From Henningerozyma blattae CBS 6284 (Eukaryota > Ascomycota > Saccharomycetes > Saccharomycetales > Saccharomycetaceae): a DNA stretch of 64,000 nucleotides. The notes below the pieces were generated by a model. That model was not told the DNA's origin, made no database searches, and saw only the letters and a program-made list of their open reading frames with translations. Location: positions 1,715,679 through 1,779,678 of the forward strand of contig NC_020187.1 in NCBI RefSeq assembly GCF_000315915.1, written 5' to 3'. Both the position numbers and the translations under genes were made by a program. Shown one piece after another: positions 1 to 64,000 of the stretch (the first letter of the stretch is position 1; the number at the start of each line of letters is the position of its first letter).

Positions 1-280
1 TTCTTTGAAAGACATCTAAACCAGCACATTCACCATTATCAAATTCATCTGCTCTTTCCTTTCTTTTAATCTTAGCACCTAACCCTAAATTATCATCTTT
101 AATCGTCACTTTAATATGAGCTGTACTGGAAACTCTTGGATTGGTACCAAGACCATCACCTGGGGTCCAGCCAAATTTTTCTAATTGTTTATGACCGAAT
201 CTTGATGTGTCATTACTCCAATTCGTGTTTCTTGGATCTAAACCAAATCTTTGCTTTATTCTTGTACCGGCTAACCCCAT
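1..280 (-). CDS. PXR1: PXR1 (GNO1) 5' end, cut by the window edge
   Basis: N-terminal 93 residues of the G-patch protein Pxr1, a nucleolar factor for pre-rRNA and snoRNA 3' processing and a negative regulator of telomerase in S. cerevisiae (family knowledge). The start ATG is at 278-280 on the minus strand. The translation opens MGLAGTRIKQRFGLDPRN and continues into the G-patch, with FGHKQLEKFGWTPGDGLG at about residues 28-45 and GLGAKIKRKE further on. This matches the S. cerevisiae protein almost residue for residue. The remainder lies left of the window. A PAC/RRPE-type element pair about 120 bp upstream fits a ribosome-biogenesis gene. It corresponds to YGR280C, the neighbour of YOR1 in S. 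cerevisiae. Confidence 0.95.
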   Translation of the reverse strand, partial: MGLAGTRIKQRFGLDPRNTNWSNDTSRFGHKQLEKFGWTPGDGLGTNPRVSSTAHIKVTIKDDNLGLGAKIKRKERADEFDNGECAGLDVFQR

Positions 281-1087
281 TATTTTGTAACAATATTCTT
301 AATACGTTGGAAATAAATAAATATTATTATAATCGCTCTGGTATATAAATGTCTTCTAATTATTTATGTAGGTATAGGAATTTTCTATATTTTTCGAAGC
401 TCATCACTTCAAAAATTTTTCAAACCTACTACGGCTATTTTCGGACATTTGTTTGGATTGATGAAATAAAGGTATGTATGAAAATATTAGTACAAAAAAT
501 ATAAAAATAAGAAAGTATATTAAAAAAAGAAAAAAAAATAGACTTATGCATTTGGTGAAGTGTAACAAACTTATCTAAATAAATAGGTTGTAAAACAAAA
601 AGTAAAAAATAATAAAAAATTAAAAAACTTATTTTCGTAGTAGTCGAGTAAAGTGACTTATAGTAATGCCAGCTATACTCCTTACTTCATATCAACTAAC
701 TTAAACCATTTATAAGATGTAGTACTAAAGAAAAGTTTAATTAGACAAGATAAAGGTAGTTTATTATTTATAAGGAAGTTAGATGCGTATATATGATGAA
801 TCTAAAAAAGTATATCAGAAATTGCATGAATTATATGGCAGAAAATTGATAATGAGTAATTAGATTAGAAATTAAAGAAAATATCGAAGAGACTGAGTGA
901 ATGACAAAATGTTAATGTAAAGGGAAATACAAACAAATAGAATAAAAAAAGAAAGGGTAATATATTAATCTAATAAATGAGAAATGATCGAAAGCTAAAT
1001 AGAGAAAAATAAAAATCAAATATTCAAAAAAGAAATCAGGGCTTGCTTTCAGTAAAATATACAGATACAGTCGGATGAGTTTTTGCC
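281..1087. other. PXR1 promoter and PSE1 downstream region, no gene seen
   Basis: About 800 bases between the PXR1 start and the PSE1 stop. The PXR1-proximal part holds the PAC/RRPE-type pair at 398-423. The rest is AT-rich, with A runs near 520-620, and has no ORF with family similarity. The small minus-strand ORF at 912-1100 overlaps the end of PSE1 and has no support. Confidence 0.6.
398..423 (-). promoter_or_regulatory. PAC-like plus RRPE-like elements upstream of PXR1
   Basis: AGCTCATCAC at 398-407 is the reverse complement of GTGATGAGCT, one mismatch from the PAC consensus GCGATGAGMT. It is followed 1 base later by TCAAAAATTTTTCAA at 409-423, an RRPE-type core. The close pairing, about 120 bp upstream of the PXR1 ATG, is typical of yeast ribosome-biogenesis promoters. 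The same PAC variant precedes the SPOUT gene at 17493. Confidence 0.6.
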
Positions 1088-4000
1088 CTAAGCAAACCAT
1101 AGTTCCATAGTTTGCATGATTTCTGGTGGGAATACTTGCAGCATTTGCATTGCTTCTTCTCTTGGTAAAGTACCTAAAATCTTTTTGACTGAATCTACAA
1201 TGGCTTGAGCATTTTTCCCGGTAATCATTTTAGCATGTAAAGCTTCAATGACAACTTTCACAATAGTCGAGATTTTATTTGAATCTAAGTTACCAAAGCC
1301 ATTATTTTCAATCAAATGGTTTAAAAATTTGTAATTGAATGCAGCAGTTTCTTCGTCACCCAAAGTTGGTAAAGTTTTGAACCACATATCCACATAATTT
1401 GAGAAATTAGATTGTAAATTATTTGATGATTGATAAGCTGTCAATATTTTAGCCATAGCTGCACTTGCATTATCAGTGGCAGTTTCATTATCTTCATTTT
1501 TAGCGTCTGGAATAGTTGTTAATTGAGATAAAGTATCTAATGAAGTCAAACATAATTCCATAAATGAATTTGGTGCGTATTGAGCACAAATACCAAGTAC
1601 ATATGAAGATGCTTGACGTAAAGTTGGATCAGGCGAGACCAGACAGCTTGATAATTTTGGAATGAAAGCATCTTTAAATGGAGCAGAAGAATCACCACAG
1701 TATTGAATCATATCAGCAATGGCAGTAAATGCAAAAATAATCAAAATACTATTATTAGACTGTAAGAAAGTTGAAATTAAAGGCCATAAATCTTGGAAAT
1801 CTTTCAAATAGTTTATGCTTGAGATTTTGAACATCATATTAATAGATTTATTGATTGAATCTAACAAGTTTTCATCAGCATATTCATCATAATCCTCATC
1901 TACATCTTCATTATATTCATCATCTAAATTTTTTCTATCATCAATACGTCTAAAGATATCTGTTAAATTAGAAATTATACCTTTAGTGAAAAGTGCCATT
2001 ATTTCTGAAGAAGGTTGTAAATAATTTAATAATTGGAAACATAACATTAAAGAAGAATGATAAATTTGAGTAATTTCGGGCATTGGCTCAACCATGATAC
2101 CATTAATCAATTTTGTAATTGATAATGTCCATAATTGTAATACTTCTTCTGAAATGGATGGAGTGTTTGTATTATTATTATTAGTGGTATTATTATTAGT
2201 GGCATTATTAGCGGCATTGATATTGGTATTAGTATTACCATTACCAAGAGATGATGGAGAAGAAGTAGGAATTAAACATGTTAATAAGATTGGAATAAAA
2301 CTTGCACCAGTAGCACGAACTCCATCATGTAAATAAAAATCTATGGAAGGTAAAGCAATATCCATTAATATATCTTTAACATAAGGACCGAAGTTCGAGC
2401 CTAATACACTTGCATAAACTTGCAATAAATCCATTGCTGTAACTTTATCATCTAAAATGGACGTATGAATAGCTATATGCTTACCTTGAATTTGGACCAC
2501 ATCCCATTCTGAGTATTGTTGATAGTTAGAAGCTTCTTCTTCTTCAATCAAACTAACATCTTGACTGGCTTTAGCAGTTTCAATTAAAGAAGGTAAAACG
2601 ATTGGTAATAATTGAATGAAATCTGTACCTAATAATCTACAAATTCTTGACCAACCATGCTCTAAATATGGTTTTAATGAATCATCATCTTGAATACCTT
2701 GATTTTGATAATTAATTAATAGTTGAATTAAATCATTTGAATATTCACTAAATTTTTCTTTACCGACAGCTAATGCGATTAAAGTGGAACATTCTATACA
2801 TTTCCCCTTTAATACTCTACTTTCATCCACCATTGTAGAGTTGGGATCATTAATATTTGTATTAGATTGAATAGAATTATTATTCAAGACTTTTAATAAG
2901 ATTGGCATTAAAGTATCATAATATTTAATGAATTTTTTTTCAGCTGCTTCAGCGATGAATGCAATTGTAGTTAAAGCTTGTTCTTGAACATATAATTTAT
3001 CTCTTTGTAATAAAGTTAATAAATTGGTTAATAATTCATCCAAGTAAGGCTCTAAGATATCTTTATTTGAATGTTCCGAAAAATTGACCAATGCAGCAGC
3101 TGCATGAGTTTGTACTCTATCAATTGAATTTGGAGTTAATTTTGATATTAAAGCTGGTAGAATTTTATTATGAGAAGTCAATTGAATCAATGGAGCAAAA
3201 TCTGTAGAGATTTGACCCAAGACATTACAACAAGCGTATTGAACTCTTGGATGAGGATCGTTAATTAATGGCAAGACCATATCCAGGATTTTATTAATTT
3301 CACCAATTAAAACGTCTCTACAACCTTCAGCAGCAGAAGATAAAGCCATCAAAGCTGCAAATCTTTGTCTCCATTCTGAAGAAACAATCATTTGTTGTAA
3401 ATATTGGAAAAGTGTTGGAGCTAAATATTTACCACCTAATTTCAAAGAGACTCTATCAAGAGCTTGTCTTGCATGATCATAAGTGATTTCTTCATCATCC
3501 AAATCATCAGTATCATCTGAATTTGACCATTCTTGGGAATTTTCATCATCGATGGAGATTTCTGTCATCAATAAAAGAGTATTCATTATAATGGAATCAC
3601 AGAAATTAGAATTTGATTTACACATCTGTGGGGCGTTTTCCGCAAAACTTGTTAATAATTCCAAAGCTGTGGTTCTTGTTTGAGTCTCTAAATCCAAATT
3701 AACATTTTTAATGACGATATTTAAGAATTGGATCATATTATCGAATAAATCCTTAAACAATTTAGGAGCTAATTCTACCAATTCAATTAAAGATTCAAAT
3801 ACTGAAGTTAAAGCTTCATCTTTGGAATCATTTAAAAAATTTGGCAATGAATTTAATAATGAAGGTAAAAGTGGAGTAATTTGATTCCAATTTGATTTGG
3901 ATAAACTCTTGAAATACCCTACAAATGCAATTACTGAATTAATCTTGACGTTATCTATATTATCTGTGAATCCTGATTCGAAAATGGACAGGATATGAGT

Positions 4001-4531
4001 GATATCTAAATCGTTTATTAATAAAGTGGGGACAATGGAAAAGATTCTAAAAGAGGATTCTCTGAAGTTTGGATTTTCATCTTTAAGAGCTTGTAAAAGA
4101 GTTTGTAACAATTCGGGCCAATTTGGTAAATCTGGCTGAGAACATTCTGCGATTGCGTCTGATAATTTGTGTCTTAGATTATTTGGTTTGTTGTAATCGA
4201 TGAAACCTTTCAAAAGAGTGGATCTGATCTGTGCCAAGATATCTTGAGGCAATTCTGTGATATTTTTAGAGATTAAGATTGTTTTGGAATCTGGAGGGGC
4301 TCTTAGAGCTAGTTTTCTGAATAGGACTGCAGAAAGAGCAGATAATGTTTCGTCTGTGGAGTAGGCTGCTTGTTCCGAGAGGAAGATCAATAGGATGTGG
4401 ATGTTTTCCTTTGTAATCCAGTTATTGTTCAATTGATTTTCAGCGTCTGAACGAATATTATTATCTGGAGAAGCAAATCCCAATAGGATGTTTGAAAGAG
4501 TGGAATTTGTTTCATCCGGTAAAGCAGACAT
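1088..4531 (-). CDS. PSE1: Importin/karyopherin beta-3, Pse1/Kap121
   Basis: 1147-residue HEAT-repeat nuclear import receptor, slightly longer than the 1089 residues of S. cerevisiae Pse1. It imports ribosomal proteins and transcription factors with Ran-GTP (family knowledge). Visible features are an N-terminal importin-type region, a conserved acidic insert at about 345-360 (NSDDTDDLDDEE), and the importin-beta-3 stretch SSEWRQRFAALMALSSAAEGC. HEAT repeats then run to the C-terminus (PREEAMQMLQVFPPEIMQ). An Asn/Thr-rich low-complexity insertion at about 767-790 and an Asp/Glu loop (EYNEDVDEDYDEYADE) account for part of the extra length. It corresponds to YMR308C and lies tail-first toward PXR1, with a long shared upstream region toward YOR1. 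Confidence 0.96.
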   Translation of the reverse strand: MSALPDETNSTLSNILLGFASPDNNIRSDAENQLNNNWITKENIHILLIFLSEQAAYSTDETLSALSAVLFRKLALRAPPDSKTILISKNITELPQDILAQIRSTLLKGFIDYNKPNNLRHKLSDAIAECSQPDLPNWPELLQTLLQALKDENPNFRESSFRIFSIVPTLLINDLDITHILSIFESGFTDNIDNVKINSVIAFVGYFKSLSKSNWNQITPLLPSLLNSLPNFLNDSKDEALTSVFESLIELVELAPKLFKDLFDNMIQFLNIVIKNVNLDLETQTRTTALELLTSFAENAPQMCKSNSNFCDSIIMNTLLLMTEISIDDENSQEWSNSDDTDDLDDEEITYDHARQALDRVSLKLGGKYLAPTLFQYLQQMIVSSEWRQRFAALMALSSAAEGCRDVLIGEINKILDMVLPLINDPHPRVQYACCNVLGQISTDFAPLIQLTSHNKILPALISKLTPNSIDRVQTHAAAALVNFSEHSNKDILEPYLDELLTNLLTLLQRDKLYVQEQALTTIAFIAEAAEKKFIKYYDTLMPILLKVLNNNSIQSNTNINDPNSTMVDESRVLKGKCIECSTLIALAVGKEKFSEYSNDLIQLLINYQNQGIQDDDSLKPYLEHGWSRICRLLGTDFIQLLPIVLPSLIETAKASQDVSLIEEEEASNYQQYSEWDVVQIQGKHIAIHTSILDDKVTAMDLLQVYASVLGSNFGPYVKDILMDIALPSIDFYLHDGVRATGASFIPILLTCLIPTSSPSSLGNGNTNTNINAANNATNNNTTNNNNTNTPSISEEVLQLWTLSITKLINGIMVEPMPEITQIYHSSLMLCFQLLNYLQPSSEIMALFTKGIISNLTDIFRRIDDRKNLDDEYNEDVDEDYDEYADENLLDSINKSINMMFKISSINYLKDFQDLWPLISTFLQSNNSILIIFAFTAIADMIQYCGDSSAPFKDAFIPKLSSCLVSPDPTLRQASSYVLGICAQYAPNSFMELCLTSLDTLSQLTTIPDAKNEDNETATDNASAAMAKILTAYQSSNNLQSNFSNYVDMWFKTLPTLGDEETAAFNYKFLNHLIENNGFGNLDSNKISTIVKVVIEALHAKMITGKNAQAIVDSVKKILGTLPREEAMQMLQVFPPEIMQTMELWFA

Positions 4532-5048
4532 TTTCGAGTGTTTGCACTGGGGCGATTGTAATTGGGTGGAGGAGGTTTTGAGAATGGGTTGTTATAAATT
4601 TGCTCTGTATATGTTGTTTTATATTTTTTTGTCTGATTGTTTTTTTTACAAATCTTTAAAGACAAAGGAAAAAAAAATGGCAATAAAAAGCGTATTAAAA
4701 ATAAAATAAATAAATAATAATACTAATAATAATAATAAAAAAAACAAAACAAAATTAAATATGCATAATTAGATGTAATGCAATGGTCAACCAATTAATA
4801 TTTTGATATACGATATTTTTATTTTTTATTTTTTATTTTTTATTTTTTATTTTTTATTTTTTTTAATATTTCAAACTTTTTATTTTTAATTGTCACATTG
4901 AATTATTTTACTCCAAATACAAATGCCTTAACTACAAAGTTTTACCGTTTGTCAAATTGTTAATTGTCAAGTTTGGAATTCGGGAGCGAATAGCGAAAAT
5001 GAAAATTGAAAATTGAAAATGACAAAAAAAAGAAAATTGAGAAAGGGG

Positions 5049-5055
5049 TTACCCG
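5049..5055 (+). promoter_or_regulatory. Reb1-type site (TTACCCG)
   Basis: Exact TTACCCG, in the context GGTTACCCGGAG, matching the Reb1 consensus. It lies about 520 bp upstream of PSE1 and 900 bp upstream of YOR1 in their shared upstream region. A single 7-base match is modest evidence, but the extra G after it agrees with the extended consensus. Confidence 0.45.
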
Positions 5056-5734
5056 GAGAACCACGAAAGTGACACAAAAAGAGTGTGTGTGTCAGAGAAT
5101 ACTATCATTCGAAGAATTAAGCATAGCAAATGACACTTTGCCATTAGTAAAGAGCAAATAAGAATCATCATGAGCATCATCATGAGCATCACCATCACCG
5201 GCACCACCACCTTGCAGTCTTATACTGTTTTAAATTTAACTCTTAACCCCTAACTCCCCACTCTCGACTCCCAAGTGCCCAATCACAATCAAGTCGATCT
5301 ATAAAATCCGCAAGGTCACAAGGCAACCAGTTGAGATAACCAGAACCAATCAAAAATGCCAAGTATAAAATTCCTCTACGACTACATATCACAGGATATA
5401 ATTAGAATAGCATATATAGATATTATACATATTAAGCATTTTGAGCATTTTGAGCAGTTTGAGCATTTTGAGCATTTTGAGCATTTAAACATTTAAACAT
5501 TTAAACATTTAAACATTTAAACATTTTAAACCTTTAAGCTATGCCATGAACATTTTAGAATATCAAAGGCACCAGCATCACGCCCGATTTCATCACGCTT
5601 ACTTTTCCGCTTCGGGCCACCAGATTGTGTGGCGGTGCGTTTCTTTTTTTATACCCATTGTTAATTGCATTGCTTTTTCTTGTGCTATATACATTTCTGG
5701 TTGCTTTTCTCTTCTCTTGGTTCTTCGGTCGTGT

Positions 5735-5742
5735 TCCGTGGA
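5735..5742 (+). promoter_or_regulatory. Pleiotropic drug response element (TCCGTGGA) upstream of YOR1
   Basis: TCCGTGGA, in the context GTTCCGTGGAAC, is a degenerate Pdr1/Pdr3 binding site. It lies 208 bp upstream of the YOR1 ATG. The S. cerevisiae YOR1 promoter is known to carry the same variant at a similar distance, so this is probably a conserved functional site. Confidence 0.7.
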
Positions 5743-5949
5743 ACTCGCTGTTATATCCTCGGCTATAAACCGCATCGCTATCGCATCGCAAATTCGCTAT
5801 ATCTATTAGCTAATGGCTATCGCCTCACTATATACTCACCAGTTGTTATAAAAGCAACAGTTCCTTGACCCTGGAATTCATCACCGCCTCCACCCGAACA
5901 TCTCTATTATACATCCGGACATCACACATAGTCGCCCTTACATCTCATC

Positions 5950-8900
5950 ATGCCGCACGTGTCTTCTTCAACCGGGAAGGTCACGGGGCACGATAAGCTG
6001 CGCCACGTGACCTCCGTGCATTCCACGCATTCCACGCATTCCACGCACTCCACGCACTCCACGCAATCCTCTGCACAATCTACAAGTGAATCTTCATCTC
6101 CACTGGCGTTCCTTACTGAAACTGATCTTGAAAGAGCTACGCATTCCGAATTAGACCCTCAAAAACGTCTATTCCGTTGGTTACATTATGGTCCGATGCC
6201 GCCTGTTCCCGATGGGGAAAACAGGCCCGTACACCCTTACTACTCGACAGGCCCCATATCACGTGTTTTGCTTTGGTGGGTAACACCTTTGTTACGTGTT
6301 GGTTATCGTAGAACTATTCAACCCAATGATTTATTTGCCATGCATCCAAGGATGTCTGTTGAAAAGCTTCATGCAGAATTCGAACAAGCGCTGAAGAGAA
6401 GAACACGTCGCGCGTTCGATTCCCAACAGCCGCCACCTCGTTTTGCTGTCTTATGGGCATTGGCATATACTTTCCGTTATCAATATTTATTATCAGTCAT
6501 CTTTGCAGTATTGGCCAATTGTACCTCTGCTTTAACTCCTCTCTTGACTCGTCGTTTGATCTCATCGGTGGAGAAACGTGCTTACGAAGGTCAAGGTGTG
6601 GGTCCAGGGGTAGGTTATGCAATTGGGGCTTGTGTTATGCTTTTAATCAATGGGTTCTTATTCCATCATTTCTTATATTTTGCTCAAATGACCGGTGTCC
6701 AGGCCAAGTCCGTGCTTTTACAAGCTGCTGTTTTTAAATCTTCTCGTCTTTCTAATCGTGCTCGTTCCAGATTCCCTTCCGGTAATATTCAATCTTTGGC
6801 ATCCACAGATTTGGCTCGTCTAGAATTTGCCATTTCTTTCCAACCATTCTTAGCTGGGTTTCCTGCTACTTTGGCAGCCGCTACCACTTTATTGATCATT
6901 TATTTGGGTGCTATTGCCCTTGTAGGTATCGGTGTCTTCTTCCTGGCTCTTATCTTGATGATGGTTCTTTTCCGTCATGTCATTCAAACACGTATTAAAT
7001 CAAACGTTTTAACTGACCAAAGAGTTAGATTAATGCGTGAATTATTAGGTGCTGCTCGTAATATAAAATTATACGCTTGGGAAGATGCTTGTGAATCTCG
7101 TGTAGCTGAAGTTCGTTCTAAGGAAACTGCTCGTGTCACTCGTATGCAATTATTGAAAAATGCTGCCATTGCTATGGCTGTATCATTACCAAACGTTGCT
7201 TCATTAACCACTTTCCTTTCATTGTATGCTTTAAACCATTCTTCTAGTGGACTTATGGGTGGTATTGGTGGTCGTGATGTAGGATCTGTCTTTGCCTCTT
7301 TGTCATTGTTCCAAGTATTGGGTTTACAGATGTTCTTCTTACCAGTTGCTATAGGGACAGGTATTGATATGATTTTGGGGTTGGATAGAATACAAAAATT
7401 ATTGTTAGAAGAGGAAATGGGGGATCATCCTATTCATCCTGGTAAAGGTGATCTTGAAACTCATGAAGATCAAGTAGAAATGATTGAAATAGTCAATTTA
7501 GATAAACAAGATAAATTAGATCAGGATAAATCCGATCACTATAACACTGAATCAACTTCTTCGGGAAAGATCTTATCTTCTTCTCAAATCTCGTTACCAA
7601 ACGATTCTTTACCAAATGACTCTGCTGCTATTACTGTAAATGATTGTACTTTTGCCTGGGATAGTGAAGATCCAAATGATGAAACAAAGGACAAGACAAA
7701 GGATAAAGATTCGAAGTCCAAAGATTCGAAATCCAAAGATAAAAAATCTAAAGATAAGAAATCCAAAGATAAGCAAAAGGGTCCTGAGGAAAAAGAAGCA
7801 CCTACTATTTTGAAACCTTTACTTTCCAATATCAATTTCACTATCCCTAAAGGTGAATTCGTTGTTGTTACTGGTCCTGTCGGTTCAGGGAAAACTTCTC
7901 TTTTATTTGCCCTTGCTGGTTTAATGGAACAACTTTCTGGTGAAATGAATCATTCTGGTGATCTTTTACTTTGTGGTATCCCCTGGGTTCAAAACGCCAC
8001 TATTCGTGATAATATCTTATTCGGTTCTCCATATGATCCTACTTTTTACAAAAGAGTCCTACATGTTTGTGCATTAGAATCTGATTTAGAAAATTTACCT
8101 GCTCATGATAAAACAGAAGTCGGTGAACGTGGGGTCACTTTATCAGGTGGTCAAAAGGCAAGAATTAGTTTAGCTCGTGCTGTTTACAAAAATAAAGACA
8201 TTTATTTATTTGATGACGTTTTAAGTGCAGTAGATGCAAGAGTAGGTAGACATATCATGGACTATTGTATGAATGATCATCTAAGTGATAAAACAAGAAT
8301 CTTGGCTACTCATCAATTATCCTTAGTTGAAAAAGCTGATCGTATTATTGTCTTGTCAACTTCCAAAGATGCTCCACATTTCGAAATCGGTACTTTTAAA
8401 GAATTAATAAAAACAAATTCTACTTTACAATCTTTAATGCAATTCACTTCTTCTCAATCGGAAAATGAAAATGAAGATGAAGATGAAAATGAAGAAGATA
8501 TTAAACAAGAAGCTCTTCAAAAGATCCAAACTCATGTTTCTATAAACTCTGTAGAACAAGATGGTGCTCTGGTATCAAGTGAAGAACGTGCCGTTAATTC
8601 TATCACTTGGCATGTCTATAAAACTTATGTACAAGCTGCCACGGGGAAGTTATGGTTCATCTCTTTACCTTCTTATTTCATTTTCGTTATTGGTACAACT
8701 TTTTGTAATCTTTTCTCTTCCGTTTGGTTATCTTATTGGTCTGAAGATAAATTCCATAATAGATCTCCAAGCTTTTATATGGGGTTGTATTCCTTCTTTG
8801 TCTTTGGCTCTTATATTTTCATGAATGGTCAATATACTCTCTTATGCTATATGGGGGTAGTGGCTTCCAAAACGTTGAATTTACAAGCTCTTCATAAAAT

Positions 8901-10407
8901 CCTTCATACTCCAATGTCCTTTATGGATACAAATCCATTAGGTCGTATCTTGAATAGATTTACAAAGGATACTGATGCTCTAGATAATGAATTAACTGAA
9001 AATTTACGTCTTGCAATGTCTCAAATAGCAAATATTATCGGTGTCGGAGCTATGTGTATCATTTATTTACCGTGGTTTGCTATTGCTATACCTTTCTTAC
9101 TTCTCATCTTCTTATTAATTGCTGATCATTATCAAAGTACAGGTAGAGAAGTTAAAAGATTAGAAGCCATTCAAAGATCCTTTGTCTATAATAATTTAAA
9201 TGAAATGTTAACTGGTATGGATACTATTAAAGCTTATAATGCTCAAGATCGTTTTGCAACAAAATCTGAATTTTTAATTGATAAAATGAATGAAGCTGCT
9301 TATATATCTATTGCGGTGCAACGTTGGGCTGGTATCTTCCTTGATTTAGTGGCAGTGGCTTTCGCTCTTATCATTACTCTTTTATGTGTCACTAGACAAT
9401 TCCATATTTCTGGTGCCGATACTGGTGTTTTATTAACTTACGTCTTACAATTACCAGGCCTATTAAATACTGTCCTAAGAGCTTTGACTCAAACTGAAAA
9501 TGATATGAATAGTACAGAAAGATTGGTCTCTTATGCTACCCAGTTACCTCAAGAAGCTCAATATAGGAAACCAGAATGTTCTCCACCAATTGATTGGCCA
9601 CAAAATGGTCATATTGTTTTTGAAAATATCAATTTTGCTTATAGACCAGGCTTACCAATAATTTTGAAAAATTTCAATTTAATTATTAAACCTAACGAAA
9701 AGATTGGGATTTGTGGGAGAACTGGTGCTGGTAAATCTACTATCATGAATGCTCTTTATCGTTTAACTGAACTTACAACAGGTAAGATTATAATTGACGA
9801 TATTGATATCTCAAATTTAGGCCTTTATGAATTAAGAAGTAAATTGGCAATTATTCCGCAAGATCCAGTCTTATTTAGAGGAAACATTAGAAGAAATTTG
9901 GATCCTTTCGATGAATATCAAGATGATCTATTATGGGAATCTTTAGTAAAAGCCGGTGCCATTGATTCTCAAGAATTAGAGACTGTCAAATCGCAAGATA
10001 AAAATTCCGATGCAAAGAATCTTCATAAGTTCCATTTAAATCAAAGTGTCGATGAAGATGGGAACAATTTTTCTTTAGGTGAAAGACAGGTACTAGCGTT
10101 GACAAGAGCATTAGTACGTCAATCTAAAATCTTAATTTTGGATGAAGCTACTTCCTCAGTTGATTATGAAACCGATGCAAAGATACAGAATTTGATTGCA
10201 ACTGCATTTAACCATTGTACAATATTATGCATTGCTCATAGATTAAAGACTATCCTTAATTATGATCGTATTTTGGTTTTAGAGAAGGGTGAAGTAGCCG
10301 AATTTGATACTCCTTGGAATCTTTTCAATAATGATGGTATTTTCAAAAGTATGTGTTCAAGAGCAAATATCACTGAAGAAGACTTTCCTAAACAAAAACA
10401 AATCTAA
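5950..10407 (+). CDS. YOR1: ABC transporter Yor1 (ABCC/MRP subfamily, drug and lipid efflux)
   Basis: 1485 residues against 1477 in S. cerevisiae. Plasma-membrane ABCC exporter for oligomycin and many organic anions, also linked to phospholipid flip (family knowledge). Layout: cytosolic N-terminus with five tandem His-Ser-Thr triplets at 24-38; TMD1 from about 165 (FRYQYLLSVIFAVL); NBD1 with Walker A GPVGSGKTS at 642, signature LSGGQ at 731-735 and Walker B IYLFDD near 750, where Asp replaces the catalytic Glu as is usual for ABCC NBD1. TMD2 follows from about 900. NBD2 has GRTGAGKST at about 1256, SLGERQ at 1375-1380 and ILILDEA at 1394-1400. A Lys/Asp/Ser repeat (about 578-611) sits inside NBD1 before Walker A. 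It corresponds to YGR281W and lies divergent from PSE1. Confidence 0.97.
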   Translation: MPHVSSSTGKVTGHDKLRHVTSVHSTHSTHSTHSTHSTQSSAQSTSESSSPLAFLTETDLERATHSELDPQKRLFRWLHYGPMPPVPDGENRPVHPYYSTGPISRVLLWWVTPLLRVGYRRTIQPNDLFAMHPRMSVEKLHAEFEQALKRRTRRAFDSQQPPPRFAVLWALAYTFRYQYLLSVIFAVLANCTSALTPLLTRRLISSVEKRAYEGQGVGPGVGYAIGACVMLLINGFLFHHFLYFAQMTGVQAKSVLLQAAVFKSSRLSNRARSRFPSGNIQSLASTDLARLEFAISFQPFLAGFPATLAAATTLLIIYLGAIALVGIGVFFLALILMMVLFRHVIQTRIKSNVLTDQRVRLMRELLGAARNIKLYAWEDACESRVAEVRSKETARVTRMQLLKNAAIAMAVSLPNVASLTTFLSLYALNHSSSGLMGGIGGRDVGSVFASLSLFQVLGLQMFFLPVAIGTGIDMILGLDRIQKLLLEEEMGDHPIHPGKGDLETHEDQVEMIEIVNLDKQDKLDQDKSDHYNTESTSSGKILSSSQISLPNDSLPNDSAAITVNDCTFAWDSEDPNDETKDKTKDKDSKSKDSKSKDKKSKDKKSKDKQKGPEEKEAPTILKPLLSNINFTIPKGEFVVVTGPVGSGKTSLLFALAGLMEQLSGEMNHSGDLLLCGIPWVQNATIRDNILFGSPYDPTFYKRVLHVCALESDLENLPAHDKTEVGERGVTLSGGQKARISLARAVYKNKDIYLFDDVLSAVDARVGRHIMDYCMNDHLSDKTRILATHQLSLVEKADRIIVLSTSKDAPHFEIGTFKELIKTNSTLQSLMQFTSSQSENENEDEDENEEDIKQEALQKIQTHVSINSVEQDGALVSSEERAVNSITWHVYKTYVQAATGKLWFISLPSYFIFVIGTTFCNLFSSVWLSYWSEDKFHNRSPSFYMGLYSFFVFGSYIFMNGQYTLLCYMGVVASKTLNLQALHKILHTPMSFMDTNPLGRILNRFTKDTDALDNELTENLRLAMSQIANIIGVGAMCIIYLPWFAIAIPFLLLIFLLIADHYQSTGREVKRLEAIQRSFVYNNLNEMLTGMDTIKAYNAQDRFATKSEFLIDKMNEAAYISIAVQRWAGIFLDLVAVAFALIITLLCVTRQFHISGADTGVLLTYVLQLPGLLNTVLRALTQTENDMNSTERLVSYATQLPQEAQYRKPECSPPIDWPQNGHIVFENINFAYRPGLPIILKNFNLIIKPNEKIGICGRTGAGKSTIMNALYRLTELTTGKIIIDDIDISNLGLYELRSKLAIIPQDPVLFRGNIRRNLDPFDEYQDDLLWESLVKAGAIDSQELETVKSQDKNSDAKNLHKFHLNQSVDEDGNNFSLGERQVLALTRALVRQSKILILDEATSSVDYETDAKIQNLIATAFNHCTILCIAHRLKTILNYDRILVLEKGEVAEFDTPWNLFNNDGIFKSMCSRANITEEDFPKQKQI

Positions 10408-10981
10408 ATTATTTCAAAATAATCACCAATATCATATTAATTTCCAATATCTAAAAAAATAATTTCAATACTAACTTAATTTCCAATATATTAAAAAAAA
10501 AATTTCTAATACTACAAAAAACTTCTAATCAAAAAAAAAAACTACTTCTAATCAAAAAAAAACCCCATATCAAATTAATTCCATTATGTTTATTTATTTT
10601 AATGCTATGAACGCCTCCACCCATATATGTTCAGCATTCAATTAAATATAATATATATTATGTAAATTATTCCATTCATCCCATATATACACTTTAATAA
10701 GACTAATTAATAATTTAAATTAATAAATAAATTTATTCATGTAATTTTATATATTCTCTTGTATATTCGGGATTCTTCTTCGTGTTATGTATATAAATTA
10801 TGAAGGTCGTCCTATGATGATAATGTACAGGTACACAGCTTATGCTTCTACACAATAAAAGTTCAAAGTTGACAAATAAAAAGAAATATAGATCAAGGTA
10901 AAAGTGATGGAAGTTCGTAAGTTAATTATACAGATATATTGATGAAATAATGGATACTTTTCTTAGGATAAAATTTATAAA
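10408..10981. other. Convergent YOR1/NIP1 3' region
   Basis: 570 bases between two converging genes. It is very A/T-rich, with imperfect repeats of ACTTCTAATC followed by an A run (two copies at about 10521 and 10543) and related CTAATAC/CAATATC units between 10430 and 10565. No gene is seen. It probably carries both polyadenylation regions. Confidence 0.55.
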
Positions 10982-13498
10982 TTAACGACGACCACCCCCA
11001 AGTTTAAAACGGTCACCACCGAGTTTATATTCTTTTCTTAATTTCAAAGCAACCTCCTCCAACTTACTAATAGCCTCACCTTTTTCAACTTTAACTAATT
11101 TCTTAGTTTCATCAATGCTAACATTAATACCAAATTTCTTAATAGCATCGTCCAAAACTTCGATAATTTTTTCTTCACTTAGACTAAATAACTCACTCAA
11201 TTTAACAATAGAGAAACTGGAGTAAAATCTTCTATAAGTTAAGAAATATGTCTTCAAACTTTCGATTTGAATTCTTTCAATTAATTTCTCAAGAACTTCT
11301 TCAGAATTATGCAATAAATTCCAAGTTTGAATAGATTTCAAAAATTCGTAACATTGTTTCCAATCACCATTTTGCATAGATTTAGCAGCATGTAAAACAT
11401 AATCTCTCAAAGTTTCTGGAGGACCTTGGAAACTGGATTTTTCGTAGTGTTCTAATAGACGACGGGCAGATCTTTGAGAGAATGGTAATTTCCTCACCTT
11501 AATACCAGAATAGAACGCAGCCATTTGTGGAATTTCAATTAATAATGAACTTGTTAAGAAAACAATATCAATCAAATCCAAATTAATATGTTGATGATAT
11601 GGTAAACACAATTGTTCACGTTGTTCAGATGTGTTGTTTGGGTTAGTTGGTGCAACAATTCTATGTAAACTTTGTTGACCCAAAATTTCTTTCAAATGAG
11701 GACTGCATAATAATTCGTTCAAGACTTGATGACAATCTTCAATCAAACATAATTTAAATGCAGCCAAACCTAATTGTACAACGACCCTGTTGTATAAGAT
11801 TTGAACAGATGGATCAGAGGTATTAATATATTCTTGAACTTTAGAGTTTAATAGCATATCCTTAGCAGCGTAGAAATCAACATTCACAGCAATGAAATAG
11901 ATATGATATAAGATAGCACGTTTAGTAAATAATTCATTGGATTGAGAGCTTACTGTTTCAGATAAACATTTAATTAAGGTAGCAATATAAGAATCATTAA
12001 CAGTTCCTTCATATGGAATATATTTAGAGGTATATTGGGATGGAACATTTTCCCAAGCAGTGGATTCAATGATATTAATTAAATTCATTTGCTTATAATA
12101 AATATGATCTAATCTTCTAATGAATACACGATTCAAAACCTTCTTTTGTTCATCTTCATTTAAGATTGCTTCCATGTATAATTGAACTCTTAAAATCAAA
12201 TTATAAACAGATTGTTCATCTCTCAGACGTAATAAGTAATCACTTGAATGTGGATCAGTATTTAATAATGATTTGTTGAATTCATCATCTAATCTTTCAA
12301 CAAATGAGAACAAAGAACCCAAAATTTGTTTAACACCTTTTTCATTAGCAGTAGGTTCAATTTCAATGGAGTCATTTTTTTTCGTTAATTCAGTAACTTG
12401 ATATTTATTAATATTTTCATCCAAAATATTCATTAAGCTTTCAATATCGTTCAAGGAAGACTTCCATTGATCAACTGGTTGATAAGCTAAAGTTGCAGAA
12501 CTATCAAATCTAACAGGAATCAAAGTTAAGTAACCCATGATTAATTCATATGGAGATTTGGCAATGTTGATCAATTCTTGCATTGTTTTAACCATTGTAG
12601 ATTGGTCAACATTTTTCTTACCTCTAGAGTCTAAAACAATTTGTAAAGCAGAAAAGAAGTTAACTTCCGATGTAGCATTTGCCATTGAAGATAAGTTAGC
12701 AGCAGCATTCTTCAAAGTGAATGTAGCAGGTTCTGGAGCTAAAGAAACCTCTAAATCAACAGTTGGTTCTTTATCAAAGGATTCTGGATCTTTTCTTAAA
12801 TCTTCCAATAGTTGCTCATTTTCTCTGGCAGTCTTTTTAATTCTTTGCTTCATAGTATTGAAGGCCCTAGCAACTGCTTTATTTTTCATAATTTCTTCCA
12901 TGGCATTGGATGTAGTTGAAGCTTCTTCATTATTAGCATTATTGTTTTGAACTTCGCTTACTGCATCTTCAATTTGTGCAATAACTTTAATGAAAATATT
13001 TGGAATACCAAAATTTTGTTGTTGAGATCTAATTAATAATTTGGTGATAGTTTCGAATTCGTTCAAAATTGTGACCCAATCATTAGTTAATTCTGCAGCA
13101 TCAATCTTATTATAGACCATTTGCATTTCATCTAATAATTTTTCTTTAGCAGATTTAACAACAACCTTAGCACCTTCGTCATCAGAATCGTCAGAGTCGG
13201 AATAACGGTTACCCTTTAAGAATTTGTTAGAAGCACCACCTTTTCTAAATTCTGGCTTTTTAAACCAATCTGGACCGTAAGGCTTGCTGTCAGAATCATC
13301 AGAATCAAAATCAGATTCTTCTTCAGATTCGTCATTTTCGAAGAAGGAATCATCAGAATCATCATTTTGAAGATCCTGAGATTCATCTCCAGAAGAAGAT
13401 AATAATTCATCTTCGGAAGAAGAAGATAATAAATCTTCTTCAGATGAAGAGCTACCACTTTCATAATCGTAGGTAGTAGAAGCAAAGAAACGAGACAT
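10982..13498 (-). CDS. NIP1: eIF3 subunit c, Nip1
   Basis: 838 residues against 812 in S. cerevisiae. Core subunit of translation initiation factor eIF3, contacting eIF1 and eIF5 through its N-terminus (family knowledge). The start [15 protein letters not shown] is followed by Ser/Asp/Glu-rich CK2-type clusters over the first 70 residues ([18 protein letters not shown]). Next come the family signature [17 protein letters not shown] and a helical body with [20 protein letters not shown] and [14 protein letters not shown]. The C-terminal PCI domain contains [15 protein letters not shown] and [13 protein letters not shown]. It corresponds to YMR309C and converges with YOR1. Confidence 0.97.
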
Positions 13499-14519
13499 CT
13501 TTAATGTAAAGGAAACTTAGTGGTGAGAAATTTATTCGTAATATATGGAAAACAAAGAGACCAATTTCAAATAACTGAATCAAAATACAAAAGTAAAAAT
13601 GTAATTCGTAATGTTTAGTTGAAAAAAAAATATTCTTAGGAATTAAAGTATTACAATATTGACTTGTAAGCTTGTACTTTGAATGTTTTTTTCTTCTTCT
13701 TCTTCTTCTTATGATATGGAATACACTTCCTTCACTTCACTTCTATGATGAATTCTAAAATTCAAAACTAAAATAAAAAGAATTTGAGATTCTAAAATTA
13801 TAAAGAAACTATTATTTAATTATTATTACTTGTAAAGATACTAAAAGGTTTTTTTCTTACAATTAATTATTATTTCAATAATCAATTGATTGAATTGAAT
13901 TTTACAATTTTGGATTTGAGAGTGTTACCGGAAAATAATTTTTCATTTTTCTTTGGAGGGGATCATCGAAAATTTTTCATACCGAAAAGTTGAAAAATTA
14001 ATACGAAAGAAATTATCGTCACATACGGAAGCGACACAAAAAAAAAGAATTGAAAAGAATTCAAGAATTAAAATTCGTTTTAAAGGATTACGAGAAATTA
14101 ATGAGCAATCTCTAAAGATATATAATACGTGGAAAGATATTTTAAAAACAATTACTGGAAAAAATATAAAATTGTATAAGTAAAATGCCTTGTAATAAAG
14201 ATTTTTGCAATCTTCAATTGAAGAAAGGAAGCATAGAAAAGTCAAAATAAAAAATATGTAAATAATATTGTAAAACGCATTGGAATAAGGATACAAGTGA
14301 AAAGTGTTCCTCGGGTATAGTTATATATAATTTTTATTTAATTTATTTAAAGCATTATTTTTTTTTTAATTTTTATTAATTTTATTATTTAAACAATATT
14401 TGAATTGATTGAAATTGAATTGTAATGTAACCTATTAAAAGAGAATTGTGTATGTAAAGGGAAAGTTTAAGAAATGAAAATCCAAAATAAATATTCGATT
14501 AATGAACCATCATCGAAAT
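13499..14519. other. NIP1 promoter and BGL2 downstream region
   Basis: About 1 kb without a supported gene. It holds a (TTC)n run at about 13692-13711, an RRPE-like GAAAATTTTTC at about 13968-13978 and a GACACAAAAA element at 14033. Two overlapping small ORFs (13953-14183 plus, 13943-14296 minus) have AT-driven composition and no recognisable similarity. Confidence 0.5.
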
Positions 14520-15458
14520 TTAATTGCTGAAATCACATGATAAAGAGTATTTCAAAGATCTTTCAGAAGTGAAGACACCCCAGTGTTTTTCAACATCAGA
14601 AGTACCAGAGGTGTTTGGCTTCCAGTCTTCATCGAAAGCTTCAAATACAATAACGTTGATACCCCAAGCTCTCATAGCACAAATACCTTCTTTCCAGAAT
14701 TGTTGAGCGTTGTCAGTGGATGGGTAAGAAGCTTCAAAGTTAGTACCATCGGTTGGCCAACCAGTTTCACCAACCCAGAAAGTGATATCAGTAGAACCCT
14801 TAGTAGATTGAATGGTTTGTAAAGCTTGCATAATATCATCGAAAAAGGAGTAGGAGGAGTTTTGCATGGTTTGACCTTGCCAGTATGAGAAGGCATTGGC
14901 CATGACGAAATCAGAAGCTTGAATAGCTGGAGCATTGTAACCAGCCACTAAAACGTTCCAAGAATCGACAGTACCAACTTGTTTAGAACCATAGGAATTA
15001 CCATCGGAATCATTGATAGTTTTAACCAAATCACGAATTTCATTAATTTTGGAAGCTAATTGATCAGCAGTTAAATCATCTCTGTATAAAGCTTCAGAAC
15101 CAACCAAGAAACCAGCAACAGTGCTAGATTTGATAGATGGCAAGTAGGATTTCAAAGCTTGTTGTTCAGCAGCGAAATGAGCATCGTCAGTTGGCCAAAC
15201 ACCAAAGAAGACTTCGAAACCAGCATCTTGAGCAGCAGGACCCAAGTTTTGTAAAGTGTTACAATCAGAAACAGCATAGACCTTGACGGTGTTGGTGTAA
15301 CCAGACAAAGCTTTTAAATCAGTTTCATAATCTTGTTGGGATTTACAGGAACCATCGTTATTTTTAACACCCAAGTTGAAAGCCAAGTTACCCATGGCAT
15401 TGGCAGACGAGGCGAGAAGTAAAGAGGCAGCAGAGATGGCAGCAACAGAGAAACGCAT
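14520..15458 (-). CDS. BGL2: Cell-wall endo-beta-1,3-glucanase/transglucosylase Bgl2 (GH17)
   Basis: 312 residues, as in S. cerevisiae Bgl2 (313). A major cell-wall protein that cleaves beta-1,3-glucan and forms beta-1,6 branch linkages (family knowledge). Residues 1-21 are a signal peptide (MRFSVAAISAASLLLASSANA). GH17 catalytic residues are visible: the proton donor Glu122 in VGSEALYR and the nucleophile Glu231 in WVGETGWP. One N-glycosylation sequon, NSS, is at about 200. I chose the ATG at 15456-15458 because it begins the signal peptide. The frame is open 68 codons further upstream, but that part is AT-repeat noise containing TATA repeats. It corresponds to YGR282C. Confidence 0.96.
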   Translation of the reverse strand: MRFSVAAISAASLLLASSANAMGNLAFNLGVKNNDGSCKSQQDYETDLKALSGYTNTVKVYAVSDCNTLQNLGPAAQDAGFEVFFGVWPTDDAHFAAEQQALKSYLPSIKSSTVAGFLVGSEALYRDDLTADQLASKINEIRDLVKTINDSDGNSYGSKQVGTVDSWNVLVAGYNAPAIQASDFVMANAFSYWQGQTMQNSSYSFFDDIMQALQTIQSTKGSTDITFWVGETGWPTDGTNFEASYPSTDNAQQFWKEGICAMRAWGINVIVFEAFDEDWKPNTSGTSDVEKHWGVFTSERSLKYSLSCDFSN

Positions 15459-16252
15459 TTTTGATTTGTGGGGAAGGGAAAAATGAATCTGTTTGATCTG
15501 ATTTATTAGATTACAATTGAAAAGTAATAACAAATCCAGAAAAATGACTAAAGAATTTATATGAGATATTGATATAAATACGTATTTACACAACCACCTA
15601 TATATATATATATAGATATATATAGATTGGTGACCAAATGAAAAGAATGAATGAATGAACAATTAAGTTATCCAATCAATACAATATTCGATTCAAAGGT
15701 ACTGTACAGAAACTAGAAAGGAAACCGGATTGCGTATTGTACGCTAAGTTTGGTGCTGCTGGTCTGCCTATAATAATCATGAATAACAAACAATAGTAAT
15801 AAGACAACAACACTTGACGACAATAACAACAACAACAGTAAAAAAAAAACTATGAAAAGAAACTATGAAAAGAAACTTTGTCACAAAATTATGTGCTGAA
15901 AAATTCGGCCCAAATCGGAAGTGTAAACAAACACGCTGTGTCTCAGAACTCCCTGTAGAGGTGAATGCGCGAGTTGCTAATTATAGACGCATTGGGCGAT
16001 CTGGCCCGAATTGGAAAGTGGCAACTTTTCCACGGTATTTTGTCTGCACGTGATCAGGCACGTGATGAATTTCTTTTTTAAATTTCTTTTTTTCTTACCC
16101 TTTTTTTCGTGGAGATGGGTGACACAAAAAAAAAGCGCACGACACAAAAAAAACGACACAAAAAAAGCATGTCACAAATAACGAAGAAGTGGGTCTATTA
16201 TGTAATAAATGTATAAATGAGATTATAATGAGAGTATAGTATGAATGGATGG
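15459..16252. other. BGL2 promoter with TA repeat, paired E-boxes and GACACAAAAA repeats
   Basis: A TATATA stretch at about 15598-15626 lies 140-170 bp before the BGL2 ATG and probably serves as its TATA region. Two CACGTG sites lie at 16047 and 16059. Three GACACAAAAA units at 16121, 16141 and 16155 lie just downstream of the SPOUT gene. Overlapping 60-codon ORFs have no support. Confidence 0.55.
16047..16064. promoter_or_regulatory. Two CACGTG E-boxes, 12 bp apart
   Basis: CACGTG at 16047-16052 and again at 16059-16064, with the GATC-containing spacer between them. Such palindromes bind bHLH factors (Cbf1, Pho4, Tye7 types). They lie about 600 bp upstream of BGL2 and just beyond the 3' end of the SPOUT gene, so BGL2 is the only plausible nearby target. 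The pairing is more convincing than a single site. Confidence 0.45.
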
Positions 16253-17407
16253 CTATCTACGAAGAGTTCCTACTAAGGTCAGAGCCATCATACATCCATC
16301 ATGTACTGGGACTTGGCCTTGTGGTACTGAACCTGGTAATTCTAATTGACCGTCAAAAAATTCATGAACCCCAGAGCAACCTTCAAATTGGTCGCGGCTA
16401 GCGTTGAAACTGGCTTTTAATGTATCCCATTTACCTAATACCAGAAGTAATGCAGCGATGTCGTCTTGGGTTTCAGATTCAGAAGAAGTAGAACCAGAAA
16501 GAATTCCTTCCAAATATGGTACTTGTGTTTCTGTCTTTAAATATTTCTTTAAACTTCCATCATAGTAGTAGTCACCAGAATTAACCCACACGGCTTGTGA
16601 ATAACCTCCAGGGAAGGCGCATTCTGTAAATACATCTGCGAATTGTTTTGCAACTCGGACATGGTACCCATAAGATGCCTTTGCACCTACAAAATCTCCA
16701 TATGCCTCATCAGGTGAAACAACTTTCCTTTCTACAGTATCAACAGTGACACGGACATTGATAGGCACCAATTGACTTTTTAGTTCTAGGGCATCTGATT
16801 TCCCAATATTGATATATTTGGTTTGTTTGAATTCCTTATTACTCTTTGCATTTGGTTTTTCCATTCTTATAGCTAACCCTTCTCTATAACGCCCTTCGTC
16901 TTCTTTCAAATATCTCATAAAAGGTAAAACGCTTAATCTTGGCAATTTAGAAGCAACAGTAAAATATTTCCAGTATTCCTTTTTAAATACCGATTTCAAT
17001 AAATAAGGTGGTGTAACGAAATATTGTAAAAGTGAAGCCATAAGCATACTATTACTCAGCTTACCATCTTTCTTTTTGGATTTATTATTATCTGTTTTAC
17101 TAGAAGTTTCTAATATAACAATTTCTCCCACATTAAACATTGTAGCACTCTTCGCTATTTGATACATTATATGAGTAATTTGTTCCAAATTTGTACATTG
17201 ATCAATGATATTGTTGGGAATACATAATGAATAGTTCAATGTCTTGCTCTTCACTTTAAGAGTTTTCTTTTTAGAAATTGGTTTTTCTCTTTGCTTCTTA
17301 TTAATTTTAGCATTCGTTTTAGCTTGTTTCTTTTTCTGAGTTGTTTCAGTTTTACCAGTTTTACTGTCAGAGGGTTTCTCACCCTTTCTAGTATTTTTAG
17401 ATGCCAT
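16253..17407 (-). CDS. SPOUT-domain RNA methyltransferase-like protein (YMR310C/YGR283C, C9orf114 family)
   Basis: 384 residues with a Lys-rich N-terminus (about 1-55), then a domain beginning YSLCIPNNIIDQCTNLEQIT. Other markers are VTPPYLLKSVF, the LPFMRYLKEDEGRYREGLAI block, a central OB-like insertion (VPINVRVTVDTVERKVV), YGYHVRVAK and a C-terminal knot-type segment (GCSGVHEFFDGQLELPGS, VPVHDGCMMALTL). These are the C9orf114/SPOUT family markers. S. cerevisiae has two duplicates, YGR283C and YMR310C. Here one gene sits between BGL2 and GLC8, the position of their common ancestor. It is a putative nucleolar rRNA-related methyltransferase; the substrate is not established from sequence. Confidence 0.9.
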   Translation of the reverse strand: MASKNTRKGEKPSDSKTGKTETTQKKKQAKTNAKINKKQREKPISKKKTLKVKSKTLNYSLCIPNNIIDQCTNLEQITHIMYQIAKSATMFNVGEIVILETSSKTDNNKSKKKDGKLSNSMLMASLLQYFVTPPYLLKSVFKKEYWKYFTVASKLPRLSVLPFMRYLKEDEGRYREGLAIRMEKPNAKSNKEFKQTKYINIGKSDALELKSQLVPINVRVTVDTVERKVVSPDEAYGDFVGAKASYGYHVRVAKQFADVFTECAFPGGYSQAVWVNSGDYYYDGSLKKYLKTETQVPYLEGILSGSTSSESETQDDIAALLLVLGKWDTLKASFNASRDQFEGCSGVHEFFDGQLELPGSVPQGQVPVHDGCMMALTLVGTLRR

Positions 17408-18528
17408 CTTTAATAGTTTATGTGTGTTGTTATATCTATTCCAATGGAATCGATCAGAACATATTGAATTTCTTAAAAATCTTTTTTTTTCAAGCTCATC
17501 ACATTCGTTGAAAAATTCTCAATGCGGAAATGCCAAAATTAACAATTAAAAATAATAAAATAAATGATACTCATGTATAAGAGTAAAGATAATACTATAT
17601 ACAATGTATGAATAAAACAAGAAACAAGGAAACTTGAATATGTAATTGTGTGAAAAATAAATTAACGAAAAACAAATGAATAGTTTGTATAAAATAGTAA
17701 TAAGAATAAAATCTACTTGATCAATTGGTAACAACACAATACTATGAAGATTCTATGCATAAATAAGTTGGAGACACATTAGGTAGCTAAAAAAAACCAA
17801 CTCGTTAAATCAAAATAATAGAGATTTTACTCAATGGTAACACAATATATTCGGAAAAGTGTTGGTAGTTTTTATAGGCTTATATGCATGGTTCTTAGTA
17901 GGCAATCTTCTTGATACTTTCCAATTTGCTCTGAAAATTTTGAAAGGCTAATGGTTATCTTATGAAACCATAAACTTTAACCAGCCCTACTGCTCGATTC
18001 CAGGAGCTAGTAAGGTTTATTTTCACTAATAAAGATTTCTTAATATGCATTCTTAATAATGGTATAATTCTTATTAGTACTTACCAATGCATTTTTAAAA
18101 TACAATTAACACATCCTTCTTCAATAGATAACATAATTCCTTAGTAGTAGCTATCAGTTTAGAGTCTTCTTTTTTATAGAAAAATAATGATTAATGCTGA
18201 AAAAATATCTTGTATGAAGAAGTCAAAAAAACAAAACAAAAAAAAGACATCCTAGATGTATTAAAACTTATTATCATTATTGTGTTTTGATATAGCTAGG
18301 ATAGCCACTCTAATAAAAACATATACAAACCTAAATACAGCCAGAATGTGTAATCCTTGCCCTAACTTACTTTACCAATTAACCGAAATAGAATCATAAG
18401 AAAAGTTTTCTATACATTAAATCATAAACAAAAAAAGCATTACAAAATTATCAAGTAAAATAATATATTTTGAAAGGTATCATAATCAAAATGTGATGTA
18501 TATATATATGCGCTACAAATATTTTGTA
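17408..18528. other. SPOUT gene promoter and GLC8 downstream region
   Basis: 1.1 kb without a supported gene. A PAC/RRPE-like pair at 17493-17518 is proximal to the SPOUT gene. A short less AT-rich patch at about 17935-18020 could be a transcribed element, but no RNA family fits. The rest is AT-rich. Confidence 0.5.
17493..17518 (-). promoter_or_regulatory. PAC-like plus RRPE-like elements upstream of the SPOUT gene
   Basis: AGCTCATCAC at 17493-17502 (reverse complement GTGATGAGCT) is followed by TGAAAAATTC at 17509-17518, about 90-110 bp upstream of the ATG. It is the same PAC variant and spacing style as before PXR1, supporting co-regulation with ribosome biogenesis. Confidence 0.5.
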
Positions 18529-19290
18529 TTATTCGTCATCTTCTTCATCTTCTTCATTATCTAGTGCATGCAACCTTTTCTTTTGAAATATTTCTTTAAC
18601 ATTATAATGTTTTTTTCTCATTTCTTCAAACTTCCTACGTCTTGCAGCTTTCTCTTCTTCTTCAGTAGCATATTGTGGCTCATCATCTTCCTCCTCCTCC
18701 TCCTCCTCATTGTTGTCTTCATTCATATGTACCACTGCAGGTCGTTCATTTCTGTTTGGTTTAAATTCTGGTTCACCCAGCGAAAAATCATCAATAGTAT
18801 CAAGATTTGCAAAATTATCATTCGTTTCGTCTTCATCAACTTTATAATATTCACCATTTGGATCGACAGCTCCTTGATAAGGAGTTTTTGGTTCATCAAC
18901 ATGTATATCCTGATATTGTAGCTTTGCTATTTCATTATCAGCTAAATTCTTCTCATTCCATTTCATCCTTTCATCTGCTTCTCTTTTTAAGGATAAAATA
19001 TCTTTTGGTATTCTTTTATGATCACTAAAAGTATGAGGTATACCATTCGTATCATATTCTGCATCATTATCTTGCATGTCTAAATCAATTCCATTTCCAT
19101 TATTCGGTATATCATTCAAATCAAGTTCTTGAGCTTCTTTATTTAATTGAGTGGAATTTTTTGCTTGATTTAATTTAGCATTTAATTGGGTATTTTTAAA
19201 TACTTGTTTTCTAAACTCTGCAATGTCTTCATGGGTCGAATCATTTGGAATTTGATCCTTTGTTAATGGATTTTTTAAAATACCACCCAT
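18529..19290 (-). CDS. GLC8: Glc8, protein phosphatase 1 regulator (inhibitor-2 family)
   Basis: 253 residues against 229 in S. cerevisiae. Glc8 activates the PP1 catalytic subunit Glc7 when phosphorylated (family knowledge). The PP1-binding GGILK motif is at residues 2-6. The conserved block QYQDIHVDEPKTPYQGAVDP carries the regulatory Thr at 136 (PKTPY). The C-terminal helix EEMRKKHYNVKEIFQKKR lies between acidic runs. Poly-Glu stretches near 199-215 and the acidic C-terminus make it highly charged. The middle (about 45-95) is Asn/Asp-rich and unlike S. cerevisiae. It corresponds to YMR311C. Confidence 0.95.
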   Translation of the reverse strand: MGGILKNPLTKDQIPNDSTHEDIAEFRKQVFKNTQLNAKLNQAKNSTQLNKEAQELDLNDIPNNGNGIDLDMQDNDAEYDTNGIPHTFSDHKRIPKDILSLKREADERMKWNEKNLADNEIAKLQYQDIHVDEPKTPYQGAVDPNGEYYKVDEDETNDNFANLDTIDDFSLGEPEFKPNRNERPAVVHMNEDNNEEEEEEEDDEPQYATEEEEKAARRRKFEEMRKKHYNVKEIFQKKRLHALDNEEDEEDDE

Positions 19291-20062
19291 TATTGTTGTC
19301 TGTGCTTACTTTTAATTTGTTTTGAGATTGGCTGATTTAAAATTGTTAATTGTTAGCCGTATAAATATTTTAAGGCCTTCTTGCAATGAATCACTTATAT
19401 TTTGAAGAATAAAGATATTTAAGGTAAATCAAAAAATAATATTGTATTTAATTAGTTTTGTTTTATTACGGTTTGTAACCTTTGGTTACTGAATAACAGA
19501 AGTATTCTATTTTTAATTGATTAGCAATTAATTTAACTAACTTTTCTTTCTCCCTATATTTTCCTTTCTCACTACGGAGCGGGATTTCCTAGCTAGTATA
19601 TATAATATGATGTTGTAGAGGTAAGAAAAACGATACTTAAGATGACATGACAGCAAATAGTAATAAATAGATTTATTACTATAATTCTGGATGACTGAGT
19701 TACATTCATGTGTCTGGAATAATAGGAGTTTTTAGGAAATACTAGAATAAAAAAATAAGACACTAGCTTCTGTTATATATGTTTTTGAATACGTAGTAGT
19801 ACAAACACGTTAAATATTCTGTATTCAGAGAATTAAGAATTAAGAATTAATTTGCAATATTACACAGACAATAGATGTGAATTATTTTTTAGTTTTAATG
19901 TTTGAAATTTTTTTCTTTTTTTTATAAAGAAGTATAAAAAATATAATAGTAATAATACATACATATATACATTGATATATATGAATGCTAATAAATGTGA
20001 CAAAGAGAGGGAGTAGGGAATAAAACAAATGATGAATTAAATCATAATATATGCACTACCAT
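19291..20062. other. GLC8 promoter and ERV29 downstream region
   Basis: 770 bases, AT-rich. No gene, RNA or clear repeat is seen. Confidence 0.55.
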
Positions 20063-21106
20063 TTAATAAATCTTCTTCTTTTCATCTACTGAAAAGCCAC
20101 CAGCCCCTGTATTGGTTACTAATAGTAATCCACCAATAATACTTAGATTTTGATAGAACTCATACTTTAAGAAATCTCTCTTTGAAGAATCATAGAACCA
20201 ATAATTATTCCAAGCAACATTATAAAATGTCAAGATCAAACCCAACATGATAGAAGCTAATTTAGTCTTATAACCAATAGCAAAACAAACTGTGAATATA
20301 ATAGTTAAAACAACAGTGAACCAAGATTTACTGAAAGTAAAACCTATAAACATTAAAACAATTAAAATTCTACCAGCGAATAATAAGTATCCTTTATTTT
20401 TATCATTCTTATCACTTAATTCAGGTAGCATGGCGAATGTGGTTTTGTTTTGAACGATTGAATCACCAAATGCAATTAATAACCCACCAATGACACTAAT
20501 GTTTCTTAAAACAAATGAAGAACCTGTAAATAATCCATAGATGATACCTTGAGTAATAATACATAGGACTAACATCCCTGTTGCGTAGTTAACATATTTT
20601 CTTGTGACTAATAAAAATGAACCAGACAACATGGAAATAGTTACTATTAATAAAAATAAAACAACAAATAACCAAGGATAATGTTTCCATTTATGTAAAT
20701 AAAATATTTGATCTGAAAATTGTGTAATAATTCTAAACGAGTCCTCCAAGAAAGTGGCTACAATGAAAAATCTTGCAATACTTGGAACATAAGGCTTCAA
20801 TTTGATTACAAATGGTAAATCAGTTAAGTCTTCTACTTTATTGGCGTAATAATCAATAGATTTCTTGATTTTATTAAAAGTGCTCAAACTATTAGGGTTA
20901 CCAATACTATTAGAATTATTCAATTTGCTCATGCCGGAATTATTATTTAAACGACTTTTCATTGGTGCAGCACTATTTTGAACAGGTTGATAGCCACCAT
21001 TCATGCTCATATTATTATAGTTGTTCATACCACCGTTCATATTCATACTCATATCCATGTTATGTTGTGGCATACCACCCAATGGATTATTACCTCTGTA
21101 AGACAT
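20063..21106 (-). CDS. ERV29: COPII cargo receptor Erv29 (SURF4 family)
   Basis: 347 residues against 310 in S. cerevisiae. Erv29 packs glycosylated pro-alpha factor and other soluble cargo into ER-derived COPII vesicles (family knowledge). The core is strongly conserved: RFFIVATFLEDSFRI, SDQIFYLHKWKHYPW, GLFTGSSFVLRNISVIGGLL, KGYLLFAGRILIVLMF and FLKYEFYQNLSIIGG, with several hydrophobic spans. It ends KKIY, a KKXX-type ER retrieval signal. The extra length is an N-terminal Met/Asn/Gly-rich tract (residues about 10-75). It corresponds to YGR284C. Confidence 0.96.
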   Translation of the reverse strand: MSYRGNNPLGGMPQHNMDMSMNMNGGMNNYNNMSMNGGYQPVQNSAAPMKSRLNNNSGMSKLNNSNSIGNPNSLSTFNKIKKSIDYYANKVEDLTDLPFVIKLKPYVPSIARFFIVATFLEDSFRIITQFSDQIFYLHKWKHYPWLFVVLFLLIVTISMLSGSFLLVTRKYVNYATGMLVLCIITQGIIYGLFTGSSFVLRNISVIGGLLIAFGDSIVQNKTTFAMLPELSDKNDKNKGYLLFAGRILIVLMFIGFTFSKSWFTVVLTIIFTVCFAIGYKTKLASIMLGLILTFYNVAWNNYWFYDSSKRDFLKYEFYQNLSIIGGLLLVTNTGAGGFSVDEKKKIY

Positions 21107-21727
21107 AGTACACTTTCAATTGATCTTCTTGAAGTTTTTGATAAAATAATATGCTTGTCAAAACGTATGTACGAAATATATGCTTGTATTGATAAAATAA
21201 AACTACAAAAGCGTGAACGTATGTCCTAGACTGGATTGTTCTTCTCGATTTAATAACAACTATAAATATGATTATAAATCAACTGAGAATATTTCTCTGT
21301 AAAACATACTCCGCTTCTCTATTAATAAATCAAACTAAACTAATTGAATAGAATTAAATCAAATCAAATCAATTCAAATCAAATCAAACCAAATCAAATC
21401 AACTCCAATGCCAATTTTGATTTCGCTAGTTGTCCATTTCCATTTCTAATTCCATTTCCATTTCTCTTCCTTTCCTTTCCTTTCTTTCCTATTTCCATGC
21501 GAAGTTTTATTTTGGTGCAATGAAAATAAACAATGAAAATTTACTGTGAATTTCAACTTGCTTCTTACGGTTACCAATAACTTTCGCAGGTTCGAATCCT
21601 GAATGACGCGTTACAAAAGTAGTCAGCTATTGCTACCCTATTGAATTGAAAAAAAAAAGATGTTTGTTAAGTCTAAATAGTAGGCTTGATGAGTCTATAC
21701 AGGTCTATACAGGTGCTACATTTCCAC
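21107..21727. other. ERV29 promoter and ZUO1 downstream region, with pentamer repeats
   Basis: Contains AATCA-type pentamer repeats at about 21355-21405 followed by CCATTTCCATTT and CTTTCC pyrimidine repeats at 21423-21493. A short sequence at about 21590-21606 resembles a tRNA T-arm, but no whole tRNA can be folded around it. No gene is seen. Confidence 0.5.
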
Positions 21728-23020
21728 TTACAAGAAGTAACTCAATACAGAAGCTGGCAGCTTGTTAGAGTCGGTCAAAGTCTTAGCGATAGTCTGTAAA
21801 GCAGTCTTGGCATCAGTCTTGATCTTGTCAGCAACCTCGACTAATTGATCGTCATCTAGACTATCAACAATCAAAGCAATTTGTTCGTCGATAGCTGCAG
21901 CCTTGTCGATGTCGCCAAAGTAGTCAGCTTCCTTAGCGGCATTACGGATGGCTCTCTTATTTTTCTTCTTAGCAGCCTTGGCAGCTTCCTTAGACTTCTT
22001 CTTGGAGGCCTTGGCATCAGCAGCATTCTTAGCCTCTTCTTCAGCCTTAGCCTTGGCATCAGCTTCAGCCTTAGCTTTAACTTCAGCTTCAGCTCTGGCA
22101 CCAGCTTCTCTTTCCCACTTCTTTCTGGCTTTTTCCTTCTTTTCTTCTTCTTTGAACATCTTGATACGTGGATCTTCATTCATAGCTCTTTCAACAAGCT
22201 TGACTAATCTGGCATTATCAGCAGTCTTTTTCTTGTTTCTAGCAGCAGTGTTTTTCTTTTCAATATAACGTTTGTGATCTCTGTTAGAAGAATCATCTGG
22301 AACATCTTCATCCAGGAATTCAAATGATCTCCAAGAGTCAAATCTGTGCCAGAAGGCATAGAATTCTTCGACTTCTTTTTTGCTGCTCTTAGCGTCACCT
22401 AAAGTTGGAACTGGTGATTTCTTTGAGAAACGAGCTTCAGAGACAAAAACAGGGCCCCAAGCTTCGTAAAAATCATAATCACCACTTTTCTTTGGTGGTA
22501 AAACATCAGCTTGGAAATCACATGAATCATATTGAGCTCTCTTAGTAGAATCAGTTAAAGTTTCAAAAGCCTTTTGGATGATCTTGAAAATACCATCTTG
22601 ATCTAAACTACCACCTTCAGCAGAAGTCTTATCTGGATGGTACTTTAAGACTTGCTTTCTATGAGCCTTGATGACTTGTGTATCATTAGCCCTGTAACGT
22701 AATTTGGATAAACCCATAGCTGCGTATAAATCGGCAGTTTTCCAGTCTCTTGGATCATGGGTTAATAAGCTAGGGTCAGCTAAGTCAGTATCGAACAATA
22801 GTTCGTCTGGATCGACGTTGTTTTCTTCAACGTTTTTAACATTTCTTTCAGCTTCCAATTTTTCAAATTCAGACCAAGTATGATTTCTTAAGGTTCTTTG
22901 AGCATGGTGCATAAAAGCTTTACCAACTGGTTCGACTGGACGACGAATTGGTGCGGATAATTTAGCTCCAGATGCAACATGAGCACCGGCTTCAACAGTT
23001 AAAGATGGTAAAGTGAACAT
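21728..23020 (-). CDS. ZUO1: Zuotin, ribosome-associated J-protein Zuo1
   Basis: 430 residues against 433 in S. cerevisiae. With Ssz1 it forms the ribosome-associated complex that stimulates Ssb Hsp70 on nascent chains (family knowledge). The J domain begins near DLYAAMGLSKLRY (about 98) with the HPD triad at 128-130. The zuotin-homology domain includes FYEAWGPVFVSEARFS and FYAFWHRFDSWRSFEFLDE. A charged, Lys/Ala/Glu-rich ribosome-binding region (about 285-365) and a C-terminal helical bundle (from about 380) follow. The charged helix is coded by repetitive AAG/GCC/GAA codons. It corresponds to YGR285C and diverges from ELP6. Confidence 0.97.
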   Translation of the reverse strand: MFTLPSLTVEAGAHVASGAKLSAPIRRPVEPVGKAFMHHAQRTLRNHTWSEFEKLEAERNVKNVEENNVDPDELLFDTDLADPSLLTHDPRDWKTADLYAAMGLSKLRYRANDTQVIKAHRKQVLKYHPDKTSAEGGSLDQDGIFKIIQKAFETLTDSTKRAQYDSCDFQADVLPPKKSGDYDFYEAWGPVFVSEARFSKKSPVPTLGDAKSSKKEVEEFYAFWHRFDSWRSFEFLDEDVPDDSSNRDHKRYIEKKNTAARNKKKTADNARLVKLVERAMNEDPRIKMFKEEEKKEKARKKWEREAGARAEAEVKAKAEADAKAKAEEEAKNAADAKASKKKSKEAAKAAKKKNKRAIRNAAKEADYFGDIDKAAAIDEQIALIVDSLDDDQLVEVADKIKTDAKTALQTIAKTLTDSNKLPASVLSYFL

Positions 23021-23382
23021 TACTGTATGTAGATGTATTGATATTATATCTACTATTTTGACCGTAAACTAGGACGTCCAATTTATTTCAATATGTATAT
23101 ATATATATTACTAAGATATAGTGAAATTTTTCCATATAGTACGAAAAATTTTTTCATTTTTTCCGATGAGTACTATAATTTTTAAAGTACACCCGAAATA
23201 GAAATTGGCATATAATCATCGTAAAAGAGTATATGCGATGAGATAAAAAGGTTATAAAGATCCCTCAACATTTCATATATATTCTTACTGAGCTTGTAAA
23301 GATTCGAAAAGTCTTTGCTAATTAACACCAATAAAAATTTGACACACAACTATTTTCTTATAGACAGTAGTTATAAAAAAAC
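23021..23382. other. Divergent ZUO1/ELP6 promoter
   Basis: 362 bases between divergent starts, AT-rich, holding RRPE-like AAAAATTTTTT motifs near 23120-23160 and a PAC site at 23235. No gene is seen. Confidence 0.6.
23235..23244 (+). promoter_or_regulatory. PAC element (GCGATGAGAT) upstream of ZUO1
   Basis: Exact match to GCGATGAGMT, 215 bp upstream of the ZUO1 ATG. RRPE-like stretches (GAAAAATTTTTTC at about 23145-23157) lie between it and ZUO1. This fits ribosome-biogenesis-type control of a ribosome-associated chaperone. ELP6 on the other side is a less likely target. Confidence 0.55.
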
Positions 23383-24188
23383 ATGTCGAACGTTCAAAGA
23401 CAAGATTTAGTAGTCTTTAGCGACCATTCCGCCCTTTCTGACCAATTAGGAAAAATAATAGCCAAAATTTAATGTTTGTGTCATATAAGGAATCCACAGC
23501 TCCATCTTGGCTAATATCTGCTCTTATCGAAAACCAGATTGAAGGTGTTCCTGCTTCCTTAAATCGTGGTGGTTCTATGATTGATCATAGCATAAGTAAA
23601 AATACCGTCATTATCAGTTCCTTTGTTCACGATCAGAATTTTTTTGGTACATCATTACAAAAATTAAAAATTAATCCACAACGCTATAAATTCATTGATT
23701 TTTTCACAAATTTTGTTGTACAATATTTAAATAAACCAAAAGATCAAATTTTAGTAAGCCTTCTAAACTCATTTCCTGATAATTCTAATACTGAAGAACC
23801 GACAACAATTATAATTGAATGTCCTGAATTACTGCTCTTTTTAATTCCAGGATTAACAAGCGATGAATTACAGTTGAACTTTATAAATCCATTGTCAAAA
23901 AAATGTGGCTTATTAATAATAGTTTCATCAATTGAATCCTTTAATAATGATGGCACTGCTATGGATAAGGATTCAATTCAATTAAATAGATTTATCTTGA
24001 GCTGCTTTTACAAATCTATTGCTGTGTTATCTTTAAAACCGTTAGATACTGGCCGTGCAAGAGATGTAACAGGAACTTTGAAAATTTCAAAAGGTGGTAA
24101 ATCTCAAGAAATTCTACCATTACAAGTAGTTGAGAACGAATATCTATATCATACAGCAAAGGACAATACAAAATTATTCTTTAGATAG
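23383..24188 (+). CDS. ELP6: Elongator subunit Elp6, interrupted by a one-base frameshift
   Basis: Elp6 is a RecA-fold subunit of the Elp4-5-6 ring of Elongator, needed for tRNA wobble-uridine modification (family knowledge). The ATG at 23383 begins MSNVQRQDLVVFSDHSALSD, matching the S. cerevisiae N-terminus, but this frame stops at 23470-23472. The conserved body continues in another frame from about 23454 (NNSQNLMFVS, aligning with NSHNLFFIT in S. cerevisiae) to 24188, ending VVENEYLYHTAKDNTKLFFR. One missing A in the A run at 23451-23455 explains the break. The lower frame closes upstream at TGA (about 23441), so the shift must lie between about 23441 and 23470. No intron signals are seen there. 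Sequencing error, decay and recoding remain possible. It corresponds to YMR312W. Confidence 0.9.
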
Positions 24189-24368
24189 TTACTCCAACCT
24201 TTCCATAAACTAATTAATAACTCATTATTACCATTAAACTCCTTCTGTTATGCATTAAATTATATATTTGAAACGGAGAGTATATATTATGTAAAGATGA
24301 ATATGTAATACAGAATAAAATTACAAATCAAATTATGCAATATGCTAAAAATTTAATGAAATGCATTA

Positions 24369-26108
24369 TTATAACTTATTTCTTCTAGTTCTAATAATAT
24401 CATCCAGCTTAAATTCAACCGCACACCTTGTTTTGATTAGAGATAATACTGGCCATGAACTTTGTTCACCACAATTAATCCAGTAAGGGATATTATCAAG
24501 TTGGCCCTCGATTATTCTTGCTACTGATAAGTTTTTCATTCTAGGGACAATTGTTATTTCTGTAGCTGATCGTGGAGTCTTGTCATCAATAATAAATCTT
24601 TTAATCCATGAACTTACAAGACCTAAATTATCTAACATTTCAATTCTATGACGGAATTCCATAGTTAGAATATTTTTTAATTTCCTTTCCAAGTGGTATT
24701 TTGCTTTGAATGCTAGAGGCTCCATGTCTGAATAATCTAATTGTAAATTGTGTGGAGTGTTTGTATTAGAAGGATAATGCTTATAGTAATAATATTTTGA
24801 AGTTTTAATTTCATGTTTTAAATCATTAATTACTAATGGGGCCCAGTATGGCCTTGCTAAGGACACGATGAAATTATTTACATTAAATAATTCTGTTAAC
24901 CTTGTGTAAGGATTTTCTACAGTATTGCTTAGAGTAGCGTTTTCTGGAGCCAAATATTCGATTATTAAATCCTTATTATCTGGTAAAAATGAAACTATTT
25001 GGTTTTCCAAGTTTTTGCATAATAATTTTGGATGTTCTGAAAGAACACCCTTCCCCAAGCTACAACTGATTGCAGATCTTATTAAAACATTTGGAGTTGT
25101 AACATAATTTAAAAGAGTTGGGCATGATTTATCTGTTGGATGAATCACAATACTACAAACTTTACCCGTAGATTGGTAAGCCTCTTCAAAAGTGATATCT
25201 TTTATAACATATTTTAAAACAAATTGGCAAAATAAATAAACATCTTGAGAATAACCATGATGAATTAAATTTTGAATTAGAGTTCCTAAATTTAAATGTT
25301 GTTCAACATTGCCATATCCGCAACTTTTTAATAATTCGGTATCATATCTAATAATATTTAATATTGTATCTCCATTTAATAAGCGGATTAATTCATCATT
25401 TGAAAGACAGCCAAATAGTGCTGCAATGCAAGCCCCCGTGGAACTACCATTAATAATATTCGGCATTAGATTTTGTGATAATAAACCTTTAATGACACCC
25501 AAATGAAATAAACCAAATAATGAGCCACCTTTCAAGATTAGAGCTGTCGTACCCAAAGATAATTTACATCTTTGAAAAAAAGATGTCTGTGTATTAGAAG
25601 ACTCAGATGAGCTAATGACATCCAAACATTGGATAATTTTATCTAAATATTGTTCAATTAACAGTTTTGTACCCATCAAAGATTTGGTAAAAAGTCTTCG
25701 ATCGACAATTCCACCGAAATTCCTTAACATACATGGCCCTGTAGTAGATATTCTATCTTTAATAGTTATTTCATTGTTCGAATCTAATGCCAGTTGTAAT
25801 AGAGAATATTGTTGTAAGACAGAATTAAAATCATATCTTCTTGAAAAAAAATTTCGTCTCCATAAATTAGCTCCCGTTATTTCATCCACCATGGTAGCTT
25901 TTTTACACCACTCCTTATATGATTTAGAATTCTCTAGCTGCTTTATAGCTTCATGGTACACCAGTCTTGATTGTGGCCGTAAATAGTTCAATAATTTATT
26001 AAACCAGAAACAAACGATGTCTGAAATTACATGTAAAATTCCCCAAACTACAGGTGGAATGTGATCCAATGTTGCATAGAAAATGGTCAGCAGCCAATTT
26101 TTTAGCAT
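24369..26108 (-). CDS. TGL3: Patatin-type triacylglycerol lipase Tgl3
   Basis: 579 residues against 642 in S. cerevisiae. Main lipid-droplet triacylglycerol lipase, also with lysophospholipid acyltransferase activity (family knowledge). A hydrophobic N-terminus (MLKNWLLTIFYATLDHIPPVVW) precedes the family stretch SYKEWCKKATMVDEITGANLWR. The patatin glycine-rich oxyanion motif is in GGSLFGLFHLGVIKGL (about 195-210), and the nucleophile elbow GSSTG lies at about 221-225. The C-terminal part (ITIVPRMKNLSVARIIEGQLDNIPYWINCGEQSSWP) also matches the Tgl3/4/5 family. The catalytic Asp cannot be assigned with certainty by eye. It corresponds to YMR313C. Convergent with ELP6, divergent from PRE5. Confidence 0.92.
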   Translation of the reverse strand: MLKNWLLTIFYATLDHIPPVVWGILHVISDIVCFWFNKLLNYLRPQSRLVYHEAIKQLENSKSYKEWCKKATMVDEITGANLWRRNFFSRRYDFNSVLQQYSLLQLALDSNNEITIKDRISTTGPCMLRNFGGIVDRRLFTKSLMGTKLLIEQYLDKIIQCLDVISSSESSNTQTSFFQRCKLSLGTTALILKGGSLFGLFHLGVIKGLLSQNLMPNIINGSSTGACIAALFGCLSNDELIRLLNGDTILNIIRYDTELLKSCGYGNVEQHLNLGTLIQNLIHHGYSQDVYLFCQFVLKYVIKDITFEEAYQSTGKVCSIVIHPTDKSCPTLLNYVTTPNVLIRSAISCSLGKGVLSEHPKLLCKNLENQIVSFLPDNKDLIIEYLAPENATLSNTVENPYTRLTELFNVNNFIVSLARPYWAPLVINDLKHEIKTSKYYYYKHYPSNTNTPHNLQLDYSDMEPLAFKAKYHLERKLKNILTMEFRHRIEMLDNLGLVSSWIKRFIIDDKTPRSATEITIVPRMKNLSVARIIEGQLDNIPYWINCGEQSSWPVLSLIKTRCAVEFKLDDIIRTRRNKL

Positions 26109-26777
26109 CCTGATATATAACTAGTATATGTTTCCTGATTTGGTTTTTTTAATCTATATTTTTATTTTATTTTTTTTTATATTAATTATCAAGTATGTAA
26201 TAGACATTTCTAAATTTCAGTCACTAATGTGTCCCCCTTATAAAAACCTTTTTGGGAAATTTTTCAGACAAAAACAAAAATAATTTAAAAAAAGATACCT
26301 ATGAACATCTTTATACTACAGTGATACAGCTAATATTAAGGAATCACTTTATCTTGACATAGCCCAGTTTTTAGTTACATTTAACAATTTTGCGTCAGCT
26401 GATTATCATATGCTTTTCACGTGATGTATCCTTGAAATTTTCGTCTTGAATTTTTTTCAATCTGCCTTGATAGGTGCAAATCTTACTACAGTCAGGCTTG
26501 AGTTTCAAATTGGAATTCGAGATTCAAGGAATCAATATTCCTGTTCAGGTGGCAAATAAAGGATAAAAAAATTAAGATGTAAAAGAAAGACATTGGATAC
26601 CAAAGGTTTTCTTGATATCTTAATTTTAAGAAACATACACAAAGGCTTCTTGGACGTTCCCTCTTAGACCCTCCATTCTATTAGTAAACGTCCCGCCAGG
26701 ACAGGAATTTGTTCAGATTAAAAGCGTATTCAGGTTTAGTTAACCAAATTAACGATTTTGAAAATCAATATACCACA
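26109..26777. other. Divergent TGL3/PRE5 promoter region
   Basis: 670 bases with no gene. It holds a CACGTG site at 26418-26423 and the PACE element at 26548. The PRE5 reading frame is open upstream to an ATG at 26709, but the alpha-6 homology begins only at 26778. Confidence 0.55.
26548..26556 (+). promoter_or_regulatory. Proteasome-associated control element (GGTGGCAAA, Rpn4 site)
   Basis: Exact GGTGGCAAA, the Rpn4-binding PACE consensus, 222 bp upstream of the PRE5 ATG and in the same orientation. It is the expected control site for a 20S proteasome gene. Confidence 0.85.
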
Positions 26778-27479
26778 ATGTTTAGAAACAATTACGACGG
26801 AGATTCAGTTACTTTTTCCCCAACTGGGCGACTTTTCCAAGTGGAATATGCTCTAGAAGCAATTAAGCAAGGAAGTGTTACTGTTGGCTTGCGTTCTCAC
26901 AAGTATGCTGTATTAGTAGCATTAAAAAGAAACGCTGACGAATTATCATCTTATCAAAAGAAAATTATCAAATGTGACACCCATATGGGGCTGTCCTTAG
27001 CTGGTTTAGCACCAGATGCTCGTGTTTTGAGTAATTACTTAAGACAACAATGTAATTATTCGAGTCTAGTCTTCGATAGAAAATTATCCGTTGAGAAAGC
27101 GGGTAGTCTTTTATCTGATAAAGCTCAACAAAACACACAATCTTATGGTGGTAGACCATATGGTGTAGGCTTATTGGTTATTGGCTATGATAACAGTGGA
27201 TCTCACTTGTTAGAATTCCAACCGTCTGGTAATGTCCTTGAATTGTATGGTTCATCAATTGGTGCTCGTTCGCAGGGTGCTAAAACATATTTAGAAAGAG
27301 TGCTGGATGACTTTTTAGAGATTGATAATGTCGAAGAATTAATCAAAGTTGGTGTTGAAGCTTTGAAGCAATCTTTGAAGGATGAAGATTTAACTACACA
27401 AAACTTGTCAATTGCATTTGTTGGTCATGATAAGTCATTCACTCAATTGGATGGTGATGCTGTCTCTCCATACCTATAG
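26778..27479 (+). CDS. PRE5: 20S proteasome alpha-6 subunit Pre5
   Basis: 233 residues against 234 in S. cerevisiae, very highly conserved: MFRNNYDGDSVTFSPTGRLFQVEYALEAIKQGS, then KRNADELSSYQKKIIKCD and SYGGRPYGVGLLVIGYD. The N-terminal YALEAIKQG alpha-subunit signature is present, and as an alpha subunit it lacks the catalytic Thr. I chose the ATG at 26778 rather than the in-frame ATG at 26709 because it begins exactly at the conserved N-terminus that forms the alpha-ring gate. The extra 23 residues have no counterpart. It corresponds to YMR314W and is the last gene of the conserved block. Confidence 0.97.
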   Translation: MFRNNYDGDSVTFSPTGRLFQVEYALEAIKQGSVTVGLRSHKYAVLVALKRNADELSSYQKKIIKCDTHMGLSLAGLAPDARVLSNYLRQQCNYSSLVFDRKLSVEKAGSLLSDKAQQNTQSYGGRPYGVGLLVIGYDNSGSHLLEFQPSGNVLELYGSSIGARSQGAKTYLERVLDDFLEIDNVEELIKVGVEALKQSLKDEDLTTQNLSIAFVGHDKSFTQLDGDAVSPYL

Positions 27480-29814
27480 GATCCAATTTTATTATTTAAT
27501 TTCACTTAATCTATACAATTTTTTTACGCTTCCTATGATAATGATCCTACAGTTTTATATGGCATTAACAACAGGCAAAACCTGCTCTCCTAAAAAACAG
27601 TAACTAAAAAAAAAGAAGTAAGAACAACTTAAAAATAAACATTAACTAATATAACATAGTATTAATTCTTTTAATAATACTTCCTGCATTAAACAGTTTG
27701 AACAGTTCTTAAAAAGTTTTTTTTAGAAGTTTTCAATTTCTTCTGGGTAGTACTCTGAGGAAACTTCGTAGTAGTAGCTTTGTAGACACACTCTATTCAA
27801 TGTGTTTAATTATTTATTCTTTAAGGTCCGTATTCAAAATATAAAAAACACAGTGGGACTTATCACCATTTTCTATTGGCGATTTACCATTCTTTTCTTT
27901 TTCTCTATTCAAAGTAAATGTTTCAGAAAATTGCTTTTAAACATTTGTTTATCAACATCATTTCTCTATACTAAGATTGCGCTCAAACTGCTATCATGAT
28001 GTAAATTAATAGCACTTTAGAAGTGTATAAATACTTTAGTAATAGAATAGAGTTACTATCAATCATTAGTACCTTTTAGTCTGGATATCTTATAATTTTG
28101 CTCACCGAATTCTGTTTCATATTTTACATATGGTAGGAGTATTAACATAGCTTTATTGATACGATCTTATCAATTAAGCTCTGTTTACAAACTCTATAAG
28201 GCTCGACATTTCTGTACTTAACACCTCTTGTCGTTACGCTATCACTTTCAAGATACATTATATATGAAATACTTTTGGAGAGATAGAAATACTCTTCAAT
28301 TGAATAAACTTCTCTAATATCTAGCCCAAACTCTAAGCCCCTCACTGCTAGAGTTTCTTCATCTTTTTATAGTTCGAGAGCATATCTTCATAATGGTCAA
28401 TTAAGTGAGTAACCTTGGGATATAATATTATTATCCGGATGACTTAAATTTACCAAATTTTATAAGAATTATTTTTTCACTAAATTACCTCATCTATACT
28501 CATCAAATAACTTTTACCCATTATCATAAGGAAAAAATAAGTTCCTACGATATATGTAAACAGTACCAATTCATACTAAACAGATATGCTTGGCCTATTT
28601 TATAAATTATGTTAATGTTACAACTTTAAGTAGATGTAGCAATCGAAAAAGAAAAAAAGTTATCAATAGTATTAAAATTATTACTATTGTTTAAATATCA
28701 ATGCCACTTACTACGGAACCAAAGATATTATTTTGGGGTCAGCAAAGTTATTATATTTAGAATTGAATAAATATATTAGCTATATAGCTGCCGACATCAA
28801 AAGAAAACTAAATCTTCTTACTAACTCGAAGACAGCATATAATATTCCTCAAATATTTACGATGTACAAATTTACATCTGAGTTAAACAGTTGAGGGTCA
28901 CATTAACAAGAATGTGGAGATAATTAAAATCCTACACAATTGTTACTATGACCGGTTTCGATCACTTTTCCGACTTTTTCAGATATTTTTACATCCTATT
29001 AAAAAATAACGCAGATCGAGGGTCCCTTGAGCTTTCCTAGAAACTCTTGTATAATTCTTGATTGGTGACATTTTAAACAATTGTTAGTTTGTTACATTTC
29101 AACAATCAGCTTCGCCTAAGCCACAAATATATCATCGGGATCTAATTGAAATAAAACATGAAAGTAATAAAGTACTAACAGAGTTATACGTATGAGAAAC
29201 TGGGCTTAGAATTTTAGAGCTTTGTAAAATCTAAAAATCATTGTTAAAAAAGGTATTCTTGTAAATTGCTATGACTTAATATGGGAGATGGCTGGCGGGA
29301 AAAATTGTGAATAAATATTATAACTTGAATTTAAAAATTATTTAATGGGATATTCTCCACTACGTACCTCGAAAGAGATAGATTGTTGATGGGAAAAGTA
29401 TAGCTATGCAATAAAAATAGAACATAGATATCCTTGATAGCGAGTATCTTTAGATTATTTGGAAGTATCACTCAAGTATTATTTATGAAAATTATAGTAG
29501 TTCATAGAAGCATGTATATTACTATGAAAAATGATGAGCTGCAAATAAAAATTGGCAATTTTTTGATAGTTTGTACGACACAATGTGAATAACAGAAATA
29601 TTATAGAAGACAAATATATACTCGTAATTAATATTTATAAAAGTGAGCTAGTTTTTACATACTTTTATTTAGAAAATTATTTCTTTTACTTTTTGATTAA
29701 AAATAATGTCTGAACTATAGATATTTAAATAATCAAAACTATTTTTAGAATACTTCAGTTAAAAAGTTATTTAACTACTAGATCAAGTAAAACACAAAAA
29801 ATATTATAAAAAAT
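27480..29814. other. Gene-free 2.3 kb at the border of the conserved block
   Basis: AT-rich sequence with only small ORFs of low-complexity AT character (for example 27802-27999 and 28142-28345). No relic of a known gene, tRNA or LTR is recognised. It marks the break between conserved housekeeping order and the accessory region. Confidence 0.5.
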
Positions 29815-30882
29815 ATGCCATCTAATTCTATTGATACAGATGATGGTAAAATTTATGGGTACACTCCAGTAATGTCAGCACCTGCGTTATTTACTGCATT
29901 CTTCAGTATAACAACTGTCGCCATTATTATCTAAGTAATTGTACTTGCTAGAAGATTTCAAAAAAAGCATGAAAATAAAATTGGAAATCTTTACATAACT
30001 AATTTACCCAAGAAATATATTCCAAAAAAATTAGGTGAAGCCTATATTGCTTTGATGGTTGGGGGCATTGTAGAGATAGGTGGGTATGCTACTAAATGTG
30101 TATCAGTTCATTCTCAGTTTGATGTTGGTGTTTATATTACTTCTGTTGTTTTAATTTTAATTGCACCAACATTAATCGCAGCTTCAATTTATCAACTTTT
30201 TGGTAGAATGTTATTTTTTTTGGATTGTTCTGGGATGACTATTGTTCCAACTAGATATCATACTGTAGTATTTGTCATGGGGGATGTTATTAGTTTTTGG
30301 ATGCAAGCTGCTGGTGGTGGTATGATGGTGCAATCTGATTTGTCTAAGATCGGTGAAGGCATAGCTGCTGCTGGGTTATTTTTACAAATTATGTCTTTTG
30401 GTATTTTCATTTTAACAGTGATAAAATTTATGAGAAATGCAAAAGTTAAATCTCACTTATCAAGAGAACTACGTTCAGCATNNNGACATATATTCAATTT
30501 GAATATATTTATTTGTAGTTTATTAATCTTTGTTAGATCAATATTCAAAGTTTCCGAATTTTTGGATGGTTGGAATGGTTATTTGCAAAACTGTGAAGTA
30601 TTTTTATTTGTTTTTGATGCAATGTTAATGTTTTGGGTTCTTTTATTTTTTTCTCTAACTATTCCACAGTATAATATATTTAGGTTGTATAATGCTAGGT
30701 CTGGTATTAAGATGCAAGGTGAAATTGTTCAATATAATGATTCCAAGTTCGACACTAACGATGATTTTAACAATTCAAAACAAAATTTAAATATTGATTT
30801 AGAAAACAATTATGAAAGAACTAAAGAAAATGATGGAAGCTATGAAAATAGTTTACAAGAAGTAATTAGAATAATTTATTAA
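29815..30882 (+). pseudogene. RTA1-family membrane protein, copy 1, with an in-frame stop at codon 40
   Basis: Paralogue of the intact gene at 32298. It begins MPSNSIDTDDGKIYGYTP at 29815. TAA at 29932-29934 stands exactly where copy 2 has Glu41 (a GAA to TAA change would explain it; the alignment needs no gap here). The frame then continues uninterrupted to 30882 with all family segments: LPKKYIPKKLGEAYIAL, APTLIAASIYQLFGRML, TRYHTVVFVMGDVISFWMQAAGGG and EFLDGWNGYLQN. Three unread bases (nnn, 30482-30484) fall where copy 2 has PYWK. RTA1/RSB1 proteins are seven-span membrane proteins linked to sphingoid-base or drug tolerance. A shorter product from ATG 30052 would lack the first membrane span. 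Either a young pseudogene or a base error. Confidence 0.85.
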
Positions 30883-32297
30883 GATTACAAAACAGTTTAG
30901 ATATATTTTACCTCAATCGATTATTTATAGCATAATATATATAGTTGTTGCATATATCTAACTCATTTGCGTTTTACAAACCTTGTATATCTAATATTTT
31001 TGCCCTACTAACCTGAATAACTTTTTTTATGTTCACTTCTTAAGAATAACTGTATATAGCTTAAAACTTTTAGAATATATTTTTAGAATTTACACACCAA
31101 ATTATACTCCAAAATAGCTTGTTCTCGAGAGTATATTCAACGTAATAGAAATAGTTTTTCTAAAAAGAAAATCTAAAAAAACGAAGATAATTATTTAAAA
31201 GAAATATTCCTCCTGATTGGATTAATTTCAAAATATTTAAAAGTTATTCTATACAATATCTCTTTTGAATTCGTATTAAAAAGAATTATTTTTTTTTGCA
31301 AAATCCTCATGACTGGCTTATAATTTGCGTCAGTAAATTAAATTTCTATCCCAACTAGAGTACATTAAACGCTATATGAGGGCTAGGTAGTAACTCTTCT
31401 GAGATTTACAATTCAAGCTCACTTTTTTTTCTTTTATTATTGAAAAGAATTATAATTACAATTTTAGTCTATTTCAAGCATTTAATAAATTTGCTTATTA
31501 CTTTAGACAACTCCGACTAAGCCTGCAAGATAATTCTTCTTTGCACTTATATCCGGCTCTACGCCATATTCTCTCGGAAGTATGTATTCCGATTATATAG
31601 GTGAAATAAAAACAAATAGCAAAATTGACATCTTGAAAAATTGCATCAATTATAACATTTCCGAGTTGTAAACATATATCTCATTATATCTCCCATTTGA
31701 ACCCTTTTGCCTTTATCGTTTAGGCAATACATATATGTTTGTTTTTTAATACGCGTTTTGGTTCCTTTGGTTGACTCAGAAACGTTTGCATTACGCGAAC
31801 TTACAAACGAGAAACAACCAAAAGGATATAGAGTGTTGAAAAAAAATCTTGAAGTCAGACTTATCAGCCTAAGCCACTGAAACTTTCTGTTGAGAAAAAA
31901 AAAAACTAGAGAGAAAAAAATAATAAACATATGAACCTTAGCTTTGTTATTGCAATAGGAATTAAGCTACCTTTAAGGAACTAACAATGATATGAACTTT
32001 TGATAGACGCTGGAATCACCATCGACAGTCATGGAGGCAGAGCCAATTACTAAGCCTCATCTCGGATGCACGATGCTCATTAAAATTATTTATGTCTGGC
32101 TCATCTGATGGGATGGCTGATGATAAATCACTTTGAAATATTGATCTTGCTTTGTTATTATTTGACGTTTTAAAAATTTTTATTCTTAACATGATAGTAT
32201 TATAAATAGTTCTGTAATTAATCCTATATCAAAATTGTACAGCAGAGCCGTATCATTATTAAAAACTAACTGATCGTAGCAATACAATAAGGCAAAT
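30883..32297. other. Intergenic region between the two RTA1-family copies
   Basis: 1.4 kb, AT-rich. No gene supported; the minus-strand ORF at 31646-31930 looks like AT noise. A TTACTAA heptamer at 32047 could be a Yap1-type site for copy 2. Confidence 0.5.
32047..32053 (+). promoter_or_regulatory. Candidate Yap1 response element (TTACTAA)
   Basis: TTACTAA, 245 bp upstream of the intact RTA1-family gene. It matches a common Yap1 site, but a 7-base AT-rich match is expected by chance in this composition. Confidence 0.25.
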
Positions 32298-33368
32298 ATG
32301 AATAACTCTACTAGTCAAGCATATGATGATGATAGTATTTATGGGTACAAGCCTAATATGGGAGCAGCTGGTTTTTTCACAGCAATTTTCATTATAACAA
32401 CTTTAATAATTATTCCAGAAGTGTGTCTACTTTCCAAGAGATATCAAACTAGACATGAACAGAGAATAGGAAACAACATATATGTTGATAATTTACCAAG
32501 AAAATATATTCCAAAAAAATTAGGTGAGACATATATAGCGTTAATATTCGGTGGGATCTTAGAAATTGGTGGTTACATAGCTAGATGCATTTCTGTAAAG
32601 AATCCAGATCGTTTGGGTCCTTATTGTGCTTCGGTTGTTTTAATTTTAATTGCACCAACATTAATCGCAGCTTCAATTTATCAACTTTTTGGTAGAATGT
32701 TATATTTTTTGGATTGTTCTGGGATGACTATTGTTCCAACTAGATATCATACTGTAGTATTTGTCATGGGGGATGTTATTAGTTTTTGGATGCAAGCTGC
32801 TGGTGGAGGTATGATGGCTTCATCATCTTTAACCAAAATTGGTGAAGGTATTGCCTCTGCAGGTCTTTTCATTCAAATCATTTCATTTGGTATTTTCATC
32901 ATTACGGAAATCAAATTTACTAGAAGTGCTACAATCAAGTCTCAATTAGCTCAAGAATTGATTCCATATTGGAAGATTTTTAATCTAAATCTGTTGGTAT
33001 GCAGTCTTTTGATCTTCATCAGATCTATTGTCAAAGTTGCAGAATTTTTAGATGGTTGGACTGGATTTATTCAAAATCATGAAGTGTTTTTATTTGTATT
33101 TGATGCTATGCCAATGTTTTTCGTTCTATTAATGTTTGCCGTAACGATTCCAATCTATAATATCTTTAAACTCTATGACGCTAGATCATACGTTGAAACA
33201 AGAGGTGGTACTATTCAATATGCAGAATCTAAATTTGAAATGAATGATGGGGTAGACATATCGAAAAATTATTTAAATATTGATCCAGAAACCCAACACC
33301 AAGCATATAAATCAGACGACCTTCATTCCAATAACTCTACTATTGGTGAATATACACACCATCATTAA
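32298..33368 (+). CDS. RTA1/RSB1-family seven-span membrane protein, copy 2
   Basis: 356 residues, like S. cerevisiae Rsb1 (354) and Rta1 relatives. The family is fungal-specific and linked to sphingoid long-chain base release, 7-aminocholesterol resistance and haem or porphyrin traffic. The extracellular N-terminus (MNNSTSQAYDDDSIYGYKP, with an NNS/NST sequon) precedes about seven hydrophobic spans starting at AAGFFTAIFIITTLIII. Family blocks are IYQLFGRMLYFLDCSG, FVMGDVISFWMQAAGGGMM, GLFIQIISFGIFI and FIRSIVKVAEFLDGW. The C-terminus is polar. The exact member cannot be assigned. A 184-bp stretch is almost identical to copy 1. Confidence 0.9.
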   Translation: MNNSTSQAYDDDSIYGYKPNMGAAGFFTAIFIITTLIIIPEVCLLSKRYQTRHEQRIGNNIYVDNLPRKYIPKKLGETYIALIFGGILEIGGYIARCISVKNPDRLGPYCASVVLILIAPTLIAASIYQLFGRMLYFLDCSGMTIVPTRYHTVVFVMGDVISFWMQAAGGGMMASSSLTKIGEGIASAGLFIQIISFGIFIITEIKFTRSATIKSQLAQELIPYWKIFNLNLLVCSLLIFIRSIVKVAEFLDGWTGFIQNHEVFLFVFDAMPMFFVLLMFAVTIPIYNIFKLYDARSYVETRGGTIQYAESKFEMNDGVDISKNYLNIDPETQHQAYKSDDLHSNNSTIGEYTHHH

Positions 33369-34353
33369 GCTAAGTATTTGTCGTCACATAATTATTTAAA
33401 ATTATCATCATATTTCTGTGGCCGCTCGAACAAAAAAGCATGCATATGGAGAGTTACTGTGGAAATAAATTCACGAGTCTAAATCTAAATTCGACCTTTA
33501 TCGCATATGTCACAACCAGAACATATATATATATATATGTCTAGACAAACCTTTTTATTAACAGGCTAAACAAAAAAAAAAACACAAAAGAGCAAGCTAA
33601 GCCATTCTTACCTATCTTACACAAATCAAATCAAACTCATCATACATAACTATGAACTCTCAAGACAACACTTCTGCAAACAATATGGTTAACCAAGAAC
33701 TTACACATTTTCTTCAAATAACTCTTTTTTCAATGAACTTGCCTTTCCTAATATTTTCGAGAATTAAATAACTTTTTCATAACAATTCTTGCCCCACTTG
33801 TTACAAAAAAAACCCTCTTTCCTTCTCGGCTATGATTTCAATTTTCAAGTCTTATCTCACAATTCGTTTAATCTTTCTACAAAAAAATACATGGAGTAAA
33901 AATATCCGACTTCTATAAATCCCTTGCTAAATTTTCCGCCAAAATTTGCAGCTTGGTAGACATCATCTCGCTTCTAGTTTCTTTTTTGACAAATGGTAAT
34001 GGTTACCGAATTGAAGAATTTCAGAGTCTAAGAGATACTTTCTATATGAAATATTTTATGGTAAATATATCCGAGATAGAGGTCATCTTTTCTCGGACTA
34101 AAGCCGTACTATATTAGTGTCTACAGGACTGTAATTTCTATTATTTTTTTATTAGAATGTTTAGGCTTTTTATTCAAGTAGTATCATTAATGACTTATAC
34201 ATCATGGTTAAGAAGTCTGGTTTGTATATAAGAAAGCTAGATACCCAGTCTTGCATTTGCATTTTTTCTGGTGTTTAAAGTAGAGATATATATGTGTCTT
34301 TACCATACTATACTAGAAAATAAAAAAAGAAGAGCAAGTACAAATTAACGAGA
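33369..34353. other. FLR1 upstream region
   Basis: About 1 kb, AT-rich, with a TA repeat at 33523-33538. A 39-codon ORF at 33652-33771 (MNSQDNTSANNMVNQ...) has a leader-like A/C-rich upstream sequence but no recognised similarity. No other gene is seen. Confidence 0.45.
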
Positions 34354-36192
34354 ATGAGATATATCCAGCAATTTAAAAATTCATTTCTGTTGGATATATT
34401 GGAAATATGTAATATTATCAACGTTCATGAAGAGCCAAATACACAGGAAGAGATACTAGCGAGACACTTAGCTAATCTATCGGCAAATGATGCTACACCA
34501 AAGATGAATTACAATTTGAATAGAGTACATACCAATGCTACAGCACCCACAGCAATATATACTAAGCAAAATGAAGAATGTTCTGATGGAGACGGAGATC
34601 TAGAATCGGGTACTTGTAATAACAAAATGGTTACACATGTTGAACCTGAAAATGATAATGACGATGACGTAATTTCCCAAAATAAATCTGACGCTTGTCA
34701 ATCATTTGTTCAAGAGGTCGATTCCAAGAATTCAATTATAAATGAAAATAAAGAATCTTTAAGTAGCACATATTCTATGAAAGATCCCTTTCTAGTGACT
34801 TGGCATGGACCAGATGATCCAGATAATCCCATGAATTGGTCATTTGCCATGAAATTTTTCATGACTTTCCAGATCATGACTTTAACTTGTGTCACTTATA
34901 TGGGTTCTACTATTCATACTCCGGGACAGGAGCAGATACAAGAAGAATTTCATGTTGGACATGTTGTGGGGACATTAAATTTATCTGTTTACGTTCTTGG
35001 TTACGGTGTGGGCCCAATGTTTTTTTCTCCTTTATCAGAATTTGCAAGATTGGGACGCCAACAAATTTATATTCTAACTTTCATGATATTTGGCCTTTTC
35101 CAAGTAGGTTGTGCTCTAGTTGATAATATTTATGGGTTAATCATCTTAAGATTCTTTTCTGGCGTAGTATCATCTCCAGCATTAACAACAGGTGGTGCTA
35201 CTTTAGCTGATTATATTAATGAAGAAAAATTAACTTATTTCTTGGGTCTTTGGGCCATTGCTGCATTTGCAGCTCCTATCATTGGACCCATCGTAGGTGC
35301 AGCTATGGTAGATGCAGTGGATTGGAGATGGCAATTCTGGCTATTATTGTTCGTCACAGGAGCTTGCCTTCTAGTATTGGCTCCATTCTTTCCTGAAACT
35401 CAAGCTGAAAATATTTTATTTCGTCGTGCCTTAAGATTAAGAAAAATCACTGGTGATAAAAGATATTATACTATTGAAAGTGAAGAAGAAAAAAAACTAA
35501 CTACCAAGGAATTTTTAATAAACTCCTTATACAAACCTTTTAGAATTATATTTTATGAACCCATTGCAGTAGCATTCGATTTATATCTGGCCGTTTGTTA
35601 TGCTTTGTTTTATCTATTTTTCGAGGCTTTCCCGATTGTATTTGTTGGTTTATACGATTTTACCCTGGTAGAATTAGGTCTTGCTTATCTAGGTTTCATT
35701 GTTACAGATATTTTTGCTTATTTGGTTTTAATATATTTTACAATTAAAGTTATCAATCCAACTTTCCAAAATGGAACTTTCACGCCAGAAGTATTTTTAA
35801 TTCTACCAATGTGCGTTAGTTGGCTATTACCTGTAGCATTATTTTTCTTCGGTTGGACTGCTGGAGTTCATTGGATGTTACCTATTGTTTCAGAATTTTT
35901 CTTTGACGTCTGTGTTTTTAACTTATTCCAATCTACTTACGCTTATTTGGCATCTTGTTATCCGAGATATGTGGCGTCTGTTTTCGCTGGTAATGGATTC
36001 TGTCATGCTGCCTTGGCTGCAGGGTTTCCACTATTTGGGAAAGCAATGTTCAATAATCTTGGGTCAGAAAAATATCCTGTGGGTTGGGGCTGCTCTTTAT
36101 TAGGATTCATTACTCTTGGGTTGGCAACTATTCCTTTCGTAATTTATAAATATGGGCCTTATTTGAGAAGTAAATCAAAATTTTCCGGTTGA
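34354..36192 (+). CDS. FLR1: DHA1-family multidrug efflux transporter Flr1
   Basis: 612 residues against 548 in S. cerevisiae Flr1, a plasma-membrane proton antiporter for fluconazole, benomyl, diazaborine and other drugs. The start MRYIQQFKNSFLLDILEICN resembles the Flr1 N-terminus. A polar insert (about 35-140) accounts for the extra length. From 144 the match is close: DPFLVTWHGPDDPDNPMNW, FQIMTLTCVTYMGSTIHTPG, IQEEFHVGHVVGTLNLSVYVLGYG and SPLSEFARLGRQQIY (MFS motif A region). Also YLFFEAFPIVFVGLYDF, NGTFTPEVFLILPMCVSW, YPRYVASVFAGNGFC and the C-terminal YKYGPYLRSKSKF. Twelve membrane spans fit. In S. cerevisiae it is a Yap1/Pdr3 target; no convincing YRE was found immediately upstream here. 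Confidence 0.93.
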   Translation: MRYIQQFKNSFLLDILEICNIINVHEEPNTQEEILARHLANLSANDATPKMNYNLNRVHTNATAPTAIYTKQNEECSDGDGDLESGTCNNKMVTHVEPENDNDDDVISQNKSDACQSFVQEVDSKNSIINENKESLSSTYSMKDPFLVTWHGPDDPDNPMNWSFAMKFFMTFQIMTLTCVTYMGSTIHTPGQEQIQEEFHVGHVVGTLNLSVYVLGYGVGPMFFSPLSEFARLGRQQIYILTFMIFGLFQVGCALVDNIYGLIILRFFSGVVSSPALTTGGATLADYINEEKLTYFLGLWAIAAFAAPIIGPIVGAAMVDAVDWRWQFWLLLFVTGACLLVLAPFFPETQAENILFRRALRLRKITGDKRYYTIESEEEKKLTTKEFLINSLYKPFRIIFYEPIAVAFDLYLAVCYALFYLFFEAFPIVFVGLYDFTLVELGLAYLGFIVTDIFAYLVLIYFTIKVINPTFQNGTFTPEVFLILPMCVSWLLPVALFFFGWTAGVHWMLPIVSEFFFDVCVFNLFQSTYAYLASCYPRYVASVFAGNGFCHAALAAGFPLFGKAMFNNLGSEKYPVGWGCSLLGFITLGLATIPFVIYKYGPYLRSKSKFSG

Positions 36193-39100
36193 TCTATATT
36201 AGCTTTTATAGCCACTTATTATTCCTCATTTTTATTTACAATTTTTAGACATCACTTTGCATTTATAGATTTAATATGCGCTTTTCTTTTTAATTTAGTT
36301 TTTTATTTCTTCAAATAAGAATATATTTTTCATTTTAAAAAAAATATAATTCTAGAATAGCATTGGGGAATAGCAAGTTTAAATGCAAAATGCTTGAGCT
36401 ATCTTCATTTCTGTGCAGAAAACTAATTATTTTATAAGATACCTCAATTCAAATAGATCATCACTCAACACATATTATAGTCTTCCATCTTTCATAAAAA
36501 ATTCATTTATTTAAAGTTAGCTTGGTTCAAAATCACTTTGTTATACTAAATCCAATAAATTATCTTGCCCTCTATAGGATACATATTCTACACTTTTTTT
36601 TTTTAATAATTCCCTAAAGAAAAAACTGAAATGAGTAGATATATATTTTCAGAAATAATGCATTAGTGACCTCAGTTATATATTACACCGCTTTTAGGGC
36701 TTCATATGAAGTATGGACTCATTTAGTTATAAGACTTAATTAATAATAGGATTGAAAATAGGAAAAAATTGAGCAGTAAGAAAATATGTTAATCATTTTG
36801 TTCTCTTTCGGAGTTTAAATTTTCGATTTCAGATAGATCTACATTTAAGAATTCAATAAATAAATATTTAGGTGCTGGTTCAAACTACAAAAAGAATTAT
36901 ATATACATACATTCCTTTAATTATTTTTGAACATATTGACTCAGCTTGCTGAGAACAGCATTATATTTGAAAACAGTAAAGAACCTAACTTTTCACTTTC
37001 AATAAAGTGTTATTCACAACACTATTCTATATTTGAAAGTATAACTTAAGTATTCATATATTTTAGTCAAAATAACTTATTGAACTATTAAGATTATGCT
37101 AATTAGTAATAAAAAAATCATGATGCTGTAATTCTTTGACTCGGCTAAATTAAACAAAACTCAGGTGTAACTTAAAGGGGAAATACATTTACAGCTATTG
37201 GCATTTCATCCATAGAATATTTCTGCGTTGTGGCTTTTCTGCGAATAAATAATGCCTAAGCAAAGCTCATCACAATAGTTTAAATTCAATGCACATTTAC
37301 TTCTAAAATGTTATTTTTAATTCTAGACAAATAATAACAATTGAAACTATAATACCTTATACTATGTTTTTTAACAATATACATCATTGCCAAACTATAA
37401 GTTTACTAACCTCAAAGTGTCTCGATATAAAAGGTCTTTAAAATTTATCTGGAATTTGAATCTATTGACAGCTTCAAGTTAGTAACTACAAAAATAACAT
37501 TTATGAGGCAAAGTAAACACGAAGTTATTTCAGTCAGATAAATGTCTTCTCTCAATATCGCAATAAATAATCCAGATATCTAATTGATTGTAACTTGGAG
37601 ATAAAAAATTAAATTTCAAGAATGTAAGAGGGTCAAATTGGCTAGTGCACTAAATGGAGAGATAAATATAGGAGAACTTACTGTAAATAAGAACTATAGG
37701 AATTATACTAAGCATAATAAAGAATGAGAGCTAAGAGATAGATTGATTCGTTAGAATAAACTCAAGAAAATATCAACAAAAGAGACAACAAATAATAACT
37801 AGTGCCCCGTCTCAATAGATGCCCAATTTTACTAAATAGAGTGTGAATTGGCTAGCGCTTTGCGATTTCGGAGATTAGTTATGGTAAGCCACTCAAGCCA
37901 TCAGCTTAATACATTTAACATGATCTTTGGTCCAATATAGCATTTGAAAACCGTGCCTCTTTAGTGGTCAAAGTTTTGTTTATACGTCTTTGTCATTCAA
38001 TTTGCCTTGTAATTGTTCCTTCTCATCTATTGGGAACAGTTGTGAGGCACCGACATAAGGAGGTCAGAATTATTAAATATTTTAACGTAAAAATAATGGT
38101 AAGTCTTGTAGTCTGTGAGAAAAAATACACCGACTTTTCCGATATAATCCGTAAACGTTCAAGCTAGACGCAAGTAATGTATTTTTCCCTAAATTTTTCA
38201 TTTTGCTTGCCTATGGCTTCTTTTGAAAGAATGCACTCTATTCCCATCTGTTAGTCAATATAACAAAATATTCAGCTAGAATCCTTGGCAATGTGGATAT
38301 TTTTTGCCATAGTACACAGCCCAGGCTTAAGGAAATATGCGCCCCTATATTTCCTTTAAAGATCATCGATAGATAAAGGGTTATGGAAATGCAATCATAA
38401 TTCTTACCGTTCATTAACAAATTATTCGGTAATAGATCTATTCAGCAATCATTGTACCGGTTGTAGCTAATCCACATCAGAGCTTAAAACCGAATAATGA
38501 CGCTTGGAATAACTTATAGGCTTACTAAATATGCGAAGTACAATAATTTTTACTCAGGGATGTAAACTCTACCTGGATCTGTTCTTATACATATGTTCTG
38601 CTGTATCTTATTTTCTTATCACATAGGAAATCATATCTCATTTATGATAATATCTCTTTTTGCTTGAGACATTTTTTTGAAATGAGCAAATCAAAAATAT
38701 GTCAAGCTACAGGTGCAACGTGCTCATTCTCTTTTTCTTTAGAGCTAGTAGTGTAATATTCGTAAAAAAAATCATGAACTTCTGTAGGTTCAGTGGAAGG
38801 TTATGAAAAGGGAAAAACTACAAGTATTTTTTCAGATATTATTTCGCCAGTGTCCTATATGATGGGGGACCAGTTATTTGGCGTCATTTCCAAATATAAA
38901 CATTCTCTTTATTAAAAAACTTATTTCTTACTAGGCTCTGTGAATTTGATTTTCTTTTTATTGATCTATTAAAAGGAAATTATATGAAAAAATGAATTTT
39001 TGGTTGTAATTATAGAGAATCTTTTACTTTATGCCGATATTTTCGTTTTGGTCTTAATCAACTGTAGTAATCGATTTAACCAATGATAGGAACTTAGAAA

Positions 39101-39615
39101 ATTTTTGATATCCTTATATTGCTCTGATAGTGTTTAATGAAATTTCCAAATGGATATGGTTGTTTTCAGTATGCTCAGTCTACTAATCAATTTTACCTAT
39201 CAATATAATATTTGTATTACTAAATTGGATAAAGGCATTATGTTCTGGGGGATCTCAAAGGATCTGAGAATGAATTGAACTGCACGATATACCTCAATAC
39301 ACTCTTTTGAATAACAGAGTTCTGAGTACAGATTCCTGGAAGCTTTACCTTTTTCAAGAAGATGAACAAGATACTACTCCCTCTCCTTTAGGCAACTTTA
39401 CATTTTAGTTTTTTTGCTTTTGGGCATTCACTTATGCATGCTCTTTATCTATATATATCATATGGCATTTAATCTATATTCAAACAACTATCAGCATCCT
39501 TTAAGTCTAAAATTTTCATTTTTTTAAAATTAATCTCTTGTTGATACTTTTCAATATTGAACTGTCCAAGTAAAAATAATTCTATCTTACACTTAATAAT
39601 AACGAGGACCTGAAA
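36193..39615. other. Gene-free 3.4 kb before the glycosyltransferase cluster
   Basis: AT-rich with frequent stops in all frames; the small ORFs at 37964-38167 and 38238-38420 are unsupported. I found no recognisable gene relic, LTR, tRNA or tandem array. The length is far above the spacing in the left block and typical of a decayed or subtelomeric interval. Confidence 0.5.
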
Positions 39616-41796
39616 ATGTCGTCAACGGATTCCATCAAAGAAACTTGGCAATTAAACACATACCAAGATGACTGTGGTACAGATTCTACTTCAAGTCCGG
39701 TAATTTTTGCTTTCAATGATTTTGTTCCAAGCTCATCAAATAGTTTATCTAATTTGAGCTGTCGATTTAATACAGCCCTTAATAGATACTCAAGAATTCG
39801 CACAATTAAAAATGTTTCAGTTAAAATCATCCGTTCTAAAATATTCATATTGTTTATTATAATAAATATTATTCTAGGCTTGGTCTGTCCATTTCAAATC
39901 AATGGTAAACAAATAGCAACTAATCCAAAGCAATTTTATAAAGCATGGACTTCGACTAAGGAAGTTACAGCCAAGAAAGACTTAATGAGTATAGATATGG
40001 CGCCTGTTTTGAAGTTCCAAAATAATGAAAAGAGTGCAATAAATTCAAGGGTAATTAATGACGACTATAAAGAATTTAAAATTAAGGGTTATGTTTCAAA
40101 TTTAAATATTAAAAGCTTAATTGATAGAAAAAGGTCTAAACTTAAAAAAGAAGATTATTCTAAAGATTCTAAAAATAGTGAGAAGCTGTTATCCATTGCT
40201 GGATTTGAAGTAATGCTGAATAATGATTATAGTGCTTTGGCTACATGTGAAGATTTGGAATATTCTTCTAAAATTTTATATTCTAAAAAGAGTAAATTAT
40301 TGGAAGATGATTTAATTAAAATAAGAAAAGAACTAATTGCAAATGATCCATTTATTGGTCCATTGGTTCATGATGAGACAGAAAATGATTGGACTGATAA
40401 GGAAATTATGGAGAAAAGATGGTTTAGATTTGGTGCATCTAGTATTTGGTTAGAAAGTGAACAATGCTATATTACTGTGAGTCGAATTGTCTTTTCTAGA
40501 GCTGAAGAAAAATCAAATCCTGATGTTTCATTAATTAGAGCTCAAGCATTTGACAAGGATTGGAACGAAATTCAAGGTAAACGTATTCCAAAGGTAGATC
40601 TACCTACTCTAAAAGATGTTGAAAATGAATTGAATCTAATAGATAAAGAATTTGGTTTAAATAATGAGTGTGACAAATTATCCAAAGATTCGGTCGCTTA
40701 TGATAATTGTATGGTGAGTCATGCACAAACCTTTTTAGAAGATCAAAAAAGAAGGGATGCATTTATTAATCGATATTTTGTCACATACCCAACAGTGTAT
40801 AGTTTCCCCTTTAAAACAAATGGTAAACTGCAAGGTCCAGAAGATGCTAGAATTATTTTAAGAAAAACTGACACTTTAGAAGAACCTATGGTTTTCTTTA
40901 ATATGGATACTGATCATGGTAGGAAATTTTTTACTTATATGCCTCATAGATTCATTAATCCTTTAATTGAATTTGATATTAAAGTTCATGGCACACACGA
41001 TGTTGAAAAAAATTGGGCTCCATTTTTCCATGAAGATGATACGAAGACTATTTCATTATTATCTCGTGGCTTCATTCATTTCGTGTATAGTTTTTCTCCA
41101 TTTGAAGTCATTAAATGTTCATTAAATGATGGTATGTGTGAAAAAGTCTTTGAAAAAAAAACTTTGGCGTTATCAAATAAAAATAATTTTGGTGGTATGC
41201 GTGGGGGTACACAAATTGTTCAATTGCCAAGCATTATTCCAAAAGTTACTGGTAAACAAATGTGGTTAGGGATAGCCAAATCACATATTGAAAACTGTGG
41301 TTGTGGTAGGCATTTCTACAGGCCTATGCTAAGTCTTTTTGTGGAAAGCAATGGTATTTACCACCAAGAGCTTATAGTACCAAGTATGGATCTTAATAGT
41401 GAGATTTTAAATTGGAAAGAGGATGGTAAAGCATGTGATTACAAGAATGTAATGTCGCCAAACTCCATCGCTGCTTGGGAAGTCCTAGGTCAAGATCCGA
41501 AAACTAAAAAATTTGATGATTACTTGGTCTTCACTTACAGTGAATCCGATATTTTGTCTAAGGTCATTACTATCCGAGGTATACTAGATTACATTCTAAG
41601 AGTTTATGGTGAAAAAGACCTATTAGAAGATTTCATTCCATCCACAGATGCAGATTCTATCCTAGGTACAACCTTGGACTGTATGATCAATTACGCCAAT
41701 GATCAATGTAAGAATTATGGCGCGTCTCGTAAGACCTCCTACTGGGACGAAGAAAAGGCAAAATGGATTCACGATGGTGAATCGCCGAACACTTGA
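39616..41796 (+). CDS. GT91/BMT-family beta-mannosyltransferase, copy A
   Basis: 726 residues. Type II topology: about 74 cytoplasmic residues, one membrane span at about 75-92 (KIFILFIIINIILGLVCPF), then a luminal catalytic region. Family blocks: CEDLEYSSKILYS, RWFRFGASSIWLESEQCYITV, SLIRAQAFDKDWNEI, YFVTYPTVYSFPF, GPEDARIIL (most copies have GPEDPR), KNWAPFFHEDD, CGCGRHFYRPML, MSPNSIAAWEVLGQDP and FTYSESDILSKV. The C-terminal Cys pair is in LDCMINYANDQCKNYG. The family (former DUF3589) includes Candida albicans and Komagataella BMT proteins, which add beta-1,2-mannose to mannans or phosphopeptidomannan in the Golgi. S. cerevisiae lacks it. Substrate unknown here. Nearest relative in the window is copy B. 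Confidence 0.88.
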   Translation: MSSTDSIKETWQLNTYQDDCGTDSTSSPVIFAFNDFVPSSSNSLSNLSCRFNTALNRYSRIRTIKNVSVKIIRSKIFILFIIINIILGLVCPFQINGKQIATNPKQFYKAWTSTKEVTAKKDLMSIDMAPVLKFQNNEKSAINSRVINDDYKEFKIKGYVSNLNIKSLIDRKRSKLKKEDYSKDSKNSEKLLSIAGFEVMLNNDYSALATCEDLEYSSKILYSKKSKLLEDDLIKIRKELIANDPFIGPLVHDETENDWTDKEIMEKRWFRFGASSIWLESEQCYITVSRIVFSRAEEKSNPDVSLIRAQAFDKDWNEIQGKRIPKVDLPTLKDVENELNLIDKEFGLNNECDKLSKDSVAYDNCMVSHAQTFLEDQKRRDAFINRYFVTYPTVYSFPFKTNGKLQGPEDARIILRKTDTLEEPMVFFNMDTDHGRKFFTYMPHRFINPLIEFDIKVHGTHDVEKNWAPFFHEDDTKTISLLSRGFIHFVYSFSPFEVIKCSLNDGMCEKVFEKKTLALSNKNNFGGMRGGTQIVQLPSIIPKVTGKQMWLGIAKSHIENCGCGRHFYRPMLSLFVESNGIYHQELIVPSMDLNSEILNWKEDGKACDYKNVMSPNSIAAWEVLGQDPKTKKFDDYLVFTYSESDILSKVITIRGILDYILRVYGEKDLLEDFIPSTDADSILGTTLDCMINYANDQCKNYGASRKTSYWDEEKAKWIHDGESPNT

Positions 41797-43868
41797 GGGC
41801 CATTATTAGGGTTTGTTTTACAACGAGCTCTATCATTGAAAATATATTACACAGATCAATACTACATTTCAATTAGATGCATCTCTCTAGTATAGTCCTA
41901 AACAGATATTCCTAGTATCCTTTTTTGATTTATAGCTCGATATACATAATTAACTGCCCGTACAATAATATACTGGCCAGAAAATTCCAAGTGGTACCTT
42001 ATTTTTAATGTCACCTTGACATTGTCAGTTCAACATAAATAATAATACAGGTTACTGAAGTGGCAGCCTTACAAGGTTATGATATTACTCACAAAACATA
42101 TCTTAGTCGAATGGCAGAAGTGGATCTTACAAGTTCGATTGAATATTCAGCAGAGGAAATTTTGTATATTCCTAATTGGATCAGAGCATCACTTATAGCA
42201 GATTTCAATCAACTAGTCCAAATTATATTATCATATGAAGAGAGAAATGCAGTTATATTGTAACAATTAATAAGTTGCTCATATATTATCACATGCAAGT
42301 AAGCATTACTTGTTGTTCACATTTCGTGATATTGTTAAGATGTTTCAACTTGTATATAAACATGCATGACTTAAGGCTATGTTAGAAACCCCGTTGATAG
42401 TCTCTTAATATGTCCTATATAGAAGAACCATACTTTACCTGATCCAGCATTGTCTTGGTACAATGCGACATCATATTTTGTTAAAAAAGTCCTACCAGTG
42501 ATCACGATTGTTTCTTTTGCTTTAATGTTTACGCTGTGTACAGTGATGCATCCTGCTTTCCAAAGCAGGTAATTTTCTGTATAAAACGGAAGAATGCCCG
42601 ACTAGATACCTAAAATCCATCGGCTGATTGGTCTACCTAAACTGGAAAAAACGTTTAACTATTGAGAAAGAAATTCTTTTTTCTTGTAGCAGAAAAAAGA
42701 AACGGGCTGTTGAGAAAATATATACCGCTTTCTCACTTGCATATTATTAGATGCAAATAATTAGTGCCTTGTTTATTTTTGGAATCAGTGCTATACATTA
42801 TATCACTTTACTACTTTAATGTTGTTTATCAGATTTGGTAATACTCCAGAATTTGCTGAAGTAATGTATTTTTGGATGACAGAAAATTTTTTCAAAATGG
42901 AGGAAGAATTTCATTAACCTTAAAGAATATTGTGGGAAATGGTACTGACAAATTCCTGGAGAAATGTACATTCGCTCTTTTTTTTGTTTCCTATTATAGC
43001 CTATTTTGGTGTGAAACTACCCACGCTTTGCTATGTTCTCACTATTTTGTTAGTCGTCGTGTAGGGTTCCCACTGTCTTCCGATGAACTAGTTAAGCATT
43101 CGTCAATAATTTAAATCCTTTCCTAAATGGAGTAAATGTCTTACCAGCTATTATGATTTCAGTATACCTGGAAACGATGTGGGTCTTTCTCTATAATAGT
43201 AATATCCTGCAATAAAAACAATATCAGCGGACAGGAGCACAATTATGTTTGCCACAACATGTAGCGGTACGTTCTTTTACGATACTGCAACCATTGACCT
43301 AAATTCGGTATCAGAACTTGAGAATTGTTTTATTTTTATCCCCTCCTGCTGATCGTTTAAGAAACTATTGTACTAATCATGCCTCTATTTGCATAGCATG
43401 GATATTTCAATATGTCATTTTATAGATGGTGCTTCCTTATTACACAACGAAATTATTGGGTTTGAACCAAAATTCTTGACTAAACTTTACTAGTATTAGC
43501 TTTTCTTTTTTTCTTTTTTTTTTCTATTGAAGGTGTACTCACAGAACTTTTCAAATTTACCTTCTGGAGTGTATCTAAAATTGGTAAAGGTTGTACAGTT
43601 CAAACTTTTTAGCCTCATCTTTCAATAATCAGCTTTCTTTTTATTCAGCTTCGTTATTAGTGCATTTTTTTACTTCAAACCTCAAAGGCACTACCTAATC
43701 TCATATATACAAAAGTATATCAAGCTCTTGATCTTTAGTTTTCTCATCTACAGTATCATATTCATTGTTCCTATTAATTTAGGCAAGTGGAACTGCTTGG
43801 TTGTTTCTTTTTGCTGTGTCTCAACGTCATTTAGAGGATAAATTCATTGATAATATAGTATAAGGAGT
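41797..43868. other. Intergenic region between GT91 copies A and B, with possible gene relics
   Basis: 2.1 kb. ORFs at 42060-42263 and 42872-43114 have no recognisable family. A hydrophobic, start-preceded segment at 42411-42571 resembles the N-terminal anchor of a type II protein and may be a GT91 relic (listed separately). Otherwise AT-rich sequence. Confidence 0.45.
42411..42571 (+). pseudogene. Possible relic of a type II membrane protein N-terminus
   Basis: ATG at 42411 reads MSYIEEPYFT then TGA. One frame over, an open stretch (42419-42571) reads PALSWYNATSYFVKKVLP then VITIVSFALMFTLCTVMHPAF, then stops. A short polar tail, basic KK and then an 18-20 residue hydrophobic span ending in HP resembles the membrane anchors of GT91 copies A (LGLVCPF) and B (ILGISVHPHK). 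It lies between those two genes on the same strand. One frameshift would join the parts. The similarity is short and partly compositional. Confidence 0.3.
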
Positions 43869-46003
43869 ATGTCAAAGAATCTCTCCAATAAAGAAAGTGT
43901 AGAGCTTCATGAATTTACATTAGAAGATGGAAATCCCCACTCATTACCAAGCTCGGACCCCCATATTATTATGGATGATGAGTTTCTATTTGAAACACCA
44001 AACAAGTCCTTATCCCATCAATCACCCACTAATACATGTGCTAGAATTAGTCATGCTTTAAGAAGAATGGCAAATGTAAAAAATCCTTTGATGAAAAAAT
44101 TCTTACATTTTAAAGGTCCAATAGCCATACTATTATTATTTTCGGTTATTTTAGGTATTTCAGTGCATCCTCATAAATCAATTCCAACTGCTAAAAACTA
44201 TATCTTACAAACTTTTAAATCTGTTAAAGAAGTTTCTTCAAAAAGAGAATTGGCCGCACTCGATCTAACTTCATCTATAAAATATAATAATAATTTGGAA
44301 AAAAGTGCAATTAATTCTAGGATTATAAACCAACATTATGATGATTTTAAAATTAAAGGTTATATTTCAAATTTAAATATAGATAAGTTACTTAATGAAA
44401 AGCAATCAAAAGTTGAGAAAGCTGGTTCAACTTTGAAAGATTCTAATGGTGAGTTAGTAGCTGTTAAGGATTTCGAATTAATGTTAAATAATGATTATAG
44501 CTCATTGGCATCTTGTGAAGATTTGGAATATTCATCAAAGATATCTTATTCAACAGAAAGAAAAATAATTGAAGATGACTTATTAGCTTTACGCAGAGAA
44601 TTAATTAATAGGAATGATTTGATCTCAAAATTCATGACAAATGAAGATGAGAAAGATTTAAGTGATGAAGAGATTGTTAAGAAACGGTGGTTTAGATTTG
44701 GTTCTTCTAGCGTTTGGTTGGAATCTCAGCAATGCTATATTACTGTCACCAGATTAATGTACGCTAAATCTGGTGACAGAAATAAACCAGATATATCACT
44801 AATTAGAGCGCAAGCTTTTGATAAAGACTGGAATGAAATAAAAGGGAAAAGAATTCCAAAAATTGATATTTCTTTACCAAAGAGCATTGAAGAAGAATTG
44901 CAAAGAATTGATAAAGAATTTGGTAATGTTGATGCTTGTGAAGAGTTGAGTTCAGATGCAGTTGCATATGATCAATGTACTATCCAGCATGCCAATGCTT
45001 ATTTAGATGGTCAAGCTAGAAAGGAGGAATTTTTGAAGCAATATTTTGTTACATATCCAACTGTATATGAGATTCCATTTTACACAGAAATTAGATATAA
45101 AGGCCCTGAAGATCCAAGAATTATTTTAAGAAAAGATGATGATTTGGAAGAACCTGTTATTGTTTTCAATATGGAAAATGAAAGAGGCCGCAGATTTTAT
45201 TCTTATTTACCACATAGAAATATTAAACCATTAGTTGAATTTGATATCAAAGGTCATCGTGCACGTAAGAAGGAAAAAAATTGGGCTCCATTTTTCCATG
45301 AAGATGATACGAAGACTATTTCATTATTATCTCGTGGCTTCATTCATTTCGTGTATAGTTTTTCTCCCTTTGAAGTCATTAAATGTTCATTAAATGATGG
45401 TATGTGTGAAAAAGTTTTTCAAAAGGAGAGCTTAAAATTGTCTAATAAAAATAATTATGGTGGTATGCGTGGGGGTACACAAATTGTTCAATTGCCAAGC
45501 ATTATTCCAAAAGTTACTGGTAAACAAATGTGGTTGGGTATAGCCAAGTCGCACATTGAATATTGTGGCTGTGGTAGACATTTTTATAGACCTATGTTAA
45601 GTCTTTTTGTGGAAAGTAACGGTGTTTACCATCAAGAGCTTGTTGTTCCATATTTAGATTTTAATACAGAGGTAATTGGATGGAATAATCAAGAAAATAA
45701 GTGTGACTATATCAATATTATGTCACCAAACTCAATATCTGCATGGGAAGTGTTAGGCCAAGATCCTTTGACAAAAAAATTCGATGATTACTTGGTAATT
45801 ACTTATAGTGAATCCGATATTCTATCTAAAGTCATTACTGTCCGAGGTATGCTAGATTACATCCTGAGATTATATGGTGAGAAAGACATAGAGGAAATTT
45901 TGTTCCTTCATTGGATTCTGACAACATTTTAGCAACCACTCTTCAATGTACAATTGATGAAATAAAAAATCAATGTAACATTTATGGAAAAAAGCATTCG
46001 TGA
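43869..46003 (+). CDS. GT91/BMT-family beta-mannosyltransferase, copy B, frameshifted near the C-terminus
   Basis: The ORF as read ends at 45932 (687 residues). Cytoplasmic tail about 82 residues, membrane span about 83-99 (GPIAILLLFSVILGISV). All family blocks are present: CEDLEYSSKISYS, RWFRFGSSSVWLESQQCYITV, GPEDPRIIL, KNWAPFFHEDD, CGCGRHFYRPML, MSPNSISAWEVLGQDP and TYSESDILSKV. After EKDIEE (45891-45896) the frame is lost. A neighbouring frame continues FVPSLDSDNILATTLQC then EIKNQCNIYGKKHS to a stop at 46001-46003, restoring the C-terminal Cys pair seen in all sister copies. One missing base at about 45894-45900 explains this. As read, the protein ends in 11 unrelated residues after the EE and lacks the Cys pair. 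Two blocks are nearly identical to copy A. Confidence 0.85.
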
Positions 46004-46244
46004 GTGTTATGTAGACATTAAATAGAATAGACACATGCATTTAAATGTGTACGTTAATACTAATAAAGTAATTATAGAGATAAATATTGTCATTAATTAT
46101 GTAAAGTATTCTGTGTAACTTATTTATACATATATAAAAAAAATGGCGAGACATTACAATTTTATATTGAAACCCATGTAATGTTGTCTTTGAAATTAAA
46201 TAGTTTTTGTAATGTTTATTAATTTTAAATTAATAATTATTTGG
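46004..46244. terminator. Convergent 3' region of GT91 copies B and C
   Basis: A 240-bp AT-rich interval between two converging genes. It must contain both 3' ends; TATATA and A-rich positioning stretches near 46120-46145 fit yeast polyadenylation signals, but no single site can be fixed. Confidence 0.4.
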
Positions 46245-48323
46245 TTATAGGTTGTGAATTTCTGCGTATTTTGCGCAGTCATCTCTAAGCTGATTAATAG
46301 CGCAAGACACAGTCTTTTTCATCATGTTCCGTGTGAAAGGTGAAGGAGTATATTTCTCAGAAACGTCTTTTTTATGATACATTTGAAGGATGTGATTTAC
46401 CAATCCTCTAATAATGACTACCTTGGATACTTCGTCTGCCTCACTATAAGTCAACACCAAATAATCTTCTATTTTATTTGATTTATGATCATGCTCAACT
46501 ATATCCCAAGCTGCAATTGAATTTGGAGTCATTACGTTATTCCAATCGCATCGAGCATCACCATGATCCCAACTCTGCACATTAACATTAAAATTAATAT
46601 TTGGTGCAATAAATTCCTGATGGAAAAGTCCATTATGCTCAATCATTAACATCATTAAGGGCCTATAAAAATGTGAGCCACAACCACAACCTGAAGAATG
46701 AGTTTTTGGAAAACCTAGCCATATTTGTGTGTCTCGAACCTGAGGGATAGGTTCTGGTAATGGTACAAATTGAGAGGCCCCACGTATTGCATGGAAACTT
46801 TTGAATTTTTCAGAATTTACTCCTGTTATCATGTCACAATACCCATCATCTAAGGAACATTTAAGTATTTGGAAAGGGCTAAAACTATAAACAAAGTGAA
46901 TAAATCCTCTTAATAAAATCGATGCAGGTATATCATCTTCAGTAAAGAATGGGGTCCAATTTTTCTCCTTCTTTAAAACCTTAAAATTAGAAACTTTCAA
47001 TTTTTGTAATTGTTCAATAGCTCTGTGTGGCAAAAATGTGTGAATACCACGCCCTTCTTCATTCCCCATGTTAAAGATAATAACAGGCTCTTCATTGTTA
47101 TGAATTTTTCGTAATATAATTCTTGGATCTTCTGGACCTCTAAATTTACCATCGGTATCAAACGGAATTTTATAAATTGTGGGGTATGTCACGAAGTATT
47201 TATCTAATAGCAGATTTTTCCTTTCTTGGGCTTCGAGTCGCTGGTTATTCTGCTTTGAAATACATTTTTCATAAACGTTTGGGTCAGATACAATAGACTC
47301 ACAACCATTCGAAAGCCCATATTCGTCATCAATTTTTTTTAATTCTTTTTCAATATTGGCTGGTGCAACCACATCAATTTTCGCTATGCGTTTGCCAGTA
47401 AGTTCATTCCAATTTCTATCAAACGTTTGGGCACGTAGGAAAGAAATTTTAGGCTGAGATTTATCTTCTTTAGGGGTATAAAGTATTCTTGATATTGTTA
47501 AGTAGCATTGTTCACTTTCTAGCCATACACTAGAAGCTCCAAATTGGAACCATCTTTTTTTAATGATTTCATCTAACTCTTTATCCTTCTCATCAGTAGC
47601 AACAATTGCCCTTGAGAATTCGTCATTAGCGTCTAATAATTGTTTACGGATGGAAATTATATCGTCACTAATGATCGTTCGATCTGACGAATAAGATATC
47701 TTCGATGAATATTTTAAAGAATCACAATCTAATTTCTTTTCAATATCTTTTTTTTCTCCTTCAGCTAAATTTTGAAACTTTTTTGAATGATTGTCAATTA
47801 AAAAGTCTGGATCTAAATTTGTCAAATAACTATTAAAAGAATATTCCTCAAATTTACGATTTCTCATAATATTATTGATCGGTCTATTCTTAAAAGATTT
47901 TACCTTCAAAATTGATGAAAAATCTGAACTTAATAAATCTTTTTTTGATGTTACTGGTTTTAATCTGTTATTTGAAGAAAAAAAATAGGTAGTGTTTTTG
48001 ATTGAAGACCCTGAAAGTATATGAAAACTTGATAGTATGACAATTAATGATAGAAGTATTACCATTCTAAGTTTAAGTTTAGAATTCATTAAAAAACGGA
48101 AATTACATCTAGATCGTAATATATGGGCAACATATCGTGAGCTTGATTTAAGATTTTGCAATTTCAGCTGAAAAATATTAGAGCATATCCCCTGATCAAC
48201 TCCTGTGCCATTTGCTTCTAGTGAATTATCAATGGATTTATTTTCACCTGTACATGTTGTTTGCATAAGTGTATCTAATGAAATATTTTCTCTATCATCA
48301 CCTTGTTCTTGGATTAGACTCAT
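46245..48323 (-). CDS. GT91/BMT-family beta-mannosyltransferase, copy C
   Basis: 692 residues. Cytoplasmic tail about 85, membrane span about 86-104 (MVILLSLIVILSSFHILSG), followed by a shortened stem: the segment between SNLNI and CEDLEYS in A and B is largely missing. Catalytic region: CDSLKYSSKISYS, RWFQFGASSVWLESEQCYLTI, FLRAQTFDRNWNELTGKRI, GPEDPRIIL, KNWTPFFTEDD, CGCGSHFYRPLM, MTPNSIAAWDI and LTYSEADEVSKV. It departs from the others at the GGxRGGTQ block, which reads IRGASQFVPL. C-terminal Cys pair present (VSCAINQLRDDCAKY). Convergent with copy B and clearly more diverged than A and B are from each other. Confidence 0.87.
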   Translation of the reverse strand: MSLIQEQGDDRENISLDTLMQTTCTGENKSIDNSLEANGTGVDQGICSNIFQLKLQNLKSSSRYVAHILRSRCNFRFLMNSKLKLRMVILLSLIVILSSFHILSGSSIKNTTYFFSSNNRLKPVTSKKDLLSSDFSSILKVKSFKNRPINNIMRNRKFEEYSFNSYLTNLDPDFLIDNHSKKFQNLAEGEKKDIEKKLDCDSLKYSSKISYSSDRTIISDDIISIRKQLLDANDEFSRAIVATDEKDKELDEIIKKRWFQFGASSVWLESEQCYLTISRILYTPKEDKSQPKISFLRAQTFDRNWNELTGKRIAKIDVVAPANIEKELKKIDDEYGLSNGCESIVSDPNVYEKCISKQNNQRLEAQERKNLLLDKYFVTYPTIYKIPFDTDGKFRGPEDPRIILRKIHNNEEPVIIFNMGNEEGRGIHTFLPHRAIEQLQKLKVSNFKVLKKEKNWTPFFTEDDIPASILLRGFIHFVYSFSPFQILKCSLDDGYCDMITGVNSEKFKSFHAIRGASQFVPLPEPIPQVRDTQIWLGFPKTHSSGCGCGSHFYRPLMMLMIEHNGLFHQEFIAPNINFNVNVQSWDHGDARCDWNNVMTPNSIAAWDIVEHDHKSNKIEDYLVLTYSEADEVSKVVIIRGLVNHILQMYHKKDVSEKYTPSPFTRNMMKKTVSCAINQLRDDCAKYAEIHNL

Positions 48324-49729
48324 TTCTAAACAATATTCTAGATATCAAAAAAATAAATAAAAAAAGCAAAAGAAAATAGAAAAAAATGGGTAAGGTAAAA
48401 GGAAGACTAGTTACCTCAAGTTCGTGATCTACTTTAGAGAACGAGAGAAACCTACACAGAATCTGTTACACTCTTTTTAACAAAAGAACAATTCCAGTGA
48501 GCTTATCCAATATTTAGATACGTTAGAAGAGTGTGGTTGTGATGCTATCTCTTTCGTTTGACTATTGGTGTATCCCTCTTTATAAATATCTGTTAAATAA
48601 TAATTAATTTTGCATGTAATACGTAAAGTTAGAAACATTCTATTCAAGGTAGTAATGATAAACAATTATCTAATATCAGAACAAGTGAATAATAGGGAAA
48701 GAATTAACCAATTATTACCCGTAGGAGATTCGTCTATGAAGTAAGACAAAACGCCATAATAAACAGGCCAACACGTTAATTGTTGTTTGTAGATAATTTG
48801 CCTAAAATAAAACTATAAAAGAGGCTTTTTTTGAACACCTAATAATTGTTTAACACTAGGGTTGTCTAAAAGAATATACTCCGACAAGGTGACGGGATAC
48901 GGCTTATCCCTAACAATATGTCATGAGATTTATCCATTTTAGTATTATTTTCCTACAAATTCTAATTTTTAAAGGACAACAAAACAGCTGATATAAACTA
49001 TAAAAAGGCGACTTTTAATCTTATTTGTAACAAGACGCGCTTCAGACTCCATCGGGCAAAAGCAACATACAGTGGAGAAATATATCGCGTTTATATATTA
49101 AGCTTTCTATATGAAACCTGATAGATAAAATACATAAGTTATAAAATGTTTCGGGAATATTTCTAGCTCAAATAAGTAAATAATGAGGTGATCTTATTGT
49201 AGAATTGAAAGCATCAAAACGTTAGAGCCATTATCAATTTTAAATGGAAGATGCAAACTTGTAAATCATAATAAGGGTCTTAATACTCTTCTCAGAAAAG
49301 TAAGTATTTAAAAATGCTTTGATTGTGAAATCTAGTTTACGTATATTAATTAGTTATAAAAATAATGCTTTGTTAGCGTTAATATTTCTCAGATCTTTAA
49401 AGCAAGCCTGATTAGGCCGCGGGAAATAGAAGTTATGAATTGAAGTAATATATATATATATATTCTGAGTTGAGGCAATATATATAATAATTGTATTGGG
49501 GTATTTATGGAACAAGAGCTAGTTTCAATTTTGTCCATAATAGGACACGTTCTTTACTCTCAACGATTATTGGTTGGTAACGAATTGATACCATATCATT
49601 GCTTTCCAACAAAAGCCACAGTATAAGCTTTCTAGTATTTTCTTAGCTGTAAACTGAAAATAACCCCTTCAGAATATATATTATATTGTGATTATAGTAC
49701 AAAAAGTTTAGTCAGGATTAGGGGTATCT
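48324..49729. other. Intergenic region with GT91 copy C promoter
   Basis: 1.4 kb, AT-rich. Holds a Reb1-type TTACCCG at 48715-48721, about 390 bp upstream of copy C, and a TA run near 49449-49463. No gene is seen. Confidence 0.5.
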
Positions 49730-50644
49730 TTAATATGATAACAGAGATTCTAAATTATACTCTATAAATTCTTTAAAATCATCAGTGTCTTTTATATCAT
49801 ATAAATACTTCAAAATATATGCAGGTTTCATTGCAACATAATATTGATTGGCCCATTTCTTAAAAGGTTGGACATTTTCATTTTTTGATTTTTCGGTTAG
49901 ATAGGCAGCTTCATAAGCATTTTGAATTGTAGAGTTTTGCTTCTTGAATGGACCAGATAATTCCATTATATGGCTTACTGCAAGAAATTTTGGAAGTTTT
50001 TTCCGTGAATTTGTTGGATTCTTGGTTGACTTTTTAGATGAAGTAGCCGAGCTTTTTTTATTTGATTCCTTTTCTAGATTTTTCTTTTCTGCTTTCTTTT
50101 CTGCTTCCTGTTCTGAGTTAATATTATTTGTATACAAAGTTACAAATTTCATTACTTGGATGGGTATTCTTCCACCAGGGCGTTTAAGCCCGTCAATAAA
50201 TTTTAATTTCCAGGTGTTGATGCTACCTTTGAAGGTGTTAAGGTGAGATTCTTCACAGAAATGTTTAATATCATCAATTGAGTTACAATATTCTTTTATT
50301 TGAGCAAAATTATCCAGAACTGTCGCAATATCTCTGAGTACCTTGTATTTATTTGCTGAGGATGAGGCTTCTTCAACTTTTTCTAAAAAATCACTAGTAG
50401 TCTTATCATTTATCATATCTTCTAATTTTTCATCTAATGACTTTGGTGCAGTAACAAATTCACGAGGCAAAGCTGGTTTATCCAAATACACTCTGAACTT
50501 ATATTTATTAAATTCGAAGTCAAAACTTGTTTGATCCATATAAAGTGTATCTTTAGTGGTTTTTTGTAGGGATTTGGAACTTATTCCTTCATCACTTGTT
50601 GGTGCAATTTTGTCTCTGATAGAACTTGAAAATGGAGTTTCCAT
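49730..50644 (-). CDS. Unrecognised 304-residue protein within the GT91 cluster
   Basis: I do not recognise a family. No signal peptide or membrane span is visible, so it is probably cytosolic or nuclear. Residues 1-37 are Ser/Thr-rich and polar. A folded-looking part follows (FDFEFNKYKFRVYLDKPALPREFV at about 41-64, then helices to about 172, including LNTFKGSINTWKLKFIDGLKRPGGRIPIQVMKFVTL). A Lys/Ser-rich basic linker (about 182-216) leads to a second ordered region (FLAVSHIMELSGPF ... QPFKKWANQYYVAMKPAYILKYLYDI). Codon use and composition look like a real gene, and the ATG at 50642-50644 begins the only long frame. The two-domain architecture with a basic hinge could suit a nucleic-acid-associated protein, but that is speculation. 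Confidence 0.7.
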   Translation of the reverse strand: METPFSSSIRDKIAPTSDEGISSKSLQKTTKDTLYMDQTSFDFEFNKYKFRVYLDKPALPREFVTAPKSLDEKLEDMINDKTTSDFLEKVEEASSSANKYKVLRDIATVLDNFAQIKEYCNSIDDIKHFCEESHLNTFKGSINTWKLKFIDGLKRPGGRIPIQVMKFVTLYTNNINSEQEAEKKAEKKNLEKESNKKSSATSSKKSTKNPTNSRKKLPKFLAVSHIMELSGPFKKQNSTIQNAYEAAYLTEKSKNENVQPFKKWANQYYVAMKPAYILKYLYDIKDTDDFKEFIEYNLESLLSY

Positions 50645-51366
50645 TGATTAAAGATTTAGCGAGATAATTAGAGGACGGTTTATAGTTATATATCAGAATA
50701 ATTGAATTACACTATAGGTATGTTTCTAAAACTCAAAAAAGATTCCCTTAAGACAAAATACAAAATAAGAAATAAAAATAATTCAGTATCAACCTCTCCC
50801 CACTAGAGAATGATAGGAAGTTCGGCCTTTCATTGAGAACGAAAACTGGCACGAATAAATGAAAAACTGAAATTTCGTTTTAAGTAGTGTAATACGGAGA
50901 ACCCGGACACCATTGTGATAATGGGCAATTGACGGAGTTTTTAAGGTAGTAATTAGGGATATAATACGTAGAGATCGGAGCCTAACTGGTAAGCACATTG
51001 TCAAATTTCGGAATGTCTAATACTATGCAATCCATCCTAGATGAGGATGCATTATACTATATATATTTTAATATGATATTTAAATGCTAAAGAAATTCAT
51101 AGAATGTCTTATATACTATGATAAGATATGGAAAAGCAAATGGGAATTTATAAAGAAATTATCATAAGCAACTAATAATTTATTTCATATATATGTGTTC
51201 CTCATATTTGTTTGATTTGTAGTACTTCTGCCATTTCAGAATGTTTTGCTTTTTCATTCAACAAACTACGCTTGCATTACTTTCTTAAATCTAATTCAGT
51301 TTTTTATATCATTGCAGGGTTCTTAGTCGTACATATTATACGGATCTATCTTCCTTACTAGAATTA
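50645..51366. other. Upstream of the unknown gene, downstream of GT91 copy D
   Basis: 720 bases, AT-rich. The minus-strand ORF 50789-51004 has no support. No other feature is seen. Confidence 0.5.
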
Positions 51367-53628
51367 TCATCCGTCCCTTTTTTCTATATCTTCTTCCTTA
51401 TTTTTTATTTCATAACTCAACCTTTGTTTTGTTCTAGGTTTGTTGCTTCTTTTCCTCCTTCTTTTCTTCCTTCTTTTCTTCCTTCTTTTCTTCTTTCTTT
51501 TCTTCTTTCTTTTCTTCCTTCCTGTCCTCCTTTTTATCTTCCTTCTTTTCCTCCTTCTTATCTTCCTTTTTGTTAGAATCCTTTTATTTTTTCGATCTTT
51601 TATCTTTTGGATCTCTTCAGCGGGATCAATATCTAACCCAGGATGCTTATTTCCATAGATTCTACACTCAGATAATGAGTGAGAAACTATACATTTCGTT
51701 GCTTCATAATCTAAATCTCTTGAAAAGAAATAATTCTCATTTATTTTGTTTCCTGAATACATATGTAGTACATAATTCAATACTCCTTTAAGAGTTATAA
51801 TTCTTGAAACTCGGCCTCCCTCTGTATACATAAAAGCCATGTAATCTTCAATTATTTTGGTTTTAGGATCCTGACCTAATATATCCCATGAAGCAATTGA
51901 ATTAGGTATCATCATATTATAACCTGTACAATTTGTACTTTTTCCATCCCAACCCAAAACATCAGTATCAAAGCTAACATTAGGCGCAAACATTTCAAAA
52001 GTAAAATTTCCTGAACTCTCCGCCATGACTGTTAACATTGGACGATAATATCTCTTGCCACAACCACAATCATCTAGCCTAATTTTGGTAAATGCGACCC
52101 ATAATTGTTTGTCTTTAATCTTTGGCATTTCATTAGGTAGCGGAACAAATGGAGTGCCTTCACGAATTACATCTGTAAAAACTCCATCTTCAACTTTAAT
52201 GGGCGGTTTCTCGAAAACAATCTCACACTTCCCATCTGTTAATGAACATTTTAAGACCTGAAAAGGGTTATATTTACGAATAAAGTGAATATACCCAAGT
52301 GATATTGAAGAGTCAACGCTCGAATCGTTTTCTGTAAAAAACGGTGTCCAATTAGTCTCAGGTTTCCTATTTGATTCTTTTAAATAAAATGGAATCAAAT
52401 TATTTATTGATCTATGAGGTAAAAAGGCATACATCCTCCTATCATCATTATTATGCATATCAAATACAATTACTGGTTCCTCTAGCTTCTGTGACTTTTT
52501 GAGTATGATCTGTGGATTAGTAGGCCCTCTCAATCTGCCATTTGTGTTAAATGGAAATCTGTAAACAGTTGGATAAGTAACAGAATACCGGTCAAGTAAT
52601 TTTTGTTTTCTTTTCTTGGCTTTCATATTTGAATCTTTATATTTGGATAAGCAGTCTTCATATGCATCAAAATCCTCATTATATTTATCGCAATTATCTT
52701 TCACTTTTAAATCTCGTTCAATCTTCGATAACTCTTCTTTAAGATTATTTGGTTCGTTAACGTCTAATTTTAAAATTCGTTTACCTTTAATTTCGTTCCA
52801 ATCTTTGTCATAAGCTTGTGCTCTTATTACAGAAACGTCGGGTTCAAATAGTTCTTCTTCTGACGAGTAGCGAACACTTGTTAAGACAATATAGCATTGT
52901 TCACTCTCTAGCCAGACACTTGAAGTACCCATTTTTTGCCACCTCTTACGAACAATTTCATTTTCACCCATTCTCTCATCCTGTTTTACTACTCTGTCAG
53001 ATAGAAAATCTTTAAAAGCAACAATCTGTCTTCTTATATTAAACAAACTGTCATCGATAAATGGTCTGTTTCTTGAATATTCTATATCTTCTGTGTATGC
53101 CAATTGATTACACCCTACTGTACCAATATTTGTATTTAGATTCCTTGGATTGATGTCAGGTAATATTGAGTTAATTTGATTTTCTTCCTTTTTGGTATTC
53201 TGATGGGAGAAAGGATTATAATTGGAAATATACCCTGGTATCCTTATACGACTATAGTTGTCGAAAGTTATCTTTTTGGATATTGGAGAACTATCCTGAA
53301 ATGAATGCCTTAACTTATGTCTGATATCAACCATATCAAGATCCTTTTTATTTAAAACCAAATCATCGTCATTGGTAGTCTGAAATTGGAAAGTTAAGAG
53401 ACGTTGATTATTACTCGCTCTTAATATAATAAGTATTATAAATAAGAGTAATATTCCCTTAAAAATATTAAGTTTTAAATATTTTTTCAATACATTTGTC
53501 TGTTTTGAACTCGGAGTTTTGGTACTTTTATTATTTATGTACTTCCGGTATTTCGAGACTCGTTTTAATCTTTTAAAAATAGAGTTACCTTCCATAGTAT
53601 ATTCAGATGTTGATGTGTTCTGACTCAA
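51367..53628 (-). CDS. GT91/BMT-family protein, copy D, diverged and with an out-of-frame basic tail
   Basis: 753 residues. Basic cytoplasmic tail about 54, membrane span about 55-69 (IFKGILLLFIILIIL). Family blocks remain: RWQKMGTSSVWLESEQCYIVL, VIRAQAYDKDWNEIKGKRI, TYPTVYRFPF, TNWTPFFTEND, CGCGKRYYRPML and NSIASWDILGQDP. Two normally invariant motifs are changed: GPEDPR is GPTNPQ, and the late TYSEAD is MYTEGGRVS. The C-terminal Cys pair is kept (CIVSHSLSECRIYG). After GLDIDPAEEIQKIKDRKNK the read-through frame is an Arg/Lys-only tail of about 60 residues. A neighbouring frame gives an orderly Lys-Lys-Glu-Glu repeat ending at a stop at 51434-51436. Activity is doubtful; fold membership is secure. 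Confidence 0.83.
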   Translation of the reverse strand: MSQNTSTSEYTMEGNSIFKRLKRVSKYRKYINNKSTKTPSSKQTNVLKKYLKLNIFKGILLLFIILIILRASNNQRLLTFQFQTTNDDDLVLNKKDLDMVDIRHKLRHSFQDSSPISKKITFDNYSRIRIPGYISNYNPFSHQNTKKEENQINSILPDINPRNLNTNIGTVGCNQLAYTEDIEYSRNRPFIDDSLFNIRRQIVAFKDFLSDRVVKQDERMGENEIVRKRWQKMGTSSVWLESEQCYIVLTSVRYSSEEELFEPDVSVIRAQAYDKDWNEIKGKRILKLDVNEPNNLKEELSKIERDLKVKDNCDKYNEDFDAYEDCLSKYKDSNMKAKKRKQKLLDRYSVTYPTVYRFPFNTNGRLRGPTNPQIILKKSQKLEEPVIVFDMHNNDDRRMYAFLPHRSINNLIPFYLKESNRKPETNWTPFFTENDSSVDSSISLGYIHFIRKYNPFQVLKCSLTDGKCEIVFEKPPIKVEDGVFTDVIREGTPFVPLPNEMPKIKDKQLWVAFTKIRLDDCGCGKRYYRPMLTVMAESSGNFTFEMFAPNVSFDTDVLGWDGKSTNCTGYNMMIPNSIASWDILGQDPKTKIIEDYMAFMYTEGGRVSRIITLKGVLNYVLHMYSGNKINENYFFSRDLDYEATKCIVSHSLSECRIYGNKHPGLDIDPAEEIQKIKDRKNKRILTKRKIRRRKRRKIKRRTGRKKRKKKRKKKRRKKRRKKRRRKRSNKPRTKQRLSYEIKNKEEDIEKRDG
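51434..51585 (-). repeat. 12-bp tandem repeat in the 3' end of GT91 copy D (AAGAAGGAAGAA type)
   Basis: About eleven imperfect 12-bp units on the minus strand. Read from AAGGATTCTAAC they give KDSN then repeated KKED/KKEE and finally KKQQT before TAG at 51434-51436. Unit differences are mostly third-position A/G changes in Lys codons and A/G/T/C changes in Glu/Asp codons of that frame. Confidence 0.8.
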
Positions 53629-54680
53629 TATTACTAAAGTTCTAATAAAAGGCTGTCTGATAAAAAATACCAGGCAAAATATTTATATTTTGTTTAACTT
53701 ATAATAGAAGTAGAAGCAGAAGCAAGTTATTAATTTGAGCTAAACTTAAGACTCATATTAATAGATAATAGTTATTAAATATTGCTTATTTAATAAGAGA
53801 AATAATTTGAATTATTTATTAGAGTAGCAATATTTATATATATTTATTTATTTATATTTTTTTTAGCATGTTATAAGAAGATTATACCCCAAGAAAGAAT
53901 ATGCATCCTAAGAAACTGATTTTTTAAAATTTTGTTTACATTAATGGTTATGTATTTTCCAGATAATAATATATTTGAGATTTGATTCGTTTTAACTTTA
54001 TTTCTGGCCAGTAAAAGGAAATACGTGTCAAATCGTGTTTTCATTTTCAGAAATTCCTTCCCGGAGTCGCGAAGGAAATTTACCAAATCATGGAAATGAT
54101 GATATATAATCCTGTACAAAATAGTCACTGTTTCCTGAAACCAACTTACTCTATCGGTTAAAACTAGATATTATCGGAACATCATATTTCTAAATTTTTG
54201 TTTTATGAAATATCTTCATATATTGCTTGTCACCTTAGATCAAAGGTAAATAATGTAACAAGCGCCTTTTATTTGAAACCAAAATTATGAGACTATTTGG
54301 AGCTATTTTAAATATAGATTAAGTGGGTCCTAATTTTAGATATATCATGTGCCAATGTTTTGTTAATCTATACCTTTTAGTTTGAGCTTCTAGATTAAAT
54401 GCTAGTAGGCCTAAATCTACAACCGGTAATATTCCCTATTTGGTAGTCCTTTCTTGTGTCACAAATTTTAACGTACTTGTCACCTAAAAAAGTGAATTTT
54501 TTATTAATTAAACATTATTAAAAGTAAAAAGAAAAAAAAGTAAAATAGTCTTTATAAAAAATGCCAGTATATAATTTTAGGAATATTAATATTGAATGGA
54601 TGAAGAAGAAACTAAATGTAAGTTTCGTGTTTTTTTATCATAAAAGCTTGAAAAATATTGTCGGGGTATAGTTTTCCTTT
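53629..54680. other. Intergenic region between GT91 copies D and E
   Basis: 1.05 kb, AT-rich. The minus-strand ORF at 53871-54128 has no support. No other feature is seen. Confidence 0.5.
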
Positions 54681-57014
54681 TTATTTGCCTAAATATTGTT
54701 TATGCTTTTCACCATAAGCTTTACAGATATTCTTTGCTTCTTCATGTAGACATTCAAAAGAATTCATAAAGATAAAATCAGTGTCATCGGATTGGATGAA
54801 ATCTTCCTCGATATCTTTTTGAGAATATATGTTTAAAATATAATCCAAGATTCCTCTTACGGTAATTACTTTAGAGACTGCATCTGCTTCACTGTAGGAG
54901 AATATTAAAAAATCATCGAATTTTCTAGTTTTTGGATCTTGGCCAACTACATCCCAAGCAGCAATTGAATTGGGGGACATTACATTGTACTCTTTGCATT
55001 CAGTTGAAACCCTATCCCAACTCAATACATCAGTCTGGAAGTCCATCGATGGGACGATTAAATCTTGATTATAAACACCATCTTTTTCTACTAATAATGT
55101 TAGCATTGGTCTATAAAATCTTTCTCCGCAACCACATTTATCTAAATGTAATTTTGTAAATCCAATCCACATCTGTTTCCCAAAAATTTTTGGAATGATA
55201 TCAGGTAAAGGAACCATTTGAGTTCCACCGCGTACAATACCAAAATTATGGCCTGCAGGATCATTTAAGAATTCAGATTTGTATACCATATCGCAAACAC
55301 CATCTAATAATGAACATTGTACCACCTCAAATGGAGCAAATCTTCTAATGAAATGAATAGTTCCCGGTGAAACGTCAGAAACTGTTTCAATATCTTCTTC
55401 TGTGAAAAATGGAGTCCAATTCTTTTGAACGGAATTTTTATCTTCTCTTAAATAAAAATGTACAAAATTATCAAAAGCTCTATGAGGTAAGAAACCATAC
55501 ATTCTTCTTCCATCACCGTTATCCATATTAAATACAACTACTGGTTCTTGTTTATCTCCATTTTTTCTAAGAATTATTCTTGGATCTTCAGGCCCTCTTA
55601 AATAGCCACGAGGATTGAATGGAAATTGGTAAACAGTTGGATAAGTAATATAATAAGAATCAGTTATTTTATTTTTACGATCATTAATATTATCTGTGAT
55701 TTCTTTATTTTTAGCAATACAACTTTTATATTGATTTGAATCATTTTCAAAAAGAGATTCACAGCTTATTAATTGATCAAATTCTTTATCAATATTGGCT
55801 AATTGAATTTCAATATCGTCAGGTAATTCAACGTCTATTTTTCTAATTTTTTTCCCTTTAATTTCATGCCAATATTTATCAAAAGCTTGAGCTCTTATCA
55901 TAGATACATCAGGAGCAGATTTCAATCCTCTTGAAGAATACATTACTCTTGTTACTGTAATATAGCATTGTTCAGTCTCTAGCCAAATGGTTGCAGAACC
56001 GAATTTACCCCAATGAGTTCTTACTACTTCATCTACAGATTTATCTTTTTCATTATCATGGAAAGTCCATTTGGAAAGAGGATCATCTCTTCCCAATACT
56101 TGTTCTCTAATATCAAATAAGCTATCTTGAATTAAAATTCTTTCTTTAGAATATGAGATTTCATTTTCATATCTTAAAGTATCACAATCAATTAATTTTG
56201 AATCATTTAATATTGAAGCTAAACTTGTTGAATATTTCCCATTTAGAAAAAAATTGTTATAAAATAACGTGTCTAATCTTCCATAATCGTTTTTATTATT
56301 AATATTTTCATTTTCATCAATTATTGAATTTTGCTTAATACCATGATGATTTTGATTTTTTGAATCAATTGGTGCTGGTAACTTAATATTTGAAACATAA
56401 CCATTTACATCCATCTTGAGATATTGTTCTTTTCTAATTTTATTTGAAATTGGAGAATTTTTAAAGTCTTTAAATTTTAAAAAGGGATTAATATCTACAT
56501 TTAAAAGATCTCTTTTACTATAGACATTATTACCTTTTAACCAATTTGAAATGTAAGTGTTATAAATATAGAAATTTGTATTTTTATCATTTATTGATTT
56601 CAAATTTTTAAAATTCAAATTATAAATATTCATATTATTGAAATTTAAATTTTTGCCATCATTTGAAGAAAAAGCAAAACCTAAAATAAAATTCAATAGA
56701 GTTAAAAAAATTGATATTGATATGAATTTTAATTTATTATTTTTAAATTTAATTATAAAGAATTTATAAAAATTAAAGATGAGTTCAATTGGTTTAATTA
56801 AAATTCTTAAAAAAATTTTTTTAACTTCAAATATTGAGATATTGTCATTGATAGTATTATTTTCTATAAGTGAATCATCTATACTAGATTCGTCGAATAC
56901 TAAATCTTCCTTAGATTTATCATTAATAAAATGATTTGAAGCCATTTTTTTATTTAAAAAAAGCGGTTTGGGGTGGTGGTGGTGGTGGTGGTTGTGGTAG
57001 TGGCGATTTGACAA
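54681..57014 (-). CDS. GT91/BMT-family beta-mannosyltransferase, copy E
   Basis: 777 residues, the longest copy. The N-terminus begins MSNRHYHN then six or more His in a row, followed by a cytoplasmic region to about 96 and a membrane span about 97-116 (FISISIFLTLLNFILGFAF). An earlier hydrophobic stretch (about 66-90) may lie along the membrane. The stem is Asn-rich. Conserved blocks are intact: CDTLRYENEISYS, WGKFGSATIWLETEQCYITV, SMIRAQAFDKYWHEIKGK, YPTVYQFPF, GPEDPRIIL, KNWTPFFTEED, RGGTQMVPLP, CGCGERFYRPML, MSPNSIAAWDVVGQDP and FSYSEADAVSKV. Cys pair in FECLHEEAKNICKAYG. All key motifs are kept, so it is likely active. ATG at 56945 (residue 24, after the His tract) is an alternative start. 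Confidence 0.88.
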   Translation of the reverse strand: MSNRHYHNHHHHHHPKPLFLNKKMASNHFINDKSKEDLVFDESSIDDSLIENNTINDNISIFEVKKIFLRILIKPIELIFNFYKFFIIKFKNNKLKFISISIFLTLLNFILGFAFSSNDGKNLNFNNMNIYNLNFKNLKSINDKNTNFYIYNTYISNWLKGNNVYSKRDLLNVDINPFLKFKDFKNSPISNKIRKEQYLKMDVNGYVSNIKLPAPIDSKNQNHHGIKQNSIIDENENINNKNDYGRLDTLFYNNFFLNGKYSTSLASILNDSKLIDCDTLRYENEISYSKERILIQDSLFDIREQVLGRDDPLSKWTFHDNEKDKSVDEVVRTHWGKFGSATIWLETEQCYITVTRVMYSSRGLKSAPDVSMIRAQAFDKYWHEIKGKKIRKIDVELPDDIEIQLANIDKEFDQLISCESLFENDSNQYKSCIAKNKEITDNINDRKNKITDSYYITYPTVYQFPFNPRGYLRGPEDPRIILRKNGDKQEPVVVFNMDNGDGRRMYGFLPHRAFDNFVHFYLREDKNSVQKNWTPFFTEEDIETVSDVSPGTIHFIRRFAPFEVVQCSLLDGVCDMVYKSEFLNDPAGHNFGIVRGGTQMVPLPDIIPKIFGKQMWIGFTKLHLDKCGCGERFYRPMLTLLVEKDGVYNQDLIVPSMDFQTDVLSWDRVSTECKEYNVMSPNSIAAWDVVGQDPKTRKFDDFLIFSYSEADAVSKVITVRGILDYILNIYSQKDIEEDFIQSDDTDFIFMNSFECLHEEAKNICKAYGEKHKQYLGK

Positions 57015-58463
57015 GTTTAATGATGAATTATAGAATTAAGATTATTTTTTTTTATATATGTTTAAGATCATCAAGAATCTTCTGTATTTTCTTTTTTAAT
57101 TTCAAGGTTTCAAGTAACCAAGATTCCTTCAGGAACAATCAATAAAGAGGAACAAGGTTAACCGTTTTAATGAAAACAATAAAAAGAGATCATGTTTCAG
57201 TTCTTGGTAATAGCAAACGGTAATTAAGAATAAAATATACACTAATGAAGTATCACGGAGAGGGGACCACAAAGAAGGCATTGCCAAGAAAGTATCATTA
57301 ATAAAACATAACGGAGTATCCAATAAGCTTCATTTGTTTCTAAAGTTAATTTAACTTTACGGTAACTTAATTTACAATTATCTTAATATTTTTTAAATTA
57401 TTTGGTGTGATTCAAGCCAAGACATACTCCGCAATAAGGTAAACTAATTTTATTCTAAATATAAAAGGAAAAGAATGCTAATGACATATATTTACAATTG
57501 AAATACCGAGTTCAGTGCCACGTATTAAATTACTTTAAGTAAACATGCCAAGTCTAAGCAATTACAGTATTTATTTATTATACATCTTGAATCATGCACA
57601 AAAAAACAGTCGACACAGTTTAGTCTGTCCATCTCTGACATATATATCAACATTATCATGAGGAGAGATTTTTTTCTTGGTGTCAATCAAATTTTATTGG
57701 ACGTCTAATATTGCCCACACCATAAATCATCTCTGATCCAACGAATAAAATGAAACAATTTGAAATCGTGCCTCCAACTCCGAAACTCTCATTATGTATT
57801 GCCTAATGCCTTAATAAATAAACAAAACAAGTATTCAATTACACACTTGTGTAAGTGTCATTTGAGTCGTTAATTAGGATAATGATGTCAATTTCTCTAA
57901 GCTCAAGAAAGAGTATATACCGTTCAAGTAATTGCCATCATACACTTTAATTTAATTACAATAAACCAAATTGCAATGATGAAATCATTAATGACAGCAA
58001 AACTATTTATATATTAAATATGGATTCCTTATAATATTTACTGGAAATAAAAAAGTACCTAGCTCTGTGACACGTAATAACAAGTGATTTAGGAAACGGA
58101 AAATTAAAAAAAGCGAGCCAAGCCAGATCCAAAGCAATAACATAAACACACCCCCTACGCAATCTCTCTAGCCTTGTCTCTACGCAACATCCTGTAGCAG
58201 ATCTCTAAGTAGTAACTCCGATGACTCGTCCGAGGCTATCTCCGTCTAGTCGGGACCCTGCAGCCAGAAAAAGAAGTGTGATAGGTATTTCCGCCATCCC
58301 TTTGCCTCTGCACACCTGTCTCTGCGATCGGAACATCTTGGACCGCCTGCGGACGTATGTTTGGCACGGCAGGCCTGCACACAACGATGCCTGGAATAAC
58401 TGTCCCACGAAGTCATTACCAGATCCGGTTATGCGCCGGACCGACTCCAAAGCCGAATCTTAA

Positions 58464-58570
58464 TCTGTATCCGTCTTCGTATCCGTATCCGCTTCCGCTT
58501 CCGTATCCGAATCCGAACCCGAACTCGCGTCCGAGCCGAATCCCGAATCCGAATCCGGCTCCGAGACGGC
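58464..58570. repeat. Degenerate 6-bp tandem array (TCCGNN)
   Basis: About seventeen hexamer units such as TCCGTA, TCCGCT, TCCGAA, with small phase slips near 58530-58545. One plus frame reads Tyr/Leu/Asn-Pro repeats (YPYPLPLPYPNPNPNS). A minus frame reads Ser/Asp/Thr/Glu repeats (SDSDTEAEADTDT). Neither is part of a recognisable gene. Confidence 0.8.
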
Positions 58571-59071
58571 ATTTTCTTAGATTCCCAGATGGCCCGCCCG
58601 ATCCATAGTTTTCGGTGGACTCCTTACCGATCCTCCTACAACTCTCCTGCCAACAATGTCTCTACAGGAGCATCGTAGAACAATTCCTGCGCAAGTGTCT
58701 GGGCACTTCTCTCCGGCAGAACGCCTGAAACGGCTTTGCCCCCAGAAGGATACCTACTAGTTTTATTTTTCCTCCATACACGAGGATTGTCCTGGAAAAT
58801 CTAAAGCAGTAATAAATGAAACGGTTAGACTAGCAGTTTTGGGCAGCCACTTCAAGCAGTGCTAAATAGGTAATTACATCGGTATTGTAGCTGTTTCTGG
58901 TATTTTTCATCCCACGGTTTAATTTCCCCAGAAACAGGCGTGTCCATGCAAAGCCTACTGTTATTGAAATTTGATATTAATGAGATACGGCTCATCGTAG
59001 TAGCCTTCCATTCTTGGTTTCAATAGCTGAGATGGCAAATGGACAAAAATAAAAAAAAAGAAAAAAAAAAA

Positions 59072-59143
59072 GGAAGAAAAGGAAGAAAAGGAAGAAAAGG
59101 AAGAAATGGAAGAAAAGGAAGAAAAGGAAGAAAAGGAAGAAAA
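59072..59143 (+). repeat. 9-bp minisatellite GGAAGAAAA, eight units
   Basis: Eight consecutive 9-bp units, seven perfect and the fourth GGAAGAAAT, preceded by an A-rich run from 59049. In one frame it reads Lys-Glu-Glu repeats, reminiscent of the Lys/Glu tails of GT91 copies D and F. Confidence 0.9.
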
Positions 59144-60057
59144 CATTCAAGATGGCAATCATAAAGGCGTTGATAATATAGCCTATAGTAGAGGAAAATT
59201 AGCTTAGAAGCTGTGCTTTATTTGAATTTATATATTGTCTGATTTGGTCTCATCAGAGAATCCTGTGCCGACATTCTAGCCTGTTTTCCATTGTCTTTAC
59301 TTTTTTTGAGTTTTTTTTTCATGGTAATGTCAAAATACCGTTTTATAGTATTTAACATATTGTTGATTATGTATATAACACTAATCCTTCTCGTGTTTCA
59401 CCTTTGCGCCTGTGTGTCTGCCTACTAATCCTTTTTCTTGAATCATCTTGTAGGTGTGTGTGTATCTGATCATCGTTTTTTTTTCACCTTTTATTTTTTG
59501 GTCTTCTCTCAAAGTTTGTTTTGGCCCCATTTGTTTATTCCCTTAATTATCCTTCATAATTGTTGGCTTTCCGTTGGTACAAGGTAGATATAGCTACGTA
59601 TACATATATAATCTATTGGTTACGATAATCAATATTCAAAATTACCATTGACACCTATCATAGTGTTTTTTTTGGAAGGTTTCACGTTCTGTGCTTTGGA
59701 CCTTACAGTTTATCAACGGGTTTTAGAACTACATTTTCTGCTCTACTAGTCGTTTGCCGCTCCTAAGGCTTTCTACTTTCAACGCTATAACTTCTAGTTT
59801 TGTTTTATCTTTACAAGCTCAATTAGCTTAATTAGCTTAATTTTACTAGCTCAATTCAATATTGCTTTTTATTTTTCTCATCCGTTAGCTCTGATTGTTC
59901 TTTCATTAACAATCCTTAAAATTCGTCATTAATTTCTATTTTGCTCTTTTGGTCTTTTTTTTCTACTATTATTATTCTGTTTATTTATTTGGTTTATTTG
60001 TTTTTTGTTCCATATTGCTCTTATAAAATAAAATAAATTCCAAAAGTAAAAATCATA

Positions 60058-62085
60058 ATGTCTTCCTTATCTTTCCAATTATCAAAATTACGTTCTTTAA
60101 GAAGATTACTCCACTACAGGTTAAAATCAGTGATCTTAGCAATAAGTGTCATATTTATCATTTCAATAATATTAATAACTTCCAATGGTAATTATAATAA
60201 TAATAATAACACAATTATAACCAACTCGTGGTATCCTTCTTCAAATACATTTGGATTTTATAATACTAAAAATTTTGTGGATACAAAAAAAGATCTATCA
60301 CATCTAGATCTTTCCAATGTTTTATCTAAAACTCTGGTTAATAAATTTCCAATCCCTAATGATGAAACTTTTTCCAAATTTGATGATTTTAAATTCACTG
60401 GTTATATTACAAATTTAAATATTCAAAATTTAATTGAATCGAAAAAGGATGAATTAGATAAGCATGAATTAAAATCAAAAGATGGTTCTCCGATAACTGT
60501 TAAAGAATTCGAATTAATGTTAACAAATAATTATGATTCTTTGGTTGGTTGTGAAGATTTAGCTTATTCTTCTAAAATTCATTATTCCGTGGAGAGAAAA
60601 ATCATTTCTGATGATTTATTATCCTTAAGAAAAGAAATTATTAGAGCTGAAGATGAAATTGCTAAACATATGGTTCATGATAATGAAAAGGGTAAAGATG
60701 ATGCAGAAATTGTGAAATCAAATTGGTTTAGATTTGGTTCTTCTAGTGTTTGGTTAGAAAAGGAACAATGTTATATCACAGTAACAAGATTAATGTATTC
60801 TTCTAGGGGTAGAAAACAAGGTCCAGATGTTTCCATTGTTAGAGCTCAAGCTTTTGATAGAAATTGGAATGAATTATTTAATAAACGTATACCAAAATTA
60901 GACTTGAAAATTCCTGAAAATTTGGAAGAAGAATTGAAAAAGATAGATATAGAATATGGGTTATCCTCTGATGTTTGTAAAGCTTTCGATGAAACTTCTT
61001 CCGAATATGATAGTTGTATTATAAATCAAAAAAAGAATTATTTAAAAAATGAAAAAAGAAGAAATCAATTATTAAATAAATATTTCATTACTTATCCAAC
61101 GATTTATAAATTCCCAATTAAATTCGGAGGTAGATTTTCTGGCCCTGAAGATCCGAGAATTATTATGAAAACTACTGAAAATCATGTAGCTGATGAACCA
61201 GTGGTTGTCTTTAATATGCAAGATAGTGGTAGTAGAAGGATGTATGGGTTCTTCCCACACCGTACAGTAGATTCATTAATTAAATTTGAAATTCATAATG
61301 ATGGGATGAGAAATCAAGAAAAAAATTGGGCTCCAATTTTTACTGATAATGATTCCTCAACAGAATTTTCTCGTGGTTCAATTCATTTTATTTATAATTT
61401 CATGCCATTAGAAATTTTAAAGTGTTCTTTGAATGATGGTAGTTGTGAAAAAGTCTTTTCTAAAAAAACATTGGGTCTCTCTGATAAAACAAATTTCGGT
61501 GGTGTTCGTGGTGGTACTCAATTTGTTCCTTTGCCTTCAGTTATACCAAGAATTCCAGGTAAACAACTTTGGTTAGGTTTTTCAAAATTACATATTGATA
61601 AATGTGGTTGTGGTGAAAAATTCTATAGGCCTATGTTGAATATTTTGGTGGAAGAAAAAGGTATATATCATCAAGAATTGATTGTACCTTCTATGGACTT
61701 TAATACAGAAGTTTTAGATTGGGATACTACATCATATTCTTGTAAATACTATAATGTCATGTCTCCAAACTCAATCGCTTTCTGGGATGTGATCTCACAA
61801 GATCCGAACAACAAAAAGTTCGATGATTTATTAGTGTTTACATATAGTGAGGCTGATGAAATTTCAAAAGTCATGGCTATTAAAGGCCTACTAGATTATG
61901 TTTTGAACTTATATTCTGCTAAAGACCTTGAAGAAGAATTTATTCCTTCTAGAGATGTAGAAGCTATTTTAGCAACAACATTGGGCTGTGTTAAACAATA
62001 TGCCGAAAATGTTTGTAAAGAATATGGTGCTTTACATCCCGTTGAAGAGGAGGAAAAGGAAAAGGAAAAGGACAAAAAACAGTAA
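60058..62085 (+). CDS. GT91/BMT-family beta-mannosyltransferase, copy F
   Basis: 675 residues, with the shortest cytoplasmic tail: about 23 residues rich in Arg/Leu (LRSLRRLLHYRLK) before the membrane span at about 24-42 (VILAISVIFIISIILI). This is the classic layout of a Golgi type II glycosyltransferase. All motifs are intact: CEDLAYSSKIHYS, NWFRFGSSSVWLEKEQCYITV, SIVRAQAFDRNWNEL, YPTIYKFPI, GPEDPRIIM, KNWAPIFTDND, VRGGTQFVPLP, CGCGEKFYRPML, MSPNSIAFWDVISQDP and FTYSEADEISKV. The C-terminal Cys pair is in LGCVKQYAENVCKEYG, followed by a Glu/Lys tail (VEEEEKEKEKDKKQ). It is plus strand, separated from copy E by 3 kb. Probably active. Confidence 0.89.
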   Translation: MSSLSFQLSKLRSLRRLLHYRLKSVILAISVIFIISIILITSNGNYNNNNNTIITNSWYPSSNTFGFYNTKNFVDTKKDLSHLDLSNVLSKTLVNKFPIPNDETFSKFDDFKFTGYITNLNIQNLIESKKDELDKHELKSKDGSPITVKEFELMLTNNYDSLVGCEDLAYSSKIHYSVERKIISDDLLSLRKEIIRAEDEIAKHMVHDNEKGKDDAEIVKSNWFRFGSSSVWLEKEQCYITVTRLMYSSRGRKQGPDVSIVRAQAFDRNWNELFNKRIPKLDLKIPENLEEELKKIDIEYGLSSDVCKAFDETSSEYDSCIINQKKNYLKNEKRRNQLLNKYFITYPTIYKFPIKFGGRFSGPEDPRIIMKTTENHVADEPVVVFNMQDSGSRRMYGFFPHRTVDSLIKFEIHNDGMRNQEKNWAPIFTDNDSSTEFSRGSIHFIYNFMPLEILKCSLNDGSCEKVFSKKTLGLSDKTNFGGVRGGTQFVPLPSVIPRIPGKQLWLGFSKLHIDKCGCGEKFYRPMLNILVEEKGIYHQELIVPSMDFNTEVLDWDTTSYSCKYYNVMSPNSIAFWDVISQDPNNKKFDDLLVFTYSEADEISKVMAIKGLLDYVLNLYSAKDLEEEFIPSRDVEAILATTLGCVKQYAENVCKEYGALHPVEEEEKEKEKDKKQ

Positions 62086-63055
62086 ATTAGCACTTCTTTT
62101 TTACCTTATTAATAATTTAATAGCAATGTTATAGTAAATTGTACTTAGTAATTCATATTTTTGTTAATCTTTTTTTTTTTTAGGTAATATATCAGATTTA
62201 TACCGATCCTTTCATGTTCATCATTGTGACGGGATGAACTCATGTTTAATGAGAAGGTTCTACTATATGATTGTGACTTTTATCCTATTGAAACCACATT
62301 AGCAGATACATGAATTTTCAATTTTACATAATTATTAATGTTCGCTAAGTAATTCTTCAACTTTTTGAAAACTGTCTAGTATAAAAAATTGCAATTTACG
62401 AATGAACTAATATTACCTGAGCTCTCAAATTAGCGCAGGAATCATTTAATAAGATATTCGGCCAAGTATCCCAATATTCGGACAACTAGTCTACTTATAC
62501 TGAGAAGGTCTATAGTTTATCTATTATAATTCCTTATTCTTTTGATGGACATGCATAGTTAACTGAAGAATTGTACTATAAAAAAGCCCAAATGACAGTA
62601 ATTCTTAAAAATTGAAAGCAATATAACTAAATTAAAATTAACCGGGTTTACATAATAGTGTTTACCATCTGGGTAGAACAGCTCCAATAGTATTAATAGG
62701 GATATTGAGACATGTATAGATGAATCTGATTTTTTTTACCTAACTTCTTGGATAAAAAACCTAATAGCTAGTGAATTATAAAAAGAAAATTGGAGATAAG
62801 AGCAGTAAGTTTGAATACTTGAAGTTTTTTGGAATAATTGTTCATTAGAAATTACTTGATAAATTTAAACTTAACTTTAGAATGGTAGGTTGTGTATAGC
62901 TTGGAAACTTTCATCCTTGTTGAAGAAGACTTCGTGAGCTTAGAGCACAGGAAAGAACGATTTACGCGTCAAATATAACTATTTTATTTTTTATATATAT
63001 AAAGGTTAATCCATTCTATAAAATGCTATAAAAATTGCAAGCAAAACTACTTTAT
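62086..63055. other. Convergent GT91-F / OYE 3' region
   Basis: 970 bases, AT-rich. No gene, repeat or RNA recognised. Confidence 0.5.

Positions 63056-64000
<945 letters not shown>

What the first reader, a model, noticed from the sequence alone, without database searches (positions are those of the whole stretch)
39616..62085. Six-gene cluster of GT91/BMT-type beta-mannosyltransferases
Six full-size paralogues (A 39616+, B 43869+, C 46245-, D 51367-, E 54681-, F 60058+) share one luminal domain with GPEDPR, KNWxPFF, CGCGxxFYRPM, NSIAxW and TYSEAD blocks and a conserved Cys set. They differ in tail length (about 23 to 96 residues) and stem. The family makes beta-1,2-mannose in Candida and Komagataella and is absent from S. 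cerevisiae. A local expansion suggests an elaborate beta-mannan on the wall or lipids of this yeast, with possible stepwise initiation and elongation roles per copy.
Basis: partly seen in the sequence, partly recalled or inferred. Interest (0 to 1): 0.85.

Follow-up and report, generated by a model that had tools for sequence, protein, structure and literature searches.

The report
Yeast beta-mannosyltransferase cluster with dead member
Near a contig end of the yeast Henningerozyma blattae sit six relatives of the Golgi enzymes that add beta-mannose to cell surfaces; computer models give them the propeller fold of bacterial and Leishmania beta-mannoside enzymes, and one of the six seems to have lost its catalytic residues while keeping its fold.

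Summary
The six paralogues are real and belong to Pfam BMT (PF12141, CAZy GT91). The window is the last 64 kb of a 1.78 Mb contig of Henningerozyma (Tetrapisispora) blattae CBS 6284. They are 6 of 18 BMT-type ORFs in the genome, twice the nine reported for Candida albicans. Clusters of this family are known (N. glabratus: five of seven), so the cluster itself is a known kind.

Stepwise roles per copy and an elaborate beta-mannan remain untested.

The parts
39616..41796 (+). A: GT91/BMT paralogue, 726 aa, GPEDAR variant motif, all near-invariant polar residues present
   Evidence: PF12141 E 1.6e-77; residue tables
43869..45932 (+). B: GT91/BMT paralogue, 687 aa, C-terminus cut short by a frame change
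   Evidence: PF12141 E 6.1e-84
45893..46003 (+). Stretch in a neighbouring frame that still reads like the conserved C-terminal segment missing from B (described only)
   Evidence: three-frame reading; position computed from it
40939..41298 (+). Gene-conversion tract in A (codons about 442-561)
   Evidence: third-position identity A-B 75-85%, against 48-58% between A and C2:1118043 over the same codons
45207..45566 (+). Partner conversion tract in B
   Evidence: identical runs of 95 and 78 bases
46245..48323 (-). C: GT91/BMT paralogue, 692 aa, all near-invariant polar residues present
   Evidence: PF12141 E 1.8e-82
49730..50644 (-). 304-aa ORF between C and D, no Pfam family
51367..53595 (-). 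D: GT91 pseudoenzyme candidate, 742 aa, propeller fold predicted, expected catalytic residues lost
   Evidence: PF12141 E 2.2e-60
52510..52527 (-). D: GPTNPQ in place of GPEDPR (residues 357-362)
   Evidence: position computed from the codon number
51814..51831 (-). D: MYTEGG in place of TYSEAD (residues 589-594)
   Evidence: position computed from the codon number
51445..51624 (-). D: predicted polybasic helix (residues 658-717, 43 of 60 Lys/Arg), encoded largely by a 12-base tandem repeat (51446-51568)
54681..56945 (-). E: GT91/BMT paralogue, 754 aa, no departure at any near-invariant column
   Evidence: PF12141 E 4.1e-69
60058..62085 (+). F: GT91/BMT paralogue, 675 aa, all near-invariant polar residues present; modelled as a GH130/GT108-like beta-propeller
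   Evidence: PF12141 E 1.2e-79
61141..61158 (+). F: GPEDPR motif (residues 362-367), Asp365 the proposed catalytic acid/base
   Evidence: Asp in 147 of 149 family rows; position computed from the codon number
61855..61857 (+). F: Asp600 of TYSEAD
   Evidence: Asp in 143 of 149 rows; the other six are three gaps, two Gly, one Asn
63056..63976 (-). Old-yellow-enzyme ORF cut short at the contig end; near-copy of one beside another BMT gene on contig C7
   Evidence: PF00724 E 2.8e-78; 97.8% over 938 bases, 63063-64000

Best explanation
A, C, E and F (and B if its lost C-terminus is not needed) are type II Golgi beta-1,2-mannosyltransferases of GT91 that cap or extend mannan side chains. Their luminal domain is a five-bladed beta-propeller of the GH130/GT108 type, and the Asp of GPEDPR (Asp365 in F) acts as acid/base in an inverting transfer of mannose, with Asp600 and Lys422 in the sugar site. 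D kept the fold, the membrane anchor and the disulphide-type cysteines but lost the catalytic set, so it most likely works without catalysis, as a partner or regulator of its active paralogues; its polybasic helix could hold it to anionic phosphomannan or to partner enzymes. Shown by tools: family, copy number, residue losses, predicted fold. Inferred: Golgi site, linkage, donor, catalytic role of each residue, and D's role.
Against: Sequence profiles do not show GH130 kinship: hhalign probability 7.4 with GPEDPR in a gap, 1.6 for the core, and 20 of 100 column permutations reach the real score of 18.7 (mean 16.3). Foldseek's own alignments to GH130 are loose (rmsd 6.5 to 10.5, TM by target 0.41 to 0.53) and sialidases and GH62 enzymes stand among its ranks 11 to 13, before GT108 at 14. 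The residue equivalences rest on motif order and a non-significant profile alignment, not on a residue-level superposition, which the tools do not print. The polar/other split for D was made after seeing its motifs. No expression, glycan or enzyme data. D could still be decaying.
Confidence: 0.66

Rival explanations
1. D is a gene on its way out: catalytic residues went first and the ORF happens to be still open.
For: Subtelomeric setting with turnover; a low-complexity Lys/Arg tail built on a tandem repeat; two other strongly divergent copies, C7:3376 and C7:979774, and one with partial losses, C2:1121182 (3/18 polar, 1/42 other); B shows that copies here take disabling changes.
Against: 742 open codons; loss concentrated in polar sites (8 of 18) with 3 of 42 other sites changed, whereas C7:3376 (6/18, 11/42) and C7:979774 (12/18, 23/42) show no such concentration. 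D-E dN 0.44 against dS 1.29, identity by codon position 62/72/49%, though this pair value includes E's branch and dS is high. The D model is nearly as confident as F's, but both lean on the same alignment.
Confidence: 0.27
2. D is an active enzyme with a changed mechanism or substrate.
For: Fold and cysteines intact in the model and sequence; Arg484 and Arg524 kept.
Against: Arg244, Glu364, Asp365, Lys422 and Asp600 are all replaced. Of the other 148 rows only C7:979774 lacks Asp365. In BT3780, E141Q, D142N, K199A and D363A have no activity (PMC4599007, passages); the pairing with GT91 residues is inferred.
Confidence: 0.12
3. One reading: each copy has its own step (initiation, elongation) in building an elaborate beta-mannan.
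For: C. albicans Bmt1 to Bmt4 act in order on N-mannan and phosphomannan, Bmt5 and Bmt6 on lipid (PMC4112839, passages). The six are 36-59% identical to each other, so there is room for specialisation.
Against: The expansion is mostly lineage-specific, so no copy can be given a Candida role. A and B exchange sequence by conversion. Subtelomeric amplification can give dosage without specialisation. One of the six is probably dead and one truncated.
Confidence: 0.35
4. The propeller match is only a shared architecture; GT91 has no kinship with GH130/GT108 and GPEDPR is structural.
Confidence: 0.12

Closest known systems
Nakaseomyces glabratus BMT cluster (five of seven BMT genes; PMC11542307, passage)
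   Same: Clustered GT91 genes in a yeast of the Saccharomycetaceae (placement recalled)
   Different: 18 ORFs here against 7, at several loci; the window cluster has a member without the catalytic set and a truncated one
Candida albicans BMT1-9 (PMC4112839, PMC11657238, passages)
   Same: Same family; beta-1,2-mannose on mannan, phosphomannan and phospholipomannan
   Different: Separate expansion as far as tested: the 149-row quick tree holds BMTs named from other Candida species, far from the 18; no row named C. albicans was seen in the listings, so it was not compared directly
GT108 mannosyltransferase/phosphorylases of Leishmania (PDB 6q4x, 6q4z, 6q50)
   Same: Predicted propeller fold; beta-1,2-mannose; eukaryotic
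   Different: GT91 has a membrane anchor, a helical insertion (about residues 285-342 in F) and conserved cysteines, and no GT108 chain was hit by sequence
GH130 beta-mannoside phosphorylases and hydrolases (PDB 5b0p, 9fj8, 5a7v)
   Same: Predicted fold; G-x-E-D and YxGxxD-type blocks in the same order
   Different: The 80 GH130 loci seen are bacterial or archaeal and the role is mostly catabolic (recalled); a three-pattern scan of prokaryote genomes found no GT91

Membership tests
GT91 / BMT (PF12141) | Match to the family profile above its curated cut-off | tested here: met
   All six, 205 to 283 bits against 28.3
GT91 / BMT (PF12141) | Type II membrane topology with luminal domain | tested here: met
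   One N-terminal hydrophobic region in each of the six; hydropathy only
GT91 / BMT (PF12141) | Conserved catalytic-type residues (Glu364, Asp365, Lys422, Asp600) | tested here: met
   Met in A, B, C, E and F; not met in D
GT91 / BMT (PF12141) | Beta-1,2-mannosyl transfer | not testable with these tools
   Needs enzyme assay or mannan NMR
Paralogue D as an active GT91 enzyme | Retains Asp365 and the other key residues | tested here: not met
   R244S, E364T, D365N, K422T, D600G
GH130/GT108 propeller superfamily | Five-bladed beta-propeller fold | tested here: met
   Predicted models only; the same 27 GH130/GT108 entries lead for F and for D
GH130/GT108 propeller superfamily | Detectable sequence homology | tested here: inconclusive
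   hhalign not above permuted controls; Pfam scan of the six gives BMT only
GH130/GT108 propeller superfamily | Catalytic Asp in a G-x-E-D block | tested here: inconclusive
   Block and Asp are there: 147 of 149 GT91 rows, 35 of 43 GH130; but they are placed on each other only in a non-significant profile alignment, and catalysis is untested
GH130 (PF04041) proper | Match to the PF04041 profile | tested here: not met
   No match in the genome

The most novel reading that the evidence does not exclude
GT91 is the fungal Golgi branch of the GH130/GT108 beta-propeller superfamily, so the two enzyme lineages that make beta-1,2-mannan in Leishmania and in yeasts share one fold and one catalytic Asp. 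H. blattae paralogue D is a maintained GT91 pseudoenzyme that controls or scaffolds its active neighbours through a polybasic tail.
Probability: 0.45. Interest if true: 0.72.

Novelty: new variant of a known kind. Interest (0 to 1): 0.55.

Why it matters
GT91 makes the beta-1,2-mannose of Candida surfaces that takes part in immune recognition, yet sequence searches of the PDB found no solved member, and a 2021 study listed GT91 among families likely to have a novel fold (PMC8476585, passages). A GH130-like model turns its mechanism into testable residues. D is a natural experiment: which functions survive when the proposed catalytic set is lost. An 18-member set in a yeast outside the Candida species counted so far also cautions against reading BMT copy number as a virulence marker.

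Tried and rejected
Six interchangeable full-size enzymes: rejected, since D lost its expected catalytic set and B its C-terminus.

GT91 in prokaryotes: three peptide patterns from A2 matched 85 stretches in genome contigs and none encoded a relative by tblastn; a distant relative without those patterns would be missed.

A sequence-level link to GH130: the full-profile hhalign hit (probability 7.4, P 0.0048) put a gap across GPEDPR. With the helical insertion cut out, the alignment set GPEDPR on GxEDPR and YSEAD on YGAAD, but at probability 1.6; a global run gave nothing useful. Of 100 permutations 20 reached the real score of 18.7, and the reversed profile scored 15.8. I therefore claim fold, not sequence, kinship. 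The equal 57-residue spacing of D142-K199 in BT3780 and D365-K422 in F was considered, but in the 21 GH130 sequences where a comparable spacing could be read it was 47 in 18, so I do not lean on it.

A matching expansion of the alpha-mannan machinery: GT71 10 ORFs, GT15 11 without stops plus one broken stretch, LicD (Mnn4 type) 2, against 6, 9 and 2 in S. cerevisiae in the table of PMC11657238. Only BMT is greatly expanded.

Papers. The six papers holding both GT91 and mannosyltransferase were all listed, as were the six of the GH130/GT108/propeller search. The larger lists were capped: 15 of 47, 15 of 75, 20 of 703, 10 of 110. In what was listed I saw no GT91 structure, no propeller assignment for it and no account of the H. 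blattae BMT set; subscription papers are not covered. Every paper cited was seen by passages only. PMC5446240, PMC3276169 and PMC3724654 (passages) carry no weight here.

YN00 dN/dS failed; NG86 alone was used, with high dS.

Rows left out: P0055, P0059 and P0060 from the tree; P0059 and P0060; D, C7:3376 and C7:979774 when defining near-invariant columns, and two of the 18 (C2:145277, C2:152367) not tabulated; of 80 GH130 loci, 8 without a 250-420 aa ORF and 29 near-duplicates. The family searches score only the roughly 8,000 candidates sharing most words, so the 149 rows are a sample. The C7:979774 ORF has no Pfam family by itself; it is counted among the 18 on phmmer E 5e-49 and 25.5 bits, 29.1 with its neighbours.

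Full report
What is there. The window is G000:C3:1715679-1779678, the last 64 kb of a 1,779,678-base contig. Named hits on contigs of the same lengths as this genome's carry TBLA tags of Henningerozyma blattae CBS 6284, formerly Tetrapisispora blattae (older name recalled).

The family in this genome. PF12141 finds 35 matched stretches, which fall into 18 ORFs: six here, three and three on C2, one each on C4, C6 and C8, and three on C7. By coordinates and contig lengths, 11 of 18 lie within 25 kb of a contig end. Published counts seen as passages: nine in C. albicans, none in S. cerevisiae (PMC11657238), one in P. kudriavzevii (PMC10228781), seven in N. glabratus with five clustered, and six in N. 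bracarensis CBM3 (PMC11542307). A 63-row tree groups the 18 with two proteins of unnamed source, P0042 and P0047 (support 90/80); these two join E and the C2:1124158 copy (95/92) inside a group that also holds D and C7:3376 (98/98). A quick tree of 149 rows, rooted at its midpoint, gives the same 20 rows. So most of the expansion is lineage-specific, with the D/E group older than the split from those two. Seven rows, C7:979774 first, have long branches and unsure places. Neighbours in the window are not always closest kin: A and B pair, but F pairs with the C4 copy (64% identity).

Signs of turnover. A and B share a tract (A codons about 442-561) with 75-85% third-position identity, against 48-58% between A and C2:1118043 over the same codons, which points to gene conversion. 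B's frame changes near its end, and a stretch resembling the conserved C-terminus with two cysteines lies in a neighbouring frame; a sequencing error there is not excluded. The contig ends inside an old-yellow-enzyme ORF whose copy on C7, beside another BMT gene, is 97.8% identical over 938 bases, so the true chromosome end is not seen.

Active site. Across 149 GT91 rows the strongest columns include R244 (146), E364 (146), D365 (147), K422 (145), R484 (144), R524 (146) and D600 (143, with three gaps), in F numbering. In order along the chain five of them resemble BT3780 Arg89, Glu141, Asp142, Lys199 and Asp363. Mutants E141Q, D142N, K199A and D363A had no activity; R89A is 0.025 in the table but called 7-fold less active in the text (PMC4599007, passages). 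The pairing of individual residues is my inference, helped for two of them by a non-significant profile alignment that sets GPEDPR on GxEDPR and YSEAD on YGAAD.

Paralogue D. It has R244S, E364T, D365N, R367Q, K422T and D600G but keeps R484 and R524. Of 60 near-invariant columns, defined on 61 rows without D, it departs at 8 of 18 polar and 3 of 42 other ones (Fisher p 0.0016; the split was chosen after seeing the motifs). A, B, C, E and F depart at 0 of 18 polar columns each. Among the other copies tabulated, C2:1121182 departs at 3 of 18 and 1 of 42, C7:3376 at 6 and 11, C7:979774 at 12 and 23. D keeps counterparts of all 11 cysteines of F. Only one other of the 149 rows, C7:979774 of this genome, lacks Asp365, but that one has changed throughout. 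D ends in a predicted helix with 43 Lys/Arg in 60 residues, encoded largely by a 12-base tandem repeat. An open 742-codon frame with loss concentrated at polar sites suggests a maintained pseudoenzyme. Precedent for a non-catalytic role of a Golgi mannosyltransferase: inactive Mnn9-D236N still enables Van1 (PMC3787745, passages).

How it likely works. Active members add beta-1,2-mannose to mannan side chains in the Golgi, as family members do in C. albicans (PMC4112839, passages; Golgi site and GDP-mannose donor by recall). D may bind acceptor or partner without transfer. Copy-specific steps are possible but not shown.

Verdict. The cluster is a new, unusually large example of a known kind; the pseudoenzyme candidate and the fold assignment make it a new variant worth testing.

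Noticed in passing
window 63056-64000; L017:8044-9246: Old-yellow-enzyme ORF cut by the contig end, 97.8% identical over 938 bases to one beside a BMT gene on C7: a recent subtelomeric copy or an assembly stop in a repeat.
   Followed up: partly
L018:3775-5946 (C7:979774-981945): Very divergent BMT-like ORF, 723 aa, no Pfam match alone, polar and other near-invariant residues widely changed; a GT71-type ORF lies between it and another BMT gene.
   Followed up: partly
L016:3376-5295 (C7:3376-5295): BMT copy 3.4 kb from a contig end that keeps Glu-Asp of the motif but lost Lys422, Arg484 and two conserved cysteines.
   Followed up: partly
C2:1121182-1123311 (-): BMT copy (P0030, TBLA_0B04770) that lost Asn423, Arg484 and His512 of the near-invariant set but keeps Asp365 and Asp600: a possible second, milder case.
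   Followed up: no
window 49730-50644 (-): 304-aa ORF between C and D without any Pfam family.
   Followed up: no
window 58001-59000: GC-rich kilobase (46.8% against about 30%) with degenerate CCGAAT-type repeats (58441-58565) upstream of F.
   Followed up: no
window 30055-30882 and 32298-33368: Two neighbouring RTA1-like genes; the first contains three N bases (30482-30484).
   Followed up: no
G000:C1:85786-86196: GT15-type fragment with five stop codons near two intact GT15 ORFs, probably a relic copy.
   Followed up: no
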